Shown here one piece after another: positions 1 to 64,000 of a stretch of 64,000 nucleotides of DNA. Below the pieces are notes generated by a model. It was not told where the DNA came from and made no database searches. It worked only from the letters and a program-made list of their open reading frames with translations. Origin of the DNA: a virus. The DNA lies in IMG/VR virus record IMGVR_UViG_3300031952_002809, positions 57,554 through 121,553 of that record; one strand, 5' to 3'. The translations under genes were made by a program, and so were the position numbers. Position 1 is the stretch's first letter. Each line of letters opens with the position of its first letter.

Positions 1-2127
1 CGAGTGGTTAATGTTCTCCTTCAAAACGATGGGGGTCTTATTGAAGTAAGCCCAGGCGGAGGTAAGACCATAAGTATGCTCGGTTTGATATCCATACTCA
101 AACAGCCCACACTTATTGTTACACATGAACATCGCTTGAGTGCTCAATGGATGACTGAGATACGTAATCGGTTGGGTGGTACTTATACTCTTGGGAAGTA
201 CGATGGTGATGTCAAAGAGGATGGGGATATCGTTGTTGGAATCATAAATAGTTTATACAATCTCTATCAAGAAAACCCAGGTTTCTTTGACAAATTTGGT
301 ACTATAATAGTGGATGAGTGTCTTGATCCAGATACTGTTATAACTGTTCCTACAGGAATAAAGAAGCTTCGTGATATTAAAGTTGGAGATACTGTTATAA
401 CCCCAACCGGAGCAGCTTTGGTAAAAAGAATTTGGACTACAACAAAAGAAGCTTTTAAATATAAAATGACTAATGGTAATTATTTAATAACATCTAAAGA
501 ACACATAGTGCATACTTATAGAGATTTTAATACTGGGTACGCAAGGGGTACTGAGAACAAACAAATACAAAATTGTAGCGGTCTCTTGTTTTTAAAAGAT
601 ATTCCCAAAGAGCGAATAATATCTGAATTTGATCTTATTAACTATTTGTACGGTTGGTTTATTGGGGATGGTACATGTGATAATAGCTATATAAACTTTT
701 CTTTTAGAAAGAAAGAAAAAATAGAATGCTTTGAAAATGCTTTTTCTGGCTATGATATGTTTAATAAATTTGGTAATTCACGGGGGGACTCTGTTTATCG
801 TCTAAAATCTGTTTATGAGGAGCAATTACACGACCGGTTTGATATTTACCACGGAAGAAAATCTGTGGATATGCGGCTTCCTGACTTTATTTATGCTACA
901 ACAGATATTTCTTTTATTCGTGGTTTATTTGAAGCTGATGGCTGTCGGCATGCTGATACTGGTACACAAAAACAAAATTCTATAGAACTCTCTCTTATAT
1001 TAAAAAATGTAATTTATCAAGTTGCAGATATGCTAAGGGGGATGGGTATCTATAATACAGTTACAGGGCTCACACACAGTAACTCCCAAGCAAGTTTAGT
1101 GTACAGAGTATCTATTCCTTCTTTCTATATAAATACCTTTAATGAAAAAATAGGATGGTTTGGTTATAAAAATATAATTATGAATCCTCGAAAAATAAAT
1201 AGAACTCCTTTCACTGCTCTTTCTATAAAATCAGTAGAACCTATGGGTAATCGTGATCTAATAGATATTGAATTAGAGGATGAAAATAAGCTATTTATAG
1301 CAAATGGTATAATTGTGCATAATTGCCATCATTTACCTGCTGAAATGTTTTTATCTGTTTTGAACAACATGCCAGCCAAATATAGAATTGGGGTAACAGG
1401 AACGGTTAAACGAAAGGATCAGAAGGAATTACTTACTTTTGATGTTTTGGGAAAAATACTTATAAAATTTGATGCTTCTGATTTGAAACATCGAATAACA
1501 ACCTTTGATTATCGTATAGTAAACACCAATATTCGTATGGAAATACCAACTATTTTTCGTTGGACCGGACAAAAAAGAGAAGATGTCCTTAATATGACAG
1601 AATTGCTAACTAAACTTGTCGAAAATAATGATAGGAACGCTATTATACTCAAGGAGGCGATTGACCTTATTCAGACTGGATACTTCCCATTGATACTGAG
1701 TGATCGAGTGCAGCATAATGAATATTTGCATGAACAACTTACTGCTTTGGGTATTAAAACTGTTCTGATGATTGGTAAAACTCGAAAGAAAACAAACTGG
1801 GATGTGACTAGAAATGATCAAACAATTCAATGTATTGTAGCCAATTCCAAAATAGCATCTGAAGGATTGGATCTTCCCAGATTATCTGCGTTAATATTAA
1901 CATGCCCATCTACAAATGTGCATAAGTTGAAACAGCAGATAGGAAGGATTCGAAGAGTTTGTGAGGGTAAACCTCTGCCAATGGTCGTAGATATCTGTGA
2001 TAATTTAGCGTGTACTCGTTCTGAGGATGATCCTAATTATTTATTACGGCATACCGCTAGAACGAGAATAAGATTTTATGAGAAATTAAAAAATGAATAT
2101 GACGATGTTGAGGATACCGATTCGTAA
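1..2127 (+). CDS. SF2 (UvsW/ResIII-like) helicase, 5'-partial, interrupted by an intein
   Basis: Superfamily 2 helicase cut by the window edge, so its N-terminus is missing; residues are counted from an in-frame GTG at base 4. Walker A is SPGGGKT (16-22). Motif II is split: Asp-Glu (104-105), then an intein (106-440), then CHH, giving DECHH after splicing. The C-terminal RecA domain has VANSKIASEGLDLP and the motif VI sequence QQIGRIRR. The family uses ATP to unwind or anneal nucleic acid; phage T4 UvsW does this in recombination-dependent replication, and a similar role here is inference. It is followed by a sigma-like factor and a DnaB-like helicase, so this looks like the end of a replication/transcription block. 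Confident of the superfamily, less of the UvsW subtype. Confidence 0.9.
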   Translation, partial: RVVNVLLQNDGGLIEVSPGGGKTISMLGLISILKQPTLIVTHEHRLSAQWMTEIRNRLGGTYTLGKYDGDVKEDGDIVVGIINSLYNLYQENPGFFDKFGTIIVDECLDPDTVITVPTGIKKLRDIKVGDTVITPTGAALVKRIWTTTKEAFKYKMTNGNYLITSKEHIVHTYRDFNTGYARGTENKQIQNCSGLLFLKDIPKERIISEFDLINYLYGWFIGDGTCDNSYINFSFRKKEKIECFENAFSGYDMFNKFGNSRGDSVYRLKSVYEEQLHDRFDIYHGRKSVDMRLPDFIYATTDISFIRGLFEADGCRHADTGTQKQNSIELSLILKNVIYQVADMLRGMGIYNTVTGLTHSNSQASLVYRVSIPSFYINTFNEKIGWFGYKNIIMNPRKINRTPFTALSIKSVEPMGNRDLIDIELEDENKLFIANGIIVHNCHHLPAEMFLSVLNNMPAKYRIGVTGTVKRKDQKELLTFDVLGKILIKFDASDLKHRITTFDYRIVNTNIRMEIPTIFRWTGQKREDVLNMTELLTKLVENNDRNAIILKEAIDLIQTGYFPLILSDRVQHNEYLHEQLTALGIKTVLMIGKTRKKTNWDVTRNDQTIQCIVANSKIASEGLDLPRLSALILTCPSTNVHKLKQQIGRIRRVCEGKPLPMVVDICDNLACTRSEDDPNYLLRHTARTRIRFYEKLKNEYDDVEDTDS
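319..1323 (+). mobile_element. Intein with LAGLIDADG homing endonuclease in helicase motif II
   Basis: A 335-residue in-frame insertion starting with Cys (CLDPDTVIT, splicing block A) and ending NGIIVHN before an extein Cys. Block B-like TSKEHIVHT follows the Hint N-part. The middle carries two LAGLIDADG helices, LYGWFIGDG and FIRGLFEADG, so the endonuclease looks complete and bifunctional. Removal restores IIVDE-CHHLPAE, an uninterrupted helicase motif II. The terminal His-Asn and +1 Cys needed for splicing are present, so it should be active. Insertion into the most conserved site of the host protein is typical for inteins. Confidence 0.93.
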
Positions 2128-2150
2128 AATACAGTTCTCCAAACCTTCGT

Positions 2151-2930
2151 ATGAGGGGATTTGCAAAATATGGAATCCCTATGGAAGAGCAAGCGTGCTA
2201 CAAAGAAGGAATGAGTATAAGCCGTAATTTCGAACATCGGGAAGAAAAAGAAACACGGAAATTATACGATATTATTAAAAGAGCCATTGTTCTCATTCAG
2301 GAGGGATCTCCCTATGAACGAGAGAAGGCTACTTATTTTTTAACTGAATTATTTGAACCATACATACGAAAGATTTCTAACAAATTATATAGAAATCTAC
2401 ATGGGGCTCAGGATTACGCAGATATATTGCAGGAAACATATACGATGTTTCTTACATTATTAAATAAATATAATCCAAAAGTATCTGCTTTCAGTTATTA
2501 TATAGGAATTATGTTGCCTCAGCACATGAATAGATGGGCTGAAAAGGAAATAGTATATACTAGTGTTAATACTCCCATTGACATTGAAGAATATTCCTTA
2601 GTAGATCCATCATTTAAAAATGCTAATGTTGTATCTGATTATTTGAATGCATACGTTCTTACTCGAGAATACCAGGAATTTATAAAAAAAAGAGCTGAGC
2701 GTCAATCTCGTAGTGGAACAGTGAGTCAGGTTTGTTATAGATACTTTTTGGGTAGCGATACGTGCTCGGAGATTGCTCGAGACTTAGGAATCTCATACCA
2801 CGCAGTCTATGAAATTATTGGAAAGATAAAAAAGGAATTGCAGCAATTCTTCTATACTAGTGCTTTTTCTGGATGTGTTATTTCAAGTACAGGAATAGTT
2901 CAGAAGGATGTAACGTATGGACAGTATTAA
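2151..2930 (+). CDS. Sigma-70-like RNA polymerase factor
   Basis: A 259-codon frame resembling a small sigma factor. Residues about 65-115 look like region 2 (DYADILQETYTMF, then YNPKVSAFSYY, then an Arg/Trp-containing helix), and the C-terminus has a region 4 helix-turn-helix (CSEIARDLGISYHAVYEII). It would direct RNA polymerase to phage promoters; since the leftward genes have host-type promoters, a role in rightward late transcription is my inference. The start is uncertain: ATG 2151 has no ribosome site, while ATG 2211 is preceded by AGAAGGA and coupled to a short leader frame. Its end overlaps the next gene by 14 nt. Overall similarity is weak outside these two regions. Confidence 0.7.
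   Translation: MRGFAKYGIPMEEQACYKEGMSISRNFEHREEKETRKLYDIIKRAIVLIQEGSPYEREKATYFLTELFEPYIRKISNKLYRNLHGAQDYADILQETYTMFLTLLNKYNPKVSAFSYYIGIMLPQHMNRWAEKEIVYTSVNTPIDIEEYSLVDPSFKNANVVSDYLNAYVLTREYQEFIKKRAERQSRSGTVSQVCYRYFLGSDTCSEIARDLGISYHAVYEIIGKIKKELQQFFYTSAFSGCVISSTGIVQKDVTYGQY
2170..2214 (+). CDS. Possible 14-codon leader ORF coupled to the sigma-like gene
   Basis: An ATG at 2170 stands 9 nt after GAGGGG, the best ribosome site in this gap, and opens a 14-codon reading frame rich in Lys and Arg. Its TGA (2212-2214) overlaps an ATG at 2211 that is in frame with the sigma-like gene (MSISRNF). This is the usual ATGA layout of translational coupling. It may instead be chance, with the downstream gene starting at 2151 or 2181. 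Only sequence layout supports it. Confidence 0.25.
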   Translation: MESLWKSKRATKKE

Positions 2931-3132
2931 ACATATACATGTTGCAATACCAGAGCATGTGTATTTTCATTTTAAACATAAATGTTCTTTTTTTGAATTG
3001 TCTCGCTCGGATGTTTTAGTAACATTGATTGAGAAATTTATTGATGGCGATTTTGATACAGATTTCGGCTTAGAGGTGTTTTTACATGCGGGACATCGGG
3101 ATACTGACGCATCCAATAGACAAAGAAAATGA
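2917..3132 (+). CDS. Small ribbon-helix-helix-like protein
   Basis: 71 codons overlapping the end of the sigma-like gene by 14 nt and the start of the DnaB-like gene by 47 nt. The N-terminal half has the shape of a ribbon-helix-helix DNA-binding fold: a short beta strand (HIHVAIPEHVY) followed by two helices separated by a turn (FELSRSDVLVTLIEKFI). Such proteins bind DNA as dimers, usually as repressors. The last 20 residues are polar and are probably unstructured. No ribosome site other than GTAACGT just before the ATG, so it is probably translated by coupling to the gene upstream. Function is unproven. Confidence 0.55.
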   Translation: MDSIKHIHVAIPEHVYFHFKHKCSFFELSRSDVLVTLIEKFIDGDFDTDFGLEVFLHAGHRDTDASNRQRK

Positions 3133-4558
3133 ATGTCTTGTTATTGCCAATGCTTTAAAAAATGCTGAAAACAGGGAAATCTTTGTTCGAAGAGTTGCGT
3201 ATAATCTATTCAGACTAAAGGAATACCAAACACTCGCCTGGGGAATTCTTGAAGTAAGCAAATCTGGAATAGAATTTAATCCTGACGCAGTTCGACTTAA
3301 ATCACAGGCATGCCCAGTTCGCTATACGGTTGATCTTCCATTTATTCAGAATCTGATAACTAACTATCCTGATATTCCTGTATCAAACTTCATCGAACAT
3401 GTTGAAAAGCTGACTGTTGACAGTGTTAAGCAAAGCATGATCGATTACATGACAACAACTATATTTCCTGCATGCACCAATCCAACAATAACTTTGGCTG
3501 AATTAGATCAAAGATTTCTATATGGTAAAACTATTATTGAGCGAGGCTACTCATCTTCAAAGATGGGATTTAAAACACTTTCTGAGGTTGCTGCAGAATA
3601 CGATATAATGAAAGCTACCGGTACAAGTAAGCGTCCAACCGGATTTATCCAACTCGATCGTTATCTTACTGAAGGATTTAAAGATGGTCAAATAACTACT
3701 GTCGCAGCCCTCGCATCTCACGGAAAATCTAGTTTATGTCTCTCCATGATGAAGAATCTTAGTCAATTGGAACAACCTGTTCCTGTAGCACAATTTGCTT
3801 TGGAGATGAATAACACATCTCTATTCACAAAACTTCTTGCATTTCGAACACATTTACCTATATCTACTATTGTAAAAAAACCGGAAGATTTATCCTCTGA
3901 CGAATTAAGTATATATGAGCATGAAAAGCAACAGCTCGCATTGAACAGGCATATTTTTTTGAATGATAAGCCTTCTCAAAATATAGCCAGCGTTCGAGAA
4001 CAGATTCTTCTATTACAGGATCATATTAAACAACAATATATGGTTGTTGTTATAGATCTTTTTGGTAAACTCAGCGACCTGCAATCAAGTGATAATTTTG
4101 CTCGAGATTATGAAAAGAAATTAAATGAGATTCAAGTTATGGTGAGAGAGCTTGGTGTACACATGATTCTTGTTGCACAGCTTAATAGAGAGGTTGGAAA
4201 GAAGAACAGACGACCTACTATGAATGATCTTAAAAACTCCCATGCTCTTACTGAAGTGAGTGATATAATATTTGGGATACATCGTCCTTATTATGATCCA
4301 GAAAAAACATTCAAACAATATCTTACCTATGGCATGCCTCAAGATACAGACGATGAATATGAAGATGATAGTAAGATAATAGAGACAGATCCTAACCAGA
4401 ACGTTGCTGAGGTTATTATTCTTAAACAACGAATGGGTCCAAAGGATGTTCTCATAAATTTTACATTTGATCCTGTAACTACTTGTTTTTCTCCTGTTAC
4501 TGAAATGTACCAGCAACAACTAAATATTCGTAAAATTGAAGAAGAAGACGAAGAATAG
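3086..4558 (+). CDS. DnaB-like replicative helicase
   Basis: A 490-residue replicative helicase. The N-terminal 100 residues are helical as in the DnaB N-domain (primase contact), then a linker leads to the RecA-like ATPase: Walker A ASHGKSS (210-216), Walker B VVVIDLFGK with Asp near 324, and the DnaB-typical ILVAQLNREV around 361-370 followed by a switch to NDLKNSHALTE. It would travel on the lagging-strand template and open the fork. ATG 3086 has GAGGTG at the right distance. Length is normal and, unlike the two other large ATPases here, it has no intein. The acidic tail (EEEDEE) is not typical of the family core. Confidence 0.9.
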   Translation: MRDIGILTHPIDKENECLVIANALKNAENREIFVRRVAYNLFRLKEYQTLAWGILEVSKSGIEFNPDAVRLKSQACPVRYTVDLPFIQNLITNYPDIPVSNFIEHVEKLTVDSVKQSMIDYMTTTIFPACTNPTITLAELDQRFLYGKTIIERGYSSSKMGFKTLSEVAAEYDIMKATGTSKRPTGFIQLDRYLTEGFKDGQITTVAALASHGKSSLCLSMMKNLSQLEQPVPVAQFALEMNNTSLFTKLLAFRTHLPISTIVKKPEDLSSDELSIYEHEKQQLALNRHIFLNDKPSQNIASVREQILLLQDHIKQQYMVVVIDLFGKLSDLQSSDNFARDYEKKLNEIQVMVRELGVHMILVAQLNREVGKKNRRPTMNDLKNSHALTEVSDIIFGIHRPYYDPEKTFKQYLTYGMPQDTDDEYEDDSKIIETDPNQNVAEVIILKQRMGPKDVLINFTFDPVTTCFSPVTEMYQQQLNIRKIEEEDEE

Positions 4559-4675
4559 ACTTAAAAAAGTCCCAAAAATATACTTAAAAAATAACTCTTT
4601 CCACCTATATTTCCCCATTAGATAACACTCTTCACCCATCTGTATACACTGTACCTACTATGCTTGGAGGAATCA
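4559..4675. other. Short AT-rich intergenic gap
   Basis: A 117-nt gap between the helicase and the amidase. It is A/T-rich with no convincing promoter or terminator. The ten-mer TGTATACACT at 4640 recurs in reverse complement near 22549, another late-gene gap, and could be part of a phage-specific late signal, but two copies are too few to say so. Confidence 0.4.
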
Positions 4676-5344
4676 ATGAGCATTATAAGCAATATTAAGA
4701 ATATATATAGTAAGAAATCCATTCAAATAGAGCCTCCCGAAACAATAAGTGTCCAGCCTTTAGTAGAAAGAAAAACCGTAGATATCATCATTGATCGCCA
4801 AATAAGAACTAAATATCAAGCTGGGTGGATAGACAAAATAAGAACTAATCCGATAACTGAAATTGTTTTGCATGGAACAGCAGGCGGTACAACTGCCGAA
4901 GGACTTCTTTTGTGGATGCTTAGTGGGGAACGAGCAAAGGAGTATTACAAAGGAATAGCGTTATTTCATTATGCAATAGATCGAGATGAGCCACATATTG
5001 TGGAAATAATCGACCCTTCATATTGGGTATACCATTCAAGTTCGGGAAGTCATGACAAAGAAACTATTGGTATTGAACTAGTAAATCCCTCTAAAACAAA
5101 TAGAGCCGAGTATACAGATAATCAATATGAAATGGTTTTTAATTTAGTGTTCAAACATCTTCTTCCAACATACCCTTCTATAAATAAAATAGTTTCTCAC
5201 GATTACAATATGAAAACATTTTCTGGATTACCTCCGAAGGGATGCCCTGGAACTGGTTTTGATTGGACTCTCCTTGAAAAAAAATTAACTAGCAATAACA
5301 AGAAATTTACTAAGATCGAAACTGGTTCATACCAGTTAGCTTAG
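4676..5344 (+). CDS. N-acetylmuramoyl-L-alanine amidase (Amidase_2), likely endolysin
   Basis: A 222-residue Zn amidase that cuts the bond between muramic acid and the stem peptide. Amidase_2 signatures are in order: VLHGTAGG (first zinc His, about 66), FHYAIDRD (about 98), IGIELVNP (catalytic-region Glu, about 134), SHDYN (zinc His, about 175) and CPGTGFDW (zinc Cys, about 190). There is a 45-residue N-terminal extension and no signal peptide or cell-wall-binding repeat, so release by a holin is expected. ATG 4676 follows GGAGG by 5 nt; an upstream TTG in frame overlaps that ribosome site and is rejected. It sits directly ahead of the fibre block rather than in an obvious lysis cassette. Confidence 0.9.
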   Translation: MSIISNIKNIYSKKSIQIEPPETISVQPLVERKTVDIIIDRQIRTKYQAGWIDKIRTNPITEIVLHGTAGGTTAEGLLLWMLSGERAKEYYKGIALFHYAIDRDEPHIVEIIDPSYWVYHSSSGSHDKETIGIELVNPSKTNRAEYTDNQYEMVFNLVFKHLLPTYPSINKIVSHDYNMKTFSGLPPKGCPGTGFDWTLLEKKLTSNNKKFTKIETGSYQLA

Positions 5345-5397
5345 TATATTCTGGTAGGATTTTTTGAAAAAGAAGTTATCACACAATAGGATACGTA

Positions 5398-6813
5398 ATG
5401 GCTACTAGTGGTTATATGGTAGGACCCGTAGGGCCGGTAGGACCAAAAGGAGTTCCCGGCCCCCAAGGACCCGTTGGGCCAGGAGGTCCTCCTGGATCTC
5501 GAGGACTCCAAGGACCATCTGGAGGACCTCCTGGTCCGCAAGGACTCCAAGGCATAAAGGGTGCCACTGGATCTCAAGGACCATCTGGACCTCAAGGTCC
5601 TCGTGGATTAGTAGGATATTCTGGAGCTCCTGGGCCTCCAGGAGTACCAGGTCCTGCTGGTCTGCAGGGTGTTCAGGGAGAAAAAGGAGACACTGGTCCA
5701 GCAGGAGCTGATGGTGCCCCTCTTATATGGAAAGGATCTTTTTCGACAGCGCCTCTTTCTCCACAATTAAACTGGGCATATTATAACACAACTGATAAGA
5801 AATCCTATGTTTGGAATGGGACTAGTTGGAATATTGTTGCTCAGGATGGTCAAACGGGTGCTGAAGGTCCACAGGGGGATGCTGGTATATCTTTGCTGTG
5901 GCAAGGTTCTTTTGATACCCCTCCACCTGATCCTTTGCTTAACTGGGCTTATTATAATACTATCGATAAGAAATCGTATATTTGGAACTCTTCTGTCTGG
6001 ACTCTCGTTGCACAAGATGGCGATACAGGCCCACAAGGTGTTCAAGGTCCTCCTGGGGTAGATGGTATTTCTATATTTTGGAAAGGTTCTCTTTCGGCAC
6101 CGCCATCTGATCCTTTGCTTAACTGGGCTTATTACAGTATACCAGATAAAAAATCATACATATGGGATTCTGTAAGTTGGACTATGCTTGTTCAAGACGG
6201 TGCGCAGGGGTCGCAGGGAGAACAAGGTATTCAGGGTATTCCAGGCCCCCCTGGGCATGGAAATGTAGATGGCCCTGGTTCAGCCATCGTAGGTCATATA
6301 GCAACTTTTGCTACTAGCAGCGGTGAATACTTAGCAGATAGCGGTTTTTTTGCACAGGATGCCACAACCTTCGATAAAGGCTTTGTTCAACTTTCTAATA
6401 ACTATCTGGGAACTTCAGAAAGCCTTGCTGTGACTGAGCTTGCTCTGTCTGGCGGTATGGCATCAAAACAAACTGCTAGTCCTAATTTAACTGCCATCGC
6501 CGCTTGTTTTTCAGCGGGTGAAATTACTGCCACATCAACCGGTACGTATCTATTAGATACGGTACCTCTTTTAGCTGGAGGGCACTCTGTTAAATGGTTA
6601 TTAGGATATGCTGATTCTTCTAGATATAAAGCAGAGGAAGTATTGGCTGTAGAAATGAATGGATCGGTTACATATAACCGATATGCTAGTGTAGGGTATG
6701 ATTTTAACGTATCCATTGACCTAATTTCAGATACAGTTAATATATATTTATATATAACCTATGATGAGATGAACACTATGAAATTTTCGTTTAAACGATT
6801 TATCATTCAATAA
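5398..6813 (+). CDS. Collagen-like phage fibre protein with three repeated Trp/Tyr modules
   Basis: 471 residues. Residues about 9-108 are Gly-X-Y collagen repeats (for example [14 protein letters not shown]), which trimerise into a triple helix. Three copies of a roughly 38-residue module follow (near 110, 162 and 219), each running W-x-GS-(F/L), then LNWAYYN or YYS, KKSYxW and ending Q-D-G, linked by short collagen stretches. The last 180 residues form a non-collagen domain. This fits a trimeric tail or head fibre. The module recurs in the phage lipoprotein at 51689-52552. AGGATACGTAATG gives the start. Repeats at DNA level make this gene prone to length change. Confidence 0.85.
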
Positions 6814-6828
6814 GAGAGAGGTGCTATT

Positions 6829-7707
6829 ATGGCTAAAGATTATTTTAGAATTAGTAAGGGGCTGAGTATTGATAACATTACTGATATCCTGTACGGGTCG
6901 GCTGACCCCTCGGCTGGCGGTGGTGTCGTTGCTCCGATAAGTTCTATTTATTGCAGGACTACTGATGGGTCAACCTGGCATAAAACCGGTGCTTTGGCTA
7001 CAGACTGGGTTAAGTTTTTAGATGCGCAGGGAGCTAGTGTAGAAGATACCGATCAGAACTCATTCATGGGTAAAACCTCTACAGGTGCTATTCTGCCCAT
7101 TTACACAGAGCAAAATCATGTGTTAACCAATGATTCTCTGATGCTTGCTGTTGACAAGTTGGATATGTATTTAGGTGCAGGTCCGTCAGTCAATGTCAGA
7201 ACAAACTATCCAATAACAAGTACAGGTGATGTTAATGCTAACATCCAAGCATTAGATGATGCTATCGGTACAGATGCGCAGATGACATCTTTGAACTACA
7301 TTGCTGTAGCTAATAGCATTGATAGTAACTTGTCTGCATTGGATGCTGCGATTAAAGCTAAGAATCCTTTTGCAATTGCAGCTACAAATCAACCTACTTC
7401 TACTGGTCTTGCAGCAGATACTCTTGCATTTGCTACATACTCCAGTGCTGAGTGGTTGGTTACTGTTCAGTCTACTAATTCAAGGCAAAACAGGGCTGTC
7501 TACAAAGTTGTTGCATTGAACGATAGTGTTTCAGCCATTGATTATACTTTGTTTTCTATTCTTTATGTTGGTTCTGCTATCACCGGTCTGGCTATATCTG
7601 TGGATCTTAGCGAGGGTGACATGAGACTTCTCATTGCATGTGGTGAGAATATTGATTACGACATACAGAGAATAGCTCAAGCATCTCTGCCGGGAGCGAT
7701 TACATAG
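6829..7707 (+). CDS. Virion fibre/tail protein sharing an N-terminal module with the giant fibre
   Basis: 292 residues, not recognised as a named family. Its N-terminus (GLSIDNITDILYGSADPS, then a Gly-rich stretch and TDGSTWHKTG to DWVKF) matches the start of the 2057-residue fibre that follows (GISLGDTVGIFYSDASPN, then LWKKFG to AWKKL), so both probably plug into the same virion site. The middle is helical with repeated Asp-Ala motifs (NIQALDDAIGTD, NLSALDAAIK), and the C-terminal third is beta-rich. GAGAGAGGTG precedes the ATG by a good distance. I infer a tail baseplate or fibre-base protein. Confidence 0.7.
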   Translation: MAKDYFRISKGLSIDNITDILYGSADPSAGGGVVAPISSIYCRTTDGSTWHKTGALATDWVKFLDAQGASVEDTDQNSFMGKTSTGAILPIYTEQNHVLTNDSLMLAVDKLDMYLGAGPSVNVRTNYPITSTGDVNANIQALDDAIGTDAQMTSLNYIAVANSIDSNLSALDAAIKAKNPFAIAATNQPTSTGLAADTLAFATYSSAEWLVTVQSTNSRQNRAVYKVVALNDSVSAIDYTLFSILYVGSAITGLAISVDLSEGDMRLLIACGENIDYDIQRIAQASLPGAIT

Positions 7708-7769
7708 GTATAGTATCGCTGGTAATGCATATGTCCACAGAATCTATATATTTAGATAAGGTTAGATGA

Positions 7770-10700
7770 ATGGCACTAATTGATCGAGCATTTGATGTAC
7801 TGAATGGAATATCCCTCGGTGATACGGTAGGGATATTCTATTCGGATGCGTCACCTAATACAAGTGGTTTAGATTCCCCTGAGGGGTCTATTGCTTTGCA
7901 AGTACCTCCTTCAGGAGAACCTCAGCTTTGGAAAAAGTTTGGATCAAGTTCTACAGCATGGAAAAAACTTCAAACTAAGACGTACACATCTACGGGAATT
8001 CCTACTACGAACAATGACGGTGTAGACACGGCTGGTATTGGTATTACTTTTGAACCAGGTGATCTTTGGATAAATACCGATACCAGTACGGGTTTTTATG
8101 TTTGTTTTCAGAATACGACCGGTTCTGCTCTTTGGGGTCAGGCTGGCGGGGCTGCTAGCTTTGAGTCAAGCACAGCTAATATTAAGATGGATGGGACTGC
8201 TTCAGTTGGTGAACTGAACACAGTTCCAAGAGCCGATCACGTCCACCCTTCAGATACTTCAAAGCAGAATGCACACGCTATTGGAAATCTTACTACTTCA
8301 ACTGGCTTACTTGTTTCTGGGGGAACCGGGGCGGTTATAGGAAGTGGAACAGTCTTATCTCTTCCACAACTACTTGGTCCTAGTGATTCTCCTACTTTTG
8401 TTGATGTAACTCTTTCAAGCATGCACAGAACTGTAAGTGCTCTTGGAACTGATACTAAAATGGCAACAGGTGTTCCTTTTGGAGAAAGAGGAAAGTTTAA
8501 AGTTGCCTTTACATACAGCGCTCCAAACATTGTAGCTACCATTTCCTTTGTTGGAGCAAATACATCGTTTTCGTATTATATCAGTGGAAAGAAATTTACA
8601 GTAACCTCAACCGGACTTTCTGCATACACAAAATCAGCAACGGCAGCAGAAGGAACATGGTACTTTTATATAAACCAATCAACGACTGATGTTAATGCTC
8701 CCGACGTGTCTTTGTCTCAGATTCCCTGGACTATCTACGATCCAGATGTTCTTTTATGGAATGCATACTACAACGCAACTGCTACTGATATAACCTGGGT
8801 TGGTGAAGAGCGTCATACCGCCGGTAGAGATATTTATAATCATGCAAGAAATCATGCTCAAGGTGCTATATATAAATCTGGATTGCTGTTTAGTCAATAC
8901 AATGGGCTAACCGCTTTCTCATCAAATACTGACAACAATTTTGGAAGAGCGCAGGCTATAGTGAGCAGTGGCTCATTCTATGATGAAGACATCCAAAATA
9001 CTATATCGCATACAGATGCTTCAATTACTTCCACTACTAGCTCACCCGCAACGGGTTGGAATTTAACAGTAAATCAATTTCTTGGATTCACTGCATTGGC
9101 TACCACTGGAACCAATGCAACAACGATAGTATTTACAACAACTCGAACACTGGCTACCGGTCAAGCTGTTACAGTTATGACAGGAAATACAACGACTGTT
9201 CGTGGAACAACTACGATAACAACAGGTGGAACGAGTACATCGTTTACTGTATCCTCAGTAACTGGATTAGCATCAGGTGACGCTATCGTAATTGGAGCAC
9301 GAATTCCTATTTATTATATATCTGCCGTTGCTGGTGGAGTTTATACCTGGAGAAAGCTTACATCAACTGATTTTCTTGGTGTATCCGGTGGAGTGGCAAT
9401 AACTGCTGCTACTATTGCGTCAGCAACATGTCAGTACAATAATGCTACTGCTGGTGGCTTTGCAACAATAACTGCAAATAGATATTATCCAATGTATCTA
9501 ATTGCAACGAATATGACTAGTGAACCTGTTATTGCTGTACTTGGGCAGGGACAATCAACAAATGCAACTCTAGCTACGGCGCTAGGAGAGGCTCCATTTC
9601 AATTTGCAAACGTAGCAGGATTATCTGGGTTAGGTATACAAGAAGCCGTACCATTTTATCGATTAACATATCATTACAATACGGGTGGGGCTTTTACCAA
9701 TACTCGCATAAAAGTAGTTGATGTTACTTTTCTTAATTTACGTGTATCAACTGTGTCTGGAACTGTTATAGGTTCTTCTCCGTCTACAATGGCAGCATCT
9801 CAGGTTACAACAGATACTACTAATTTCAGTAATGTACTTTCAACAAGTGATACCACTGTTCAGAACGCACTTGATACTATTGATGATCACGTTCACAATA
9901 CGTATTGGGGCGGTACAGATTCAGGAAGCACAAACGCTTTTGTTGTTACTCCTTCTCCAGCGGCTACAGCATATACTGCAGGAATGGTTGTTCGATTCAA
10001 AGCCAACTCAACAAATACCGGAGCAAGTACAATAAACGTAAATGCTCTTGGTACCAAAACAATAAAGAAAAATGGACTGAGTGATCTTGTCAGCAATGAT
10101 ATTGTTTCAGGTCAGATAGTAACATTAGTATATGATGGAACATATTTTCAACTTCAGGTTGTTGAAGGAATAGTTTCGTACGCTCTTGTATCTGATGCAG
10201 AAGCAGCAACTGGATTTGGAAACAATCTGTGCTATGTAGTTGCTACTGATACTTTATATCGATATATCGCTGCTGGTTCAGCATATACCGACGATAACAA
10301 ATATGTTTTAAGCACAGGTTCTGGTGGAAACACAAGATGGGTTGGTGTTGCTGGTAGATATATTTATACGTCAACGAATGTATTCTATGGATTTGAATCT
10401 TCATTCTCCACAAGTTCTGGAATGTACAATACATCTTTTGGAACGAATAGTCTATACACTAATTCGGCTGGTGGAGCAAACGTTGCTGTTGGGCATAATG
10501 CTTTATATTCTTCTAATGCCGACTCAAATACAGCTGTAGGCAAAAGCGCTGGTTCTTCTACTACAGGCGGATACAATACTTATATTGGAAATAGTAGTGG
10601 TACTAATGCCACGTCAGGGACAGGCAACACAGCGGTAGGCTTTTCAGCTTATTCTGGTGCAAGCGGACCAACATATGCAACAGGTTCCAGCAACGTTGCA

Positions 10701-13700
10701 ATCGGCTACCAGGCGGCGCAAGCGGCATCGTCCGTTGCTAATAGCGTATTTATTGGTTATCGTGCTGCATACAGTGTTACGAATTCTCCCGGACTACTTA
10801 CTATAATTGGTTATCAAGCTGGCTACTCCACAACGTCTGGAAATAGCACAACACTTATTGGTGGTAACGCTGGGTATTATCTTACTACAGAAAATTTTAA
10901 TACATTCATTGGAGCTGCTGCTGGTTTTTATGTTACTGCTGCTAACAATATTTTAATTGGGTATCGTTCTGGCTATGGAGCTTCTGGTCAGAGCACGGGT
11001 ATTCAGAATGTTGCTATTGGAAATTATACTCTTGAAGATATAACTACTGCTACTGAGAATGTTGTTGTTGGAAATAACGCAGGGCATGATATAACAACAG
11101 GAAGTTATAATGTTTTATTGGGCGGAACTGCCGGTAATGCATTAACTACGCAAAGTTATAACATAGCAATCGGATTGTCTGCTCTTTATACTAATGCTGC
11201 TGATTATAATATTGCAATAGGATATAAAGCTGGTGAATTAAATGTTAGTGGAACTTCGTTAGTATATATAGGATATACCGCAGGAAGATATGCTACAGGA
11301 GCATCTAACCTTTATATAGGAGATTGCGCTGGAAGAGGGGTGTCCGGTCAAAGTACTGGTATAGCAAATATTGCTATCGGAGCAACAGCCTTATACGTGT
11401 ATACAACAGGCCACGATAACACAGCAATAGGACTTCAGTCTTTACAATCCCTCACGACAGGGAATTACAATACAGCTATTGGGGCTAATGCTGGATATGG
11501 TATAACTACAACTAATGGTAATATGCTACTGGGAACATACGCAGGACAATATGTTGATGGAAACTATAATACTTATATTGGATATCAAACTGGTCTTGGG
11601 TCAAGTGGTGCTTCAACGGGTATTGGGAATGTTGGTATTGGATTCAGTGCCGCTGCTGCAACTACTATTGGAAGTTATAATATTTCTATAGGATATCTAG
11701 CCGCTTCAGCTCTTCAAAACATGACTGATACAATAATGATAGGAAGATATGCTGGTGGTAAATCATTTGGAAATGATACCGGAAGTATTTATATGGGTGC
11801 ATATTCCGGCCAATACTGTGTTGGCAATGCTGCTAATGTACTTATAGGATACAATATATTGACTGCTGGAGTAACAAATAGCAGTGTTATTATTGGATAC
11901 AATGCATATAGAGGAAGTCAGGGAACTTCTGAAGTAACTAATATAACGGTTAATAGTGCCACAATTGCAAATTATGTTGGTGATTGGTATCGCTTCTATA
12001 GTGCATATGATCCAGCAGCATTTACCTTTGATTTCTGGTTCGACACAACTGGATCAGATTCGAAACCCGCCGGAGCAAATGGAACTGTTCAAACTAAAAT
12101 AAATATTACGGGTTTAACAACTGTCCATCAAATTGCCACTGCGATTGCAACAGCAATGAATGGAATGACCTATTGTGGATTGCAAATATTTTCCAGCAGT
12201 AGCACAACGTCTCCAGCTATAATTACAGCTGTGCGACCTGGTACGGTTACTGATCCAGTCATGACTAATGCCAGCGAATTGTCTGCTACCGTTACAACAC
12301 AAGGGGCTTCTGCTGCATACGGTGTTGCGAATGTGTATATTGGATACCAAGCTGGATATTCTACAAGCTACGGTTATCATAATGTATATCTTGGATACCA
12401 AGCTGGGTATTCGGGGACATCTGCAGATTCTGGAATAGCAATTGGATATAATGCTGGATATGCAAATTCTACTCAAACGGGTTCTGTTTTTATCGGGCAT
12501 TCTGCTGGGCAATATGCTACCGGTGTTTCTGTAACATTTGTTGGTTATCATGCCGGTATGGGAGTAACTGGTCAAAGCTCGGGACAAGCTAATACTTTTA
12601 TTGGATATAATAGTGGTCAGGCATTTACAACAGCTGCTCACAATACATGTATTGGCGCTAATGCTGGATCAAATATTACTACAGGGCAAGGCAATGTTTT
12701 AGTTGGGACAGGAACTAGTCTTTACAGTGCGTCAGGAAGCTATAATACAATTTTAGGAGGTTATGCAAACACAGGATACCCATACTTAGCAAATACTGTA
12801 GCTAGTAATGTAATGATTGGATATAATGCAGGATATTATTCCGTATCATCATTATTGAATGTATTTATTGGAAATGAGTCTGGGTATAATGCTTTAGCAA
12901 CTAGTTATAATGTATTTGTTGGTAATTACTCTGGAAGGAATGTTACAACTAGTCGTAATATTGCAATAGGCTATCAAACATACGGCGGCACTTCAATAAC
13001 AGTAGCGTATGAGAGTACCCGAGTATCGTGTGTAGCTGACGTAAGTGGGTCTTTAGCTGGAAAATATTTTTCATTTTCATCAACTACAACGACATATTGG
13101 TTATGGTATCAAGTATCGGGATCTGGTACTGCCCCAACTCCAGATGCTGGTCAGACATTAGTACAATGTAACCTCACAACTAACGATACTGCTATATCAG
13201 TAGCGACTAAAACTATTACAGCAATACAAGGAATTAGTGGTACTCCAGTCTATGCGTATCCTCTAACCGGTTCCGTGTATGTATATATTGTAAATAAATT
13301 AGCAGGCAATGTTACTGATGCTGCTAATGGTGCTGGCGGACTTTCTCCGGGATTTTCTTTTACATACACGCAAGGATCTGGTACTTCCACTACAGCTACA
13401 GAAGGAGTAGCATTAGGGCATCAAGCATTGACTGCAGTAACATCAGGTTCATCCAATACAGCACTTGGATACAGGGCAGGGTATACATTAACAACAGGAA
13501 CAAATAACATTTTTGTTGGGCATACAGCAGACACAACGTCCACAGGGTTAGTAAATTCTATTGTTATTGGTTATGGGGCTACTACAGCTACAAGCAATCA
13601 AATATATGTCGGTAATGCTTCAACAACATCTGCAATCGTAAAAGGTATTTATGGAAATACCAATGGAGCAAATTCCTTCGTACGTATAGGATCAGACGGT

Positions 13701-13943
13701 ACTTTATATCAAGATAATAATCCTCCTACTGGTGGTGGAACATACGCTGAAGAGATATTCACCGCAACACCTGCACAGACAAATTTTTCATTATCCAATG
13801 CCCCGCTTGCTGAAGCATCAACATGGGTATTTATAGATGCAGCTTATTCTGCAACAGACCAATATACAATATCGACTACGACATTAATACTGGGAACTGG
13901 ATTGGCTGGTGGAGAGAAAGTAGTAATTAAGTACATTTATTAG
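7770..13943 (+). CDS. Giant tail fibre with YadA-head-like repeats (2057 aa)
   Basis: Order: N-terminal attachment module (1-130, shared with the gene upstream); a DHVHP motif in TVPRADHVHPSDTSKQ (about 145); beta-rich shaft to about 860; then long runs of the 14-residue left-handed repeat typical of YadA/Hep_Hag heads (patterns NTAVGxxAG, NIAIGYxAG) at about 883-1387, 1517-1743 and 1877-1943. The runs are broken by two related inserted domains (about 1390-1515 and 1744-1870; WYRFYSAYD versus KYFSFSSTT, each with a later AIATA/TKTITAI helix). The C-terminus is a small beta domain. It should trimerise and bind the host. It has no S74 chaperone; the next gene does. Confidence 0.88.
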   Translation: MALIDRAFDVLNGISLGDTVGIFYSDASPNTSGLDSPEGSIALQVPPSGEPQLWKKFGSSSTAWKKLQTKTYTSTGIPTTNNDGVDTAGIGITFEPGDLWINTDTSTGFYVCFQNTTGSALWGQAGGAASFESSTANIKMDGTASVGELNTVPRADHVHPSDTSKQNAHAIGNLTTSTGLLVSGGTGAVIGSGTVLSLPQLLGPSDSPTFVDVTLSSMHRTVSALGTDTKMATGVPFGERGKFKVAFTYSAPNIVATISFVGANTSFSYYISGKKFTVTSTGLSAYTKSATAAEGTWYFYINQSTTDVNAPDVSLSQIPWTIYDPDVLLWNAYYNATATDITWVGEERHTAGRDIYNHARNHAQGAIYKSGLLFSQYNGLTAFSSNTDNNFGRAQAIVSSGSFYDEDIQNTISHTDASITSTTSSPATGWNLTVNQFLGFTALATTGTNATTIVFTTTRTLATGQAVTVMTGNTTTVRGTTTITTGGTSTSFTVSSVTGLASGDAIVIGARIPIYYISAVAGGVYTWRKLTSTDFLGVSGGVAITAATIASATCQYNNATAGGFATITANRYYPMYLIATNMTSEPVIAVLGQGQSTNATLATALGEAPFQFANVAGLSGLGIQEAVPFYRLTYHYNTGGAFTNTRIKVVDVTFLNLRVSTVSGTVIGSSPSTMAASQVTTDTTNFSNVLSTSDTTVQNALDTIDDHVHNTYWGGTDSGSTNAFVVTPSPAATAYTAGMVVRFKANSTNTGASTINVNALGTKTIKKNGLSDLVSNDIVSGQIVTLVYDGTYFQLQVVEGIVSYALVSDAEAATGFGNNLCYVVATDTLYRYIAAGSAYTDDNKYVLSTGSGGNTRWVGVAGRYIYTSTNVFYGFESSFSTSSGMYNTSFGTNSLYTNSAGGANVAVGHNALYSSNADSNTAVGKSAGSSTTGGYNTYIGNSSGTNATSGTGNTAVGFSAYSGASGPTYATGSSNVAIGYQAAQAASSVANSVFIGYRAAYSVTNSPGLLTIIGYQAGYSTTSGNSTTLIGGNAGYYLTTENFNTFIGAAAGFYVTAANNILIGYRSGYGASGQSTGIQNVAIGNYTLEDITTATENVVVGNNAGHDITTGSYNVLLGGTAGNALTTQSYNIAIGLSALYTNAADYNIAIGYKAGELNVSGTSLVYIGYTAGRYATGASNLYIGDCAGRGVSGQSTGIANIAIGATALYVYTTGHDNTAIGLQSLQSLTTGNYNTAIGANAGYGITTTNGNMLLGTYAGQYVDGNYNTYIGYQTGLGSSGASTGIGNVGIGFSAAAATTIGSYNISIGYLAASALQNMTDTIMIGRYAGGKSFGNDTGSIYMGAYSGQYCVGNAANVLIGYNILTAGVTNSSVIIGYNAYRGSQGTSEVTNITVNSATIANYVGDWYRFYSAYDPAAFTFDFWFDTTGSDSKPAGANGTVQTKINITGLTTVHQIATAIATAMNGMTYCGLQIFSSSSTTSPAIITAVRPGTVTDPVMTNASELSATVTTQGASAAYGVANVYIGYQAGYSTSYGYHNVYLGYQAGYSGTSADSGIAIGYNAGYANSTQTGSVFIGHSAGQYATGVSVTFVGYHAGMGVTGQSSGQANTFIGYNSGQAFTTAAHNTCIGANAGSNITTGQGNVLVGTGTSLYSASGSYNTILGGYANTGYPYLANTVASNVMIGYNAGYYSVSSLLNVFIGNESGYNALATSYNVFVGNYSGRNVTTSRNIAIGYQTYGGTSITVAYESTRVSCVADVSGSLAGKYFSFSSTTTTYWLWYQVSGSGTAPTPDAGQTLVQCNLTTNDTAISVATKTITAIQGISGTPVYAYPLTGSVYVYIVNKLAGNVTDAANGAGGLSPGFSFTYTQGSGTSTTATEGVALGHQALTAVTSGSSNTALGYRAGYTLTTGTNNIFVGHTADTTSTGLVNSIVIGYGATTATSNQIYVGNASTTSAIVKGIYGNTNGANSFVRIGSDGTLYQDNNPPTGGGTYAEEIFTATPAQTNFSLSNAPLAEASTWVFIDAAYSATDQYTISTTTLILGTGLAGGEKVVIKYIY
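13629..13693 (+). repeat. 65-bp exact repeat shared with the next fibre gene (copy 1)
   Basis: Bases 13629-13693 are identical to 15893-15957 in the following fibre gene. The copies encode the same stretch (VKGIYGNTNGAN and onward) at the end of each YadA-like region. Such exact identity between different genes suggests recent exchange or gene conversion. Confidence 0.85.
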
Positions 13944-13951
13944 GAAATGCT

Positions 13952-16852
13952 ATGGACAAAATAACAACAAAGTCCGTTGACTTTTTAAGCGACGATATAA
14001 CTCTAGCTGCGGATAGTAGTACTTTAGTATCTACTCAGCATGCTACTAAACAATTCGTTGCGAATTACATTACATCAACAGGTATTCGAACTTTTACTAC
14101 GGTATCTGCTGCGGAAACATCAACGGGAACTGATAATAACCTATGTTATGTTGTAGAGACAGATACATTCTATAGATACACCTCAACAGGCTCTGCATAT
14201 ACTGACGATAATAAATGGATACTAAGTACTGGAGATGGTGGAGATACTAGATGGATTGGTGTTAGTGGAAAGTATATTTATACAAATAATTATTATGCGG
14301 CAGATAATTTATTTTATGGATTTGGTGCTTTACCAAAATTAAATAATCTTTATCAAGAAAATAATTTTGCTATGGGGCATAGTGCAGCAGCATTAATGGA
14401 ATATGGAGCTAGTAATACAATTATTGGAAATCATGCACTTGAACATACAGATGAAGGCTATGCTAGTATAATCATTGGTTATCAAGCTGGATATAATATT
14501 GATTATATAGAATATAGTATATTAATTGGGGAAACTACGGGGGAGAATATTTCTAATTGTAATAGTAATATTGCAATTGGACATCAATGCTTGCGTGGCC
14601 TGACTGATAGTTCTGCTAATCATTCTATTGCTATAGGTAACGATGCTTTGGTTGGAGTAACAACAGCACAATATAATATTGCTATTGGTCATGCTGCAGG
14701 TTACATCTCCTCAGGTTCTAACAATGTACTATTAGGTTATGATGCTGATGTCGCAACAGATACTAATTCCAACTCAATAGTAATTGGTTCAGGGGCAGTA
14801 TCTATAGCAAATAATCAAACCTTTATAGGTAACGCTTCTACAACTTCCACAATTATAAAAGGAATTTATGGAAATACAGATGGTTCTAATCCTTATGTAA
14901 GGGTTGGCTCTAACGGCACACTATACGAAGATAATAATGCTCCTGTATCTGGAGTTACAACATACACTACTGTTTCTGCTGCGGAAACATCAACGGGAAC
15001 TGATAATAACCTATGTTATGTTGTAGAGACAGATACATTCTATAGATACACCTCAACAGGCTCTGCATATACTGATGATAATAAATGGATACTAAGTACT
15101 GGAGATGGTGGAGATACTAGATGGATCGGGGTTAGTGGAAAATACATATACACAACAGATAATTTATTTTATGGATTTGGTGCCTTATATAACATATTAT
15201 ATGGGGGAAATAATGTTGCAATAGGAAATAATGCATTATTCACTAATGTTTATGGGGCAGCGAATATTGCAATTGGTAATAATGCTTTATTATACAATGA
15301 TGGGGATGATGTTATTTCCATTGGATATAACTCTTTAGGTAATATTACTGAGGGTTATACTTCGGTTGTAATTGGATCTAATGCTGGGTATAATGCTACA
15401 AGTGTTAATGGTAGTGTGCTTATTGGTTTCGAGGCCGGTTATAACTATTCAGGTCCTGATGATGTGATTGCTATAGGCCGAGGAGCTGCATATGGGAACG
15501 CTAGTACTGCAAGTTATATAATTGCCTTAGGAGGTGATTCATTATATTCTATTACTTCTGGATATTATAATACAGCTGTTGGGTTCAGTGCAGGATACGC
15601 ACTTCAAACCGGAGAATCTAACGTAATGTTAGGAAATAATTCTAATTCTTCTAATATTAGTGGAAGTTATAATGTTGCTGTTGGTCGAGGAGCTTTACAG
15701 TACAATACTACAGATAATAATGTAGCAGTAGGCTATCTAGCAGGAGATTTATTAACAACAGGAACAAATAATGTTATACTAGGTTATGATGCTGATGTCG
15801 CAACAGATACTAATTCCAACTCAATAGTAATTGGTTCAGGGGCAGTATCTATAGCAAATAATCAAACCTTTATAGGTAATTCTTCTACCGGTTCTGCAAT
15901 CGTAAAAGGTATTTATGGAAATACCAATGGAGCAAATTCCTTCGTACGTATAGGATCTGATGGTACCCTCTATCAAGATAACAACCCACCTGCCACCGTA
16001 ACTTTTGAAACATCAACTGGAAATATTAAACAAGATGGTGCTGTTTCTGTTGGAGTGCTATCAACAGTACCAAGGGCAGATCATATACATCCGACTGATA
16101 CTTCTCGTCAAGCAGTGCTTACACCAGGTTCCATATCTGAAACCACAAGCTCTGTTCTGACTATAACTAATGGATCTAATTCTACTGTTGGTCCGAATGT
16201 TACAATACAAGTTGCACAAGCGAATACCAGCACTGGAGGATACCTTTCAGCAGCTGATTGGAATGCCTTTAATAATTCAGGTATTGTAAAATATAGCACA
16301 GTATCCGTTGCAGAAACTTCGACTGGAATAGACAACGATATATGCTACGTAGTAGAAACAGAATCCTGGTATCGATATGAATCTTCGGGTTCTGCTTATA
16401 CTGTTGATCATTTGTATGTACTTTCTACTGGTGATGCCGGAAACACTCGTCGGTTAGCTGTTTCAGGTAAATACACTAACGCTTCATCAGTTTATTTTAA
16501 TGGTATTTATGCCAATACGAGTGCTTCTGAACCATATGTTCGGGTAGGGACTGATGGAAAACTCTATCGAGATAATTCATCCCTACGCTATAAAAAGAAT
16601 ATAACTGATATAGAAATTGATACTGCTAAAATATACAGCCTACGACCTGTATCGTACAATTCAATATCTGCTGAAGATACTAAACGTCATATTGGTTTGA
16701 TAGCTGAAGAAGTGGCAGAGATACTTCCTGAAGTTGTTGGATATGCTGACGGAAAGCCGGATCATATTAATTACGATAGATTGGTTGTTCCATTAATATC
16801 TGAGATTAAGAAACTCAAACAAGAAATTGAAGAATTAAAAAAGAGAGTATAA
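13952..16852 (+). CDS. YadA-head-like fibre with C-terminal S74 intramolecular chaperone
   Basis: 966 residues. Two large internal copies: a Trp/Tyr domain (TDNNLCYVVETDTFYRYT) at about 50-110 and again at 340-400, each followed by YadA-like repeats (NIAIGNNALL, NTAVGFSAGYA) and a GIYGNT segment. A DHIHP motif occurs near 705 and a third, diverged Trp/Tyr domain near 785. The last 95 residues are a peptidase S74 domain: SSLRYKKNI, RPVSYN, HIGLIAEEV and a coiled-coil end (EIKKLKQEIEELKK). S74 domains assemble the trimer and then cut themselves off at the Ser, with the nearby Lys as partner; both residues are present. It follows the giant fibre by 8 nt. Confidence 0.9.
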   Translation: MDKITTKSVDFLSDDITLAADSSTLVSTQHATKQFVANYITSTGIRTFTTVSAAETSTGTDNNLCYVVETDTFYRYTSTGSAYTDDNKWILSTGDGGDTRWIGVSGKYIYTNNYYAADNLFYGFGALPKLNNLYQENNFAMGHSAAALMEYGASNTIIGNHALEHTDEGYASIIIGYQAGYNIDYIEYSILIGETTGENISNCNSNIAIGHQCLRGLTDSSANHSIAIGNDALVGVTTAQYNIAIGHAAGYISSGSNNVLLGYDADVATDTNSNSIVIGSGAVSIANNQTFIGNASTTSTIIKGIYGNTDGSNPYVRVGSNGTLYEDNNAPVSGVTTYTTVSAAETSTGTDNNLCYVVETDTFYRYTSTGSAYTDDNKWILSTGDGGDTRWIGVSGKYIYTTDNLFYGFGALYNILYGGNNVAIGNNALFTNVYGAANIAIGNNALLYNDGDDVISIGYNSLGNITEGYTSVVIGSNAGYNATSVNGSVLIGFEAGYNYSGPDDVIAIGRGAAYGNASTASYIIALGGDSLYSITSGYYNTAVGFSAGYALQTGESNVMLGNNSNSSNISGSYNVAVGRGALQYNTTDNNVAVGYLAGDLLTTGTNNVILGYDADVATDTNSNSIVIGSGAVSIANNQTFIGNSSTGSAIVKGIYGNTNGANSFVRIGSDGTLYQDNNPPATVTFETSTGNIKQDGAVSVGVLSTVPRADHIHPTDTSRQAVLTPGSISETTSSVLTITNGSNSTVGPNVTIQVAQANTSTGGYLSAADWNAFNNSGIVKYSTVSVAETSTGIDNDICYVVETESWYRYESSGSAYTVDHLYVLSTGDAGNTRRLAVSGKYTNASSVYFNGIYANTSASEPYVRVGTDGKLYRDNSSLRYKKNITDIEIDTAKIYSLRPVSYNSISAEDTKRHIGLIAEEVAEILPEVVGYADGKPDHINYDRLVVPLISEIKKLKQEIEELKKRV
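14105..14260 (+). repeat. Long internal direct repeat of the S74 fibre gene (copy 1 of 2)
   Basis: Bases 14105-14255 recur at 14975-15125 with a single difference (GACGATA versus GATGATA) by eye. A second internal repeat, 14734-14832, is exact at 15781-15879. Both encode the Trp/Tyr domain and the end of the YadA-like run, and show a recent duplication of about 0.9-1 kb within the gene. Confidence 0.8.
15781..15957 (+). repeat. Second copies of internal and inter-gene fibre repeats
   Basis: Bases 15781-15879 repeat 14734-14832 exactly (99 bp), and 15893-15957 repeat 13629-13693 of the giant fibre exactly (65 bp). The adjacency of an intra-gene and an inter-gene repeat marks a mosaic junction. 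Confidence 0.8.
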
Positions 16853-16853
16853 T

Positions 16854-19800
16854 ATGGCCAAACGACATACCATCTTAAATGCATTAAAAGATAGCAATGG
16901 TTATAATAATGCATTACAAAAAATCTTTGGGGATACTGTTGGTTTGGTTGCTGATACAGAAAATCCTTACGCTCTATCAATAGCGGGGGGCTTTAATAAA
17001 TACAATGAAGTAAATTATTTTTATGAATATAGAGATGAAGATTCTTTTCAAAAATGGGATTTACACGATTATCCTATTGGAGTATATCAATTATTATTTG
17101 ATCCTGAAAATAACGCTGAAGATTTTAATACTTTTTATAATTATTCTGAACGTTCTTCGTCTGGGTTTGATGGTGCTACAAACACCATTGCCATTCAATC
17201 TGATGGAAAAATATTAGTAGGAGGTTATTTTATTACATACGATGATGGAATAATAGCCCCCTACGACTGTCCTGATTATCTATGTCGATTAAACTCTGAT
17301 GGTACTTTGGATCAGACTTTTAATTATAGTGTTGGTAATGCAAGAGGTTTTGATAATATAGTTAAGGCTATAGCTATTCAATCTGATGGAAAAATATTAG
17401 TTGGGGGTAGTTTTACTACATATGCCGATGGAATTATCACAAATACTGACTGTCCTGATTATCTATGTCGATTAAACTCTGATGGTACTTTGGATCAGAC
17501 TTTTAATTATAGTGTTGGTAATGCAAGAGGTTTTAATTTGAATGTTAATACTATTGTTGTGCTATCGAATGGTAAAATATTAGTAGGTGGTTATTTTACT
17601 ACATACGATGATGGAATTATCACAAACACTGACTGTCCTAAGTATTTATGTCGTCTTAATGCAGATGGTACATTAGATCAAACATTTAATTATTCTGCTG
17701 GCAACACACGAGGGGGGGATGAGGAGGTCACATCCATTGTTGTTCAATCAGATGGTAAAATAATAGTGGGGGGGTGGTGGACCGCATATTCTGATGGAAT
17801 TATAACTCCAGCAGACTGTCCTAAGTATTTATGTCGTCTTAATGCAGATGGTACTTTGGATCAGACTTTTAATTATTCTGCTGGCAACACGAGAGGTTTT
17901 AATGATGGTGCTTATTCTGTTGCTCTTCAATCAGATGGTAAGATAATAGTATGTGGTAATTTTACATCTTATACTGATGAAATTATAACTCCAGCAGACT
18001 GTCCAGATAAATTATGTCGTCTTAATGCAGATGGTACTTTGGATCAGACTTTTAATTATAGTGTTGGTAATGCAAGAGGATTTTCATCTCTTATGCATGC
18101 AGTTGCTATTCAATCAGATGGTAAGATACTAGTAGGTGGGACTGTCTCTGCAACCTATACCGACGGACTTATAACCCCAGGAGACTGTCCTCGTGGTATA
18201 AGTCGTATTAATACCAATGGAACATTAGATCAAACGTTTAATTATAAGGCTGGTATTACTGATAGAGGGCTTAATGGTGCTACAAACACCATTGCCATTC
18301 AATCTGATGGAAAAATATTAGTAGGGGGCAGTTTTACTTCATATACAGATGGAACTATCATGAATACATCATGTCCTGCTTTTTTATGTCGATTGAATAC
18401 AACTGGAACGTTAGATCAAACATTTAATTATTTTCCTTTGAGAGGTTTTTTCGGTATTAATGGTACAGTTAGTGCTATAGCTGTTCAATCTGATGGTAAA
18501 ATATTAGTAGGAGGTTTTTCTATTAAATATGCCGATGAAATTATAACTCCAGCAGACTGTCCAGATAGATTATGTCGTCTTAATGCAGATGGTACTTTGG
18601 ATCAGACTTTTAATTATAGTGTTGGTAATGCAAGAGGTTTTGATAATACTGTATTTTCCATTGCCATTCAATCTGATGGTAAAATATTAGTTGGGGGTAG
18701 TTTTTCTACATACGATGATGGAATTATAACCGCTACTCATGCTCCAGATAGATTATGTCGTCTTAATGCAGATGGTACATTAGATCAAACATTTAATTAT
18801 ACCGCTTCTACAGGAAGAGGGTTTAATGGTGTAGTTTATGCTATAGCTATTCAATCGGATGGAAAAATATTAGTTGGGGGTAATTTTTCATCTTATACTG
18901 ATGGAGTAATTACAGCTACCCACTGTCCCGATTATGTATGTCGTCTTAATACCAATGGGACTCTAGACCAGACTTTTAATTATACTACTGCTACGGGAAG
19001 AGGGTTTAGTAGTACAGTTAGTGCTATAGCTATTCAATCGGATGGTAAAATATTAGTAGGGGGAGCATTTGTTTCATATGCCGATGGAATTATAACCGCT
19101 ACTCATGCTCCAGATAGATTATGTCGTCTTAATGCAGCTGGTACATTAGATCAAACATTTAATTATACTACTGCTACGGGAAGAGGGTTTGGTGGTACAG
19201 TTTATGCTATAGTTATTCAATCAGATGGTAAGATACTAGTGGGAGGGACTTCTGTATCTTATACTGATGGAATTATAACTCCAGCAGATTGTCCAGATAG
19301 ATTATGCCGAGTAAGCGCAGATGGAACATTAGATACTTCGTTTAATTATAGTGTGGGAGTCACCACAAGAGGGTTTTCTGCTGGTACCGTGCAGTCAGTA
19401 GTAAGATTAAGTGACGATACATTTGTAGTTGGAGGATTCGGTTTAGTTGCTTATACTGATGCAACAGGAAGCTCTCTAACTATTTGTGATAATTTGTGTA
19501 GTATAGATACAGATGGAACATTAATACAATCCAGAAATTATAATGGAATATGTAGCACTGCAGTAAATGCTATAGCTGTTGTACCTTATACTAATGAAAT
19601 TTATTGTGGTGTAGCAAATACGGGTACTTCTCATTATTATACTCATAGTGAGACAACATATTATCGTATTAATAAGGGTCTTTTAAAACTTAAATATGAT
19701 TTATCTCTTGATACTACATTTAATGGTTTAAGAGGGTTTACTTTTACTGATGATATACTATATAAAACTATACTTCAATCTGATGGTAAAGTATTAGCTG

Positions 19801-22091
19801 GAGGGTCGCTGAGTTCTTATACCGATGGAGTTATAATTCCAGCAGATTGCCCCAATTATTTATGTAGGTTAAATGCAGATGGAACCTTAGATACTACTTT
19901 CAATTATTCTGCTGGTAATACAAGAGGATTTGATAATACTTTACGCGCTATTGCTATTCAATCTGATAGTAAGATATTAGTTGGAGGAGCATTTACACAA
20001 TACATTGATTCAACAGGAACATTAACCTCTTGTCCTGATAGATTTTGTAGAGTAAATTCAGATGGTACATTAGATCAGACTTTTAATTACGGTAGTGGTA
20101 GAGGTTTTAACGGAACAGTATATGCAGTTACAGCTAAATCAGATGGCAAAATATTAGTTGGGGGTAGTTTTTCTACATATGCCGATGGACTTATAACAGC
20201 AGCAGACTGTCCAGATAAATTATGTCGTCTTAACTCTGACGGTACTTTAGATCAAACTTTTAATTATGCAGAAAGTAGAGGTTTTGATGATTGGGTGTTA
20301 TGTTTAGCAATTCAATCTGATAGCAAAATAATTGTGGGGGGCGGGTTTGCAGAATATGCTGATGGAGTCACAACGGCTTCTTACTGTCCTGATTCTCTAT
20401 GTCGTCTTAACTCTGATGGTACATTAGATACTTCGTTTAATTATGCAGCCAGTAGAGGGTTTAATGATCAAGTACGTGCTATAGCTATTCAATCTGATGG
20501 AAAAATATTAGTTGGGGGTAGTTTTACTACATATGCCGATGGAATTATAACTCCAGCAGATTGTCCAGATAGATTATGCCGAGTAAGCGCAGATGGTACG
20601 TTAGATAAAACTTTCAATTATTCTGCTGGAATTACTACAAGAGGTTTTGATGGTGCTGTATATTCCATTGTTATTCAATCAGATGGTATGATAGTGGTTG
20701 GGGGAGGTTTTACCTCGTATACTGATGAAAATGGAGCATTGACAAGCTGCCCCAATTATTTATGTAGATTAACCTCTACGGGAGCATTAGATCAAACATT
20801 TAATTCTGAGTTTGATAGCTCTGTTTATGATATACAAATTGATGCTGATGATACTATATTTTGCGGAGGCTCTTTTACCCAATTAAATAATTTATCATGT
20901 AACAATAGATTAGTAAAACTAACTAAAGATGGGTATATAAAACCAATAATATCAAATCAACCAATACAATATGGTATTACTCCTGTTTTAACAAATAATT
21001 GTATCTACCATTTAGACAATACATATACTGATGAGTATGGAAATACTTCATGGGCTGCTACTAATACTACATTTTCAAATACTGTTTCTAAGTTTGGAAC
21101 ATATTCATTATATTTTAATGGTACTACTGCGTATGCAACAAACTCTGGAATAACTTTAGGATCAAAACCGTTCACATATGAATGTTGGGTGTATTTTACT
21201 TCATCTGGAACTCATACTGTTATTTGTTCTGCGGCAGAATATGGAATTTTAATACAAATTAATACTTCTGGTAAATTATTACATTATGCTAGTTCTGATG
21301 GGTCAACCTGGGATGTATGGAACGCTCTAGCTTCTGGTGCAACAACTATGCAAATTAATAAATGGTATCATATTGTAATTGAATGGGATGGTTCATATAT
21401 TAGTTCCTATATTAATGGAGTTCAACAATACAAAACAGCAACTATTAGAATATTTGAACAAACTTCTGGAATAAGAATTGGAGCACAATACACAACCCCT
21501 TCAGCATATTTTGTAGGTTATTTGAGTGAAATAAGAATTTCTCAAGGGTTTACAAGATATGGTGGGAATAACAGAACGGTATTTTCACCTCCATTATCAT
21601 CATTCAATATTGAGCTATTATATTTCTTTAATATTCAAGAGATGCAAATGTATAGATATAGGGCAACAGCATACTTACCATGCAAAGCGATTGGGATTGC
21701 TACAGTAGATAAAACTGCTGCTGGTACATATACGATTTATAATTATGCTATTCATAATGAATATATTGCTCCTCCTACTTTATTAAGTGTAAATACTACA
21801 TATAGTTTTAATCACAATTTGGGAGTACCAATGGAATATATTAAAATTGGTGGCTCATTAAAAAATTTAGCTACAGCAGAAACTTTAAATTTTACCCCAC
21901 AAAGTAATTTTGATGCTTCTGTTAACTATAATAATTATGCAGGAACAAATCAATATTTAAATAATGTTAAAATGTGGGTGCGTACAGGAACAACTACTAC
22001 AATGAATTATGTAAACTCTGGTGGTACTACAACTGCATTAATTACAGCTAGTAGAGCAAAATTAAACTTAATTTTAGAAAGATCTTTTTAA
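16854..22091 (+). CDS. Fibre/adhesin with about 21 delta-60 repeats and a LamG-like lectin domain (1745 aa)
   Basis: A short N-terminal region (GDTVGLVADTENP) resembles the start of the other fibre genes. Residues about 110-1320 hold about 21 delta-60-type repeats of 50-57 residues, core IQSDGKILVGGSF then DCPDRLCRLNADGTLD and FNYSVG; repeats 13 and 14 are degenerate. Unusually, most copies keep two Cys (CPDxLCR). Residues about 1382-1570 form a concanavalin/LamG-like jelly roll (KFGTYSLYFNGTTAY, FTYECWVYF, WYHIVIEWDG, GYLSEIRIS), a likely sugar-binding part. The last 170 residues are beta-rich. Delta-60 repeats are thought to fold like beta-propeller or solenoid blades. I infer a host-binding fibre. 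Confidence 0.85.
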   Translation: MAKRHTILNALKDSNGYNNALQKIFGDTVGLVADTENPYALSIAGGFNKYNEVNYFYEYRDEDSFQKWDLHDYPIGVYQLLFDPENNAEDFNTFYNYSERSSSGFDGATNTIAIQSDGKILVGGYFITYDDGIIAPYDCPDYLCRLNSDGTLDQTFNYSVGNARGFDNIVKAIAIQSDGKILVGGSFTTYADGIITNTDCPDYLCRLNSDGTLDQTFNYSVGNARGFNLNVNTIVVLSNGKILVGGYFTTYDDGIITNTDCPKYLCRLNADGTLDQTFNYSAGNTRGGDEEVTSIVVQSDGKIIVGGWWTAYSDGIITPADCPKYLCRLNADGTLDQTFNYSAGNTRGFNDGAYSVALQSDGKIIVCGNFTSYTDEIITPADCPDKLCRLNADGTLDQTFNYSVGNARGFSSLMHAVAIQSDGKILVGGTVSATYTDGLITPGDCPRGISRINTNGTLDQTFNYKAGITDRGLNGATNTIAIQSDGKILVGGSFTSYTDGTIMNTSCPAFLCRLNTTGTLDQTFNYFPLRGFFGINGTVSAIAVQSDGKILVGGFSIKYADEIITPADCPDRLCRLNADGTLDQTFNYSVGNARGFDNTVFSIAIQSDGKILVGGSFSTYDDGIITATHAPDRLCRLNADGTLDQTFNYTASTGRGFNGVVYAIAIQSDGKILVGGNFSSYTDGVITATHCPDYVCRLNTNGTLDQTFNYTTATGRGFSSTVSAIAIQSDGKILVGGAFVSYADGIITATHAPDRLCRLNAAGTLDQTFNYTTATGRGFGGTVYAIVIQSDGKILVGGTSVSYTDGIITPADCPDRLCRVSADGTLDTSFNYSVGVTTRGFSAGTVQSVVRLSDDTFVVGGFGLVAYTDATGSSLTICDNLCSIDTDGTLIQSRNYNGICSTAVNAIAVVPYTNEIYCGVANTGTSHYYTHSETTYYRINKGLLKLKYDLSLDTTFNGLRGFTFTDDILYKTILQSDGKVLAGGSLSSYTDGVIIPADCPNYLCRLNADGTLDTTFNYSAGNTRGFDNTLRAIAIQSDSKILVGGAFTQYIDSTGTLTSCPDRFCRVNSDGTLDQTFNYGSGRGFNGTVYAVTAKSDGKILVGGSFSTYADGLITAADCPDKLCRLNSDGTLDQTFNYAESRGFDDWVLCLAIQSDSKIIVGGGFAEYADGVTTASYCPDSLCRLNSDGTLDTSFNYAASRGFNDQVRAIAIQSDGKILVGGSFTTYADGIITPADCPDRLCRVSADGTLDKTFNYSAGITTRGFDGAVYSIVIQSDGMIVVGGGFTSYTDENGALTSCPNYLCRLTSTGALDQTFNSEFDSSVYDIQIDADDTIFCGGSFTQLNNLSCNNRLVKLTKDGYIKPIISNQPIQYGITPVLTNNCIYHLDNTYTDEYGNTSWAATNTTFSNTVSKFGTYSLYFNGTTAYATNSGITLGSKPFTYECWVYFTSSGTHTVICSAAEYGILIQINTSGKLLHYASSDGSTWDVWNALASGATTMQINKWYHIVIEWDGSYISSYINGVQQYKTATIRIFEQTSGIRIGAQYTTPSAYFVGYLSEIRISQGFTRYGGNNRTVFSPPLSSFNIELLYFFNIQEMQMYRYRATAYLPCKAIGIATVDKTAAGTYTIYNYAIHNEYIAPPTLLSVNTTYSFNHNLGVPMEYIKIGGSLKNLATAETLNFTPQSNFDASVNYNNYAGTNQYLNNVKMWVRTGTTTTMNYVNSGGTTTALITASRAKLNLILERSF
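17170..20830 (+). repeat. Tandem DNA repeats coding delta-60 units
   Basis: The coding repeats are also close at DNA level, for example ATTCAATCTGATGGAAAAAT and close variants recur about 20 times at roughly 150-175 bp spacing. Blocks such as the one around 18001-18070 recur nearly unchanged at 18541-18640. This allows unit gain and loss by recombination. Confidence 0.85.
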
Positions 22092-22101
22092 TGGGGGTAA
22101 T

Positions 22102-22416
22102 ATGAAATATTATATTACTGTAGAAAATAATTATTATGAAGGAGATCGAGTGCATCCTTCTGATATGGAAGTAACTCAGCGCCCATCATACTTATATAAA
22201 TATAATCGAGAAACATCACAATGGGAAATCGATCTTGTTCAAGAAAATGAAGATTTAAAAAGACAAATTGATAACTCAGATAAGGATGTAATTCGCATTA
22301 TTGATGATTTATTTACAGTTTTAAAAACTAAAAACATTATTGTAGATGAAGATTTTGATGCATCTGTAATTACGAAACTAACTAATAGAAAAAATATTAG
22401 GGATACACTACTATAG
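22102..22416 (+). CDS. Small protein after the fibre block, possible fibre assembly factor
   Basis: 104 residues with GGGGGTAAT before the ATG, 10 nt behind the delta-60 fibre. The N-terminal half is beta-like (YYITVENNYYEGDR, PSYLYKYNRETSQWEID), and the second half is a charged helix or coiled coil (ENEDLKRQIDNSDKD, IIDDLFTVLKTKN). Short proteins of this shape directly behind tail fibres are often fibre assembly chaperones, but no family was recognised; position is the main argument. Confidence 0.6.
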   Translation: MKYYITVENNYYEGDRVHPSDMEVTQRPSYLYKYNRETSQWEIDLVQENEDLKRQIDNSDKDVIRIIDDLFTVLKTKNIIVDEDFDASVITKLTNRKNIRDTLL

Positions 22417-22590
22417 GGGGGACATTTATGTCACACACCCTGGTACGTCAAATGTAACTGTAATGGCACCTACTGTTGGATGACTAAATTAATTTTAATT
22501 ATACTTAAAAAAAGCTGCCGATACTATACTAGCTACGAAGCATTCTAGTGTATACATTAGATATAACATTAAAAAACAGAGGTACTTCTT
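22417..22590. other. 174-nt gap with an imperfect palindrome; no gene seen
   Basis: No convincing gene. A short in-frame stretch reading GTSNVTVMAPTVG may be a remnant. TATACT at 22525-22530 could be a -10 element but no -35 fits. CTAGTGTATACATTAG at 22545-22560 is a 16-bp imperfect palindrome 30 bp before the next ribosome site and could be an operator or late-promoter element. Confidence 0.35.
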
Positions 22591-22824
22591 ATGGCAAAAA
22601 CATATCAGTTTAGATTGTCGGATGAAGTCGACGAGGAAAAAAACAAAGTAAAAAGACAAATTATTGTGACAGAACCAATTACTACAACTGCTATTGTAGC
22701 AATAGAGGGGCTGCGTGAGGAGAAGGAAAGATTAAATAATCAGATAGACACTCTTCAACTTCGCAAGGATGCAATAAAGGATGAAATAGATGCAATAAAA
22801 GCTGCTTTGTCTATAGTAGAATAA
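22591..22824 (+). CDS. Small coiled-coil protein
   Basis: 77 residues, unrecognised. The N-terminal 35 residues are polar and beta-like (YQFRLSDEVDEEKNK, RQIIVTEPI); residues 38-77 form a charged heptad-like helix (LREEKERLNNQIDTLQLRK). AGAGGTACTTCTTATG is a good ribosome site. It opens a set of five small genes lying between the fibres and terL. Confidence 0.65.
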   Translation: MAKTYQFRLSDEVDEEKNKVKRQIIVTEPITTTAIVAIEGLREEKERLNNQIDTLQLRKDAIKDEIDAIKAALSIVE

Positions 22825-22853
22825 CTTATTTAAAATATAAGAGGAAAGATAAT

Positions 22854-23327
22854 ATGAAGAATAAAGATTTGTTAGATTTGTTTTCTGCTTTGGAATCTGT
22901 TAATTCTGATACCTGCAGCGCTAAGTTCAAGTATGGTATAGCTCGTAACAAGAAGATTATTGAAAATCAAATAAAGATATTGCAGGATTTGATAAAACCA
23001 TCTGACGCATACATACAAATTGAGAATGAGCGGTTAGCTATTTGTCATAAGTATTGCGAAAGGGATGAAAATAATAATCCACGAATGATAAACAATATGT
23101 TTGTCATGAAAGAAGACACGCGAGCAGAGAGTGACACAGAGATTACAGAGTTTATGGCTAAAAATAAAGATATATTCGATGCAGCTGTAAAGAGATCTCA
23201 AGAACTAACTGCTCTTCTTGAAGAAGAAATAGATATTCCACTATATAGTATTCCAATAGATGCTATACCGGATACGATAAAACAATCAGAAATGGATGTC
23301 TTTGCCAGGTTGGACATGATTGTTTAA
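22854..23327 (+). CDS. Small phage protein, resembles DUF1617-type
   Basis: 157 residues, mostly helical and highly charged. The layout (short helical start KNKDLLDLFSAL, a Lys-rich KYGIARNKK stretch, CHKYCERDENNNPRM in the middle, and a C-terminal segment with EEEIDIPLYSIPIDAIP) recalls DUF1617-type phage proteins of similar length, which sit near tail or packaging genes and have no known function. AGAGGAAAGATAATATG gives the start. The end overlaps the next frame by 8 nt. Family call is tentative. Confidence 0.6.
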   Translation: MKNKDLLDLFSALESVNSDTCSAKFKYGIARNKKIIENQIKILQDLIKPSDAYIQIENERLAICHKYCERDENNNPRMINNMFVMKEDTRAESDTEITEFMAKNKDIFDAAVKRSQELTALLEEEIDIPLYSIPIDAIPDTIKQSEMDVFARLDMIV

Positions 23328-23793
23328 AAAGGGCACTGTGAAAAAGAAAAAAAATATGGCTTCTAAAAAGAGTTCCACTTCTAAAAAAGCAGATGCCCCT
23401 ATTGCTAAACCAGAAGAGCGAAAGAGTAGGGTTTTATGGGTTGGCCATTTTTTTCAATGGCTTGATGATAACATCCTCAGCAAGACAACAAGACTTCTAA
23501 TGTACGTACTGGAGTTTTCGGGGGTCTTTGCTATCTGTATAATCATATACGAGTTTAGACATGGGATAGCTTTAATTGAAATAGCTACTGACGATTTCTC
23601 TTTGAAAAAGGCGGAGTCAATTGTTGGCTCAGTTAAGGATTTTGCCAGTCCTCTTGCTATCATGGTTACAACTATTTGTGGTGCCGTTCCTACAGTAATG
23701 GGTGTATTTAGATCACTGAAAAAGAAATGGGGAGTGGATAAAGATTCGATAGCAGCTGCTGCTCAGGCAGCTATGAAAAATGCAACTCCGTGA
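23320..23793 (+). CDS. Two-helix membrane protein, possible holin
   Basis: Up to 157 residues; GTG 23338 or ATG 23356 are also possible starts, and the exact one is uncertain. A Lys/Ser-rich N-terminus is followed by a hydrophobic helix (LLMYVLEFSGVFAICIIIY) and a second one (PLAIMVTTICGAVPTVMGVF), with a Lys-rich stretch and Ala-rich tail. Two membrane helices and charged ends fit class II holin topology, and two more envelope-directed genes follow, but the amidase is 18 kb away, so a lysis role is only inferred. Confidence 0.55.
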   Translation: MFKKGTVKKKKNMASKKSSTSKKADAPIAKPEERKSRVLWVGHFFQWLDDNILSKTTRLLMYVLEFSGVFAICIIIYEFRHGIALIEIATDDFSLKKAESIVGSVKDFASPLAIMVTTICGAVPTVMGVFRSLKKKWGVDKDSIAAAAQAAMKNATP

Positions 23794-23808
23794 TGAGGGA
23801 GCATTGCC

Positions 23809-24183
23809 ATGAATTTTAAAGAAAAGTTTTCAGCGTTCATAGCAAGAATTACATCTATCATTGATACTAAAGATGGGTGGTTCCCTTTTATAAATAACCA
23901 ACTCAAATGGGCAGTTGGTTTTTTAATTAAAACCATAACACTTCTCTTAACATTGTACTTGGTTATCCTTCTAGTGAAGGGGCTCCAGATGGCATCGCTG
24001 CTACGCTCAGTTGTTGTCAAGGACGCTCTTGGTATAGTTCCTCAAGGGTCTACGGTAACATCATCCCCTGACATAAATTATACTGGGGATCTTAAGAGTA
24101 TTGATGGGGTTGTTAAGATGCTGGAATCAAAAAAGAAAGGAACTCAGAAAGATGAAAAAGCTAATAAGAAGGTTGGTAAGTAG
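23809..24183 (+). CDS. Single-pass membrane protein in a possible lysis set
   Basis: 124 residues with one strong hydrophobic helix (AVGFLIKTITLLLTLYLVILLV, about 43-64), a soluble middle and a Lys-rich tail (KKKGTQKDEKANKKVGK). GAGGGAGCATTGCC precedes the ATG. Its last 32 nt overlap the start of the next gene, which has a signal peptide; an inner-membrane protein overlapping an exported partner resembles the i-spanin/o-spanin arrangement, though the second protein is larger than usual spanins. Function inferred from layout only. Confidence 0.55.
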   Translation: MNFKEKFSAFIARITSIIDTKDGWFPFINNQLKWAVGFLIKTITLLLTLYLVILLVKGLQMASLLRSVVVKDALGIVPQGSTVTSSPDINYTGDLKSIDGVVKMLESKKKGTQKDEKANKKVGK

Positions 24184-24751
24184 CCTTACTTTTTTACTAT
24201 TGGGGATTCCTCTGTATGCAAATGTTGTTCTCACTGATTCAGAATACGATGCCTTGCTTCAGAGATTGAAGAGTGACAAATATTTATTGGGCATTGAGAA
24301 CATTCGGTGGGAGGAATTAAAGAAGAGTAAGCCAAAAATAACATACGAGATAATAGATGACACAGTTGTAATTCAAACTATTGAAATACCCATCTACAAT
24401 AGCAAGCCTCTTATTTATGAAGTTAAGTTTGCTATAGAAAAGAAAGATACTCTTAAATGGGTTCCCTGGACATTTCAACTGTGCGGAATGTTTGAAACGA
24501 ATTATTCAGTTGGAACCAAGTTCAATATATATCCAGATGCAAAGCTCGGCGTACGATTCTTTAGCACGGCTCCGGCGGGAATAAAGTTTCTTACTCTCGG
24601 GTTTAATGTTTTTGTTGGTATACGCTCGACAGGATTATCATTGAGTTATTCATTACCAAAGCCACTGAAGAATACATCTATTCACTTTTATGTTGGTGTT
24701 GCTTATACAGCAAAGGTAGCATATGGCTTTGGAATAAGTTTAAACTTTTAA
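24152..24751 (+). CDS. Exported beta-barrel-like protein with C-terminal Phe
   Basis: 199 residues from ATG 24152, chosen because it opens a clean signal peptide (KKLIRRLVSS, then LTFLLLGIPLYA) with cleavage likely after YANA-like LYA; an upstream in-frame ATG at 24101 would bury it. The mature part is rich in alternating beta strands (LGVRFFSTAP, LTLGFNVFVGIR, LSLSYSLPK, IHFYVGVAYT) and ends GFGISLNF. A terminal Phe is the classic signal for outer-membrane barrel insertion, so I infer an outer-membrane protein. It overlaps the single-pass membrane protein upstream by 32 nt and ends just before terL. A phage-coded outer-membrane protein could aid lysis or alter the surface. Confidence 0.6.
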   Translation: MKKLIRRLVSSLTFLLLGIPLYANVVLTDSEYDALLQRLKSDKYLLGIENIRWEELKKSKPKITYEIIDDTVVIQTIEIPIYNSKPLIYEVKFAIEKKDTLKWVPWTFQLCGMFETNYSVGTKFNIYPDAKLGVRFFSTAPAGIKFLTLGFNVFVGIRSTGLSLSYSLPKPLKNTSIHFYVGVAYTAKVAYGFGISLNF

Positions 24752-24760
24752 AGGATGCAT

Positions 24761-27700
24761 ATGGGTATAGGTGATAGATTAGCCGATTCAAATTATATAC
24801 CGAGTACAGCTTCTAACGTAAATCAATTTGATTATGTACAAGTAGTAAAGTGCCCCGTCACATTTACAAATGATCCTCTTGAATATGCTGAGGGATTTCT
24901 TCAATACAAACTAAAGCCTGTGCAGAGACAAGTTCTTGAGGATTTATTTACTATCGGCGCTGATGGAATGCCTGTGTATAATCATGCTGTGTTCATAAGC
25001 GGAATGCGCTGCCTCGGTCTAGGAACAGAAGTTCTTATGTATGATGGCACTCTTAAAAAAGTTGAGGATGTTGCTACAGGTGATCTTCTCATGGGTCCAG
25101 ATTCAAAACCGAGAACTGTCTTATCAACAACATCAGGAGAGTCAGAATTGTACAAAATAGGGCAATCCTGTGCTATGGAATATGTTGTAAATGAAAGTCA
25201 TGTATTATCCCTTAAAAAGGCTCAGTCAGCAAAAGGAGCAGCCTCTAATGCATATGGAAATGCATTCGATAGATTTACTGATTACCCTGATATAGTAAAT
25301 ATATCTATAAAAGACTACTTAAGTAAATCAAATAAATGGAAATACTTTTTTAGAGGATACACAGCAGGATGTGTTGGGTTTGATTACCAAACAGTTCCAA
25401 TTGATCCATACTTACTTGGTGTTTGGTTAGGAGACGGAGTCAGCAGATGTTTACAGATATGCAGTGCTGATACAGAGATAGTAGACTGGCTAAAGAACTA
25501 TGCAGTAGAACAAAATTTACTGGTTAACGCATATGAAAAGAAGGACAACTTAGCTGTCGATTATACTCTTTCTAAAGAAAGAAAAGAATTTAGACATTCA
25601 AATCCAGTTTGGGAAGAATTTAGAAAACTAAAACTTGAACAAAATAAACATATACCTGATTGTTATATAGCAAATAGTAAAGATATTCGTCTTAAGGTTT
25701 TGGCAGGTATTGTGGACACAGATGGTACCTATGTAAAGCACGGTTATGAGATAACGTTAGCAAATGAAAAGCTGATTAAAGATGTTAAAAGATTAGCGGA
25801 CTCCCTAGGATACCGAACTAATTTAAGAAAAAAGATAACAACATGTCAAGTTAAGAGTTTTGTTGGAGTTGCTTGGAGACTTTCCATACATGGTTCTGTA
25901 TGGGAGATACCTTGTTTAATTGAGAGAAAGAAATATAAACATACTGGAAAATATTCTAATAAAGAAAATGGATTATCTTCTTTAAAAGTTGAGTCAATTG
26001 GTAAAGGGAAGTACGCCGGATTTACTGTGGATGGTGACAATTTATTTTGTTTGTCTGATGGGACAGCCACCCACAATAGTGGTAAGAGCGTAACTGGGGG
26101 TATAATAGGATCATTTCTTCTTCAAAAACTTCTTGCTATGGATAATCCTGGTGAACATCTCGGGCAAGTTCCTGGCCAAAAGTTTGTTGCAGAATACATC
26201 GCTACATCAGAACAACAATCGAAGCAGACCGCGTACGCATCGTTCGTAAATATTATTTCCAACACAGACTGGTGGAGAAAATATATTGGATATCTTCGAG
26301 AGCGAGAGCTCAAGGAAGGAAAAGAAACTCTTGTACGAATATTGGACAAGAGTATTATATTTCCATCAAAGAATCTTGAGGCGCATAGCCTTCATAGTAA
26401 TAGTGCATCCATAGCTGGCTTTACGGCATTCTTTGTGTGCTTTGATGAGATGTCTCGATTTGATGTGAGTGATACTGATGTGCAACAGCAGAGTGAAAAA
26501 CGATCCGCTCAGGCAGTTTATTACACTGCCGCTCGAGCAGCAAAGACACTTAATGGATTCAGTAAAATATTAACGATCACTTCTCCTATGTATGAGACTG
26601 ACTTTGGTATGCAGTTGCTGTATATGTCCAAAGAAGTCAAAGCAGGACCATCCACAAAAAAGATAATTGATGCGTTACGAACTAGATATACAACCCGTGT
26701 TGATGATATAATAGGATACCATTATTGTACATATGAGGCTAACCCAAAAACAGATGCTGATAAGTTTGGATATACTTCAAAATCATTTGATGCTGAGAAG
26801 GCCGCTAACTACTCAGCTTTCATGCGTGACTATATGGCTATTCCTCCTGCTGCCATTAGTCCTTTCTTTGAACTTCCTGAGCGTATAGATAGGTCTGTAT
26901 ACACTGGAAGAGATCCTCTTGTTATATTTACTGATGAGTTTATTCACAAGCAAGTAGGTTCTGAATTAAGGAAATATATAGGGAAGAGAATACAGGTAAT
27001 CAATTCAAATAAAATTCAGAAGTACTTTATCTGCTGTGACCAGGGTGCTGTGAAAGACAGCTTCGTTGTTGCTATGGGGCATGGAGAAACTTCCGTTGTT
27101 AAGATACCCGATGCTCGTGGAAATATGGCTGAAACAACACGTCACAAAGTAATAATAGATTTCGTTGAAGCGTGGAAACCTAATAAGGAAGAACGTATTA
27201 CAGTATCGTTTGAGAATGTTGAGGATGTCATTAAGGTTCTTAACAGTTGCTATTATATAGACCGCGTAGTATTCGACCAATGGAGTTCAATTGAGAGTAT
27301 TGAACGTCTTTTCTCTGAAGGAATTATGACAAAGAAGTTAGGAGCTGATCTTGAGATGTATGAAACGTTCAAAATACTTCTTTACAGCGGAATGATTGAT
27401 CTTCCTGACAATGATAAGTTGCTGACAGAATTACGACAACTTAGTATAATTAAAAACAAGAAGATAGACCACCCTCCAGAAGGTTGTTTCTCTCAAGAAA
27501 CACGAATTCGATTGCTTAATGGAACAGCACCAACTATTGGAGAACTGGCTGCCTTAGGACCTGAAAATGAATTTTGGGTATATTCTTGTTTGCCAGATGG
27601 AACAATTGTTCCAGCACGCGCTTATAATGCACATAAGACAAAAGATGTTACAGAGCTAATTCTTGTAAAATTAGATAACGGAGAAACAATTCGTTGTACG

Positions 27701-28855
27701 CCTAATCATTTATTTATGATACGTGATGGTACATATGTACAAGCTATGGATTTAAAGAAAAATTATTCTCTTATGCCGTTGTATACAAAATATAAAAAAG
27801 TATCAAAGAGCAAGAAGCTATATGAATTAGTTAAGATAAAATCAGATTGGCGGTACACACATAGGGTTGTTTTTAAATTTCTTAATGGTTGGGCAAAAAG
27901 AAGTGGTCATGCTATACACCATGCTGATTTAAACCCATTGAATAATTCTCCAGATAACTTAAAAGCAATGCTTGTGAAGGAGCATGCTCTACTGCATGCA
28001 AAATTAGTAGAATCAACAAATTCTCCAGAGAGAAATAGGAAACGATCAGAAACTCTTAAAAATATGTATAAAAATAATCCAGAATTTAAAAAGTTGAAAA
28101 AGAAAAATCTCATTGATGCTGCAAAAAATTATTGGGATTCACCTGAAGGTAAGGCACGAAGGAAAGAACTATCTAAAACTCAACTAAAAGAAGCTCAGAA
28201 AAAGAGATGTTCTACTATATATAAAAAAAGGATAGAAGCTCTTGGAGATAGTTTTAATTACATAATTTCATATAAACAATTAAAGGCTGTTGGGGGAGAC
28301 TTACTATACTGGAAAAAACGTTTTTCAAAGGAAGATTTTATAAAAAATTCTAAAAAGTTGGAAAATTTGAATATTGAAGATATTGAAAGTAAGACACGAC
28401 TTCAGTTTACTTCTGTTAAAAGAATCATAAAAAGATTAAATTATCCTGAAAAGAATAATCATAAAGTTGTTTCTATTAAAAAAATAAAATTAAAGTCTCC
28501 TATACCTGTTTATGATATAACAGTTCCTGTTTACAATAACTTTGCATTGGATTCAGGTATTTTTGTACACAATAGTAAAGACTTAGCTGATGCTATTATA
28601 AGAGTAGTTTGGTGTGTCTATCTCGATTCTATCCGAGATGCTGTCCATGGTAAATTTATGCTTCCTATTGGTCAGCAGCTGTCTACAGTCAGATCGGTAG
28701 CTACGGCTTTTGAAATAATGAAAAGTGATATAAGAGATGAGATGCCAAACTATGGAATCTTTGCTCCAGCCGGTTCAAGCAAGAGTGTATTTGGAAAATC
28801 GACTATTGTTCAGGGAAATGTTATCCCCAATATAGGGGACACGTATTTAAAATAG
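24761..28855 (+). CDS. terL: Terminase large subunit (TerL) with two inteins
   Basis: 1364 codons encode a 645-residue terminase plus two inteins. Extein pieces are residues 1-83, 440-908 and 1272-1364. ATPase: Walker A spans the first junction (SGMR, intein, SGKS); Walker B is FVCFDEMSR; the coupling motif is TITSPMYETD. The RNase H-like nuclease has FICCDQGAVKDSF (first Asp), VVFDQWSS (second Asp) and SKDLADA (third acidic motif) right after the second intein. TerL cuts concatemers and drives DNA into the prohead. ATG 24761 is 6 nt after AAGG; ATG 24755 is too close to that site. No small terminase subunit or portal gene is seen next to it. Confidence 0.95.
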   Translation: MGIGDRLADSNYIPSTASNVNQFDYVQVVKCPVTFTNDPLEYAEGFLQYKLKPVQRQVLEDLFTIGADGMPVYNHAVFISGMRCLGLGTEVLMYDGTLKKVEDVATGDLLMGPDSKPRTVLSTTSGESELYKIGQSCAMEYVVNESHVLSLKKAQSAKGAASNAYGNAFDRFTDYPDIVNISIKDYLSKSNKWKYFFRGYTAGCVGFDYQTVPIDPYLLGVWLGDGVSRCLQICSADTEIVDWLKNYAVEQNLLVNAYEKKDNLAVDYTLSKERKEFRHSNPVWEEFRKLKLEQNKHIPDCYIANSKDIRLKVLAGIVDTDGTYVKHGYEITLANEKLIKDVKRLADSLGYRTNLRKKITTCQVKSFVGVAWRLSIHGSVWEIPCLIERKKYKHTGKYSNKENGLSSLKVESIGKGKYAGFTVDGDNLFCLSDGTATHNSGKSVTGGIIGSFLLQKLLAMDNPGEHLGQVPGQKFVAEYIATSEQQSKQTAYASFVNIISNTDWWRKYIGYLRERELKEGKETLVRILDKSIIFPSKNLEAHSLHSNSASIAGFTAFFVCFDEMSRFDVSDTDVQQQSEKRSAQAVYYTAARAAKTLNGFSKILTITSPMYETDFGMQLLYMSKEVKAGPSTKKIIDALRTRYTTRVDDIIGYHYCTYEANPKTDADKFGYTSKSFDAEKAANYSAFMRDYMAIPPAAISPFFELPERIDRSVYTGRDPLVIFTDEFIHKQVGSELRKYIGKRIQVINSNKIQKYFICCDQGAVKDSFVVAMGHGETSVVKIPDARGNMAETTRHKVIIDFVEAWKPNKEERITVSFENVEDVIKVLNSCYYIDRVVFDQWSSIESIERLFSEGIMTKKLGADLEMYETFKILLYSGMIDLPDNDKLLTELRQLSIIKNKKIDHPPEGCFSQETRIRLLNGTAPTIGELAALGPENEFWVYSCLPDGTIVPARAYNAHKTKDVTELILVKLDNGETIRCTPNHLFMIRDGTYVQAMDLKKNYSLMPLYTKYKKVSKSKKLYELVKIKSDWRYTHRVVFKFLNGWAKRSGHAIHHADLNPLNNSPDNLKAMLVKEHALLHAKLVESTNSPERNRKRSETLKNMYKNNPEFKKLKKKNLIDAAKNYWDSPEGKARRKELSKTQLKEAQKKRCSTIYKKRIEALGDSFNYIISYKQLKAVGGDLLYWKKRFSKEDFIKNSKKLENLNIEDIESKTRLQFTSVKRIIKRLNYPEKNNHKVVSIKKIKLKSPIPVYDITVPVYNNFALDSGIFVHNSKDLADAIIRVVWCVYLDSIRDAVHGKFMLPIGQQLSTVRSVATAFEIMKSDIRDEMPNYGIFAPAGSSKSVFGKSTIVQGNVIPNIGDTYLK
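25010..26077 (+). mobile_element. TerL intein 1, LAGLIDADG type, in Walker A
   Basis: 356 residues beginning CLGLGTEVLMYDG and ending GTATHN, followed by an extein Ser. Removal joins ISGMR to SGKSVTGG, restoring the P-loop. Two LAGLIDADG helices are visible: LGVWLGDGV and LAGIVDTDG. Block B-like VVNESHVLSL is present. C-terminal His-Asn and +1 Ser fit a standard splicing pathway. The TerL cannot bind ATP until this intein has spliced. Confidence 0.94.
27485..28573 (+). mobile_element. TerL intein 2, HNH type, before the third nuclease motif
   Basis: 363 residues beginning CFSQETRIRLLNG and ending DSGIFVHN, followed by an extein Ser. Block B is ETIRCTPNHLFMI. Unlike intein 1, its endonuclease is HNH: IHHADLNPLNNSPDNL with EHALLH. 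A Lys-rich helical linker with an SPEGKAR motif (NUMOD-like DNA-binding) follows. Excision rejoins HPPEG to SKDLADA, the acidic nuclease motif. Confidence 0.93.
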
Positions 28856-28865
28856 GATATTTATT

Positions 28866-29225
28866 ATGGCAAGACAATCACCGCAGCAAGGACCTTCAGA
28901 AAAAATGCCTACCCTTGTTCTTCTGGCAACAACAGGGGCTGCAGGAACAACAAAAAACTACAACTTCATAGACGGATCAATTGTTTACTATGAAAAAATC
29001 TTGAAGAGTGCTTTCTCATATACAATGATCGACAATATCGGTGCAGGAGAGATTCGAGTAACATACAATAGGCCAGCCTTAAGTTTAGTTACATACATAA
29101 ATGGCGCTAAAACTCTAAAAGCTGGGGATTCCTTGTACGTAGAAGAAGACGTATGGCACATTAAAATATACTTTGTACAGGATTCCACTGTCGAATTGGT
29201 TTTAAAATCTGACAAAGATATTTAA
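28866..29225 (+). CDS. Small beta-rich virion-type protein
   Basis: 119 residues immediately behind terL, unrecognised. Ala/Gly-rich beta strands (TLVLLATTGAAGTTK, AGEIRVTYNRPALSL, DSTVELVLKS) suggest a compact beta fold such as a decoration or head-completion protein. AGGATATTTATTATG provides the start. No cysteine, no membrane helix. Confidence 0.65.
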   Translation: MARQSPQQGPSEKMPTLVLLATTGAAGTTKNYNFIDGSIVYYEKILKSAFSYTMIDNIGAGEIRVTYNRPALSLVTYINGAKTLKAGDSLYVEEDVWHIKIYFVQDSTVELVLKSDKDI

Positions 29226-29311
29226 TTTTTACATTATTATACTGGAATTTCGACGAGTCTAGCCTTAAAAACTCCCTCAACCGCAGTATTTTTTTCTTTT
29301 AGGTGATTTAC

Positions 29312-29683
29312 ATGAATCAACGAAACCCTTTTATGATGCGATCTCAATTTGTACAGGAGTCATCTGACCAAGTTAGACAGCCTGTTCAACAAATTGAAGT
29401 TGCTATGAAGCCCTCGTGCCAGCCCCAGGGTAGCTCACGGGAGAATCAGCTTCTTGCTGACCTTGCATTTGAAAGAAAGCGCTACGCTGAAGTTGAATTA
29501 GCGCTACTCAATCAGAAAGTAAATGCAGTGCACTTACTTATTCAGAATTTTGAGATGAAGATTATGCAACTGAGGCGAGACGCTACAACCTATACTAATG
29601 AAATCGCGGATAAAAAAAGAGAGATTACTGCGCTATCCAAAGACTATGAGGATAGAAAAAAAATAATTACTGAGTCTGTTTAA
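29312..29683 (+). CDS. Coiled-coil protein, possible scaffold or head protein
   Basis: 123 residues from ATG 29312 (AGGTG 6 nt upstream; an in-frame GTG at 29303 lies inside that site). The N-terminal 45 residues are Gln/Ser/Pro-rich and probably disordered; the rest is a long amphipathic coiled coil (ENQLLADLAFERKRYAEVE, EIADKKREITALSKDYEDR). Not recognised. Confidence 0.65.
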   Translation: MNQRNPFMMRSQFVQESSDQVRQPVQQIEVAMKPSCQPQGSSRENQLLADLAFERKRYAEVELALLNQKVNAVHLLIQNFEMKIMQLRRDATTYTNEIADKKREITALSKDYEDRKKIITESV

Positions 29684-29714
29684 CAACTAATGATGTGTAA
29701 TAAAGTGGAAGGAA

Positions 29715-30014
29715 ATGTTTATAAAAGCACAGTCTGCAAAAATAGCGTTACATCGGCGGTCAGCAGGATCATCGCCGACAACAGCAACATGGTACAATGA
29801 AATATTTGATGTAACACTGGGGGTAGTCACTAACAAAAAAATTACATTAGCAGTTGCTCCGATAGTGGGTAGCGAGTCTATCATGTTAAACGGACTTGTT
29901 TTGTATAAGGCAGCAGACTGGGATTATTCAACAATGAATGGAAATGAAATTATATTTTCAAATGATTTAGAGCTGACGGTAGGAGATACGATTAGATCAA
30001 AATACCAAGCTTAG
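29715..30014 (+). CDS. Stand-alone beta domain related to fibre C-termini
   Basis: 99 residues with GGAAGGAA before the ATG. The second half (IVGSESIMLNGLVLY, DWDY, NEIIFSNDLELTVGDTI) matches the C-terminal domain of the fibre at 30107-31642 (IAGSEQVYLNGVRQ, YDY, NVITFTAPGLRPGDIV). It seems to be the same small beta domain made as a separate protein, possibly a tip or cap subunit. A weak hairpin (30063-30082, AAATTGTT/AACAATTT) followed by Ts lies downstream and could stop transcription. Confidence 0.65.
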   Translation: MFIKAQSAKIALHRRSAGSSPTTATWYNEIFDVTLGVVTNKKITLAVAPIVGSESIMLNGLVLYKAADWDYSTMNGNEIIFSNDLELTVGDTIRSKYQA

Positions 30015-30106
30015 ACTAGAAGATGAAATGATACAATATTAACCCCAATAAGATGATGCATTAGAAATTGTTTGAACAATTTTTGCTTCTTTAAGGGAGA
30101 AAACGC

Positions 30107-31642
30107 ATGAATACAAAAATTCGCGGAAACTCCCAAATTATGGATCTCACCATTGATTTGGGAAGACTACAGCAAAGCTTTATAAATTCAAGTACAGGTG
30201 ACTGGAATATTACTAATGGTACACAAGATGCACTCATTACCGGTTTAAAATTACAACCTTTAAATGATTCAGACGCATCATCAAAATGGTATGTTGACCA
30301 AAAAGCCTTGTATGCAACTGAGTGGAAATTTTCTGTTCAATTTGCTACTTCGACGGGAGGTGCTGGTACATACAGTCCAACAGGTGGAGCTTCTGGAACC
30401 GGTGCATTTACCAGTGTAGATTTTACAGGTGCTTCTGTATTTGATCTTGGTGGGCACACTGTTCTTGTCGGCGACCGTGTTCTCGTTAAAGACCAGGCTG
30501 ATGCTAAACAAAATGGTATCTATACTGTAACATCAACAGGTGCTACTGGAGGGCTTGATCGAGCACTAGATCAAGATGGTGCACCAAGTGCAGAAGTTTC
30601 TATTGGTAATGCTACCTATATTGAAAACGTAACTAGCGGAGCTACAGGAACTCACTGGGTAGTTGTCAAACCTGCAGGATATGATGGATCAGGTGTTCTT
30701 GTACTTAACGTTGATAATATTGAGTGGACCCAGTTTTCTGGTATCGGTACGTACACAGCAGGAGATGGTATCGCTATTTCGGGTACTACCATATCTGTTA
30801 AGGCAAGTGATATTATTGATACGGCGTATGGTTTAACTACAAATCTCAATGATATCCGAGTTAATCTTGATGCTGCTGGAGCACTTTCATTTGATGTCGG
30901 AGCCATTCAAGTTAATGTAGACGACTCTTCAATAGAGATCAACATTTCTAATCAGCTTCAAGTTAAGGCTGACGGTATTAAAGATAGTATGATCGATTGG
31001 GGAACATCAACTGGACAAGTTTCCGGTGGAGATATTCCTCTCGTAGATGCTGGTGACTACTTTGCTATTAATAATGTTGAAGATGCACTCCAACAGATAG
31101 GGTCATCTTTAGCAAGTAACTATGCATTCGGAACATTCGTTCCTACTGCAGGTGCTTCTATTGTTGCAGAGACAACTGCTGATACAGCGACTCTTACTGC
31201 ATCTGATGGTGCTATTAGGATAACCGGTACTGCTCTGACAGACACCCTTGATTTTACGATTACTTCAACGGGTATCAAAGACTATATGATTTTTTTCAGC
31301 ACCTCTACCGGTGGTGTGAGTGCAGCAGATATTCCAGTTCTTGATACTGCTGATTACTTTACAATCAATAATGTCGAAGCAGCGCTTGCTGAGTTAGCAG
31401 CAAATACACCAGGTATTGCATACATAGAAGTAATTGGAGAGCTTCCAACACTGAATACTAACTTGGAAACAGCAACGTTATTGAACAGTCCTATTGCTGG
31501 ATCTGAACAAGTCTATCTCAATGGCGTTCGCCAGATTAGCGGATTAAGTTATGACTACACATTAGCAACGAATGTTATAACATTCACTGCTCCAGGACTT
31601 CGTCCAGGTGATATTGTTGTCGTGGACTATCGTTACTTATAA
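30107..31642 (+). CDS. Tail fibre protein with phage shaft motifs
   Basis: 511 residues. The N-terminal 75 residues include DASSKWYVDQKA, a common fibre-base motif. Then comes the widespread phage fold GHTVLVGDRVLVKDQ with AKQNGIYTV, followed by a shaft repeated in small units (GIAISGTTISVKA, SIEINISNQLQVKADGIK, DYFAINNVEDALQQ twice). The C-terminal 60 residues are the beta domain shared with the gene upstream. AAGGGAGAAAACGC precedes the ATG. A strong terminator follows at once, so this closes the terL unit. Confidence 0.82.
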   Translation: MNTKIRGNSQIMDLTIDLGRLQQSFINSSTGDWNITNGTQDALITGLKLQPLNDSDASSKWYVDQKALYATEWKFSVQFATSTGGAGTYSPTGGASGTGAFTSVDFTGASVFDLGGHTVLVGDRVLVKDQADAKQNGIYTVTSTGATGGLDRALDQDGAPSAEVSIGNATYIENVTSGATGTHWVVVKPAGYDGSGVLVLNVDNIEWTQFSGIGTYTAGDGIAISGTTISVKASDIIDTAYGLTTNLNDIRVNLDAAGALSFDVGAIQVNVDDSSIEINISNQLQVKADGIKDSMIDWGTSTGQVSGGDIPLVDAGDYFAINNVEDALQQIGSSLASNYAFGTFVPTAGASIVAETTADTATLTASDGAIRITGTALTDTLDFTITSTGIKDYMIFFSTSTGGVSAADIPVLDTADYFTINNVEAALAELAANTPGIAYIEVIGELPTLNTNLETATLLNSPIAGSEQVYLNGVRQISGLSYDYTLATNVITFTAPGLRPGDIVVVDYRYL

Positions 31643-31648
31643 TGCCCA

Positions 31649-31688
31649 AAAAGTAGCCGTGAAAAGGATCTTGCGGCTACTTTTACTT
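31649..31688 (+). terminator. Intrinsic terminator after the fibre gene
   Basis: AAAAGTAGCCG (31649-31659) pairs with CGGCTACTTTT (31674-31684), an 11-bp stem, followed by more T-rich sequence (ACTTTTATC). It lies 7 nt behind the fibre stop. Confidence 0.8.
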
Positions 31689-31705
31689 TTATCTAGGATA
31701 TTACT

Positions 31706-32149
31706 ATGAAAGAAAAAGAATTTGCACACACAGCTTCGCTCGACCAACTAATAAAGCAAGCGCATACTAGTAGATATATCTCAAGAATGTTTGTCTCTGT
31801 AACATTCGATGTGTCAGCAGATACCTATACTATAGATACTTTGGTTAATAATATATTTCTTGAGGTTATTCGTAATGATGCTAGTACACTTAATGACCTA
31901 GCTCTTCTTATGCAAGAGCAGACCATGAAAGAAAATGTGGATAAAATTTACAATGAATATTTAAAATCTCTTATGAATGATGTAAGCGATACTCTTAACA
32001 ATGCAGGTGAGGGTGATGTAAATTTATCGGTAGCAAGCCAACCAAAGTTTGAATTAGATAGATCTTTTGAAACAGATGTTAAACTCTATATCGAAAGAGT
32101 CTATCGAGACGACTTTGAATTATATAGGGATGATTTTAAAACACTATAA
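31706..32149 (+). CDS. Helical phage protein of unknown function
   Basis: 147 residues starting just after a terminator, so a promoter in or near the 60-nt gap is expected but not recognised. Mostly helical; an N-terminal SLDQLIKQAHTSR stretch resembles NLDELIKKAIEKK at the start of the next gene. Charged C-terminus (RVYRDDFELYRDD). Possibly a structural or scaffold partner; unrecognised. Confidence 0.6.
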   Translation: MKEKEFAHTASLDQLIKQAHTSRYISRMFVSVTFDVSADTYTIDTLVNNIFLEVIRNDASTLNDLALLMQEQTMKENVDKIYNEYLKSLMNDVSDTLNNAGEGDVNLSVASQPKFELDRSFETDVKLYIERVYRDDFELYRDDFKTL

Positions 32150-32167
32150 TAAAAAAGGATTACTGTC

Positions 32168-32680
32168 ATGCATTTTAAAAGAATAAAAAATCTTGATGAA
32201 CTTATTAAAAAAGCTATCGAAAAGAAACAAGAACCTTCAGCCGAAGATATTCATGGGAGAGATGAAGACCTTCCAGAACCACCAGATCCTGACCTTACAG
32301 AGTTTGAAGAACCTACTGATGAAGAAATTGATGCTGCTATCTCCAGAGAAGAAGCTCGGCATGAGAACATATTTGGATCTTCTCTCAATAATAAAACAGC
32401 AGTTACTGATCCAGATGAACTTTCTGCAAAGGATACTTTAGAAGAAAAAGATAAATCGTTACCAAAAAATATGGTAAAGGATTATGAAGGGCGTGCTCGA
32501 TCAGAACGAGAGGCTGGAGGAACTATAGAAATAAATGAGCGTCTTCCATACATAGCTATTAACATGTCAGATGGATCTGAATATTTCTTTCAGGATGAGG
32601 AAGCAAGTATGCTGCTTGACGAAGTTCCTGATAATATACATGCAGAAGATTTTATATTAGCTATAGCGCAGGGATGGTAA
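32168..32680 (+). CDS. Acidic phage protein, unknown
   Basis: 170 residues with a strongly acidic, Pro-rich middle (DLPEPPDPDLTEFEEPTDEE) and a C-terminal folded part (YIAINMSDGSEYFFQDEEA, then a hydrophobic end). N-terminal NLDELIKKAIEKK resembles the gene upstream. AAAAAAGGATTACTGTC precedes the ATG. Acidic proteins near virion genes are often scaffolds or chaperones; nothing identifies this one. Confidence 0.6.
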   Translation: MHFKRIKNLDELIKKAIEKKQEPSAEDIHGRDEDLPEPPDPDLTEFEEPTDEEIDAAISREEARHENIFGSSLNNKTAVTDPDELSAKDTLEEKDKSLPKNMVKDYEGRARSEREAGGTIEINERLPYIAINMSDGSEYFFQDEEASMLLDEVPDNIHAEDFILAIAQGW

Positions 32681-32786
32681 TCTGTGGAATGTGCATTACC
32701 ATTAGTAACTGAGGAGTAAGGGTGGCAGCAATTTTTCCATGGCTGCTATCATACAGAACTGCTCTTGTACTATGGGGGTGATCGCA

Positions 32787-33155
32787 ATGACTATGAAGGA
32801 TCTTCAGAATATAGTGCTAGAAATTCGGGATTGTCGAAGGGAAGTAGGGGATTCTATATCTAAAATTTCAGATAAGCTGGACATCCAAAGTGAAAGAATA
32901 ACTTCAGCTGAGAAAGACATTGAATACTTATCAGAAAAATTAAATGAAAAAGAGGGGCATGTTCATAAGGATATTGATGCTTGTATTGAAGCGTTACAGA
33001 AATTCAAAAAAGAGGAAGTTTGTGAATTAGTAGTAAGAGCGGTTAAAGAAGAGTCATTAAACATAAAATTCTGGGTTGCAATAAATTTTGTAGGCGTTGT
33101 ATGTTTTCTACTCTGGTCACTAAGAGATTTCATTTCAGCTATACTTACTAAGTAA
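32787..33155 (+). CDS. Coiled-coil protein with C-terminal membrane helix (XhlA-like topology)
   Basis: 122 residues from ATG 32787, preceded by GGGGGTGATCGCA; an upstream in-frame ATG (32739) has no ribosome site. A long heptad-rich coiled coil (ISKISDKLDIQSERITSAEK) leads into a C-terminal membrane helix (FWVAINFVGVVCFLLWSLRDFI). This is the topology of XhlA-type haemolysin/holin partners, but also of membrane-anchored tail accessory proteins. A second membrane protein follows at 33167. Confidence 0.6.
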   Translation: MTMKDLQNIVLEIRDCRREVGDSISKISDKLDIQSERITSAEKDIEYLSEKLNEKEGHVHKDIDACIEALQKFKKEEVCELVVRAVKEESLNIKFWVAINFVGVVCFLLWSLRDFISAILTK

Positions 33156-33166
33156 AGGGGGATGCT

Positions 33167-33481
33167 GTGGAAATTCATAGTAACAATTTAACAGATTCTG
33201 ATATAGAAGTAGCTGTTCTGGTTGCCCCTTCAATTTTTGATAAATTACGCCTTGATAGGTTTCTTCCAGCTCCAGCCTCACAGGAAATCCAGGTTATTTA
33301 TTATATAAGGTTGATACTAAGTAGTATTGTAGCAGTAACAATGACATTCTTGCTTATTTTTATATTGGTGGGTATAAACGAAAGTAATGCACTTCTAAAA
33401 GAACAGAGCAGAATTTTAGAAGAGCAACGTAGGGCATTAGACAGACAAAATATTATTTTGTCTATCGATAAAACTAAATAA
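33167..33481 (+). CDS. Single-pass membrane protein
   Basis: 104 residues, GTG start after AAAGGGGGATGCT. One long hydrophobic helix (LILSSIVAVTMTFLLIFILV) in the middle, then a coiled-coil tail (LLKEQSRILEEQRRALDRQN). It may pair with the coiled-coil membrane protein just upstream, to form a holin or membrane platform. Unrecognised family. Confidence 0.6.
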   Translation: MEIHSNNLTDSDIEVAVLVAPSIFDKLRLDRFLPAPASQEIQVIYYIRLILSSIVAVTMTFLLIFILVGINESNALLKEQSRILEEQRRALDRQNIILSIDKTK

Positions 33482-33492
33482 GGGAGGAAAGC

Positions 33493-33741
33493 ATGAGTAT
33501 GACTACGATGGGTTTCGATGAAGCATTAAAAAAGATAAAGGAGGATATGAAGGCATATCGTATTGGCTGGGCGGTTCCTGGTAAATATGTTATTCTTTAT
33601 AAGCCAACTAGTGGAGATCCAATACGCAAACCGTATATTGCGCAATGGAGTCCATATAGCGAGCTGACTCCTTGGGTTCCATCAACGACTGATGTGTTGG
33701 CAAATGATTGGGTTGTCGGAGAACCGGTTCGAGAAGATTAA
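33493..33741 (+). CDS. tad2: Tad2-like (DUF2829) anti-Thoeris protein
   Basis: 82 residues that match DUF2829 end to end: FDEALKKIKEDMKAYRIGW at the start, a beta middle (GKYVILYKP), then PWVPSTTDVLANDWVV at the end, where the family usually reads PWxxSQTDxLAEDW. DUF2829 proteins include Tad2, which sequesters the cyclic signal (gcADPR) made by Thoeris defence so that its effector is not triggered; some homologues also bind other signals. That this one binds such a ligand is inference. GGGAGGAAAGC precedes the ATG. It lies among membrane and fibre genes, not with the other putative anti-defence genes in the leftward half. Confidence 0.85.
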   Translation: MSMTTMGFDEALKKIKEDMKAYRIGWAVPGKYVILYKPTSGDPIRKPYIAQWSPYSELTPWVPSTTDVLANDWVVGEPVRED

Positions 33742-33769
33742 TAAATTAAATTTTTTAAGGGGGTACGTC

Positions 33770-34276
33770 ATGACATTAGAAGAATTAAAAGCATTAAGGG
33801 ACAAAATAAAAGCTGCAACAGAAGCTCTTCAGGCTCAGAATGAGCAGTTGGTGAGTGAGAATGCAAGTCTCACTGCAGATATTGCTGACTTAAACTTGAG
33901 AATTATTGGGTTAGAGGGAGAGCTTCTGCAAAAAGATGCGGAGATTGCTGCAAAAGAAAGTGAATGCGCTTTAATTATTCAGCAAAAAGAAATTGATTTT
34001 GCTCTAAAAGAAAGTCAATTCGCTATAGTTATTCAGCAAAAAGACATGGAAATTGCTGCAAAGGAAGGTCAATGCGCTTTAGAGATTCAGTCAAAGGATC
34101 TAGAGATTGCAGCACTGATACAAGCAAATACTTTTGAACTTGCTGCAAAGGACCAAGAACTTGAAGCACTTAGGGCGCAGGTTGATGCAGCACAAGCGGA
34201 AGTAGATGAGTTACTGGAAAAAGTGGCAACCATGGAAGAGATAATTGCTACATTACAGGAATGGCTTGGCCTTTAA
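33770..34276 (+). CDS. Long coiled-coil protein with repeated units
   Basis: 168 residues from ATG 33770 (AAGGGGGTACGTC upstream; an earlier in-frame ATG at 33692 overlaps the Tad2 gene). Almost entirely coiled coil. About residues 65-125 repeat a 20-residue unit three to four times, such as KESECALIIQQKE, KESQFAIVIQQKDME and KEGQCALEIQSKDLE. It probably forms a parallel rod. Unrecognised. Confidence 0.65.
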   Translation: MTLEELKALRDKIKAATEALQAQNEQLVSENASLTADIADLNLRIIGLEGELLQKDAEIAAKESECALIIQQKEIDFALKESQFAIVIQQKDMEIAAKEGQCALEIQSKDLEIAALIQANTFELAAKDQELEALRAQVDAAQAEVDELLEKVATMEEIIATLQEWLGL

Positions 34277-34312
34277 TTTTGTAGTATTAATTATTTTTTA
34301 ATACTTACTTAT

Positions 34313-34356
34313 ATTTTAGTATGGTAGGTCTGCTGATTTACCATACTAAAATTTTA
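34313..34356 (+). terminator. Intrinsic terminator after the coiled-coil gene
   Basis: ATTTTAGTATGGTA (34313-34326) pairs exactly with TACCATACTAAAAT (34339-34352), a 14-bp stem with a 12-nt loop, followed by TTT. The symmetric A/T ends allow function on either strand. Confidence 0.75.
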
Positions 34357-34409
34357 AGGTGGGGGGCTCGAAGCAGGATATAAAGAAGAGGAGATTCCTA
34401 AGAAATAGT

Positions 34410-34916
34410 ATGCCACGAACAGGAATTACAGGTGATCAAGTCCAGGATGGGACACTTACTGGAGAGGATATAGAAGATGGCGGTATTTACCGCCAAGATC
34501 TTAACATAACTTCAACAGGAAAAGCTGTTGTTCGTAAAGTTACTACGAGTACCGGTCTATCATACACATATACAGGAGTTGATGCTGGAACTGGAGATGT
34601 TATCCTTACAGTCTCAACGGGGTATGTGGCAGTAGTGCACCGCCCACTTGATCAATTAGTTCATAACATAGCAGAGACAGCTTATTACGAAATAACTCGT
34701 TCAGGAACACAGATTTCTAAGGAGACTTGGTGGACTACTGCTGGGAAGACTATTAAAATTCGAGAGATTGATTATACATACTCAGGTGCATTTGTAACTC
34801 AAATGGTCACAAAGCAATATGATACCTCAGGTAATCTTATTGTAGGGGAAACCTTAACTGAGATAATTACCAGAACAGGCGTAAATGTAGATTATATAAC
34901 ATCTGTTCTGAGTTAA
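34410..34916 (+). CDS. Phage tail/decoration protein with GITGDQVQDGT start
   Basis: 168 residues from ATG 34410. The start GITGDQVQDGTLTGEDI followed by DGGIY and DLNI is a common phage tail-fibre or collar opening in which the beta strands repeat the DG pattern. The rest is beta-rich with Tyr/Thr repeats. A longer frame opens at GTG 34359, but the family-like start lies at 34410, although its ribosome site (GAGGAG) is 17 nt away. It begins a run of five virion-type genes. Confidence 0.65.
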   Translation: MPRTGITGDQVQDGTLTGEDIEDGGIYRQDLNITSTGKAVVRKVTTSTGLSYTYTGVDAGTGDVILTVSTGYVAVVHRPLDQLVHNIAETAYYEITRSGTQISKETWWTTAGKTIKIREIDYTYSGAFVTQMVTKQYDTSGNLIVGETLTEIITRTGVNVDYITSVLS

Positions 34917-34931
34917 ATAGAGAGATATAAT

Positions 34932-35987
34932 ATGAGTGGTGTAGTAGTATTAGATCCCATTCTTGTACAGAGTTCTACAGGAAATATTTTAAATATAACT
35001 GAGGGTTCAGCACATGTTGTAGTAACCTCAAGTGGGATTATGCAAACAGAGACTCCCCCTGCTACTGATATTATCGTTACAGGGACTATTACTACATCTG
35101 GTGGATCTGTTCAAGTAGCTATTGCAGGATATAATTCCATAGGCATTGTAATAAGTGGTACTTGGGTAGCCACACTAACATGTGAATTTTCTTCTGATGC
35201 AGGCACTAGTTGGATATCAATGCCTGTTAGATCCAGTGTTTATAACGTCAATCAAGGTATTGTTCTTCCTGTTGTTTCTGGAACAATAACTACAAATGGA
35301 ACATATGCACCGAATGTGACAGGAAGTATTACTCATATAAGAATACGTGCGTCTGCATTTACGTCTGGAACTGTTGACGTTTTAATAATGAAATCTGAGT
35401 CTGTTCCGACATTTACAGTTGGGCAGGTGGCTATAACACAAAATGCTATTGTTTTATATAGTAACAGCACTTCTGTGAACCTTCCAGCTTTTGGAATGTA
35501 TACAGGAACAGCAGAATTAACACTAGGTGCTAATTCAATTCAAGTAAACTTTGTGTGTAGTAATGATTGTTCAGTATACATACAGCAGTCAGATGATTCT
35601 TTGTTATGGGATATACAAGATAGTTATTACGTACCAAATGGATTCTCTGATGCAAGAACGATTCAAGTAACAGGAATGTATGTAAGAGTAATAGTTACAA
35701 ATGCTAGAAATAATGAAACAACTTTTTTAAGATTATCAACTGTGCTACGCCCTATGGCTGAACCACTACCAAGAGCACTTACTCAAAAAGGATATTTGAA
35801 AGTAGCTATTCAAGAGATGCATCCAACTGAGATTGAGGGTAGCTCCGAAAGAGTTCAAGTGACTGATACTAGTGTAAGACGATTGCTTAATGATATGTTG
35901 AAGCAGCTTATGAAAATGAACACATATCTTGAAGTTATGACAGATGAACATCTTAATGAACATGATTATGATGTAGATAAAATTTAG
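34932..35987 (+). CDS. Beta-rich virion protein
   Basis: 351 residues, unrecognised by name. It is rich in short beta strands and Thr/Ser (SSTGNILNITEGSAHVVVTS, SVQVAIAGYNSIGIVISGTW), with a C-terminal helical stretch (LLNDMLKQLMKMNTYLEVM) that may hold a trimer or anchor. GAGAGATATAAT precedes the ATG. Together with the next three genes it appears to build a surface fibre or decoration layer. Confidence 0.65.
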   Translation: MSGVVVLDPILVQSSTGNILNITEGSAHVVVTSSGIMQTETPPATDIIVTGTITTSGGSVQVAIAGYNSIGIVISGTWVATLTCEFSSDAGTSWISMPVRSSVYNVNQGIVLPVVSGTITTNGTYAPNVTGSITHIRIRASAFTSGTVDVLIMKSESVPTFTVGQVAITQNAIVLYSNSTSVNLPAFGMYTGTAELTLGANSIQVNFVCSNDCSVYIQQSDDSLLWDIQDSYYVPNGFSDARTIQVTGMYVRVIVTNARNNETTFLRLSTVLRPMAEPLPRALTQKGYLKVAIQEMHPTEIEGSSERVQVTDTSVRRLLNDMLKQLMKMNTYLEVMTDEHLNEHDYDVDKI

Positions 35988-35999
35988 GAGGTTATCTCT

Positions 36000-36569
36000 A
36001 TGCCGGATATTCTAAAGGATGGAACAGGTTCTGGTTATTTAGCTAAAGTCAACTCTTCAAATCAATTGACTACTTTTTCAACTTCTATTGCAACAGTAGG
36101 AACGTGTAGTATATTAGGAGATGTATTTTTTATTCCAATGCTATTTAGACAAGTCAGTGGAGGAACAGAAGAATTAGCTGCGGTTGTGACGTATACAGGA
36201 GTTAGAACTTGTATATTTCAACTATTTATAGTATCCTCACAAGATGCAAATACATGCGTAGCTACGATATATGGAGGTACTACATACGCAAGTGGAGGAT
36301 ATACGTCTTCAGCTGCTAATTTAAATACATCATCATCAAAAACATTTCCGGGTACGATTAAAATTCAAGCTGACCAACTTGCATCCTTTGTAACTCCATC
36401 TTTTGGCAGTCATATGTTCTCATGTGCTCTTACTGGATACAGCACATTTCAATTAGATACAAGGGATGCTTTAATTATTAGACCAAATCTACCAATTGGA
36501 TTGTCTATTAAAGCTCAAAATACTAACTCATACGTTCGTGCATATGGAACGATGTATGAGACCGATTAA
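36000..36569 (+). CDS. Virion protein, DGTGSG family member 1
   Basis: 189 residues; the start, LKDGTGSGYLAKVNSSNQLTTF, is a recurrent phage virion motif. Two neighbours (36584, 37136) open the same way, so these are paralogues or proteins using one docking motif. The remainder is beta-rich with several Thr and Tyr. AGGAGGTTATCTCT precedes the ATG. Confidence 0.68.
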   Translation: MPDILKDGTGSGYLAKVNSSNQLTTFSTSIATVGTCSILGDVFFIPMLFRQVSGGTEELAAVVTYTGVRTCIFQLFIVSSQDANTCVATIYGGTTYASGGYTSSAANLNTSSSKTFPGTIKIQADQLASFVTPSFGSHMFSCALTGYSTFQLDTRDALIIRPNLPIGLSIKAQNTNSYVRAYGTMYETD

Positions 36570-36583
36570 GGAGGTAATTAACT

Positions 36584-37129
36584 ATGTTTATAGATGATGG
36601 CGGAGGAAACGGACGTCAAGCAAAAGTAAGTAGGAATAATCAAGTACTTGTTCTTAGTACAATAACTTCTTTTAGTGCCTGGACTAGCAAGGAGTATGGT
36701 CAAGACTTTGGTTGGGTGAGCTCATATGCAGCGACTGCGGCTGATTATGTCGTGTATATTATGAATCTAGATACAACAAATTATTTAAGAGTAAACAGAC
36801 TGATTTTTAGCAGCACAGTCGCAACTTTGTGGACTCTCATAAAGGTAACGGGTGGAACACCAGCAGGTACAACAATTACTGGAACCAACACGAATTTCTC
36901 TTCAGGAAAAACTGCATTGGTAACAGCATTAGGAAACGCTGCCGTCACAGGATCCCCAACGGGAACTGTTATTAATAAAATACATACTGCGATAAGCACT
37001 CCATTTGAATATAGAGTAGAGGGTTCGATTATTCTTCCTGTTAATACAGCAATAGCAGTTCAAGCGAGTGCTACAGGAACAATAGCAGTATTTATATCGG
37101 GATGGTTTGAAGATATTACAGGTGTTTAA
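36584..37129 (+). CDS. Virion protein, DGTGSG family member 2
   Basis: 181 residues opening DDGGGNGRQAKVSRNNQVLV, a variant of the DGTGSG docking motif. The rest is a beta fold with AAxTGSPTGTVINKIHTAI and a final VNTAIAVQASATGTIAVFI segment, typical of beta-sandwich virion proteins. AAGGAGGTAATTA gives a strong start. Confidence 0.68.
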   Translation: MFIDDGGGNGRQAKVSRNNQVLVLSTITSFSAWTSKEYGQDFGWVSSYAATAADYVVYIMNLDTTNYLRVNRLIFSSTVATLWTLIKVTGGTPAGTTITGTNTNFSSGKTALVTALGNAAVTGSPTGTVINKIHTAISTPFEYRVEGSIILPVNTAIAVQASATGTIAVFISGWFEDITGV

Positions 37130-37135
37130 AATATA

Positions 37136-37789
37136 ATGTCATTACTCAGTAAAATAATAGATGGAACTGGAAGTAAATCTGCTGCTAAAGTAACAGTAAA
37201 TAATGAACTGCTTGTTACAACTGGTTTAGGTATTCCTCCTTTTGGACTTACTCAACGAGTAGTTCCATTCAGGCAGCATCTCACAACAAATGGAGAAGCT
37301 ACTGGTACATCAAGTATGCTTGTAAATGGATCGAGTACTAACGTTGAGTATTATGTTCAAGCAAATTCTACAAATGATAGGTATGTCTCTGTTATGCAGT
37401 TTTTAATTGCAGATACAGTTATGACATTAAATAAATTTGGAGGAATAACTGCGTTAACAAATGGTTGTCAGTTATTTTACTCGAGTAAGTTAACGGGAGT
37501 TCAATATTTGCATTTAGCACTAAAATCAAATTTTGATTTCATACGACTTTCTAGAGGAAATCCTTCTTTCGGAGGAGGAGCTGCTGATGCATTTTTAGCG
37601 GGAGATGTTATTGGTAATTCAGATGCGTATATACCAAATATAGATATATCTCAAATAATTCCACCCTATGGATTAAAATTAGATGCTGGTAGTGATCAAA
37701 AATTAACATTTAAAATACGTGATAATGTTAGTACTATAGATGCGTTTGATTGTATTGTATCTGGTTTTGAGAGGTTACCTGATTTATGA
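37136..37789 (+). CDS. Virion protein, DGTGSG family member 3
   Basis: 217 residues opening KIIDGTGSKSAAKVTVNNEL, the same docking motif as the two genes before it. The body is beta-rich. It begins 6 nt after the previous stop and ends overlapping the next start (TTATGATAA), so translation is probably coupled along the set. Confidence 0.68.
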   Translation: MSLLSKIIDGTGSKSAAKVTVNNELLVTTGLGIPPFGLTQRVVPFRQHLTTNGEATGTSSMLVNGSSTNVEYYVQANSTNDRYVSVMQFLIADTVMTLNKFGGITALTNGCQLFYSSKLTGVQYLHLALKSNFDFIRLSRGNPSFGGGAADAFLAGDVIGNSDAYIPNIDISQIIPPYGLKLDAGSDQKLTFKIRDNVSTIDAFDCIVSGFERLPDL

Positions 37790-38547
37790 TAACATACACA
37801 GAATTTATTTCAATATGCATTTCTAAAAAACTAAAAATACAATATAGAGAGTTAGTAGACGCTATAAGAAAAACATATAGTTTATTCGCTTATGATGGTT
37901 ATAAATGTTATAAATGCATTATCGATGAGGTAGCAGATGTCTCTGAGTTTGAAACTATATACAAAGCCACCTCAAATCAACCAATAGATCCTCGTGATGA
38001 AAGTACAGGTGCTGGACTAGTAACATTAAATAACACGTCTATTTCTACTCGTTTAAATTACCCAGTGGAATCGTTAACAAGTTGGGTAAAGGTTAGGCCA
38101 AGAAAAATTGCAGGAGATTTATATGTAAACTTTGTATATTTTACTACAACCAGTACAGGAAGCTTTGATGCAGGAAATGATTCCCACTTTAGTATGTCAC
38201 TCAGCTCAGATCATACAAAAACATATATTGATTTTTGTCCTGACTATACATATGAAGCTGGTGGAGGTGGAGCTATTATATTAAGTAGTATATCTACTGG
38301 CGAGTGTAAAGTAGCATTTATTGGTGCTCCTGACTACCCGCCTGAGTATGGGGGCAGCGTTGAGTTTGTCCGAAATAAGAAACTTTCTTTGGTAAGAAAC
38401 GAATGTATTTTAAATGACATTGATCCTAAATTAATGAGATACTCTGCAAGCACACCTGGTTCAAATAAATTACGATTACAGGTAGAGCATGCAGCGAATG
38501 CAAAAATTAGTTTTGAATACTATCTTGTAATGTCTGGTAGCATATGA
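37786..38547 (+). CDS. Unrecognised virion-type protein
   Basis: 253 residues overlapping the previous gene by 4 nt. The N-terminal 70 residues are helical with two close Cys (YKCYKCI), the rest is beta-rich (SWVKVRPRKIAGDLYVNFVY, KISFEYYLVMSGSI). A DPRDESTGAG segment resembles loops in fibre proteins. Its place after three docking-motif proteins suggests a virion role; nothing more can be said. Confidence 0.6.
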   Translation: MITYTEFISICISKKLKIQYRELVDAIRKTYSLFAYDGYKCYKCIIDEVADVSEFETIYKATSNQPIDPRDESTGAGLVTLNNTSISTRLNYPVESLTSWVKVRPRKIAGDLYVNFVYFTTTSTGSFDAGNDSHFSMSLSSDHTKTYIDFCPDYTYEAGGGGAIILSSISTGECKVAFIGAPDYPPEYGGSVEFVRNKKLSLVRNECILNDIDPKLMRYSASTPGSNKLRLQVEHAANAKISFEYYLVMSGSI

Positions 38548-38573
38548 AAGGTTTCTTTAAATGAGGTCAGATA

Positions 38574-39065
38574 GTGATAGGTATATCGTACAGATATTTA
38601 TTACAAGCATGCGATATAATTATTGTTTTTAGAAAAAGTAATATATTTTATAGGATAGCGCATACGCTACTTGGAAACACCCTTTGTAAGTACACGACAT
38701 CAAGTATTTTTCTTTTTCTTTTTGATGATCTTTGTGCCGACACAACTTCTTCTGGTATTAGAAATAGACAACTTTTTTCATATGATAGAGATAAGACTAC
38801 TATAATTGCGGCTCGGTATCTGGATGTATTGCCACATCAAAGAAATAGTATAATAGAAGCAGCATTGCTGAATGCAACATACAATCATTCTTTCATGTCA
38901 GCAAGAATTAAAAAGACCAGCTACTCCTGCACAAAGTTTATCACACAATGTTTTCTCGATGCAGGTATTCTTCTTTTTCCAGGAAAAGATCCAGAAGATA
39001 TTACTATAAATGATTTTATGGAGTGTTCTCTTTTAGAGAAGATAATAATACATGAATGCAAGTAA
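38574..39065 (+). CDS. Possible permuted papain-like (YiiX/NlpC-P60-like) protein
   Basis: 163 residues, GTG start after GAGGTCAGATA. The segment SYSCTKFITQCFLDAGILL (Cys near 119) has the shape of the catalytic-Cys helix in YiiX-type permuted NlpC/P60 proteins, and LQACDIIIVFRKSNIF near the N-terminus resembles their opening strand. These enzymes act on peptidoglycan peptides or lipids. The His partner is not clear, so the call is tentative. It overlaps the next gene by 14 nt. Confidence 0.45.
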   Translation: MIGISYRYLLQACDIIIVFRKSNIFYRIAHTLLGNTLCKYTTSSIFLFLFDDLCADTTSSGIRNRQLFSYDRDKTTIIAARYLDVLPHQRNSIIEAALLNATYNHSFMSARIKKTSYSCTKFITQCFLDAGILLFPGKDPEDITINDFMECSLLEKIIIHECK

Positions 39066-39360
39066 ATTCATAAAGATGAGCGGAGATATACATTATGGAA
39101 AGTTATACCTACATGGAAGTTACTATATGGAAAAAAAGATTGTATATCTTGTTAATGTTTTGTTCCTCCTTTTCGATAAGTATATTGGCAAGCCTGAAGC
39201 GGTTGGTGAGAGAGTGGCACATGCTATCATTGGAGCGAGACATATGCTTTATCCCAATGGTGCAGGATGCTCTAAATCAGTTATCGACTCCATCCGCAAG
39301 GCATGGATCGGAAAATTTACGGTTGGATTAATGCGAGTTTTATTGGATAAAAAGGAATAG
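39052..39360 (+). CDS. Small hydrophobic protein, unknown
   Basis: Up to 102 residues, overlapping the gene upstream by 14 nt; ATG 39127 (MEKKIVYLVNVLFLLF) is a possible later start. A hydrophobic stretch (KIVYLVNVLFLLFDKYIG) is followed by a soluble Gly/Ala/Arg-rich part. Not recognised. Confidence 0.5.
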   Translation: MNASKFIKMSGDIHYGKLYLHGSYYMEKKIVYLVNVLFLLFDKYIGKPEAVGERVAHAIIGARHMLYPNGAGCSKSVIDSIRKAWIGKFTVGLMRVLLDKKE

Positions 39361-39362
39361 AC

Positions 39363-39518
39363 ATGAATGAAATCCTTCAAATTGCTGACCAGGCTATTAG
39401 GTGGATTACTCTCATTGCTGGTGGTTTTATTGCTCTTCTTATTTTTATTTATCGTAGCAAAGTGAAGGAACTAGAAAAACTTACTTATCTGCTTAATTCT
39501 GTGCGGCTCGTTTACTAG
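39363..39518 (+). CDS. 51-residue single-pass membrane peptide
   Basis: ATG 39363 begins 2 nt after the previous stop and opens a 51-codon frame: a helical start (NEILQIADQAIRW), a membrane helix (ITLIAGGFIALLIFIY) and a basic tail (RSKVKELEKL). Short membrane peptides of this kind are common among phage holin and antiholin genes. No strong ribosome site beyond AAAGGAATAG. Confidence 0.5.
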   Translation: MNEILQIADQAIRWITLIAGGFIALLIFIYRSKVKELEKLTYLLNSVRLVY

Positions 39519-39646
39519 ATAAGAATAATAAGAAATTTAAAGTTAAGGTTACTGGAGCAAACGAAAGAATAAAAAATTTATTCAAACTTATAAATTTTGA
39601 TACCTTTTTAGAAAAGTACGATGCCGATAATAAGATAAATGAATAA
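39497..39646 (+). pseudogene. Start-less remnant resembling the C-terminal half of a STAS domain
   Basis: A 49-codon open stretch with no start codon. It reads AARLLDKNNKKFKVKVTG, then NERIKNLFKLINFDTFLEKY, matching helix 2 - strand 4 - helix 3 of STAS (anti-sigma antagonist) domains, where a similar helix-VxVTGxxxRVxxLLxLTGLDxLF pattern is found. It overlaps the end of the membrane peptide in another frame. The N-terminal half of the domain is absent. It looks like a decayed host-derived gene piece; STAS identity is my reading by eye. Confidence 0.4.
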
Positions 39647-39662
39647 TACTATGGAGATTCAT

Positions 39663-39872
39663 ATGAAATACATCATAGATGAAAAACTGGCTAATGCTAT
39701 CCTTAATTATTTAATTAGTCGTCCTTATGTTGAAGTAGCGAATCTTGTTCAAGGTTTGCATACTATGGTTCCTTATGAAGGGCCAACCAGAGACTTAAAA
39801 ACAGGTCCAGTTATACCACCACCATCGCAGTCTGATGTAGCAGTAATGCCGTTTAGTAAACCTTTAAAATAG
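39663..39872 (+). CDS. Small phage protein, unknown
   Basis: 69 residues from ATG 39663 (TATGGAGATTCAT upstream); an in-frame ATG at 39639 overlaps that site. The helical first half (IIDEKLANAILNYLISRPYVEV) is followed by a Pro-rich tail. Similar small proteins occur in many phages near tail genes. Function unknown. Confidence 0.6.
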   Translation: MKYIIDEKLANAILNYLISRPYVEVANLVQGLHTMVPYEGPTRDLKTGPVIPPPSQSDVAVMPFSKPLK

Positions 39873-39953
39873 TAACTATATATATGAGGTTTGTAAAGGT
39901 TAGATTAATCTGCCTTTTTTTGAGCATTATTATTTTATAGTAGTGAGGGTACT

Positions 39954-40046
39954 ATGGAATACTACATTTTAGCAGGGGCATACATACTTATAATTATTTT
40001 GATTGTGCGGGTTTTATTTTCAATAAAAATAAAATCAAAGAAGTAA
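39954..40046 (+). CDS. 30-residue membrane micropeptide
   Basis: ATG 39954 after GTGAGGGTACT opens a 30-codon frame that is almost all one membrane helix (EYYILAGAYILIIILIVRVL) with a basic end (KIKSKK). Good ribosome site and topology support a real peptide, although very short. Confidence 0.5.
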   Translation: MEYYILAGAYILIIILIVRVLFSIKIKSKK

Positions 40047-40067
40047 TTACTATTAAGGGGGTGTATT

Positions 40068-40457
40068 ATGAGTTTAAACTATAGAGAATTCAATCCAAAT
40101 TTAGATCACACTCAAGTCGAAGAAGTAACTGACTTTCTTGATACTACCTACAGGAAGTATACTAACAATGAGGATCGTTTGGGTAGAGCTGGACTTAAAA
40201 GGATAGCAGAAACAATTTGTACATATCCAGATGAATTCATAGAATTCATTACCAAGCTTAACATCGAGGATGACGATGAAGTAGATGACGAGGATGAAGC
40301 AGAGGATGATGATGAGGTAGAAGGGAAAGACGAAGCAGATGACGAGGATGAAGTAGATGAGAAAGATGATGACGAGGTAGAGGATGATGACGAAGTGGAT
40401 GAAGTAGATAGTACTGACGCATTAAAAGAAGAAGGGATAAAACCAATTAATGGATGA
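40068..40457 (+). CDS. Protein with long Asp/Glu tail
   Basis: 129 residues with AGGGGGTGTATT before the ATG. Residues 1-65 form a folded helical part (LDHTQVEEVTDFLDTTYRKY, RAGLKRIAETICTYPDEF). Residues about 66-115 are nearly all Asp and Glu in repeated DDDEVD/DEDEA units, ending with a short normal tail. Such acidic tails may mimic DNA or bind basic proteins. A palindrome CCTGAATTTGAATTCAGG (40459-40476) follows without a T run. Confidence 0.65.
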   Translation: MSLNYREFNPNLDHTQVEEVTDFLDTTYRKYTNNEDRLGRAGLKRIAETICTYPDEFIEFITKLNIEDDDEVDDEDEAEDDDEVEGKDEADDEDEVDEKDDDEVEDDDEVDEVDSTDALKEEGIKPING

Positions 40458-40499
40458 TCCTGAATTTGAATTCAGGGTATTTACTAAAAAAATTGCGTG

Positions 40500-40528
40500 T
40501 TGACAAAAAAGCTCACTATATTTACATG
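40500..40528 (+). promoter_or_regulatory. Possible sigma70 promoter for the secreted-protein gene
   Basis: TTGACA at 40500-40505, then 17 bp, then TACATG at 40523-40528; the -10 is poor. It lies in the only sizeable gap of this area, about 57 nt before the next ATG. It lacks the upstream A/T box of the leftward promoter family. Confidence 0.35.
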
Positions 40529-40584
40529 CACCCTAAGATTTCATTTCAAATATTTATAACTAAAAAAATTCAAGAAGGAGAAAG

Positions 40585-41098
40585 ATGAAGATGAAAAATT
40601 GTTTTACAAAAAAAAGCAAAGTGTTTAGTAATGCTCATTTGCGCACTGATGGTTGCAAGTTTTATTCCAAGCAGCTACGCAAAAGATGATAAGTGTGGAC
40701 ATGCAATTTCAGTAGAAGTAAATGAAGATGTTACTATTTTGCTAACTGATCTTAAGCATGAGGCAGACAAACAGGCAAAGAGAATACAAAATAAGCTTGA
40801 TTCAGAGAAATTTGCGCAGGAAGTTGAGCAAATTTCAAAAATAGCCAAGGACATTATTAAGGAACTCAAACAAAATGGTGATATAAAAAAATGTTCTAAG
40901 TTATTAAAGGAACTTACAAAAATTGAGAAACAAATTAAAGAAGCAAGAAACGTTGCGAAAGATGAAAGCATTTCAAGACGTGATATTAGAAAATACATGC
41001 ATTCTATTGAGAATATTTTTAATGAAGTAGTAGAATATGTAGAGCTGGAATGTTGTGAATGTACTGATGACAAAGATGCTGAGTCTAATAATAATTAA
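40585..41098 (+). CDS. Secreted helical protein, N-terminus split by an A8 frameshift
   Basis: The annotated open frame from ATG 40631 (155 codons) lacks a ribosome site and has a truncated signal peptide. A perfect start, AAGAAGGAGAAAG then ATG 40585, opens MKMKNCFTKK but reaches a run of eight A (40608-40615). With seven A the frame would join and give MKMKNCFTKKAKCLVMLIC and ALMVASFIPSSYA, a complete signal peptide cut before KDDKC. So the gene probably spans 40585-41098 with a one-base slip. The mature part is helical, with CGH near the start and a CCEC cluster near the end. Phase variation, polymerase slippage or a sequencing error are all possible. Function unknown. Confidence 0.6.
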
Positions 41099-41102
41099 TA
41101 TA

Positions 41103-41246
41103 ATTGGGGAGAGCCAGTTGTAATTTGCAACAATATTCTCCCAAAAATCTCATCAAAGAACAGCCCCAGACAAAGTTTCTAGGGCAGACCCGTTTTTTAA
41201 AAAGGGTGTTCGGCACAATGTATAATTTTTTTCCAGATTTTGGATA
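41103..41246. terminator. Convergence region with hairpins from both strands
   Basis: Where rightward and leftward genes meet. TTGGGGAGA (41103-41111) pairs with TCTCCCAA (41135-41142) as a terminator for the plus strand. TCGGCACAA (41210-41218) pairs with TTGTGCCGA (41263-41271), enclosing the stop codon of the leftward gene, and ACCCGTTTTTTAAAAAGGGT (41189-41208) forms a symmetric T-rich stem that could stop either strand. Confidence 0.5.
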
Positions 41247-41555
41247 TTATTGTTGTGCCGACTCCCGTTTTGCCTTCAAGCGTTCCAGGTGGCGCTTTTT
41301 GGCAGCCAAACCTTTTTCTGATTTATTATATTTAGTCTGATGTTCTAAATGCAATGCGTAGTTATCTTCCTGCCATTTTTTTCTCTTGGCATCAATTCGT
41401 GTCTTGTTCTGTTTATACCACTCTCTTTTCTTTTTCTTGTCGCACTCCTTGCAATAAGAACCATATCTGTTGATAGAGGATATATAATAAAAATCTTCTA
41501 TCGGAAGATTTTTTTCATGTCCAAGACAAAACTTTTCTACTTGTTTCTTCTTCAT
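41247..41555 (-). CDS. Small zinc-binding, Lys-rich protein (endonuclease VII-like N-terminus)
   Basis: 102 residues with AAGGGATTGTT before the ATG. It has CLGHEKNLPIEDFYY and then YCKECDKKKKREWYKQNK, the pattern often seen at the start of phage recombination endonuclease VII/HNH proteins (Cys pair, hydrophobic spacer, CxxC, basic helix). The catalytic half is not present, so it may be a DNA-binding remnant or a small zinc protein. Last gene of the leftward unit. Confidence 0.6.
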   Translation of the reverse strand: MKKKQVEKFCLGHEKNLPIEDFYYISSINRYGSYCKECDKKKKREWYKQNKTRIDAKRKKWQEDNYALHLEHQTKYNKSEKGLAAKKRHLERLKAKRESAQQ

Positions 41556-41580
41556 AACAATCCCTTACTTACCATAATAA

Positions 41581-41820
41581 TTAACTGATCACTGTATAAT
41601 TACATGCTGAAATATAGCTATACGCTGTGTGAATTAATACTGGGGTTTTCTTTCGAGCATTATCAATTGTAATTTTTGTACAATCAATAAGCTTGAGACT
41701 TCGTAGATGAGGAGCATTCACTTGTACCTTTTGACCAGTAGATAAAATAAATACGAAATCATCCTCGCCAGTTTTGTATGATGTTGTTACAGGGTACGAT
41801 CCGTTTTCAATGATACTCAT
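41581..41820 (-). CDS. Small beta-rich protein, unknown
   Basis: 79 residues from the ATG at 41820, preceded by GAGG 9 nt upstream; a GTG five codons earlier overlaps that site. Predicted beta strands (DDFVFILSTGQKVQV, LKLIDCTKITIDN) suggest a compact barrel. No family recognised. It follows a 59-residue membrane protein. Confidence 0.55.
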   Translation of the reverse strand: MSIIENGSYPVTTSYKTGEDDFVFILSTGQKVQVNAPHLRSLKLIDCTKITIDNARKKTPVLIHTAYSYISACNYTVIS

Positions 41821-41834
41821 AACATAAATCCTCA

Positions 41835-42014
41835 CTAGAAATGTATTAGATTTTTACTAAACAGGTAGCCAATGACTCCTGCTATGAATACAACTACAAG
41901 GAGATGGTTTAGCAGACGTGACCAATCTCCTTGTACTATGCAAGTCCCTACTATCAATAGCTCCCTAGCAACGAATATCACCAGGGGTATGAATATTAAT
42001 AGTATCCAAATCAT
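41835..42014 (-). CDS. 59-residue two-helix membrane protein
   Basis: Starts at ATG 42014, overlapping the TGA of the gene upstream (ATGA), so it is probably translated by coupling. Two hydrophobic helices: MIWILLIFIPLVIFVARELL and a second of about 20 residues (LLVVVFIAGVIGYLF) separated by QGDWSRLLNH. Hairpin membrane topology. One of four small membrane proteins in the HerA operon. Confidence 0.6.
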   Translation of the reverse strand: MIWILLIFIPLVIFVARELLIVGTCIVQGDWSRLLNHLLVVVFIAGVIGYLFSKNLIHF

Positions 42015-42202
42015 ACAGCCTTTTTCTTTGAAGTTCTTTTGTAGTCTGCTATGTCCTGTTCAACAGCTTTTTGAAACAGAGATGAACTATGCATTTGTCG
42101 TTTAAGTCCTCTCTCATTCAACGTTTCTGCATAGGCATCGTAGATTTCTATCGGAAGAAGTACAACTACAGACACTGCTTCCTTTTCTAAATTTCTTCTC
42201 AT
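42011..42202 (-). CDS. Ribbon-helix-helix (CopG/Arc-like) protein
   Basis: 63 residues with AAGGAGAATGCT before the ATG. After a basic start, SVVVLLPIEIYDAYAETLN fits a beta strand plus helix A, and SSLFQKAVEQDIADY fits helix B. This is the size and layout of ribbon-helix-helix repressors. It may regulate its own operon. Its stop overlaps the next start. Confidence 0.65.
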   Translation of the reverse strand: MRRNLEKEAVSVVVLLPIEIYDAYAETLNERGLKRQMHSSSLFQKAVEQDIADYKRTSKKKAV

Positions 42203-42264
42203 AGCATTCTCCTTATATTATATAACTAAGTTTCGGCATGAAAAGCTCTTTTAAATTAATTTTA

Positions 42265-42600
42265 TTAATTTTTTTGAAGAGCTCTCTGCTTTTTAATCTG
42301 CTCTACTCCTAAAGCAAGAGTAAGATTGAATCCTGCCGAAGTCCTATACGTATCTTGTACTGCAGGGAGACATGTAACATTGGTCGGAGCAGACTGAGTT
42401 GTCTTTGACGAGAACTTTGGTATAATATATGTTCGTAGGAATTTCCATACGATCTTAGCAAACAGTGCTATGAGCCCTTGAATTGTGTTAGCTACCATAT
42501 CCAATAATTCGAATAGAATAAAGACTCCTGTCCCTGTCTTTGCCGATCCTTTAATACTGTCAAGTAGCGTATACTCTTTAGGAAGTTTTGAGTTATACAT
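42265..42600 (-). CDS. Membrane-associated protein of the HerA operon
   Basis: 111 residues from ATG 42600, 8 nt after GGAGG; the in-frame ATG at 42612 lies before that site. A long hydrophobic/amphipathic region (TGVFILFELLDMVANTIQ, then LIALFAKIVWKFLRTYIIP) suggests one or two membrane helices, followed by a soluble Ser/Thr-rich tail. Unrecognised. Confidence 0.6.
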   Translation of the reverse strand: MYNSKLPKEYTLLDSIKGSAKTGTGVFILFELLDMVANTIQGLIALFAKIVWKFLRTYIIPKFSSKTTQSAPTNVTCLPAVQDTYRTSAGFNLTLALGVEQIKKQRALQKN

Positions 42601-42641
42601 AATGTCCTCCATTATAAAATTTAATTGGCGTAATCTATTTA

Positions 42642-42788
42642 CTAGTTAAAAAATGCTTTATAGATAATCCATAATACGAAACCCGTTGTAATGATCTTGG
42701 CGACGTAGTGCCCTACGATAGACCCTGCCATCCAAGAACCCATGAAATTGACGTAACGATTAGTAAGTTTATCTCTTTGTGCTTGCAT
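42642..42788 (-). CDS. 48-residue membrane protein
   Basis: ATG 42788 after AGGAGAAAAGAC. Short polar start (QAQRDKLTNRYVNF), then a hydrophobic half (GSWMAGSIVGHYVAKII and TTGFVLWIIYKAFF). Sits 17 nt behind the HerA-like ATPase gene and is therefore probably co-translated with it. Confidence 0.6.
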   Translation of the reverse strand: MQAQRDKLTNRYVNFMGSWMAGSIVGHYVAKIITTGFVLWIIYKAFFN

Positions 42789-42804
42789 GTCTTTTCTCCT
42801 TTTT

Positions 42805-44037
42805 TTAAATTATGCTTTCAAACACGTCATCGGTTGTTGCTGGAGAGCCCTCTACGCTGGCAACAACTGCACAACCTGTTATTCTGCTTCTTGGTGGGCA
42901 TACCAGTGCTTTTCTAACCGGTACAGGAGAACCTGATGCATCAAGAAAAGATACCAATGCTTCACCAATCTTAAGATTACCAATTGCTTTCTCAACATCC
43001 AGACTCGATTCATTTCTGAAAGTCTGCGCTACAGTTTTAACAGACTTCTGTTCCTTCGGAGTGAATGCACGTAACGAATGCTGAACACGATTACTGAGCT
43101 GAGCAAGAACTTTATCAGGAATATCCGAAGGGCTTTGAGTAACAAAGATTACACCCACACCTTTTGAACGAATAAGTCTGACCAGTTTCTCAACATTGTC
43201 TACTAAGACTTTGGGAGCGTCATCGAAGAGAAGGTGTGCTTCATCAAAGAAGAATACCATCTTCGGCTTTTCGAGGTCACCACATTCAGGCAGTGCCTTG
43301 TATAATTCTGCAATCAACCAGAGTAAGAATGTAGAGTACACCATTGGATTCTCATACAATTTCCGAGCTTTGAAGATATTGATAACCCCACGACCATCCT
43401 CAGTCTGCATGAAGCGCGTGACATCGAAAGGATTGTCAGAGAACAGAATATCTTTTCCGTCCTGTTCAAGCATCAGCATACTTCTTTGTATTGAAGTGTA
43501 GCTTTGCTTTGAGATTTTTCCATACTTAGATTCGAGAGAATCACTATACTGGATAATTGTATTGATTACCGAAGTCATGTCCTCAATGTTTCTGATATCA
43601 ACAAGATTGCCTTCACTTGAATAGTCACGAGCAATCTTGAACAACTGAGACAGAGATTCATTTTGGACATCGGACAGATTAAGTAATCGACTGAGTAAAA
43701 GAGGGGTGAGTCTATTAATAGAAGTCTTAAGCTCATCTCCTTCTTGACCAAAGACATCCCAACACCGAGTCGGGAATCCTTCAAACGAGAAGTCAGTCAA
43801 GTTCATAGAAGAAATACGTTCTTTGATTGCAGACGTTGCTTCTCCAGGTTGGTCTAATCCATACAAGTCACCTTTGATGTCAGCCATGAATACCGGCACA
43901 CCAATATTGCTGAAATTCTCAGCCATGACTCGTAGAGTTACAGTCTTCCCCGACCCACTGCTACCGGCGATAAGACCATGACGATTGGACATTGCAGGAA
44001 GCAGATGAAGTTCTTTACCATTCTTTGCAATTAACAT
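42805..44037 (-). CDS. HerA-like hexameric ATPase (DUF853/YjgR type)
   Basis: 410 residues from ATG 44037 (GGAGGTTAGCATT upstream). FtsK/HerA superfamily: Walker A AGSSGSGKT (24-32), then VFMADIKGDLYGL (DUF853-typical), Walker B MVFFFDEAHLLFDD (about 262-275), VGVIFVTQSPSDIPDKVLAQL and a C-terminal GEALVSFLD. It is somewhat shorter than bacterial DUF853 proteins. HerA family members are DNA translocases and often work with a nuclease or with membrane or effector partners; none of the known partners (NurA, SIR2, DUF4297) is present. Here it is surrounded by four small membrane proteins, which suggests a membrane-linked DNA-handling machine. Confidence 0.88.
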   Translation of the reverse strand: MLIAKNGKELHLLPAMSNRHGLIAGSSGSGKTVTLRVMAENFSNIGVPVFMADIKGDLYGLDQPGEATSAIKERISSMNLTDFSFEGFPTRCWDVFGQEGDELKTSINRLTPLLLSRLLNLSDVQNESLSQLFKIARDYSSEGNLVDIRNIEDMTSVINTIIQYSDSLESKYGKISKQSYTSIQRSMLMLEQDGKDILFSDNPFDVTRFMQTEDGRGVINIFKARKLYENPMVYSTFLLWLIAELYKALPECGDLEKPKMVFFFDEAHLLFDDAPKVLVDNVEKLVRLIRSKGVGVIFVTQSPSDIPDKVLAQLSNRVQHSLRAFTPKEQKSVKTVAQTFRNESSLDVEKAIGNLKIGEALVSFLDASGSPVPVRKALVCPPRSRITGCAVVASVEGSPATTDDVFESII

Positions 44038-44051
44038 AATGCTAACCTCCA

Positions 44052-44306
44052 TTAACAAAATTTAATCATCAATACTATTGCTATCAATATGATAGCTCCC
44101 ATGATAAGTGCGGGTTTAATACTACTTACGAAAGAACCTACAAAAATAGAACCCTTTTCAGCAGCACCTTCTTTTAAAGATACTTTAAGTTTATTCCATT
44201 GGGGTGTGTTGCTGTCGTGGTCAGTCTCATATCCTTGCTCAAGAATTATTCTTCTATAAGCATCTTGCTGGCCTTGTTCCATTATTACCTTTCTTGATTC
44301 TTTCAT
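44052..44306 (-). CDS. C-terminally anchored membrane protein, first gene of the HerA operon
   Basis: 84 residues from ATG 44306 (GGAGGTAATCTT upstream). A charged N-terminus (KESRKVIMEQGQQDAYRR) leads to one membrane helix at the end (ALIMGAIILIAIVLMIKFC). It starts right behind promoter P1 and 15 nt before the HerA-like start. Tail-anchored topology; unrecognised. Confidence 0.6.
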   Translation of the reverse strand: MKESRKVIMEQGQQDAYRRIILEQGYETDHDSNTPQWNKLKVSLKEGAAEKGSIFVGSFVSSIKPALIMGAIILIAIVLMIKFC

Positions 44307-44331
44307 AAGATTACCTCCATAATCTATTTGA

Positions 44332-44374
44332 AGTATACCACATTTCTTGTAGTTTGTCAATAGCTTTTTAAAAG
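44332..44374 (-). promoter_or_regulatory. Leftward sigma70 promoter P1 (HerA operon)
   Basis: Read on the minus strand: box CTTTTAAAAAGCTA, TTGACA (44355-44360), 17 bp, TATACT (44332-44337). The spacer holds a weak dyad (ACA-n5-TGT). Start of the 44306 gene lies about 25 nt downstream. Confidence 0.85.
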
Positions 44375-44395
44375 AAATTAAAAAAAAGTAAAAAA

Positions 44396-44413
44396 AGTAT
44401 CATATAAGATACT
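44396..44413 (-). terminator. Short terminator overlapping a stop codon
   Basis: On the minus strand AGTATC pairs with GATACT around a 6-nt loop, then TTTTTTTACTTTTTTTT follows. The stem includes the stop of the 44400 gene and would isolate this unit from P1. Confidence 0.55.
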
Positions 44414-44912
44414 CAAGCATATCTTCTTTCTTATACAGAATCTCTTGCACAGTGTGGAGCAGTGCTATTTTTGAATGATCTTCGCCTATGCAAAGGCCAA
44501 TAATATTATCTAATCCAGAGGTAATCTTTATTAAAAGAGCTTCCCCTTTTAAAGGGGAAGCTCCAAATGAACGAGCAGAAGAATACTTCACTACTGCATA
44601 TGCTGATGCAACATAGGCTTCTCCGTTTTCCTCATTGTTAAGGGAAACAACCGGCATGTATATTTCCAGGATAGCATCTTTAACTACTTTTCCGGTCAGT
44701 AGCGATTCTACTTCAGGTACGATAGAGGTTAGATCATGCTGCCTAACTTTATTAAATTTCTTTGTTGCAATGTAGATACATAAATTTGAATTGGAGGTAT
44801 CACTAATACATATCTCCGTTACTTTTCTTGAAGGGTTGATCAAACATGAGTAGTTGCGTTCCTTCATTGTAGTATACACATTCTTAAATATTTCTCTTCC
44901 TATTTCAGTCAT
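44400..44912 (-). CDS. Unknown protein with possible winged-helix start
   Basis: 170 residues from ATG 44912 (GAGGTATACT upstream). It opens TEIGREIFKNVYTTM, like the first helix of a winged-helix domain, and has beta strands after. It contains PLKGEALL, encoded by a perfect 27-nt palindrome. It ends MLEYLI, a tail also found on several other proteins here. Function unknown. Confidence 0.6.
   Translation of the reverse strand: MTEIGREIFKNVYTTMKERNYSCLINPSRKVTEICISDTSNSNLCIYIATKKFNKVRQHDLTSIVPEVESLLTGKVVKDAILEIYMPVVSLNNEENGEAYVASAYAVVKYSSARSFGASPLKGEALLIKITSGLDNIIGLCIGEDHSKIALLHTVQEILYKKEDMLEYLI
44537..44563. repeat. Perfect 27-nt palindrome inside a coding region
   Basis: GAGCTTCCCCTTT (44537-44549), one T, then its exact complement AAAGGGGAAGCTC (44551-44563). 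It codes for GASPLKGEA without breaking the frame. In RNA it would form a 13-bp hairpin with a very small loop. Confidence 0.85.
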
Positions 44913-44920
44913 AGTATACC

Positions 44921-45370
44921 TCACAGTAAATCGGCTACAGCCGATTCCTTTAGTGTTTTAATACAGTCTTGTATATCATTCATTTGATTCTTTATTATCT
45001 CATGTGTGACATGCTCAGTAAACTTTTCTAAGATGCATGCTATGTATACGAGATCATCCAGGTTGATATAGATATTACCATCACCAATAGATTTTCCGAG
45101 TGTCTCCTTAGTAGGAGGAATACTTTTTTCTTTTTCATCATGCACATACAGTATTGTTCCTTCATAGTTCTGACCAGGAGTTGAGAATTGTAGCCTATCA
45201 AACTTTCCTATAAAAAGTTTAGTTCTACCAAACTCTGTGAGTTCTATTGTGTTTGTATAAAGACCTGCTGTCTTACTTAATTGTGTATTTGCTTTGTGGA
45301 TGCATTCAATTAAGTAATCCACTATGCGTAAATATTTGTTTATTCCATCAAGTCTATCCTGCATTGACAT
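44921..45370 (-). CDS. Unknown helical protein with LTEFG motif
   Basis: 149 residues from ATG 45370, 7 nt after GGAGGG. Helical N-terminus (QDRLDGINKYLRIVDYL), then IELTEFGRTKLFIGKF, which may be part of a winged-helix, and an acidic middle. It overlaps the next gene's ribosome site. Not recognised. Confidence 0.58.
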   Translation of the reverse strand: MSMQDRLDGINKYLRIVDYLIECIHKANTQLSKTAGLYTNTIELTEFGRTKLFIGKFDRLQFSTPGQNYEGTILYVHDEKEKSIPPTKETLGKSIGDGNIYINLDDLVYIACILEKFTEHVTHEIIKNQMNDIQDCIKTLKESAVADLL

Positions 45371-45371
45371 A

Positions 45372-45482
45372 CTATCCCTCCGTACGAAGTTTTTGTTGTA
45401 TCTCCAAAGCATGCAATAAATCGTGCTCAGTAACGAATCCAAGCTCAAAAAGTATTATACCAAAATGGTTCCCTGTTACTAA
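45372..45482 (-). pseudogene. Start-less fragment resembling a GspE-type N-terminal module
   Basis: An open stretch with no start codon reading FGIILFELGFVTEHDLLHAL then EIQQKLRTEG. This is close to the ~35-residue module LGELLVELGLITEEQLEEAL-E-Q-KK found in type II secretion ATPases and other bacterial proteins. Its final codons contain the GGAGGG used by the next gene. It might be a remnant or use an unknown start. TATAAT on the minus strand (45454-45459) lies at its start. Confidence 0.35.
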
Positions 45483-46123
45483 TTATCCTCCAATTCGGAA
45501 GGATCAATCCCAAGAAGCGCACATGCAAACTCACGAGATCCAGAATCTTCTGGAATGTATTCCTCAGAAAGATATCCATTCTCGAATACATATCTTCCGC
45601 AGTTACTGCCAATATCCTCATCTGCATATTCAACAGTAAACTGAACATCGGTAAATATTTCACTGAGTCTTTTTATAATTGGTTTGGGTGTAGACCATGC
45701 TGTCTCAAAATAAATAAATTCTTCACCCATGTGTTGAGAGTAAGCATTCCATTTAGTTCCCCAATTCTTTATGCGCCATTTGTACCAATGAATATAACCA
45801 TACTTGATATAGTTATTGATGTATTTCTTAGTGAGATCGACTTCTTCTTCTGAGAGATCGAGAAGGACTTCAAAATTTTGTTTAAGCAATCCACACAGTT
45901 CTTCCTTATTTGATTTTACTTTTCTCAATAAGTCTTCGACTGTTGTTTCAGCGCGTGTCCCTGCTGTAATATCAAGTTCCTCTGGTTGTTCTATTATCTT
46001 ATTGAAGTCAATGCAGATTTCAGACCCCTGCTCATCACGGCCACCGTAGACGAATGCTTTGACTTCTTCTATACGTTGAGTACTGCCTGACATACTAAGA
46101 TGGTTTGTTACATGGTTTGGCAT
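45479..46123 (-). CDS. Api92-like / YubB ferredoxin-like protein
   Basis: 214 residues from ATG 46123 (AAAGGAGGACTTATT upstream). It has the family start MPNHVTNHLSMSG, IDFNKIIEQPEEL in the first third, then IKNWGTKWNAYS, FETAWSTPKPII and FTVEYADEDIGSN, the signature of Api92-like/YubB proteins found on phages and plasmids. The fold is ferredoxin-like; the function is unknown. Confidence 0.85.
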   Translation of the reverse strand: MPNHVTNHLSMSGSTQRIEEVKAFVYGGRDEQGSEICIDFNKIIEQPEELDITAGTRAETTVEDLLRKVKSNKEELCGLLKQNFEVLLDLSEEEVDLTKKYINNYIKYGYIHWYKWRIKNWGTKWNAYSQHMGEEFIYFETAWSTPKPIIKRLSEIFTDVQFTVEYADEDIGSNCGRYVFENGYLSEEYIPEDSGSREFACALLGIDPSELEDN

Positions 46124-46136
46124 AATAAGTCCTCCT

Positions 46137-46379
46137 TTATATAGTCTCAACTACCAATAGTTCTTTTGCATCGTTGTCCAATTTGAGAATGCTTGCAGCG
46201 ATCTTAAGTCGGATAGTAGTATCAACACATTCCTTATTATTATAAGTACTGCGTTTCACATCATATCCTAGTTTAAGAGGGCACTGTTCACATAGTAAGG
46301 CTGAGTTGTCACACTTACCTTGCAGTTCCACAATTGCTCTGAGGTGTGCATATTCCTGAATGGTTAGATTAACTATCAT
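46137..46379 (-). CDS. Cys-family paralogue (diverged member)
   Basis: 80 residues, coupled to the upstream gene by an ATGA overlap. LQGKCDNSALLCEQCPLKL then a further Cys resembles the cluster at 47889-49625 (NGxC, CxxCPL), and its end KELLVVETI resembles theirs (KELLIEVLI). It is probably an outlying member of that family with the same zinc-like Cys pattern. Function unknown. Confidence 0.6.
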   Translation of the reverse strand: MIVNLTIQEYAHLRAIVELQGKCDNSALLCEQCPLKLGYDVKRSTYNNKECVDTTIRLKIAASILKLDNDAKELLVVETI

Positions 46380-46621
46380 GCTGTTCCTCCTTTTTGTTTA
46401 AGTTCCTTGCAAGTTGCATTGATAAGCTTCTGTAATTTCCTTCGTAAAGATATATAGATGAGCTTATCGAGAATGCTGAGATCGAGGTCACGCACTCTTG
46501 TTTTATTAATGATGTCTGCTATCTCATTCATATTCTCCATAAGTCTTTCGGTATCGTTGCATCTATTTGATACTACCATATCTAATCTCAGGGTGTGCAG
46601 TTGTTCTCGAAGTGTTTTCAT
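46376..46621 (-). CDS. Small helical protein
   Basis: 81 residues, CAAGGAGATACTC before the ATG. Three predicted helices, charged (REQLHTLRLDMVVSNR, ENMNEIADIINKTR, LRRKLQKLINATCKEL). Its last codons (KGGTA) contain the GGAGGA used by the next gene. Unrecognised. Confidence 0.58.
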   Translation of the reverse strand: MKTLREQLHTLRLDMVVSNRCNDTERLMENMNEIADIINKTRVRDLDLSILDKLIYISLRRKLQKLINATCKELKQKGGTA

Positions 46622-46669
46622 GAGTATCTCCTTGTAGTTATCAACATACGATCCACACTTGTGGATAAG

Positions 46670-47311
46670 TTATATAGTGTCGGCTACGAAATCTTCTTTG
46701 CTCAGATAGACTTTTTCTATCTCTGTACGAGTTATACATCTTCCGTTTTTGTATAAATCATACGCTGTTTTTTTAGAGTTCTTCTTTAAATAGAAAGTAC
46801 TTGTATCTTCTTCCTTTTTTACAGAGCCTACAAAGGATGCAGTAAACACTAATATCCTACCTCGTGCAGTTGATGCATAGTAACGAGACGAGTATGGTTT
46901 CTCAGTGGTTTCTTCTTTCATTTTAATACTTGAAAAGTTAATTGCTGTTGGGAGTGTCCATTCCTTTTCAGTCCATGGAATCCACAGATGTGAGGTAAGT
47001 TTTTCTTGTATAGAATCTTCTGTAATAAAATAGAAATTTTCGTTTAATGTACAATTGATAACTTTCCAGATAATATCTAGTTTAGTTTTGATATTATCGA
47101 GAGAAGAATATTCTAATTTTATATTTTCTCGTTTCTCATTAATGAATGCTTTGTGTGCTCCCCAGGTTTGTTGAACAAAGGAATAGTTATGAATGTATTC
47201 AAGCTCAAGCTTTTGAGCTTGATTATTAGCTTGTTTCAATTGCATATTTAAGCGAGCAGTACGTGTCCACACTTCTATGCAGTCTTCTAGTATAGTAACC
47301 TTACTACGCAT
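46670..47311 (-). CDS. Unknown protein, coiled-coil start
   Basis: 213 residues from ATG 47311, 9 nt after GAGG and overlapping the gene upstream. The first 80 residues are helical with Gln/Glu heptads (ARLNMQLKQANNQAQKLELE), the middle has Trp-rich WIPWTEKEWTLP, and the C-terminal part is beta-rich ending DFVADTI. No family recognised. Confidence 0.58.
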   Translation of the reverse strand: MRSKVTILEDCIEVWTRTARLNMQLKQANNQAQKLELEYIHNYSFVQQTWGAHKAFINEKRENIKLEYSSLDNIKTKLDIIWKVINCTLNENFYFITEDSIQEKLTSHLWIPWTEKEWTLPTAINFSSIKMKEETTEKPYSSRYYASTARGRILVFTASFVGSVKKEEDTSTFYLKKNSKKTAYDLYKNGRCITRTEIEKVYLSKEDFVADTI

Positions 47312-47795
47312 TGTGATCATCCTCTTTTATTTCTTTCAGTTCGTTCTTTAAAAATTCTTTGAAGGCTTTCATTTCTTCTTCTGTTTCTTTCTTTCCCTTT
47401 CCCATATCTTTCAGGGAGTTTATAAGCTTTTCTATTTCCTCATCGGGATCAAAGTCTTTATGAGCAGCAGCTTCTTTGATTGCATTTTTTAATTCTTTAC
47501 GCAGTGATTCAAGACTGCCGAGTGAAACGATAGTGACTTCTTTTATATGAGAGAGTGTTTTCAATTGGGGGACGCTCAGTATAAGAAGGATACGAATACT
47601 GATGCGTACACTATTTGAAACAGTATCATTTCCAATGATTTGATTTTCTGCTGTCTCAACGAATCGGCTATACTGGCATGAGTCATTAAAGATTTTCAAG
47701 AAAGCATTGACGATGCTTTCAACATAATTCTCATTATTAAATCCGCATGCTTCTTTAATATTTTGTTTGCTGTGATCAAACTCTTTGGTAAACAT
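47304..47795 (-). CDS. Helical protein, first gene behind P2
   Basis: 163 residues; TGGAGAATACAA precedes the ATG. Helical throughout, with a hydrophobic middle (RISIRILLILSVPQLKTL) and a Lys/Glu-rich C-terminal coiled coil (KKETEEEMKAFKEFLKNEL). It starts about 25 nt from promoter P2. Unrecognised. Confidence 0.58.
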   Translation of the reverse strand: MFTKEFDHSKQNIKEACGFNNENYVESIVNAFLKIFNDSCQYSRFVETAENQIIGNDTVSNSVRISIRILLILSVPQLKTLSHIKEVTIVSLGSLESLRKELKNAIKEAAAHKDFDPDEEIEKLINSLKDMGKGKKETEEEMKAFKEFLKNELKEIKEDDHNA

Positions 47796-47819
47796 TTGTA
47801 TTCTCCATATTGTAATTGA

Positions 47820-47862
47820 ATTATACTACATCTTATAAGATTTGTCAATACCTTTTCAAAAG
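47820..47862 (-). promoter_or_regulatory. Leftward promoter P2
   Basis: Minus strand: box CTTTTGAAAAGGTA, TTGACA (47843-47848), 17 bp, TATAAT (47820-47825). The spacer contains the perfect 12-bp palindrome ATCTTATAAGAT (47830-47841). Drives the genes from 47795 to 44400. Confidence 0.88.
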
Positions 47863-47888
47863 AATTTTAAATTTATTTTAAAATTATT

Positions 47889-48185
47889 TTAAATAAGATA
47901 CTCTACTATGAGTTGTTTCGCTCTGTCTTTTCCCCATTCATTTACAAGGTATTGCATGCAGAGTTCCACTTTCTTTTTTTGTGTAGTTATGTTCTTCTTT
48001 TCAAATTCAGTTGCACTTTCATTGTGTCTTCGTATTATTCGGATTGAGCAATCGAAGTCAGGGAAGTTTGACAGGGGACATTTCTTACATAGATCGTGCA
48101 TGGTAAAATTAAAGCATGTGCTTTCGTTTGAGTTAGCTATCAGTTCTATAGCCATCTTGTCTGTGTAGTTCAGTTTCTTTCTCAT
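47889..48185 (-). CDS. Cys-family paralogue F
   Basis: 98 residues, ATGA-coupled to the gene upstream. STCFNFTMHDLCKKCPLSNF, then DFDC, gives the family's four-Cys pattern, although spacing is longer than in the others. The C-terminus MQYLVNEWGKDRAKQLIVEY plus LI matches the family tail. Last gene of the cluster; its VEYLI end does not overlap any downstream ribosome site. Probably zinc-binding; function unknown. Confidence 0.65.
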   Translation of the reverse strand: MRKKLNYTDKMAIELIANSNESTCFNFTMHDLCKKCPLSNFPDFDCSIRIIRRHNESATEFEKKNITTQKKKVELCMQYLVNEWGKDRAKQLIVEYLI

Positions 48186-48394
48186 AGCAATTCCTCCGTG
48201 AGTCGTTCTTTAGTTTCCTTTTCACCGAGTACAGATATTAGCCATTGAACAGTGAGTTCTACTTTATTATTCTTTGGTATCTTTATTGCTTTAGCACAGA
48301 TTAGTTTATGCAGTGAGCATTCTAAACAGTTTGTTTCTTTATGGCATGAACCATTGTTTTTAATGATGGCGATTGCAGACTGTATTTTATTCAT
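48182..48394 (-). CDS. Cys-family paralogue E
   Basis: 70 residues, AAGGAGAAACCAGT before the ATG. IIKNNGSCHKETNCLECSL then ICAK gives Cys at the family positions. It ends WLISVLGEKETKERLTEELL, whose last codons include GGAGG for the next gene. Predicted small zinc-binding protein. Confidence 0.68.
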   Translation of the reverse strand: MNKIQSAIAIIKNNGSCHKETNCLECSLHKLICAKAIKIPKNNKVELTVQWLISVLGEKETKERLTEELL

Positions 48395-48455
48395 ACTGGT
48401 TTCTCCTTTCGAGAGTATGTCCTACATATTGAAAAAGCAGGACATCTCCTATCAT

Positions 48456-48668
48456 TTATACAAGCATTTCGACGAGCAGTGCTTGAGTTTCTTCTTTACC
48501 GACTGCATTTATGAGATAGTGCATAGCCTGAGCTTTTATTACTTCGGGAATGCTTGTACATACATTGGGGAGAGGGCATGTTTCTTTTATACAATGTTTG
48601 TAAGGACGATTACAATGCCCGTTTTTCTTTATGATGGTAAGACATGTATCGATATGTGATGCTTTCAT
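48456..48668 (-). CDS. Cys-family paralogue D
   Basis: 70 residues, ATGA-coupled. IIKKNGHCNRPYKHC, then ETCPLPNVC, then the family end YLINAVGKEETQALLVEMLV. It is followed by a 60-nt gap, so the VEMLV end has no ribosome-site role here. Confidence 0.68.
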   Translation of the reverse strand: MKASHIDTCLTIIKKNGHCNRPYKHCIKETCPLPNVCTSIPEVIKAQAMHYLINAVGKEETQALLVEMLV

Positions 48669-48898
48669 ATGAGTACCTCCATAATCATTTCTTTTGTTTT
48701 ACTCTCTCCGTATTCATCTACCAAGTACTTAATAAGGAGAGGCTTTCTACTGTGCGGTGTTAATCTCCCTGTGCACACGGTACAACAATTTCCATTTAGA
48801 GGACAGAAGTGACAATCAACGTCAGCACAGCTACCTTCACTTTCTATTATATACAGTGCTGTTGTGGTGAGTATTCGTTTCGTTCTATATGTTTTCAT
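48665..48898 (-). CDS. Cys-family paralogue C
   Basis: 77 residues, ATGA-coupled. IIESEGSCADVDCHFCPLNG then CCTVC; six Cys in all, the richest of the family. Ends YLVDEYGESKTKEMIMEVLI, whose last codons form ATGGAGGTACTCAT, the next gene's ribosome site. Confidence 0.68.
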   Translation of the reverse strand: MKTYRTKRILTTTALYIIESEGSCADVDCHFCPLNGNCCTVCTGRLTPHSRKPLLIKYLVDEYGESKTKEMIMEVLI

Positions 48899-49146
48899 AT
48901 CAGTACCTCTATAAGTAGTTCTTTCGTTTCCTGTTCTCCATAGACTGCTATGAGATACTGGGCAAGGAGTGTTATTTTTGTGGAAGGTTTTTGGTTATAC
49001 AATATTTCTGCACAGAAATGTCTGTTGATGAAACAATCACTACAGTTTATATGTCCGCAATCGCCATTGTTTTTAATAGTGGTGATGGCATTCATTACCA
49101 TGTTATCTATTGGTGTGTGTTGAGTAAATACTTTAGCGTAGCTCAT
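48895..49146 (-). CDS. Cys-family paralogue B
   Basis: 83 residues, ATGA-coupled. ITTIKNNGDCGHINCSDCFI then FCAE, and the tail YLIAVYGEQETKELLIEVLI. Clearest statement of the family: NG-x-C, C-x2-C, a fourth Cys, and the YLI-x3-GE-x-ETKELL tail. Confidence 0.68.
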   Translation of the reverse strand: MSYAKVFTQHTPIDNMVMNAITTIKNNGDCGHINCSDCFINRHFCAEILYNQKPSTKITLLAQYLIAVYGEQETKELLIEVLI

Positions 49147-49625
49147 ATAAGAGCCTCCACTATTATTTCTTTAGCTTCCCTTTCACCGTATGTATTTATC
49201 AACCATTGAATAGCCATATCCTTATTGACATGTTCACATATACTGAGTAACCCCTTACCAAACTTATTCATATACCGCCTTTTATTATTACGTATTACTG
49301 TATGAATAGGACAATCAACACAATGTATACTTGAACAATCACCGTTATGACGGATAATAGACAGGACAATGCTCTTTTCAAAAGTACTACTATTCATTAC
49401 CTTATTGACATGCACAGTACTAGACTTATTAATTCCACTCACGTTGTTGCCCATAGAATTATTAATTCCAGACACAGTACTGATAGAATTATTAATTCCA
49501 CTCACGGTAGAATTATTAATTCCACTCACGTTACTGATAGAATTATTAATTCCACTCACGTTGTTGCCATTTTGGCTAATATTTGATCGAGCGAGAATTG
49601 TGTTTTTTTTATTTTTATTAACCAT
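49143..49625 (-). CDS. Cys-family paralogue A with VSGINNS repeat domain
   Basis: 160 residues from ATG 49625 (GGAGAAACTT upstream; an earlier in-frame ATG at 49637 overlaps it). Residues about 15-75 hold five copies of an Asn/Ser-rich unit (VSGINNS), followed by the Cys-family domain: IIRHNGDCSSIHCVDCPIH, and the tail WLINTYGEREAKEIIVEALI. First gene behind P3. The repeat domain is unique to this copy and probably variable in length. Confidence 0.68.
   Translation of the reverse strand: MVNKNKKNTILARSNISQNGNNVSGINNSISNVSGINNSTVSGINNSISTVSGINNSMGNNVSGINKSSTVHVNKVMNSSTFEKSIVLSIIRHNGDCSSIHCVDCPIHTVIRNNKRRYMNKFGKGLLSICEHVNKDMAIQWLINTYGEREAKEIIVEALI
49420..49565 (-). repeat. Tandem repeat coding VSGINNS units
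   Basis: The unit TAGAATTATTAATTCCACTC (plus strand) and close variants recurs five times at 21-33 bp spacing. Units differ slightly in length by multiples of three, so the frame is kept. Confidence 0.8.
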
Positions 49626-49645
49626 AAGTTTCTCCATATGGATGT

Positions 49646-49688
49646 ATTATACCACACGACATAAACTTTGTCAATAGCTTTTAAAAAG
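49646..49688 (-). promoter_or_regulatory. Leftward promoter P3 (Cys-family cluster)
   Basis: Minus strand: box TTTTTAAAAGCTA, TTGACA (49669-49674), 17 bp, TATAAT (49646-49651). This is the one member with no clear spacer dyad. Four palindromes lie 70-240 bp upstream. Confidence 0.88.
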
Positions 49689-49741
49689 AATATGAAAAAA
49701 ATGCTATGTTATTCACGGCGGTCGGGGCTGCGGCAGATCCA

Positions 49742-49913
49742 CGCACAAAAGTGCGCCTCGAGGTCCCGGAGATTCCTGGTTCATACGTTGCCCAAAAGTG
49801 CGACTTTCATTAATACTATTCGTGATAATACTATCGCTGGTGGACATTAGCCCGCCCGGCGCACAAAAGTGCGACTGTTCCGAGCTGCCGCGATCAAGGC
49901 GCACAAAAGTGCG
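49742..49913. repeat. Four copies of the CGCACAAAAGTGCG palindrome
   Basis: Exact at 49742-49755, 49860-49873 and 49900-49913, and degenerate (TGCCCAAAAGTGCG) at 49789-49802. They are embedded in G/C-rich DNA unlike the flanks, in the gap between a terminator (49960) and promoter P3. Confidence 0.85.
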
Positions 49914-49950
49914 GCTTCTGATCCAGGGACCATTGTTTTTAAGATGATAC

Positions 49951-49989
49951 AAAAGGAAAAACCCCGCAGGAGGTGTTTCCTGCGGGGTT
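49951..49989 (-). terminator. Intrinsic terminator of the HNH unit
   Basis: On the minus strand AACCCCGCAGGA pairs with TCCTGCGGGGTT (plus 49960-49971 and 49978-49989), 12 bp with a 6-nt loop, followed by TTTCCTTTT. Strong. Confidence 0.85.
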
Positions 49990-50011
49990 TGGTTGGGAGG
50001 TAACTACTATG

Positions 50012-50106
50012 GGTAAGTAACATCCAACATCTGTATAGTACTTTTATAGATGCTAAGTACTCGTGGTAAGTAGAGTCCAACATCTGTATAGTACTTTGGT
50101 GGATGC
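50012..50106. repeat. Two direct repeats with hairpin arms
   Basis: GGTAAGTA, 4 variable bases, CCAACATCTGTATAGTACTT, 5 variable bases, then GATGC, present at about 50012-50054 and 50064-50106. CATC and GATG in each copy can pair. On the minus strand this is downstream of the HNH gene. No start codon with ribosome site nearby. Confidence 0.7.
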
Positions 50107-50182
50107 CTTTGTTTTAAAATACCGTACCAAAATTTATATAGAATTTTTTCTAAAATTCATGTGCACAACCGACTCCTGACTC

Positions 50183-50683
50183 CTATGATTCAGGTAAGTC
50201 TTCGTGCCGCTTTCTATGGCACTTCTTACACAACCATACGACATCAAGATACTTTCCTTCCTCATACGATTCATGATGGCCCTCTGGCGTGCAGGGCTTC
50301 TCACACAAGGTGCAATGGTTTGGTCTGGTAAGAGTTCCCTTCTTTAGTGCAGAGTACACAGCATTACGTGCCGCCTTATGTGCAGGGTATCTCTTCCTTT
50401 GTATAGTTAAATACCGAGCATGATCTTTTGAGATGCCCCCCTTCCAGTTATTGTTGGCCTCTCCTTTCTTTGCCCGGCCACACATTTCACGTATAACAAG
50501 TTCATCCCGTTTAATATGGCACTTCTTACATATCTTACTGAGTGATTGAGGGGAAGCATTGAAGTGCTTGCAGAGTTCATCATTGGTCATTGTATTAATC
50601 AATGATTTGAGTTCAGTGATCTCTGTCTTTGTCCAGTGCTTCTGCCCCCGAGTTCGAATTCTCAATTCAATGCCCTCAAACAT
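50183..50683 (-). CDS. HNH endonuclease
   Basis: 166 residues. The C-terminal third has HCTLCEKPC, then GHHESYEEGKYLDVVWLCKK and CHRKRH: a zinc-stabilised HNH nuclease of the kind found in phage homing genes. The N-terminal part has a helix-turn-helix (MTNDELCKHFNASPQSLS) and KKGEANNNWKGG, a common DNA-reading motif of these enzymes. It overlaps the gene upstream by 22 nt and has a weak ribosome site. Likely a free-standing homing endonuclease. Confidence 0.88.
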   Translation of the reverse strand: MFEGIELRIRTRGQKHWTKTEITELKSLINTMTNDELCKHFNASPQSLSKICKKCHIKRDELVIREMCGRAKKGEANNNWKGGISKDHARYLTIQRKRYPAHKAARNAVYSALKKGTLTRPNHCTLCEKPCTPEGHHESYEEGKYLDVVWLCKKCHRKRHEDLPES

Positions 50684-51144
50684 TTCTGGATTGGTGCAAA
50701 CCTGATGAGCTGAGCATCGTCAATCTTGATAGAGTCACCCAGAACAATCTCATCATCTTCTCGTTCAAATTGTCTGCAGAGCATAGATGCTCCCTTGCGA
50801 GTTATCTCAATAATTTGATATACTTCCACACGATCCAGCGTGTCTCTGTAACTAGCTGTCTGCATCATTCTTTTCAGTTCTTTCTCAGTTATATCTTTCG
50901 GCATAACATAACTCCATGCCTCTGATACAATGTATACTTTGTAGATTCCTTTCTCAGGTATGTATGAACAAAGAGTAGCCACCAGCCTGTCTTTCTCTTC
51001 ATCAGATCCCATGTAATCGCTGGCATCAAATACCTCCGTGCCTGCACCGGTGCACATGAATATCACAGGTACCAGGTAGCCATCATTCTTTAGATTATGT
51101 TCAATAGTGTGCTGCAATGTTTCTAGTGAGACGTCTTCTTTCAT
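50662..51144 (-). CDS. Unknown protein
   Basis: 160 residues with AAGGAGGCACT before the ATG. Beta/alpha mixture: HNLKNDGYLVPVIFMCTG at the start, VYIVSEAWSYVMP in the middle and IIEITRKGASMLCRQFERE near the end (a possible wing-helix). Similar lone proteins occur in phages without known role. Its end overlaps the HNH start. Confidence 0.58.
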   Translation of the reverse strand: MKEDVSLETLQHTIEHNLKNDGYLVPVIFMCTGAGTEVFDASDYMGSDEEKDRLVATLCSYIPEKGIYKVYIVSEAWSYVMPKDITEKELKRMMQTASYRDTLDRVEVYQIIEITRKGASMLCRQFEREDDEIVLGDSIKIDDAQLIRFAPIQKCLRALN

Positions 51145-51153
51145 AGTGCCTCC

Positions 51154-51387
51154 TTAAATGTTATACTCAACAATGAGTTCCTTGATGATAGGTACCAATT
51201 CTTCTTTATACACTTCAAAGAGTATCCCATCTGCAGTTCCTTCGTCGTGCTTAAAATCTTGATACCACTTCCATCCAGCCTTTTGAAGTTTTTCAGTCAA
51301 TCTACGAGCAACAACAATATGCATGTCTCTTGGTGCAGGGGACAATACAAAAGAAAATATAGGGATTGACCCATGCATTTCAGTCAC
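51154..51387 (-). CDS. Small protein, GTG start, unknown
   Basis: 77 residues. GTG 51387 overlaps the stop of the zinc-ribbon gene (GTGA) and lies 6 nt after AGGAG, so it is preferred to the ATG three codons later. Mixed fold with KAGWKWYQDFKHDEG and a tail KELIVEYNI, like the C-termini of the Cys family. Unrecognised. Confidence 0.58.
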   Translation of the reverse strand: MTEMHGSIPIFSFVLSPAPRDMHIVVARRLTEKLQKAGWKWYQDFKHDEGTADGILFEVYKEELVPIIKELIVEYNI

Positions 51388-51533
51388 GCTGTGCTCCTTT
51401 TTTCCTGAAAGTCTCTTCCTTTGCAGACAGAGCAGACCTTCGGTTTTGTTGCATCCGTATCCGTATGCAACGTAATAATATGACTACATTTCTTACACAC
51501 GTATTTCTTTACAGTGGGCTGATACTTCACCAT
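51384..51533 (-). CDS. 49-residue zinc ribbon protein
   Basis: First gene behind P4; TGGAGGAACTT then ATG. VCKKC near the start and VCSVC 20 residues on form a CxxC-x19-CxxC zinc ribbon, with a basic end. Short proteins of this kind often bind DNA or RNA polymerase. Below usual ORF length limits. Confidence 0.65.
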   Translation of the reverse strand: MVKYQPTVKKYVCKKCSHIITLHTDTDATKPKVCSVCKGRDFQEKRSTA

Positions 51534-51550
51534 AAGTTCCTCCATTTCAG

Positions 51551-51595
51551 ATTATATCATATGATGTATATTCTGTCAAGCATTTTATTTAAAAG
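51551..51595 (-). promoter_or_regulatory. Leftward promoter P4
   Basis: Minus strand: TTTTAAATAAAATGC box, TTGACA (51574-51579), 17 bp, TATAAT (51551-51556). The perfect palindrome ATCATATGAT (51556-51565) overlaps the -10 edge. The upstream box is less like the others. Confidence 0.85.
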
Positions 51596-51649
51596 CTTTT
51601 AAAAAGTTTTAATTAAAAACTTGATCACTGTAAATAAAAATACAAGCAG

Positions 51650-51674
51650 GGCACCAAATTTTTAGTTTGGTGCC
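51650..51674 (-). terminator. Terminator after the lipoprotein gene
   Basis: GGCACCAAA (51650-51658) pairs with TTTGGTGCC (51666-51674), 9 bp, loop of 7, followed on the minus strand by CTGCTTGTATTTTTATTT. Confidence 0.75.
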
Positions 51675-51688
51675 AAGCTTCTATTCTC

Positions 51689-52552
51689 TTACTGAAATAC
51701 GAAAGTAAAGGGTAATGTAATTGTTTCTGGAAGTCCCAGGTCAGTCCGACTGATAGCTTCATACTCATATCCAGTCATCGAGCTGGGGTCGTTTGAGCAT
51801 GCACCATTCGCCCCAGAAGATTCGTAGTAGTAGCTCTGGTATGACATCGAAGCTGTTGTCGTGGACTTACGTTTGTAAAACTGATTCTTAATTTTGTTGT
51901 ACATAACCTTGCCAATCGCAGCTTCACTTAGAATCTCATGCCTCACCCGAACTGTTCCAGTGCAGCCAGTACCTGAATAAAAAATAGGTATGTCCCCTGC
52001 TAAACTGTTGTAATGAATCTCAGTAGCATCACCACTATCAACAACACTGAATCCTACAAGAAATCCTGTTGATGTAAACAGATGATCGCTTCCAAGAGCG
52101 TAGCCAAGATAGTTCGAATTCGCATCAATGATTTTAACATAGCGGCCTTGCACCAAGATCACCCACGTACTTCCATTATAAATGTAACTATTTCCAGTCA
52201 CAGTATTGAAGTATGCTTGATTGAGTGATGGGCTTGCCGGATCACTATCGAATGAACCAAGCCATTGAATTGAAACACCATTGCTTCCATTAGAACCAGC
52301 AACACCATCCTGTGCAATCAACCGCCATGCTGTGCCATCACAGAAGTATCCAGCACCATTCGTAGTATTACGATAGGCATCATACTCATGTGTCGCGTCA
52401 CAAGCATAAGGCTCTGCGCCATAGTCACCAATCCATTCGAACCGAAGGCTATCCGGTTCACCAACCACAGATGTTGTCACCCCACCAGGAACTGCTGTGT
52501 CATCACATGCTACCCATGTGAGCACCACTAAGAGAAAGAGAAGTTTCTTCAT
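51689..52552 (-). CDS. Phage lipoprotein sharing a module with the collagen-like fibre
   Basis: 287 residues from ATG 52552 (GGAGGTACATAGT upstream). Signal peptide KKLLFLLVVLTWVAC, with Cys 16 as a likely lipidation site (Trp at -3 is unusual), then DD, which would favour inner-membrane retention in E. coli but not necessarily elsewhere. Residues about 95-140 repeat the fibre module (WLGSFDSDP, LNQAYFNT, NSYIYNGSTW). A degenerate first copy lies before it (WIGDYGAEP to WRLIAQDG). The rest is beta-rich with a GxGC Cys and a CSNDP Cys. I infer a surface or periplasmic protein made early; superinfection exclusion is one idea. Confidence 0.75.
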   Translation of the reverse strand: MKKLLFLLVVLTWVACDDTAVPGGVTTSVVGEPDSLRFEWIGDYGAEPYACDATHEYDAYRNTTNGAGYFCDGTAWRLIAQDGVAGSNGSNGVSIQWLGSFDSDPASPSLNQAYFNTVTGNSYIYNGSTWVILVQGRYVKIIDANSNYLGYALGSDHLFTSTGFLVGFSVVDSGDATEIHYNSLAGDIPIFYSGTGCTGTVRVRHEILSEAAIGKVMYNKIKNQFYKRKSTTTASMSYQSYYYESSGANGACSNDPSSMTGYEYEAISRTDLGLPETITLPFTFVFQ

Positions 52553-52618
52553 ACTATGTACCTCCATACATTGTAATTAGGTCACGACTGCCTTGCACGC
52601 AAAGCAGTCTAAAAGTAA

Positions 52619-52981
52619 TTACACAAGCTCCTCGAAGAGCGCATCTCTTGATATCTCTTTGCCACGTTCAAAGGGAAACACTGTTTCACCAAGAACGTAG
52701 AACCATTCTCCCCTGTTCTTCCGTACAACCACAGGAGAATACCGATTGATACGTTCGCTTGACAGCTTTGTCCACCAGCCGCCGTTATCAAGTATCCAGC
52801 GGTTACCAGGAAGCACTGACACGATGTCAGTGTTCCATAAGCGAACATGATACGACTCACCGTCGAAGTACAGGTATGTATTCTTGGCCAGCTTCTTTGC
52901 TTTGCAGCCATCAACCACTGCCCTGCCCTTCTTAATCATCTCAGAACACTTTTCATACGTTAAACAATTCTCGTTAAACAT
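52619..52981 (-). CDS. Small beta-rich protein, unknown
   Basis: 120 residues, ACGGAGGTAACTT then ATG. Short helical start (CLTYEKCSEMIKKGRAV), then beta strands rich in Trp (WNTDIVSVLPGNRWILDNGG). Ends FEELV, the recurring tail, although the next gene has its own ribosome site well away. Unrecognised. Confidence 0.6.
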   Translation of the reverse strand: MFNENCLTYEKCSEMIKKGRAVVDGCKAKKLAKNTYLYFDGESYHVRLWNTDIVSVLPGNRWILDNGGWWTKLSSERINRYSPVVVRKNRGEWFYVLGETVFPFERGKEISRDALFEELV

Positions 52982-52984
52982 AAG

Positions 52985-53260
52985 TTACCTCCGTAGTAAA
53001 CTTGATCTGACTCGAATTGCCGAGCCATCATACCTTGAGCATAAGTCCACCAGCTCTTTAGGTATCATGGTTACAGTAATTTCTACTGATACGTTTCGAT
53101 GTGTAAATGAACCAACCAAATTGATCGATGCAGAAATTTCCCTTGACGAGATTGACAGTCCCGTGATGTTATGCACCACGTCAGCAATCAATTCCACTGT
53201 TGGATAGATTCCAATGAAAGGAGCTATCAAGGGATTGTTGTTAATATATATTCCGTACAT
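52985..53260 (-). CDS. Small protein, unknown
   Basis: 91 residues from ATG 53260, 8 nt after GAGGG; a GTG five codons upstream overlaps that site. Amphipathic beta strands dominate (VEITVTMIPKELVDL, SAIRVRSSLLRR), with one helix in the middle. Unrecognised. Confidence 0.55.
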   Translation of the reverse strand: MYGIYINNNPLIAPFIGIYPTVELIADVVHNITGLSISSREISASINLVGSFTHRNVSVEITVTMIPKELVDLCSRYDGSAIRVRSSLLRR

Positions 53261-53280
53261 GTATGTAACCCTCACTCTAC

Positions 53281-53307
53281 AGGGCAGGGGAGTGATTCCC
53301 CTGCCCT
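53281..53307 (-). terminator. Stable hairpin between genes
   Basis: AGGGCAGGGGA (53281-53291) pairs with TCCCCTGCCCT (53297-53307), 11 bp. No T run follows on the minus strand, so it is more likely an RNA-stabilising or attenuating hairpin than a full terminator. Confidence 0.6.
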
Positions 53308-53313
53308 CTGACT

Positions 53314-53961
53314 TTACTTAGGATCACCGCTATACTTGATGAGCTCATTCACACGAGCCACATCATTCTTTTCGTAGCACAGCCGACATTCATTACAACT
53401 CTTTGCACAGTTGATCTTGATGTCAGCATGTTCACGAATGAATGGCCTTGAGTAGACACTGAATGCCTTATCAAAACCCTTTGGGAGTTTCGGCTTGAGC
53501 TCATTCAATCTGAGTGTTGAGAATACATGAATGAGATTCTTAAGCCTGATCAGACCGCCGTCACGAACGACTGCAAGATGCTTTGTCCACAAGGTAAACA
53601 TTGTTCTCGGGTTCGCTTCTGCAATCTTTACAAGATTCTTGTAGTGAACCCGATTGATTAGCTCACCGTGTGCAGAATACCTGAACACTTGCTGATTGAT
53701 GATAGGAAGCTCCCTATCTTTCAGCACGTTCTCTGACAGCACATGGTAATTGTTTACCCATGCAGTATGGCAGTTGACCTGCATCTTTTCCTTGCTCTTT
53801 GTGTAGCACGACTTGCAGATCACACCAGCACATTCACGCATCTTAAGACAGAATGGATTGATGTTTGCCGATGTGTTCAGTGACCACATCCCTTCCATCT
53901 TTCCACTCATCTCGTTTGTGATTCCGAATGATTGACCATTGAGAAGCGCACAGTGAATCAT
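53314..53961 (-). CDS. Cys-rich gp88-like phage protein
   Basis: 215 residues, ATGGAGGTAGCTTATG start. N-terminal SLNTSANINPFCLKMRECAG, then VICKSCYTKSKEK, and C-terminal INCAKSCNECRLCYEKN supply about eight Cys in CxxC-type pairs. Between them are KNLVKIAEANPRTMFTLWTK and RYSAHGELINR. This is the pattern of phage gp88-type proteins, which look like metal or Fe-S binding enzymes of unknown reaction (possibly radical chemistry). First gene behind P5. Confidence 0.72.
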   Translation of the reverse strand: MIHCALLNGQSFGITNEMSGKMEGMWSLNTSANINPFCLKMRECAGVICKSCYTKSKEKMQVNCHTAWVNNYHVLSENVLKDRELPIINQQVFRYSAHGELINRVHYKNLVKIAEANPRTMFTLWTKHLAVVRDGGLIRLKNLIHVFSTLRLNELKPKLPKGFDKAFSVYSRPFIREHADIKINCAKSCNECRLCYEKNDVARVNELIKYSGDPK

Positions 53962-53985
53962 AAGCTACCTCCATAACCTAGACGT

Positions 53986-54026
53986 ATTGTATCACAAAAA
54001 TTGTGATTTGTCAATAGCTTTTGAAA
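53986..54026 (-). promoter_or_regulatory. Leftward promoter P5
   Basis: Minus strand: TTTTCAAAAGCTA box, TTGACA (54009-54014), 17 bp, TACAAT (53986-53991). The spacer is filled by a perfect dyad, ATCACAA-AAA-TTGTGAT (53991-54007), similar in style to P8 and P9. Confidence 0.85.
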
Positions 54027-54060
54027 ATAAAATAAAATAAAATAATGGCGAGGGGGGAAA

Positions 54061-54495
54061 TTATTCCCCCAGTAATTTGTGAGTAACAACCTCCGCTAAC
54101 TCAGCACATCCATTAGTTTCTTCCAGATAGACTTCAACCAATTCTTGAATGTCTTCTTTATTAAGTGGCAAAACTTTTGTGATGTAGAGTGTCCAGTAGT
54201 CATTGCCACTAATCATAAAAGCATCACAGAACGCAGCCTTTACTTTTTTCTTCTTTGCGAACGCTTCCATTATTTCAAGGAATACTTCTTGCTCATTGTC
54301 CCGCAAAGATTCTTCAATGAAACTTTGAAACTTCTTCTCTGCAGACATCCCTTTAAATTCTTCCTTCATGTCATCACAGAATTCTTTGAAGTCATTCTTG
54401 TAAAGGCTCTTTGCAATCTTACGAAGCTCTTGATCTTCAAGAAACTCATCGAGTCCACTAGTTGTCCATGAGCAAGCATTTTGTACTGTCAACAT
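54061..54495 (-). CDS. Acidic helical protein, unknown
   Basis: 144 residues from ATG 54495 (AAGGAGGGCCT upstream); an in-frame ATG at 54555 would run through a palindrome. Helical and Glu/Lys-rich (KNDFKEFCDDMKEEFKGMS, EVFLEIMEAFAKKKKVK). Last gene of the P6 unit. Unrecognised. Confidence 0.58.
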   Translation of the reverse strand: MLTVQNACSWTTSGLDEFLEDQELRKIAKSLYKNDFKEFCDDMKEEFKGMSAEKKFQSFIEESLRDNEQEVFLEIMEAFAKKKKVKAAFCDAFMISGNDYWTLYITKVLPLNKEDIQELVEVYLEETNGCAELAEVVTHKLLGE

Positions 54496-54521
54496 AGGCC
54501 CTCCTTCCCCGGCGCCCGCGC

Positions 54522-54535
54522 CGCACAAAAGTGCG
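54522..54535. repeat. CGCACAAAAGTGCG palindrome ahead of a start codon
   Basis: Exact copy 27 nt upstream of the 54495 start on the minus strand, within an operon and inside a short G/C-rich patch. Confidence 0.85.
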
Positions 54536-54551
54536 ACACTGCACCAGGATT

Positions 54552-54875
54552 TCAAATTCTTTCTTCTACTATCTTACTCTGTATAAACTGCTGACCTTCC
54601 TCAGTCAGTCTATACAAAACTCGATACTTGTAGTAGTTGTAGTTTCTTTTACCACAACCAAGCTTGCGAACATTTCTCCAATACTGTGAACATATTGCTG
54701 GGAACGTTTCAGTTCCTTGTGTTCCACTGAATGTTACCTTGAGAAGATCACCAGTAGTAACATTGTGGGTATTTGAATAATCATATTCGGCCACAACGTA
54801 TTGCTTCTGGTTAAGCTCTTCAAGAAAGTCTCCGTCCCATTCAGGAAACGTTGCGATTCTTTTAACTCGTAGCAT
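54552..54875 (-). CDS. Small protein with LTEEG winged-helix-like end
   Basis: 107 residues, ATGGAGGTAACGTATG start. Beta-rich first half (VVAEYDYSNT, DLLKVTFSGTQGT); the end YRVLYRLTEEGQQFIQSKIV resembles YKHYRLTEAGLQYCKEQI in the gene at 61901, so the two are related at their C-termini. LTxxG is common in winged-helix DNA-binding proteins. Function unknown. Confidence 0.6.
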   Translation of the reverse strand: MLRVKRIATFPEWDGDFLEELNQKQYVVAEYDYSNTHNVTTGDLLKVTFSGTQGTETFPAICSQYWRNVRKLGCGKRNYNYYKYRVLYRLTEEGQQFIQSKIVEERI

Positions 54876-54928
54876 ACGTTACCTCCATTGACCTGTCTCA
54901 TCAGTTGCAGTAGGTCATCTCTGCAAGA

Positions 54929-54944
54929 GCATCCCGAAGGATGC
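54929..54944 (-). other. UUCG-loop hairpin downstream of a zinc ribbon gene
   Basis: GCATCC and GGATGC (54929-54934, 54939-54944) enclose CGAA, which reads UUCG on the minus-strand RNA, an extra-stable loop. No T run. Confidence 0.55.
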
Positions 54945-54950
54945 TTTCGA

Positions 54951-55103
54951 CTAGATGTCTTCTGACTTGTACGGGGAGATGTGCCTCATGCCGCAGTGAG
55001 GACAGTCATCATCACATGTACTGTCCCACTCATCCTCCCATTCAGTCTCACATTGAGGGCAGCGATAGAAGTTACGAAACCTGAGCTCCACTTCCTTTGA
55101 CAT
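54951..55103 (-). CDS. 50-residue zinc ribbon protein
   Basis: Start overlaps the stop of the gene upstream (TGATG) after GGAGGTAAG. FYRCPQCETEWEDEW then CDDDCPHCGMRH gives two CxxC pairs, a zinc ribbon with an acidic middle. Related short phage proteins are common; role unknown. Confidence 0.7.
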   Translation of the reverse strand: MSKEVELRFRNFYRCPQCETEWEDEWDSTCDDDCPHCGMRHISPYKSEDI

Positions 55104-55732
55104 CACTTACCTCCATCAAGCTTGTGATCGATAACCTCTTTCAAGGGATCGTCGAGATAGTCATTAACAATGCGAGTGACTCGACCAGCATCGGCATCAT
55201 CCAGATAGAATGATACACGCCGCCTCTCACTCACGACATTGTTTACAATCTCAATCTGTCCGGCATCTTCATCATCCTCACCTTGCCATGTGACTGTACC
55301 ATTCAGTTTGTAGCCACGAGGATCGAGAACCTTTTCTATCAAGTACTTGATCCACTCAACATACTTATAGAATTTTTCACCGCCGTCCCATTCGATTGTT
55401 TGCTTGTCCTCTTGAATAGACCATTGACACCACAATCCTGGTTGAGTCTTTGGTGGTGTGTTGTAGTCGATGATGTCCTGTGTGTGACTTTGCCCACTGT
55501 CCCCAGAATCACCAATCCAAAACTCACCTTCCACACCAAATTCTTTCTCCCATTGAGCGGCAATCTCTTTCGTCACTCTCTTAACCTTGCCGACATACAC
55601 ACGACGACCGAGCTTGCGAATGTCACGTTGCATCCTCCGAGTAGATGCAAGACCATGCAATAAATTGTAGGTCTCATCATCCACTGGCTTATCCACCCTG
55701 AAATACCCATTGAACGTGGTTGAATATCCCAT
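55103..55732 (-). CDS. Conserved phage protein (MGYSTTFNG family)
   Basis: 209 residues, GGGAGGTAATAAAGC before the ATG. It has the start MGYSTTFNGYFRVDKPVD, then RRMQRDIRKLG, GEFWIGDSG, PGLWCQWSIQEDKQTIEWDG and EKFYKYVEWIKYLIEKVL, which I recognise as a widespread phage hypothetical family of about this length. The reaction is unknown; it lacks obvious catalytic motifs. Confidence 0.75.
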   Translation of the reverse strand: MGYSTTFNGYFRVDKPVDDETYNLLHGLASTRRMQRDIRKLGRRVYVGKVKRVTKEIAAQWEKEFGVEGEFWIGDSGDSGQSHTQDIIDYNTPPKTQPGLWCQWSIQEDKQTIEWDGGEKFYKYVEWIKYLIEKVLDPRGYKLNGTVTWQGEDDEDAGQIEIVNNVVSERRRVSFYLDDADAGRVTRIVNDYLDDPLKEVIDHKLDGGK

Positions 55733-55760
55733 GCTTTATTACCTCCCAGTAATTAGGATA

Positions 55761-55786
55761 AAAAGTTGCCCTTGAGATCAAGGGCA
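55761..55786 (-). terminator. Terminator after the 55801 gene
   Basis: TGCCCTT (55767-55773) pairs with AAGGGCA (55780-55786), followed by ACTTTTTATCC on the minus strand. The stem can extend inward. It divides the P6 unit and may be leaky, as no promoter follows before 55732. Confidence 0.65.
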
Positions 55787-55800
55787 GTAATTTATCCCAA

Positions 55801-56013
55801 CTAAATCAGCTCTGCCATTGCATCAGCTTTGTGCGTCGGGTCATCTTGCAAAGCCAATGTTGCAAAGATTGTCAGACACTTGCCACATATAATGTAGATG
55901 TGCCTGTTCTTTACAAGGTGCAGATACTTTGTCCCACGCGGGACAGGCACTCCACAGTGGTCACATGCTCGACCAATTGTTTGTGCTGTCACCAATTCCG
56001 TATAACCTTTCAT
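55801..56013 (-). CDS. Small zinc-binding protein
   Basis: 70 residues, ATGGAGGTAACAGTATG start, first behind P6. RACDHCGVPVPRGTKYLHL and IICGKCLTIF form a CxxC-x27-CxxC zinc ribbon. Ends MAELI. Possibly DNA- or polymerase-binding. Confidence 0.62.
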   Translation of the reverse strand: MKGYTELVTAQTIGRACDHCGVPVPRGTKYLHLVKNRHIYIICGKCLTIFATLALQDDPTHKADAMAELI

Positions 56014-56039
56014 ACTGTTACCTCCATGTCTATTAATGT

Positions 56040-56082
56040 AGTATACCGCACTTTTGTGCGTTTGTCAATAGCTTTTTAAAAG
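56040..56082 (-). promoter_or_regulatory. Leftward promoter P6 with the 14-bp palindrome as spacer
   Basis: Minus strand: CTTTTAAAAAGCTA box, TTGACA (56063-56068), 17 bp, TATACT (56040-56045). The spacer contains CGCAC-AAAA-GTGCG (56047-56060), the same palindrome found in other gaps. A protein bound there would block polymerase, so it looks like an operator. Confidence 0.88.
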
Positions 56083-56100
56083 ATTTTTATAAATAATTGC

Positions 56101-56134
56101 AAAAAAAAGTAAAGCCCCCGTTTCCGAGGGCTTT
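56101..56134 (-). terminator. Terminator with GAAA loop
   Basis: AAAGCCCTCG, GAAA, CGGGGGCTTT on the minus strand (plus 56111-56134), then ACTTTTTTTT. It ends the P7 unit just before P6. Confidence 0.85.
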
Positions 56135-56400
56135 TAAAGGAAGAGATCGAACACTGTCCCACGTTGTTGTGGTGTTTTGGCCAGTTCCTCAAAATCTGGT
56201 TTGTCTAAGGAAAATACTCCGAAGGCAGCCCATCCAGAAATATTGTTTCGTATTATTTCTGGAAGCTTCACTACAACTTCTCTCACTGCTGTTTTCCATC
56301 GAGTGCTTTGGCAATGTTGTATGAATGTTTCTTCATTACCTAACGAGTTTGTATAAAAGATATACACCATATAATTGTATACATCTACATACTTTTTCAT
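56134..56400 (-). CDS. Small protein, unknown
   Basis: 88 residues, ATGA-coupled to the zinc-finger gene upstream, whose last codons hold GGAGGAACT. Mixed fold with KYVDVYNYMVYIFY at the start and EVVVKLPEIIRN in the middle. Unrecognised. Confidence 0.55.
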   Translation of the reverse strand: MKKYVDVYNYMVYIFYTNSLGNEETFIQHCQSTRWKTAVREVVVKLPEIIRNNISGWAAFGVFSLDKPDFEELAKTPQQRGTVFDLFL

Positions 56401-56777
56401 ACTAGTTCCTCCAGCAGTATCTCTTTGAGTTGTGGATCACTTAAAGGAATGCCCCATGCTGCATGGATGTCTATACTAGCAGGAATTGTGTTATACTTTT
56501 CACGCCACAGCTTAATAAGTTCTTCTGCTCGCCTGATTTGTACAACTACCTGCTTGAGTACCGAAGTTCCCTCTCCTTCATGTGTTGTATTTCCGCATAA
56601 AGGGCAGACATACGCATCAAAGTTTTCCTCACTGAACTCATCACTGAACTCCTCACTTACGTACACCCCATACTTATCCAGATTTGTACTGGCGTACAAG
56701 TAGTACCTCTTGTCAGGTTTCATCAGCAGTATCTTGCAATCGGGACAGATGTACAGATACATTGTTTTTTCTTTCAT
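56397..56777 (-). CDS. Zinc-binding protein with two CxxC pairs
   Basis: 126 residues, AAGGAGGTAACG then ATG. YICPDCKILLM and, 40 residues on, YVCPLCGNTTHEG form a zinc ribbon around an acidic segment (EEFSDEFSEENFD). A helical second half follows (QIRRAEELIKLWREKYN). Ends ILLEELV, whose codons contain the GGAGGAACT for the next gene. Function unknown. Confidence 0.65.
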   Translation of the reverse strand: MKEKTMYLYICPDCKILLMKPDKRYYLYASTNLDKYGVYVSEEFSDEFSEENFDAYVCPLCGNTTHEGEGTSVLKQVVVQIRRAEELIKLWREKYNTIPASIDIHAAWGIPLSDPQLKEILLEELV

Positions 56778-56802
56778 CGTTACCTCCTTATTTTAAAATA
56801 AT

Positions 56803-56837
56803 GAAAAAGAAATTGTGTGAAGTTTTTTCACACAATT
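56803..56837 (-). terminator. Intrinsic terminator after the 56868 gene
   Basis: AATTGTGTGAA (56811-56821) pairs with TTCACACAATT (56827-56837), followed by TTCTTTTTC on the minus strand. It is read before 56777, which has no promoter of its own, so some read-through is expected. Confidence 0.75.
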
Positions 56838-56867
56838 CAGTGTTAATGTTGTGCCGACTCCCTTCCC

Positions 56868-57575
56868 CTACACAAGCTCTTCAACCAGCATACTAATAAC
56901 TTCTTTGTCATCTTTTGTTACAGGGCGTAAGTTCTTCACTATCCACTGACAATGAAATCTACCCCTCTTGAAACTCTTACCATACATATAATGCTGACCT
57001 CCTCTAACCGCACTTCTTCCAGATGTTCTTCTTTTTATCATGAGCCCACGATCAGGAGAACAGTTAAGAAGATTTGTATCATACTCAAATGTGTAATACT
57101 TCCCCTTCGCATCTTTAATGAAATACAAAGAGGTACGATCGTCCTCTTTTATAACTTTTAGTTCCTTCACCATAATCTGTGCGGGAAGGACATACACATC
57201 TTTTCTATCAGAGATAGGTTGCCATTGTTCCCGTGCAATATCCTCCTCTGAAAGATTTACCCGATACACCTCAGAGAGTAACTTTCCCTTTGAGTTGAGT
57301 GCTGTTACTGTGTACGCTACTTCAAGATCACAGTACATAGAAGTAGCACACGACCGGATGTCTGTTACCTGCCAGAGTTGCCCTTTGCTACTGAATAGTT
57401 GACCCATCTTCCATGTAGCCATATCATTAACCAGCGTGAGCATTTCTTCCCGCTTCGCCCGTATTAATTCAATGGCTTGTGCTTCAGCATCGTTAGCTCG
57501 TGCTTCAGCATCTTTAATTCTGTCGTCATACGTATCCAGTATCCGCTTAAGCTCTTCTTTGTGTTCCCTTTTCAT
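56868..57575 (-). CDS. Unknown protein with N-terminal coiled coil
   Basis: 235 residues, ATGGAGGTGACGGTATG start, first behind P7. Residues 1-50 are an Ala/Glu/Lys coiled coil (RIKDAEARANDAEAQAIEL); the rest is beta-rich (FSSKGQLWQVTDIRS, RTSLYFIKDAKGKYYTFEYD) and ends MLVEELV. Two KGQ/KGK loops with aromatic residues hint at nucleic-acid contact, but no family is recognised. Confidence 0.58.
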   Translation of the reverse strand: MKREHKEELKRILDTYDDRIKDAEARANDAEAQAIELIRAKREEMLTLVNDMATWKMGQLFSSKGQLWQVTDIRSCATSMYCDLEVAYTVTALNSKGKLLSEVYRVNLSEEDIAREQWQPISDRKDVYVLPAQIMVKELKVIKEDDRTSLYFIKDAKGKYYTFEYDTNLLNCSPDRGLMIKRRTSGRSAVRGGQHYMYGKSFKRGRFHCQWIVKNLRPVTKDDKEVISMLVEELV

Positions 57576-57599
57576 ACCGTCACCTCCATTAACTTATTT

Positions 57600-57640
57600 A
57601 TTATACCATACTTTTAAAAGATTGTCAATAGCTTTTGAAA
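57600..57640 (-). promoter_or_regulatory. Leftward promoter P7
   Basis: Minus strand: TTTCAAAAGCTA box, TTGACA (57623-57628), 17 bp, TATAAT (57600-57605). The spacer contains CTTTTAAAAG (57611-57620). Two CGCAC-AAAA-GTGCG palindromes lie 60-130 bp upstream. Confidence 0.88.
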
Positions 57641-57685
57641 TATTATTTGAAATACTACTGGAGTGAATAATACAGCAGTAGGACA

Positions 57686-57760
57686 CGCACAAAAGTGCGA
57701 CTATAGGTCCGCCAAAATCCGCCAAGATCCCTGGATCTGGGGCGCACAAAAGTGCGCCCC
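57686..57760. repeat. Two CGCACAAAAGTGCG palindromes upstream of P7
   Basis: Exact at 57686-57699 and 57743-57756. The second extends to 9-bp arms (GGGGCGCAC/GTGCGCCCC, 57739-57760) and sits 7 nt behind a leftward stop codon, where it could also act as an RNA hairpin. G/C-rich surroundings (TCCGCCAAAATCCGCCAAG). Confidence 0.85.
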
Positions 57761-57767
57761 ATGCCTG

Positions 57768-58292
57768 CTAGATGAGCTGTTCAACCTTGTCTTCTTTCGT
57801 GCCAGCATACTGAATCTTTACAGTAGTCCCTGTTGGAATGTCGTGGCATGATACTCGTGCTGTGACTGTGAGTGTCTCACAGGTAAGTACTTCGGCATAG
57901 AAGTCACTGCCGTGCATGGCAAAGGTTTCACGTATGAAACTTTGTGCCGTGCCGTTGTAGACAAACCGTCTACTTCCTCCATGCCCCTGCCATCCAATCT
58001 GACCAACCATGTAAAGCATAGGGTCACCTTCGGCGAACCCTGCCTTGTCCAGTAGCTCTTGCAAGAAGCTAACCGTGCTATCCCAATAATTCTGATACAT
58101 TCCAGTGTCGCCACTGAAGTACTGCATGATTAACTCTTCTTGCTGTTCTTTGCTTAGCTCATACTCTTCATCCTCACCAATACCTTTCTCTTCCTTGAAT
58201 TCCTTGATGAATTCGGGATAGCTATCCTCCACAAAATCAAAGTCTACAAGGTCAAGAATAGAAACGTTTGTGTCGATCCTGAGCAAGATCAT
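57768..58292 (-). CDS. Unknown acidic protein
   Basis: 174 residues from ATG 58292 (TTGGAGGTAACATAT upstream); longer in-frame starts would run through three hairpins. Acidic helices (FVEDSYPEFIKEFKEEKGIG) are followed by a beta-rich part (QIGWQGHGGSRRFVYNGT, SFIRETFAM). Ends DKVEQLI. Its mRNA from P8 must pass the hairpins at 58345-58461, so attenuation is likely. Confidence 0.6.
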   Translation of the reverse strand: MILLRIDTNVSILDLVDFDFVEDSYPEFIKEFKEEKGIGEDEEYELSKEQQEELIMQYFSGDTGMYQNYWDSTVSFLQELLDKAGFAEGDPMLYMVGQIGWQGHGGSRRFVYNGTAQSFIRETFAMHGSDFYAEVLTCETLTVTARVSCHDIPTGTTVKIQYAGTKEDKVEQLI

Positions 58293-58344
58293 ATATGTTA
58301 CCTCCAATAATTGTATTCTGTTTCCAAACCCCTTATTTGAAAAG

Positions 58345-58461
58345 AACCCCGAAGGAGTTACCCTTCGGGGTTTTAGTTGGAGTTTGGAAGTAACTTTAAA
58401 ACAATGCTTACATTCGGTGGCTGTAAGCGGCCTCGTGAAGCAAGACAAGTGATTGTCTTGC
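58345..58461 (-). terminator. Three consecutive hairpins, the last a terminator
   Basis: In minus-strand order: GCAAGACAA/TTGTCTTGC (58440-58461), GCTTACA/TGTAAGC (58406-58428), and AACCCCGAAGG/CCTTCGGGGTT (58345-58372) followed by CTTTTC. They lie between two genes with no promoter between, a layout typical of attenuation or RNA processing. Confidence 0.75.
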
Positions 58462-58473
58462 CCCATGAAACCG

Positions 58474-59085
58474 TTACGATGCTTGTTCAAACAGAGTGTC
58501 ATTGATAAGGAGTGCTGTGCCTATCTCCTTACCTTCAGGAAGGACAGTAGCAACAAATGTGAAAGCTTCTGTCCAATCATCCATGTCCCCATCAGAGCTG
58601 ATTGAAACATAAGGGAAGTAATGTTTGTACAGGATGAGACATGCTTGCACCATGAGATCATATGGCTTGCGAGCAGTCTTGCAAAATTGAAAGTACATGA
58701 CTTCTTCTTTTCTATGGTCACGTTGTTTCGGTACTTTTCGTGTCAGTCCAAAAGTTTCATGCCCGAGATCATTAAGACTCTCATCATGTGACTTTGCATC
58801 CAGCCATTCGATGTGCTTGCATCCTTTGTCACAAGAGATGTATCGTTTGATCCTCTTCAATCCATTGGAGCCATTAAACAAGACACGACTCATTGTGAAT
58901 TTAGGTTTTTCATACTTGAAACAACCCGATAAAAACAATGGTTCGTTGCCAGCGTAATCACCAGAGCTGTGTGAATGTTCCGGCATGTTCTTGTACAATG
59001 CTTTACAGTCGTCAATGAAACGTCTCCATGTTTCCATATCATGGTCAACCTTCACTGGTCTGTAATAATATTGTGTGTATCCCAT
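58474..59085 (-). CDS. Conserved phage protein (MGYTQYY family)
   Basis: 203 residues, GGAGGTAACTTATG start behind P8. It has MGYTQYYYRPVKV, then HETFGLTRK, FCKTARKPYDLMVQACL and VSISSDGDMDDW, which I recognise as a widespread phage hypothetical family. Function unknown; no catalytic motif evident. Confidence 0.78.
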   Translation of the reverse strand: MGYTQYYYRPVKVDHDMETWRRFIDDCKALYKNMPEHSHSSGDYAGNEPLFLSGCFKYEKPKFTMSRVLFNGSNGLKRIKRYISCDKGCKHIEWLDAKSHDESLNDLGHETFGLTRKVPKQRDHRKEEVMYFQFCKTARKPYDLMVQACLILYKHYFPYVSISSDGDMDDWTEAFTFVATVLPEGKEIGTALLINDTLFEQAS

Positions 59086-59107
59086 AAGTTACCTCCACAT
59101 ACTTTGT

Positions 59108-59150
59108 ATTATAGCACACTTTCATGTGCTTGTCAATAGCTTTTTAAAAG
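59108..59150 (-). promoter_or_regulatory. Leftward promoter P8
   Basis: Minus strand: CTTTTAAAAAGCTA box, TTGACA (59131-59136), 17 bp, TATAAT (59108-59113). The spacer is a dyad AGCACA-n6-TGTGCT (59113-59130), the same arms as in P9, suggesting shared control of both units. Confidence 0.9.
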
Positions 59151-59175
59151 TTATTGTTTAAAGTATCAGAAGTGT

Positions 59176-59190
59176 CCCTCCGAAGAGGGG
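59176..59190 (-). terminator. UUCG-loop hairpin after the VWA gene
   Basis: CCCTC and GAGGG enclose UUCG on the minus-strand RNA. No long T run; it probably marks the 3' end of the MoxR/VWA mRNA. Confidence 0.5.
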
Positions 59191-59198
59191 CGTATCTG

Positions 59199-60572
59199 CT
59201 AATCTAAACAGACAACCTTCCGAGACCATGCAGGCATGTTCTCTTTCGGGCAGTGACCACCAGACAGGACAAAGATTGTCTCGATGCCTGGCCTCTTGTC
59301 AGGGAACGCGCTGTATCCATCAGTGAAGGACACCAGAAGGTTTGTGTTCCACTTCCTTCTGTTCTTCTCGATGTGTTCATACAGTGGGATGTGACTCGTG
59401 CCACCTCCACCATGAATCTGTAACTGCTTGATCTTATTGACATGCCCATTGTAAATCGGGATGTCATCATGCACGTCAGTATCATGAGTGAGGACACGAA
59501 ACTCCACGTTCGAGAAAGACTTTGAGATACCAATCATTTCTGATATGTATGCTTCAAGGTCTTTCTGACTGATCGAACCCGACGTATCGATGGAGCATAT
59601 TACTCGAATCGATTCGCCATAAATACTCGGCATGTAAATGTCATGGCACGAATACTTTTTGTTCGGTCGGCGATACGTGTAGTCATACGGCAGGAAGGAT
59701 GCAATGGTCTTGCGGAGAAGTGTTCTCCAGTTGACCTTCGGTGCATGAAGTTCCTCAAAGTATCTGTCGAACCCTGCTGGACTCTTGCCAATCATCTTGG
59801 CATGGTTGAAAGCTTCCGCAACAACCTTGTCCCAATCAACATTCGGCACACCTTCTCCTTCCTTGTCACCTGCACCACCTTGCCCTTCTCCTTCTTCCTT
59901 GTCACCATCCTTGCCTTTTCCCTCGCCCTCTTCTTCACCAACACCATCCTTGATGTGCTGATCAAACGATCCAGCTTTGCCACTAGACTCATACTCATCA
60001 CCCTGATCGCCTCCACCTTGCCCCGACTGGCCTTGTCCCTGACCTCCCTGTCCCTTCACCTTCTTTGCACCATTCTTTTCCAGACCGGCCAGAAGTTCTT
60101 CGTAAATCTCCTCGGCACTTTTGATGTCCAGATTATCAATGGTAACATTGAAGACTACGACACTATTTCCTGAAGGGATGATCCCTTCCGGCGGAAGTTC
60201 TAAACCATTCTGCACCAACAAATAATTGTTGGCGATATCAATGGCTACATTCCACAATGAACCGCCGTTGACCAGAATGTTTCTATGTCCCTGCCGTTGA
60301 AAGTGTCGGAGCGCGGGATGCTGCACCTCATGGCATAGAACGCCCATGAGTTGCGCCTCAGGAAGTTTGTCCACAAAGGTTTTATTGTAGTAACAATTAC
60401 CTTTGATGTCCACGCCCATTGTTTGCACTTGAGGAGTATTAACTTCTTTAAACCTCAAGTGTTCTACGATGTACGCAAAGAATGGAAACGATTTGTTGAG
60501 CTTGATTTTCGCCTTTGACAATCTGTCTTCCGTTGTCAGTTCGGCGAAGAAGATGTTTGTTTTGTCGATCAT
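59199..60572 (-). CDS. VWA-domain protein with N-terminal metallopeptidase-like region (DUF2201 type)
   Basis: 457 residues, ATGGAGGTAACTTATG start. The N-terminal region has LMGVLCHEVQHPALRH (HExxH near 81-85), as in DUF2201 putative metallopeptidases. A Gly/Lys/Glu-rich low-complexity linker (about 180-255) follows. The C-terminal part is a von Willebrand A-like domain with a MIDAS motif (SIDTSGSIS, near 328) and HGGGGTSHIPLYEHI. Such proteins pair with MoxR AAA+ ATPases, whose gene is directly upstream; together they act as a chaperone-like machine for metal or complex insertion. The target in phage is unknown. Confidence 0.88.
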   Translation of the reverse strand: MIDKTNIFFAELTTEDRLSKAKIKLNKSFPFFAYIVEHLRFKEVNTPQVQTMGVDIKGNCYYNKTFVDKLPEAQLMGVLCHEVQHPALRHFQRQGHRNILVNGGSLWNVAIDIANNYLLVQNGLELPPEGIIPSGNSVVVFNVTIDNLDIKSAEEIYEELLAGLEKNGAKKVKGQGGQGQGQSGQGGGDQGDEYESSGKAGSFDQHIKDGVGEEEGEGKGKDGDKEEGEGQGGAGDKEGEGVPNVDWDKVVAEAFNHAKMIGKSPAGFDRYFEELHAPKVNWRTLLRKTIASFLPYDYTYRRPNKKYSCHDIYMPSIYGESIRVICSIDTSGSISQKDLEAYISEMIGISKSFSNVEFRVLTHDTDVHDDIPIYNGHVNKIKQLQIHGGGGTSHIPLYEHIEKNRRKWNTNLLVSFTDGYSAFPDKRPGIETIFVLSGGHCPKENMPAWSRKVVCLD

Positions 60573-60605
60573 AAGTTACCTCCATAACATTTTAATCGGA
60601 CATAG

Positions 60606-60636
60606 GAGTACACAAGTTTGATGTCCTTGTGTACTC
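60606..60636 (-). other. Strong hairpin between MoxR and VWA genes
   Basis: GAGTACACAAG (60606-60616) pairs with CTTGTGTACTC (60626-60636), 11 bp, loop of 9, no T run. It may set the ratio of the two proteins by protecting or attenuating the mRNA. Confidence 0.65.
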
Positions 60637-60645
60637 TATCTTCGA

Positions 60646-61776
60646 TCAAATCAGAAGCGGGAAAATACTGTCAGCAAGCTTGGTAAACTTGTCAGGAGCA
60701 TTCTTCTTTACCTTTGTAAAGAAGTCTTTGTCCATGTGCTTCGCTTGGTTCAGAAGCATGCAGGTATGTTCCTTATTGAATACCAAAGACAGGTCTAACA
60801 GTCTGACTGCATTTTCAGCAGTCGATTTTTCTGAGTAGTGACCGACGAAGGCACTAATCAGGGAGTAAAGCTGGTCAACTTGTGTTGGCTTTTCAAACTT
60901 ACCGCTTGTAAATATCTTGGTGATATCATACTTCTTTGAAAGCTTGATCCAAGCTACCATTTCCTGCGCAATCCCAGTGCCCACGCCCATGCCTATGTAA
61001 CGATACAGCAAATCTTCTGCTGTATCAGGTATCCCCTTGATAAGAGTGGATACTTTGTCCCACATTCTTGGCGTGGCAATTGTCGGTTCGCACACATCCT
61101 TGGTCGGATCGTATGTAAACAAGTGCTTCTTTTGATACATGAGATAGTTGACAATCCTATGGTCAACACCAGAAGGGATTGCATAATCATTCGCCCATCC
61201 CCGTATCTTCTCACCACTCACCTCGATGTCATCGACTGGTGGAACAAGAAGTTCTGCATGTAAGAACCTGTTGTTCAAAGGCATCGCCATGTCGAACGTA
61301 TGACCACGATCATCGTCCCTGTTTCCTGCACCGAGTATCATTACTCCGTCAGGAACACGATAGAAACCAAGTCGCCGATCTTCAATCAATTGGTACGCAT
61401 TCGATTGAAGCATCGGAGGAGCAAGGTTTATTTCATCCAGAAGGACGACACCTTGTCCTTTGGTAGGCAGAAGACCGACTGGAAGATACACAGTCTGTGT
61501 GCGGTCAGCGTTCGGAAAAGGCAGTCCCTTTATTTCTGCTGGTTCGTATTGATGCAATGGCAACACTAAGAACATGAATTTCTTTTCGTTGTTTACATCA
61601 GCGAAGTCCTGAGAAAATTCGAGACCGAGTTCCTTGGCTTTACGCATCGCAAACCGTCTTACCGCTTCGGTTTTTCCGATACCAAATGTCCCTGTCAACA
61701 TGACTGCCAATTTAGTCGGCAAAGAATACATCCTGTCAAGAACCGATTGAAACTGTGCGTGATACAAACTAATCAT
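60646..61776 (-). CDS. MoxR-type AAA+ ATPase
   Basis: 376 residues, GGAGGTAACTTATG start behind P9. Walker A LTGTFGIGKT (27-36), Walker B GVVLLDEINLAPP (Asp-Glu near 114-115), sensor 1 LGAGNRDDDRG (Asn near 152), then PLNNRFLHAEL (arginine-finger region), all typical of MoxR. It is followed by the VWA/HExxH protein, its usual partner. MoxR proteins act as ATP-driven remodelling chaperones. Length and motif order are normal. Confidence 0.9.
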   Translation of the reverse strand: MISLYHAQFQSVLDRMYSLPTKLAVMLTGTFGIGKTEAVRRFAMRKAKELGLEFSQDFADVNNEKKFMFLVLPLHQYEPAEIKGLPFPNADRTQTVYLPVGLLPTKGQGVVLLDEINLAPPMLQSNAYQLIEDRRLGFYRVPDGVMILGAGNRDDDRGHTFDMAMPLNNRFLHAELLVPPVDDIEVSGEKIRGWANDYAIPSGVDHRIVNYLMYQKKHLFTYDPTKDVCEPTIATPRMWDKVSTLIKGIPDTAEDLLYRYIGMGVGTGIAQEMVAWIKLSKKYDITKIFTSGKFEKPTQVDQLYSLISAFVGHYSEKSTAENAVRLLDLSLVFNKEHTCMLLNQAKHMDKDFFTKVKKNAPDKFTKLADSIFPLLI

Positions 61777-61799
61777 AAGTTACCTCCAATAACTTTTGT

Positions 61800-61840
61800 A
61801 GTATAGCACATATTATTGTGCTTGTCAATACCTTTTGAAA
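61800..61840 (-). promoter_or_regulatory. Leftward promoter P9 (MoxR/VWA unit)
   Basis: Minus strand: TTTCAAAAGGTA box, TTGACA (61823-61828), 17 bp, TATACT (61800-61805). Spacer dyad AGCACA-n6-TGTGCT (61805-61822), identical in arms to P8. Confidence 0.9.
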
Positions 61841-61870
61841 TATTTTTCAATATTTTTTAAAAGTATTCTT

Positions 61871-61890
61871 CTCCCCTCCGTGAAGGGGAG
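61871..61890 (-). terminator. Terminator after the 61901 gene
   Basis: CTCCCC (61871-61876) pairs with GGGGAG (61885-61890), followed on the minus strand by AAGAATACTTTT. Confidence 0.6.
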
Positions 61891-61900
61891 TAGAAGTCTT

Positions 61901-62212
61901 TCAAAAGCTTGCCATCATGATTTGTTCTTTGCAGTATTGTAGTCCTGCTTCGGTCAAACGATAGTGTTTGTATTGTGGTACCGATACATAATGATTAACC
62001 TTTACTCTTTTCAATTCCTTTGTTGAAACTGTGTAGAAAGTTTCATCCTTCTCATTGACCTCCCACAATACATTGTGACCTCCATTCGTTGTGACTGTGT
62101 ACCATTCTTTGACAAGTTTCCTTTCACCTTGAAAATCATTTTCAAGGTCAGAAAGAATGTCAATGTTAAGACCACACATATTCTTTACTTCGATATACTT
62201 TTTCTTTCTCAT
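61901..62212 (-). CDS. Small protein with LTEAG winged-helix-like end
   Basis: 103 residues, ATGGAGGTGACACATG start. First half mixed (KKKYIEVKNMCGLNIDIL), second half beta-rich with TVTTNGGHNVLWEVNEKD; the end YKHYRLTEAGLQYCKEQI matches that of the 54552 gene. Probably a related DNA-binding-like tail. Function unknown. Confidence 0.6.
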   Translation of the reverse strand: MRKKKYIEVKNMCGLNIDILSDLENDFQGERKLVKEWYTVTTNGGHNVLWEVNEKDETFYTVSTKELKRVKVNHYVSVPQYKHYRLTEAGLQYCKEQIMMASF

Positions 62213-62251
62213 GTGTCACCTCCATAGTTACCTCCATTCCTTAAAAAGGAC

Positions 62252-62271
62252 GGGCACTCTTTCGAGTGCCC
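62252..62271 (-). terminator. Terminator with GAAA loop after ardC
   Basis: GGGCACTC, GAAA, GAGTGCCC on the minus strand, followed by GTCCTTTTTAAGG. Confidence 0.75.
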
Positions 62272-62296
62272 CGCACGATTCACACGCCATGGATTT

Positions 62297-63262
62297 TCAT
62301 TCTGCAAGTCCGAAGTATTTTAATACCTTTTCCGCTTGCTGTCCTGCACTGACTAAACAGTTAGGATCATCCTCAATTTTTGTCAGCCAGCTATCTATGT
62401 AACTGACTGAGTTTTCTTTGACAGGTATCCTAAAATAGTGACACAAGTATGCTGCGCCCATTTCTGCAATGAGTTCCTCACGGCCATACGTTTCACCAGA
62501 TTGAAACTTCTTTTCGTCCCTGTTCAATCTGTTCTTGTGTCCGGTCCAATGGACCAGCTCATGAAACAAGTTGAGATAATAATCTTCACTTGATTCAAAC
62601 TGTTCAATCCGTGGCACCACAATCACGTCACTGAGTGACTTGTAGTGTGGTTGATTTCCTCCCTCTTCAAGTGTCAACCCTTTGACTGACTTGAGGAAAG
62701 ACTCGATAGAATCGAAACGCTTGTTGTCCTTATCGGTCTCAAACTTTTTAGGTTTGAGCCCTGGAATGTCTTTTGACCTGTACACAAAGTTTGTCACCAT
62801 GAAAGCGTGCTTCTTTGCCATTGCTGTTTTTTGTTCCGCTTCGGTCATCTTAGATTTTTCTTCCTTAGATAATCGTGGCGGTATCCATGCAACAACCAGC
62901 CTTGACTTCACACCTTCGGGAATGACACAACCATGCTTTTCTGCACTGTCTTTTGTGACATAGCAGATATCAGAGTCAAAAGACAACAACCACCTGTTTA
63001 TCCCTGTGTACTGGCGATTGGAGTCATAATTCCTTTTAGGAATAACTATCCATTCACGTTTCCACGGTACCGCTTCACCTGTTAAGCGTGCCTCAACCAA
63101 CAATTCTTTAATCTGCTGGTTGACTTCTGCTGTGTACTTGGAAGCGGTTGGCTTTTTAGGTTTGCTTAATGAAAAGCTATACCCACAAGTCGGACATTCG
63201 GCTTTACTATCAAAAATGAGTAGTTTGCCGTGACCGTTAGGACATACTTTTGGTGCGTTCAT
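62297..63262 (-). CDS. ardC: ArdC-like anti-restriction protein with zincin domain
   Basis: 321 residues, ATGGAGGTAACTTATG start. An N-terminal zinc-ribbon-like segment (VCPNGHGKLL, then ECPTCGYSF) precedes the usual ArdC-type ssDNA-binding region (VNQQIKELLVEARLTGEAVP, YTGINRWLLSF). The C-terminal zincin domain has FHELVHWTGHKNRLNR (HExxH near 234-238) and YGREELIAEMGAAYLC. ArdC proteins protect incoming DNA from restriction; the peptidase-like part is of unclear role. The extra zinc ribbon is less usual. A role in defence evasion is inference from family. Confidence 0.9.
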   Translation of the reverse strand: MNAPKVCPNGHGKLLIFDSKAECPTCGYSFSLSKPKKPTASKYTAEVNQQIKELLVEARLTGEAVPWKREWIVIPKRNYDSNRQYTGINRWLLSFDSDICYVTKDSAEKHGCVIPEGVKSRLVVAWIPPRLSKEEKSKMTEAEQKTAMAKKHAFMVTNFVYRSKDIPGLKPKKFETDKDNKRFDSIESFLKSVKGLTLEEGGNQPHYKSLSDVIVVPRIEQFESSEDYYLNLFHELVHWTGHKNRLNRDEKKFQSGETYGREELIAEMGAAYLCHYFRIPVKENSVSYIDSWLTKIEDDPNCLVSAGQQAEKVLKYFGLAE

Positions 63263-63296
63263 AAGTTACCTCCATAACTTTAATTGTCTCATGTTC

Positions 63297-63320
63297 TGAC
63301 CGGAAATTTCTTTCCGGTCA
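63297..63320 (-). other. Perfect hairpin with GAAA loop between genes
   Basis: TGACCGGAAA, GAAA, TTTCCGGTCA on the minus strand, a 10-bp stem with no T run after it. Lies between the 63334 gene and ardC. Confidence 0.65.
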
Positions 63321-63333
63321 GTCCATCAAGCAA

Positions 63334-63771
63334 TTATTTTATCTTGATCGTTTCGTCGTGCACTCTCTTCCCTTTCGGGTCAAGGTACACTTTGATATAC
63401 TGACTTTCGCCAGTCTTGACCGTGTTCAATTCGACGATTGCAGAAAGTTTCTTCTTCTCTTCCTTATCGTCGGAAAGTTTCGACTTGCTTATTGAGCAAG
63501 CGCGAAAGAACACTTCTTCAGGGAGTTCTTTAAACAGTGCTTTCACGTTTTGTTTAAATTCCCCTTTTGTTTCCATGCAGATTTTGCCGCTCTCACTTTC
63601 ATACGGCAAACTTTCAGATTTTTCCATCAAGCTATTTCTTATTAGCTGGATAGAATCTTCGATCATCTTCTTTTGCCCTTCCAGCTCAAGAAGTTGTTCG
63701 CACACATCCGCAAACTTAAAACGTCCAGTGGATGTTTTAAGCTCTCTTGAAACTTTCTCAATTTTGGTCAT
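63334..63771 (-). CDS. Unknown protein, helical start and beta end
   Basis: 145 residues, ATGGAGGTAACTTATG start. Residues 1-60 are helical (FADVCEQLLELEGQKKMIED), a middle region follows, and the last third is beta-like (YIKVYLDPKGKRVHDETIKIK). It resembles small host-takeover or recombination accessory proteins in size only. Unrecognised. Confidence 0.58.
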   Translation of the reverse strand: MTKIEKVSRELKTSTGRFKFADVCEQLLELEGQKKMIEDSIQLIRNSLMEKSESLPYESESGKICMETKGEFKQNVKALFKELPEEVFFRACSISKSKLSDDKEEKKKLSAIVELNTVKTGESQYIKVYLDPKGKRVHDETIKIK

Positions 63772-63798
63772 AAGTTACCTCCACAAAATTTAATTACT

Positions 63799-63864
63799 CG
63801 CTCAAGTAGACTTAACAGGATTAAATCAACTTGAGCGAACACCCCCCTATGGTGTAGGGGGGAT
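63799..63864 (-). other. Two hairpins in the gap after the edge gene
   Basis: CGCTCAAGT/ACTTGAGCG (63799-63807, 63829-63837) and CCCCCCTA/TAGGGGGG-type stem (63842-63863). Neither is followed by a T run on the minus strand. Confidence 0.55.
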
Positions 63865-63872
63865 AATTCGAC

Positions 63873-64000
63873 TTATGAAAGTATTCGACCAGAAAAACCG
63901 CACACATTGTCAATGCTCTCACCTTCCTGATAAATTTCATCCCATGAAATTTCAGGATTGTTCCGGTCAAAATTGATAGTTACTTCTTTCAAATTGAAAG
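63873..64000 (-). CDS. C-terminal end of a leftward gene cut by the window edge
   Basis: An open minus-strand frame from the window edge to TAA at 63873-63875, reading FNLKEVTINFDRNNPEISWD, then EIYQEGESIDNVCG. About 41 residues are visible, acidic and without recognised motif. The upstream part and its promoter lie outside the window. Confidence 0.6.
   Translation of the reverse strand, partial: FNLKEVTINFDRNNPEISWDEIYQEGESIDNVCGFSGRILS

Follow-up and report, generated by a model that had tools for sequence, protein, structure and literature searches.

Spacer dyads in the leftward early promoters of a large phage fragment: excess over chance and possible roles

The early region and its promoters

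Nine minus-strand promoters (P1-P9) serve the early genes of the viral DNA analyzed here, and most of their spacers hold an inverted repeat (dyad) that usually differs from promoter to promoter. The locus thus raises the question of whether this symmetry exceeds what composition and promoter consensus yield, and whether the dyads could be operators. The window, i.e. the whole 64,000-nucleotide stretch under analysis, spans positions 57554-121553 of a virus record 121,553 bp long and forms the right half of a 121.5-kb fragment. The capsid protein is 61-77% identical to capsids of IMG/VR contigs up to 253 kb and 36% identical to that of Virus Rctr197k, and this likeness to large-phage contigs identifies the record as a piece of a large tailed phage.

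The early region occupies the right 20 kb of the window and consists of small leftward genes, whose products include a MoxR-like ATPase, a VWA/metallopeptidase-like protein, an ArdC-like anti-restriction protein and a HerA-like helicase; many are without a match. A series of small, seemingly paralogous proteins sharing a cysteine pattern like C-x4-C-x2-C-P-x5-C was observed at 46137-49637 on the minus strand (starts at 46137, 47889, 48182, 48456, 48665, 48895 and 49143), for which a convincing family match is absent. Many unlike early proteins at 47889-56777 (minus strand) share a similar C-terminal tail, E-x-L-I/V/L, with the variants EVLI, EALI, EELL, EELV, AELI and EYLI. Five imperfect repeats of about 30 nt at 49421-49568, inside the 49143 gene, encode repeated VSGINNS-type peptides, and two tandem 53-nt repeats (81% alike) at 50001-50106 adjoin a terminator at 49959-49990. 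In an Rfam scan, no match reached a family's gathering score.

All nine promoters fit TTGACA-17-TATAAT at 11-12 of 12 positions, with a spacer of exactly 17 bp in each. An UP element of T-tract/A-tract type is common to them, with 67% pairwise identity over 20 bp. TRTG precedes the -10 element in 7/9 (P2 and P6 are without it), compared with 46% of 466 control promoters. Gram-positive extended -10 promoters carry TRTG from -17 to -14, and the class also has UP elements (PMC2613000). By sequence, the nine early promoters are assigned to the housekeeping-sigma class, mostly of this type. The class fits here and its TRTG accounts for the recurring GTG beside the -10 element, but it does not predict a complementary CAC arm near -35, which is present here.

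A relative carrying the same early promoters was not found in the searches performed: a near-identity phage search and two viral-contig protein searches with the large early proteins were empty, and alignments of the HerA-like and GP88-like proteins yielded no close relative of the early region. The capsid relatives examined (G003, G006-G009 and G012) have promoters that differ in type (TTGAC[ATG]...TATATT), few of which hold a spacer dyad. In G008, a long inverted repeat links the -10 region of a promoter at 208755 (L169, about 8755, minus strand) to the stretch immediately downstream (AACTAATGTATA...TATACATTAGTT). In the left half of the record, a promoter-like site that belongs to a different type (TTGACT-17-TATATT; L008:8145-8173, plus strand) likewise has a spacer dyad, TACACC-n5-GGTGTA. 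Searches of an open-access library turned up no account of early promoters whose spacers each hold a different dyad.

Spacer dyads and their excess over chance

For each promoter, the longest perfect dyad within the spacer ±2 bp was determined and is given as arm/loop. All nine promoters are on the minus strand. The longest arms were found in P5 (53986..54014), where ATCACAA-n3-TTGTGAT (7/3, 53991-54007) fills nearly the whole spacer. P8 (59108..59136) and P9 (61800..61828) both contain AGCACA-n6-TGTGCT (6/6, at 59113-59130 and 61805-61822) with identical arms and a different loop. The dyad of P6 (56040..56068) is CGCAC-AAAA-GTGCG (5/4, 56047-56060). P2 (47820..47848), P4 (51551..51579) and P7 (57600..57628) hold A/T-rich, weak dyads, namely ATCTTATAAGAT (6/0, 47830-47841), ATCATATGAT (5/0, 51556-51565, overlapping the extended -10) and CTTTTAAAAG (5/0, 57611-57620), respectively. 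The P2, P5 and P7 dyads occur once in the record; that of P4 has one extra copy, far to the left. The P3 spacer (49646..49674) is without a dyad (a trivial arm of 3), with four P6-type sites, one of them degenerate, 68-240 bp upstream. In P1 (44332..44360), which falls outside the 47820-61828 range of the preliminary description, the spacer AACTACAAGAAATGTGG has a perfect dyad of just 3/5 (44340-44350) and an imperfect one, ACTACA-n5-TGTGGT.

The preliminary description counted a dyad in eight of nine spacers. A perfect dyad whose arms reach 5 bp or more is present in 7/9 (P2 and P4-P9), and the count does not extend to P1 and P3; the weak ACA-n5-TGT of P1 is reached by 73% of shuffles. Dyad position, arm and loop differ among the promoters, and N4-type hairpin promoters were dropped as an explanation since the hairpin geometry is not constant.

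The arm lengths summed over the nine spacers, 46 in total, served as the joint statistic. Mononucleotide shuffling gave 26.3 ± 4.0 and dinucleotide shuffling 31.7 ± 3.4, and 46 was reached in 0/20,000 and 0/5,000 trials, respectively, so the shuffle check proposed at the outset came out in favor of the dyads. When only spacer positions 1-12 were shuffled and the extended -10 was kept fixed, the sum was 27.6 (0/20,000 reached 46), and exchange of left and right halves among promoters gave 35.1 (p 0.0004). For single spacers, mononucleotide shuffles showed P5, P6, P8, P9 and P2 to be unlikely (p 0.005-0.04), none of them compellingly, while P4 (0.15) and P7 (0.17) do not stand out.

Arms of at least 5 bp were found in 19% of 103 phage promoters of the same type, in 12% of 310 other phage promoters and in 8/102 Clostridia promoters with the same TGTGC element. 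The most telling control was natural, with promoters of the same consensus in other phage contigs: across 41 other loci holding 4-19 of them each, 41/389 spacers (10.5%) have such an arm; the best locus reached 2/5, compared with 7/9 here (p about 4e-6, or 3e-5 when P8 and P9 are counted once). Along the aligned promoters, a 21-nt frame gave dyad peaks at the spacer and the A/T-rich UP element only. The latter peak, just upstream of -35, was rejected as a second operator, as it is the T-tract/A-tract of the UP element. Among intergenic 21-mers of the early region, 22% also have arms of at least 5 bp. The dyad observation had been chosen post hoc in the preliminary description. The dyad set is not a product of chance: two-fold symmetry exceeds chance for the set as a whole, not for P1, P3, P4 or P7 singly.

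Shared themes and repeated dyads

P5, P6, P8 and P9 had been described as variants of one theme, xCAC...GTGx. The right arm TGTG(A/C/G)T of P5, P8 and P9, and imperfectly that of P1, consists of the extended -10 together with the T that opens the -10 element; what needs explaining is the complementary left arm beside -35. CACA at spacer positions 3-6 or 4-7 occurs in 0/118 natural TGTG promoters versus 3/5 here. Spacer positions 1-12 are only 37% identical between promoters, similar to the 36% below the -10 element, yet they are complementary to their own 3' half. Where P5 has A following TGTG and T as its partner, P8/P9 have C and G, so both partners change together, indicating that the symmetry is preserved though the sequence differs. 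The CAC-to-GTG spacing is 7 in P5, 4 in P6 and 8 in P8 and P9, and the different geometry of P6 (CAC-n4-GTG) means that P5, P6 and P8/P9 cannot share one rigid operator. The theme holds in part: it is largely an extended -10 TGTG with a complementary left arm, without common spacing.

A search for the P8/P9 arrangement returned 3 viral and 19 bacterial matches. In the 19 bacterial contigs it precedes unrelated genes, tRNA genes among them, and its numbers can be accounted for without selection. The 17-bp spacer accounts for the 6-bp loop and the extended -10 for TGTGC, so that only GCACA is left to explain. Among about 107 TGTGC promoters in 196 Clostridia genomes, GCACA is found in none but the centre genome, itself picked for having GCACA; no enrichment is claimed, as column frequencies give P = 0.0007. 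The P8/P9 dyad was rejected as a widespread operator, its bacterial occurrences being explained without enrichment and defining no regulon.

The 14-mer of the P6 spacer, CGCACAAAAGTGCG, recurs exactly at six intergenic sites, where far fewer than one is expected. A cluster at 49742..49913 upstream of P3 contains exact copies at 49742, 49860 and 49900 and a degenerate one at 49789; another copy (54522..54535) lies in a short intergenic gap within the P6 unit, and two (57686 and 57743, in 57686..57756) are upstream of P7. All intergenic copies are in one orientation (plus strand) and most are upstream of P3 and P7. The P6 spacer copy lies exactly between -35 and -10 in the opposite orientation, which is set by the AAAA centre only, CGCACAAAAGTGCG being palindromic elsewhere. 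A further search of the early region covered dyads whose arms of 5-6 bp hold two or more G or C, to see which recur with the same arm and loop. Besides three apparently incidental pairs, only the P6 dyad CGCAC-n4 (7 copies) and the P8/P9 dyad AGCACA-n6 (2 copies) are repeated, and these are the only repeated dyads sited in promoters, which supports sequence-specific recognition.

Seven CGCACAAAAGTGCG elements (six exact) are situated in GC-rich intergenic stretches of an otherwise A/T-rich genome, at 49690-49940, 54500-54540 and 57680-57760; the longest stretch had no match in 50,697 phage records. The operators and stoperators of mycobacteriophage L5 (PMC9283540) likewise combine one promoter site with many intergenic copies in one orientation. 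Each L5 site is an asymmetric 13-mer to which a monomer binds (PMC9283540), whereas the P6-type 14-mers are near-perfect palindromes and the P6 copy is reversed. The P6-type elements were therefore rejected as L5-type stoperators, and an L5-type repressor was absent among the family hits shown.

Probable operators and rival explanations

The spacer dyads probably are repressor operators, which is the best explanation of their excess, whereas the repressors named for them in the preliminary description lack a significant family or fold match. Host RNA polymerase would read the nine leftward early units from near-consensus housekeeping-sigma promoters, and in most units the 17-bp spacer would have acquired two-fold symmetry and would serve a dimeric DNA-binding protein as its operator. 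A dimer bound between the -35 and -10 sigma contacts would keep the polymerase off. Protein binding, repression and separate regulators are all predicted from sequence, and more than one specificity would be expected: one for P8 and P9, one for P6 and the intergenic sites near P3 and P7, one each for P5 and P2, and possibly others for P4 and P7. P8 and P9 would then be regulated jointly, P6 in step with anything that acts at the intergenic copies, and P5 and P2 independently. Against the operator reading, so many distinct operators would demand a large number of regulators from a single phage.

The two candidates were named as ribbon-helix-helix (RHH) repressors by pattern only and are plausible at most. 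One, of 63 aa (42011..42202, minus strand), is encoded near the end of the P1 unit; its helix-helix model has moderate confidence (mean pLDDT 71), and Pfam, PHROG and PDB-fold (Foldseek, E 0.001) searches gave no significant match (Pfam RelB-like, E 0.064). A weak homologue in G008 (22% identity, E 0.011) is the first gene behind a promoter, at the head of its unit. The other, of 71 aa (2917..3132, plus strand), is next to a sigma-like gene; its strand-helix-helix model has low confidence (pLDDT 58), the same searches (Foldseek, E 0.001) were without a significant match, and its homologues occur in G003 and G008, whose promoters lack such dyads. At 2427-3132 (plus strand), a weak HTH/sigma-factor-like protein is followed directly by the 2917 product, both with counterparts in relatives. 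A repressor search over 51 early and 49 other proteins identified none, the sole clear RHH gene being one for a 51-aa protein in a replication gene cluster outside the window (L010:15388-15543, plus strand; record 55388-55543). This protein scored above cut-off for Pfam RHH_1 and NikA-like, and its counterparts in G003, G008 and G009 have the same neighboring gene and a conserved strand Q-x-Y-x-T. It is no obvious partner of the dyads, as relatives share the gene without having them.

That the dyads mostly reflect composition and promoter consensus, with A/T-rich spacers and TGTG yielding dyads from which a lucky set was picked, is unlikely. This account agrees with the lack of dyads in P1 and P3, with P4 and P7 being singly within chance, with the intergenic 21-mers, with the identity of the extended -10 and the right arms of P5, P8 and P9, and with the P8/P9 arrangement before unrelated bacterial genes, where selection is not needed. 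However, nulls preserving composition and the extended -10 never or rarely matched the observed sum, the 7/9 seen here is not approached by any other phage locus with several promoters, and the six further exact copies of the P6 14-mer stand against it.

It is quite improbable that the dyads are operators of host repressors, through which each early unit would answer to the state of the host. Such operators are expected to differ, as the dyads do, and a phage repressor was not found among the proteins scanned; the P8/P9 arrangement in bacterial genomes, however, precedes unrelated genes and defines no regulon. Least probable is that the P6-type 14-mer is a dispersed repeat or an RNA hairpin (stoperator-like, processing or boundary) with an incidental copy in the P6 spacer. 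Its six intergenic copies in one orientation within GC-rich stretches would suit this, as would the folding of 49700-49940, which is better than that of shuffles (z -2.7). On the other side, the P6 copy is placed exactly, and reversed, between -35 and -10, and transcripts of the preceding unit would meet its strong terminator (49959-49990) before the copies above P3, so that action as RNA there requires read-through.

The operator reading has parallels in known systems. Arc/Mnt-type RHH operators of phage P22 are promoter sites bound by small dimeric proteins, with one operator type and a known repressor. A symmetric operator-like element between -35 and -10 is likewise seen here, but with several unrelated dyads and a putative repressor. 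The autoregulated operators of toxin-antitoxin and plasmid copG-type genes are also short inverted repeats within a promoter, and there the same unit encodes the small RHH or HTH regulator; here an RHH-like protein is encoded in the P1 unit alone, and the P1 dyad is the weakest.

A more specific version is tentative and on the whole doubtful: a set of similar host-type promoters may have had its spacers diversified into orthogonal operators, each unit or pair having its own small repressor for unit-by-unit shut-off. If this were true, P8/P9 and P6 with the intergenic sites would be two regulons. The strong early promoters that large phages carry are commonly regarded as free of regulation; mostly symmetric, mutually different spacers would imply that repression of the early genes is finely divided, and such promoters could provide several independent strong, repressible promoters for Gram-positive-type hosts.
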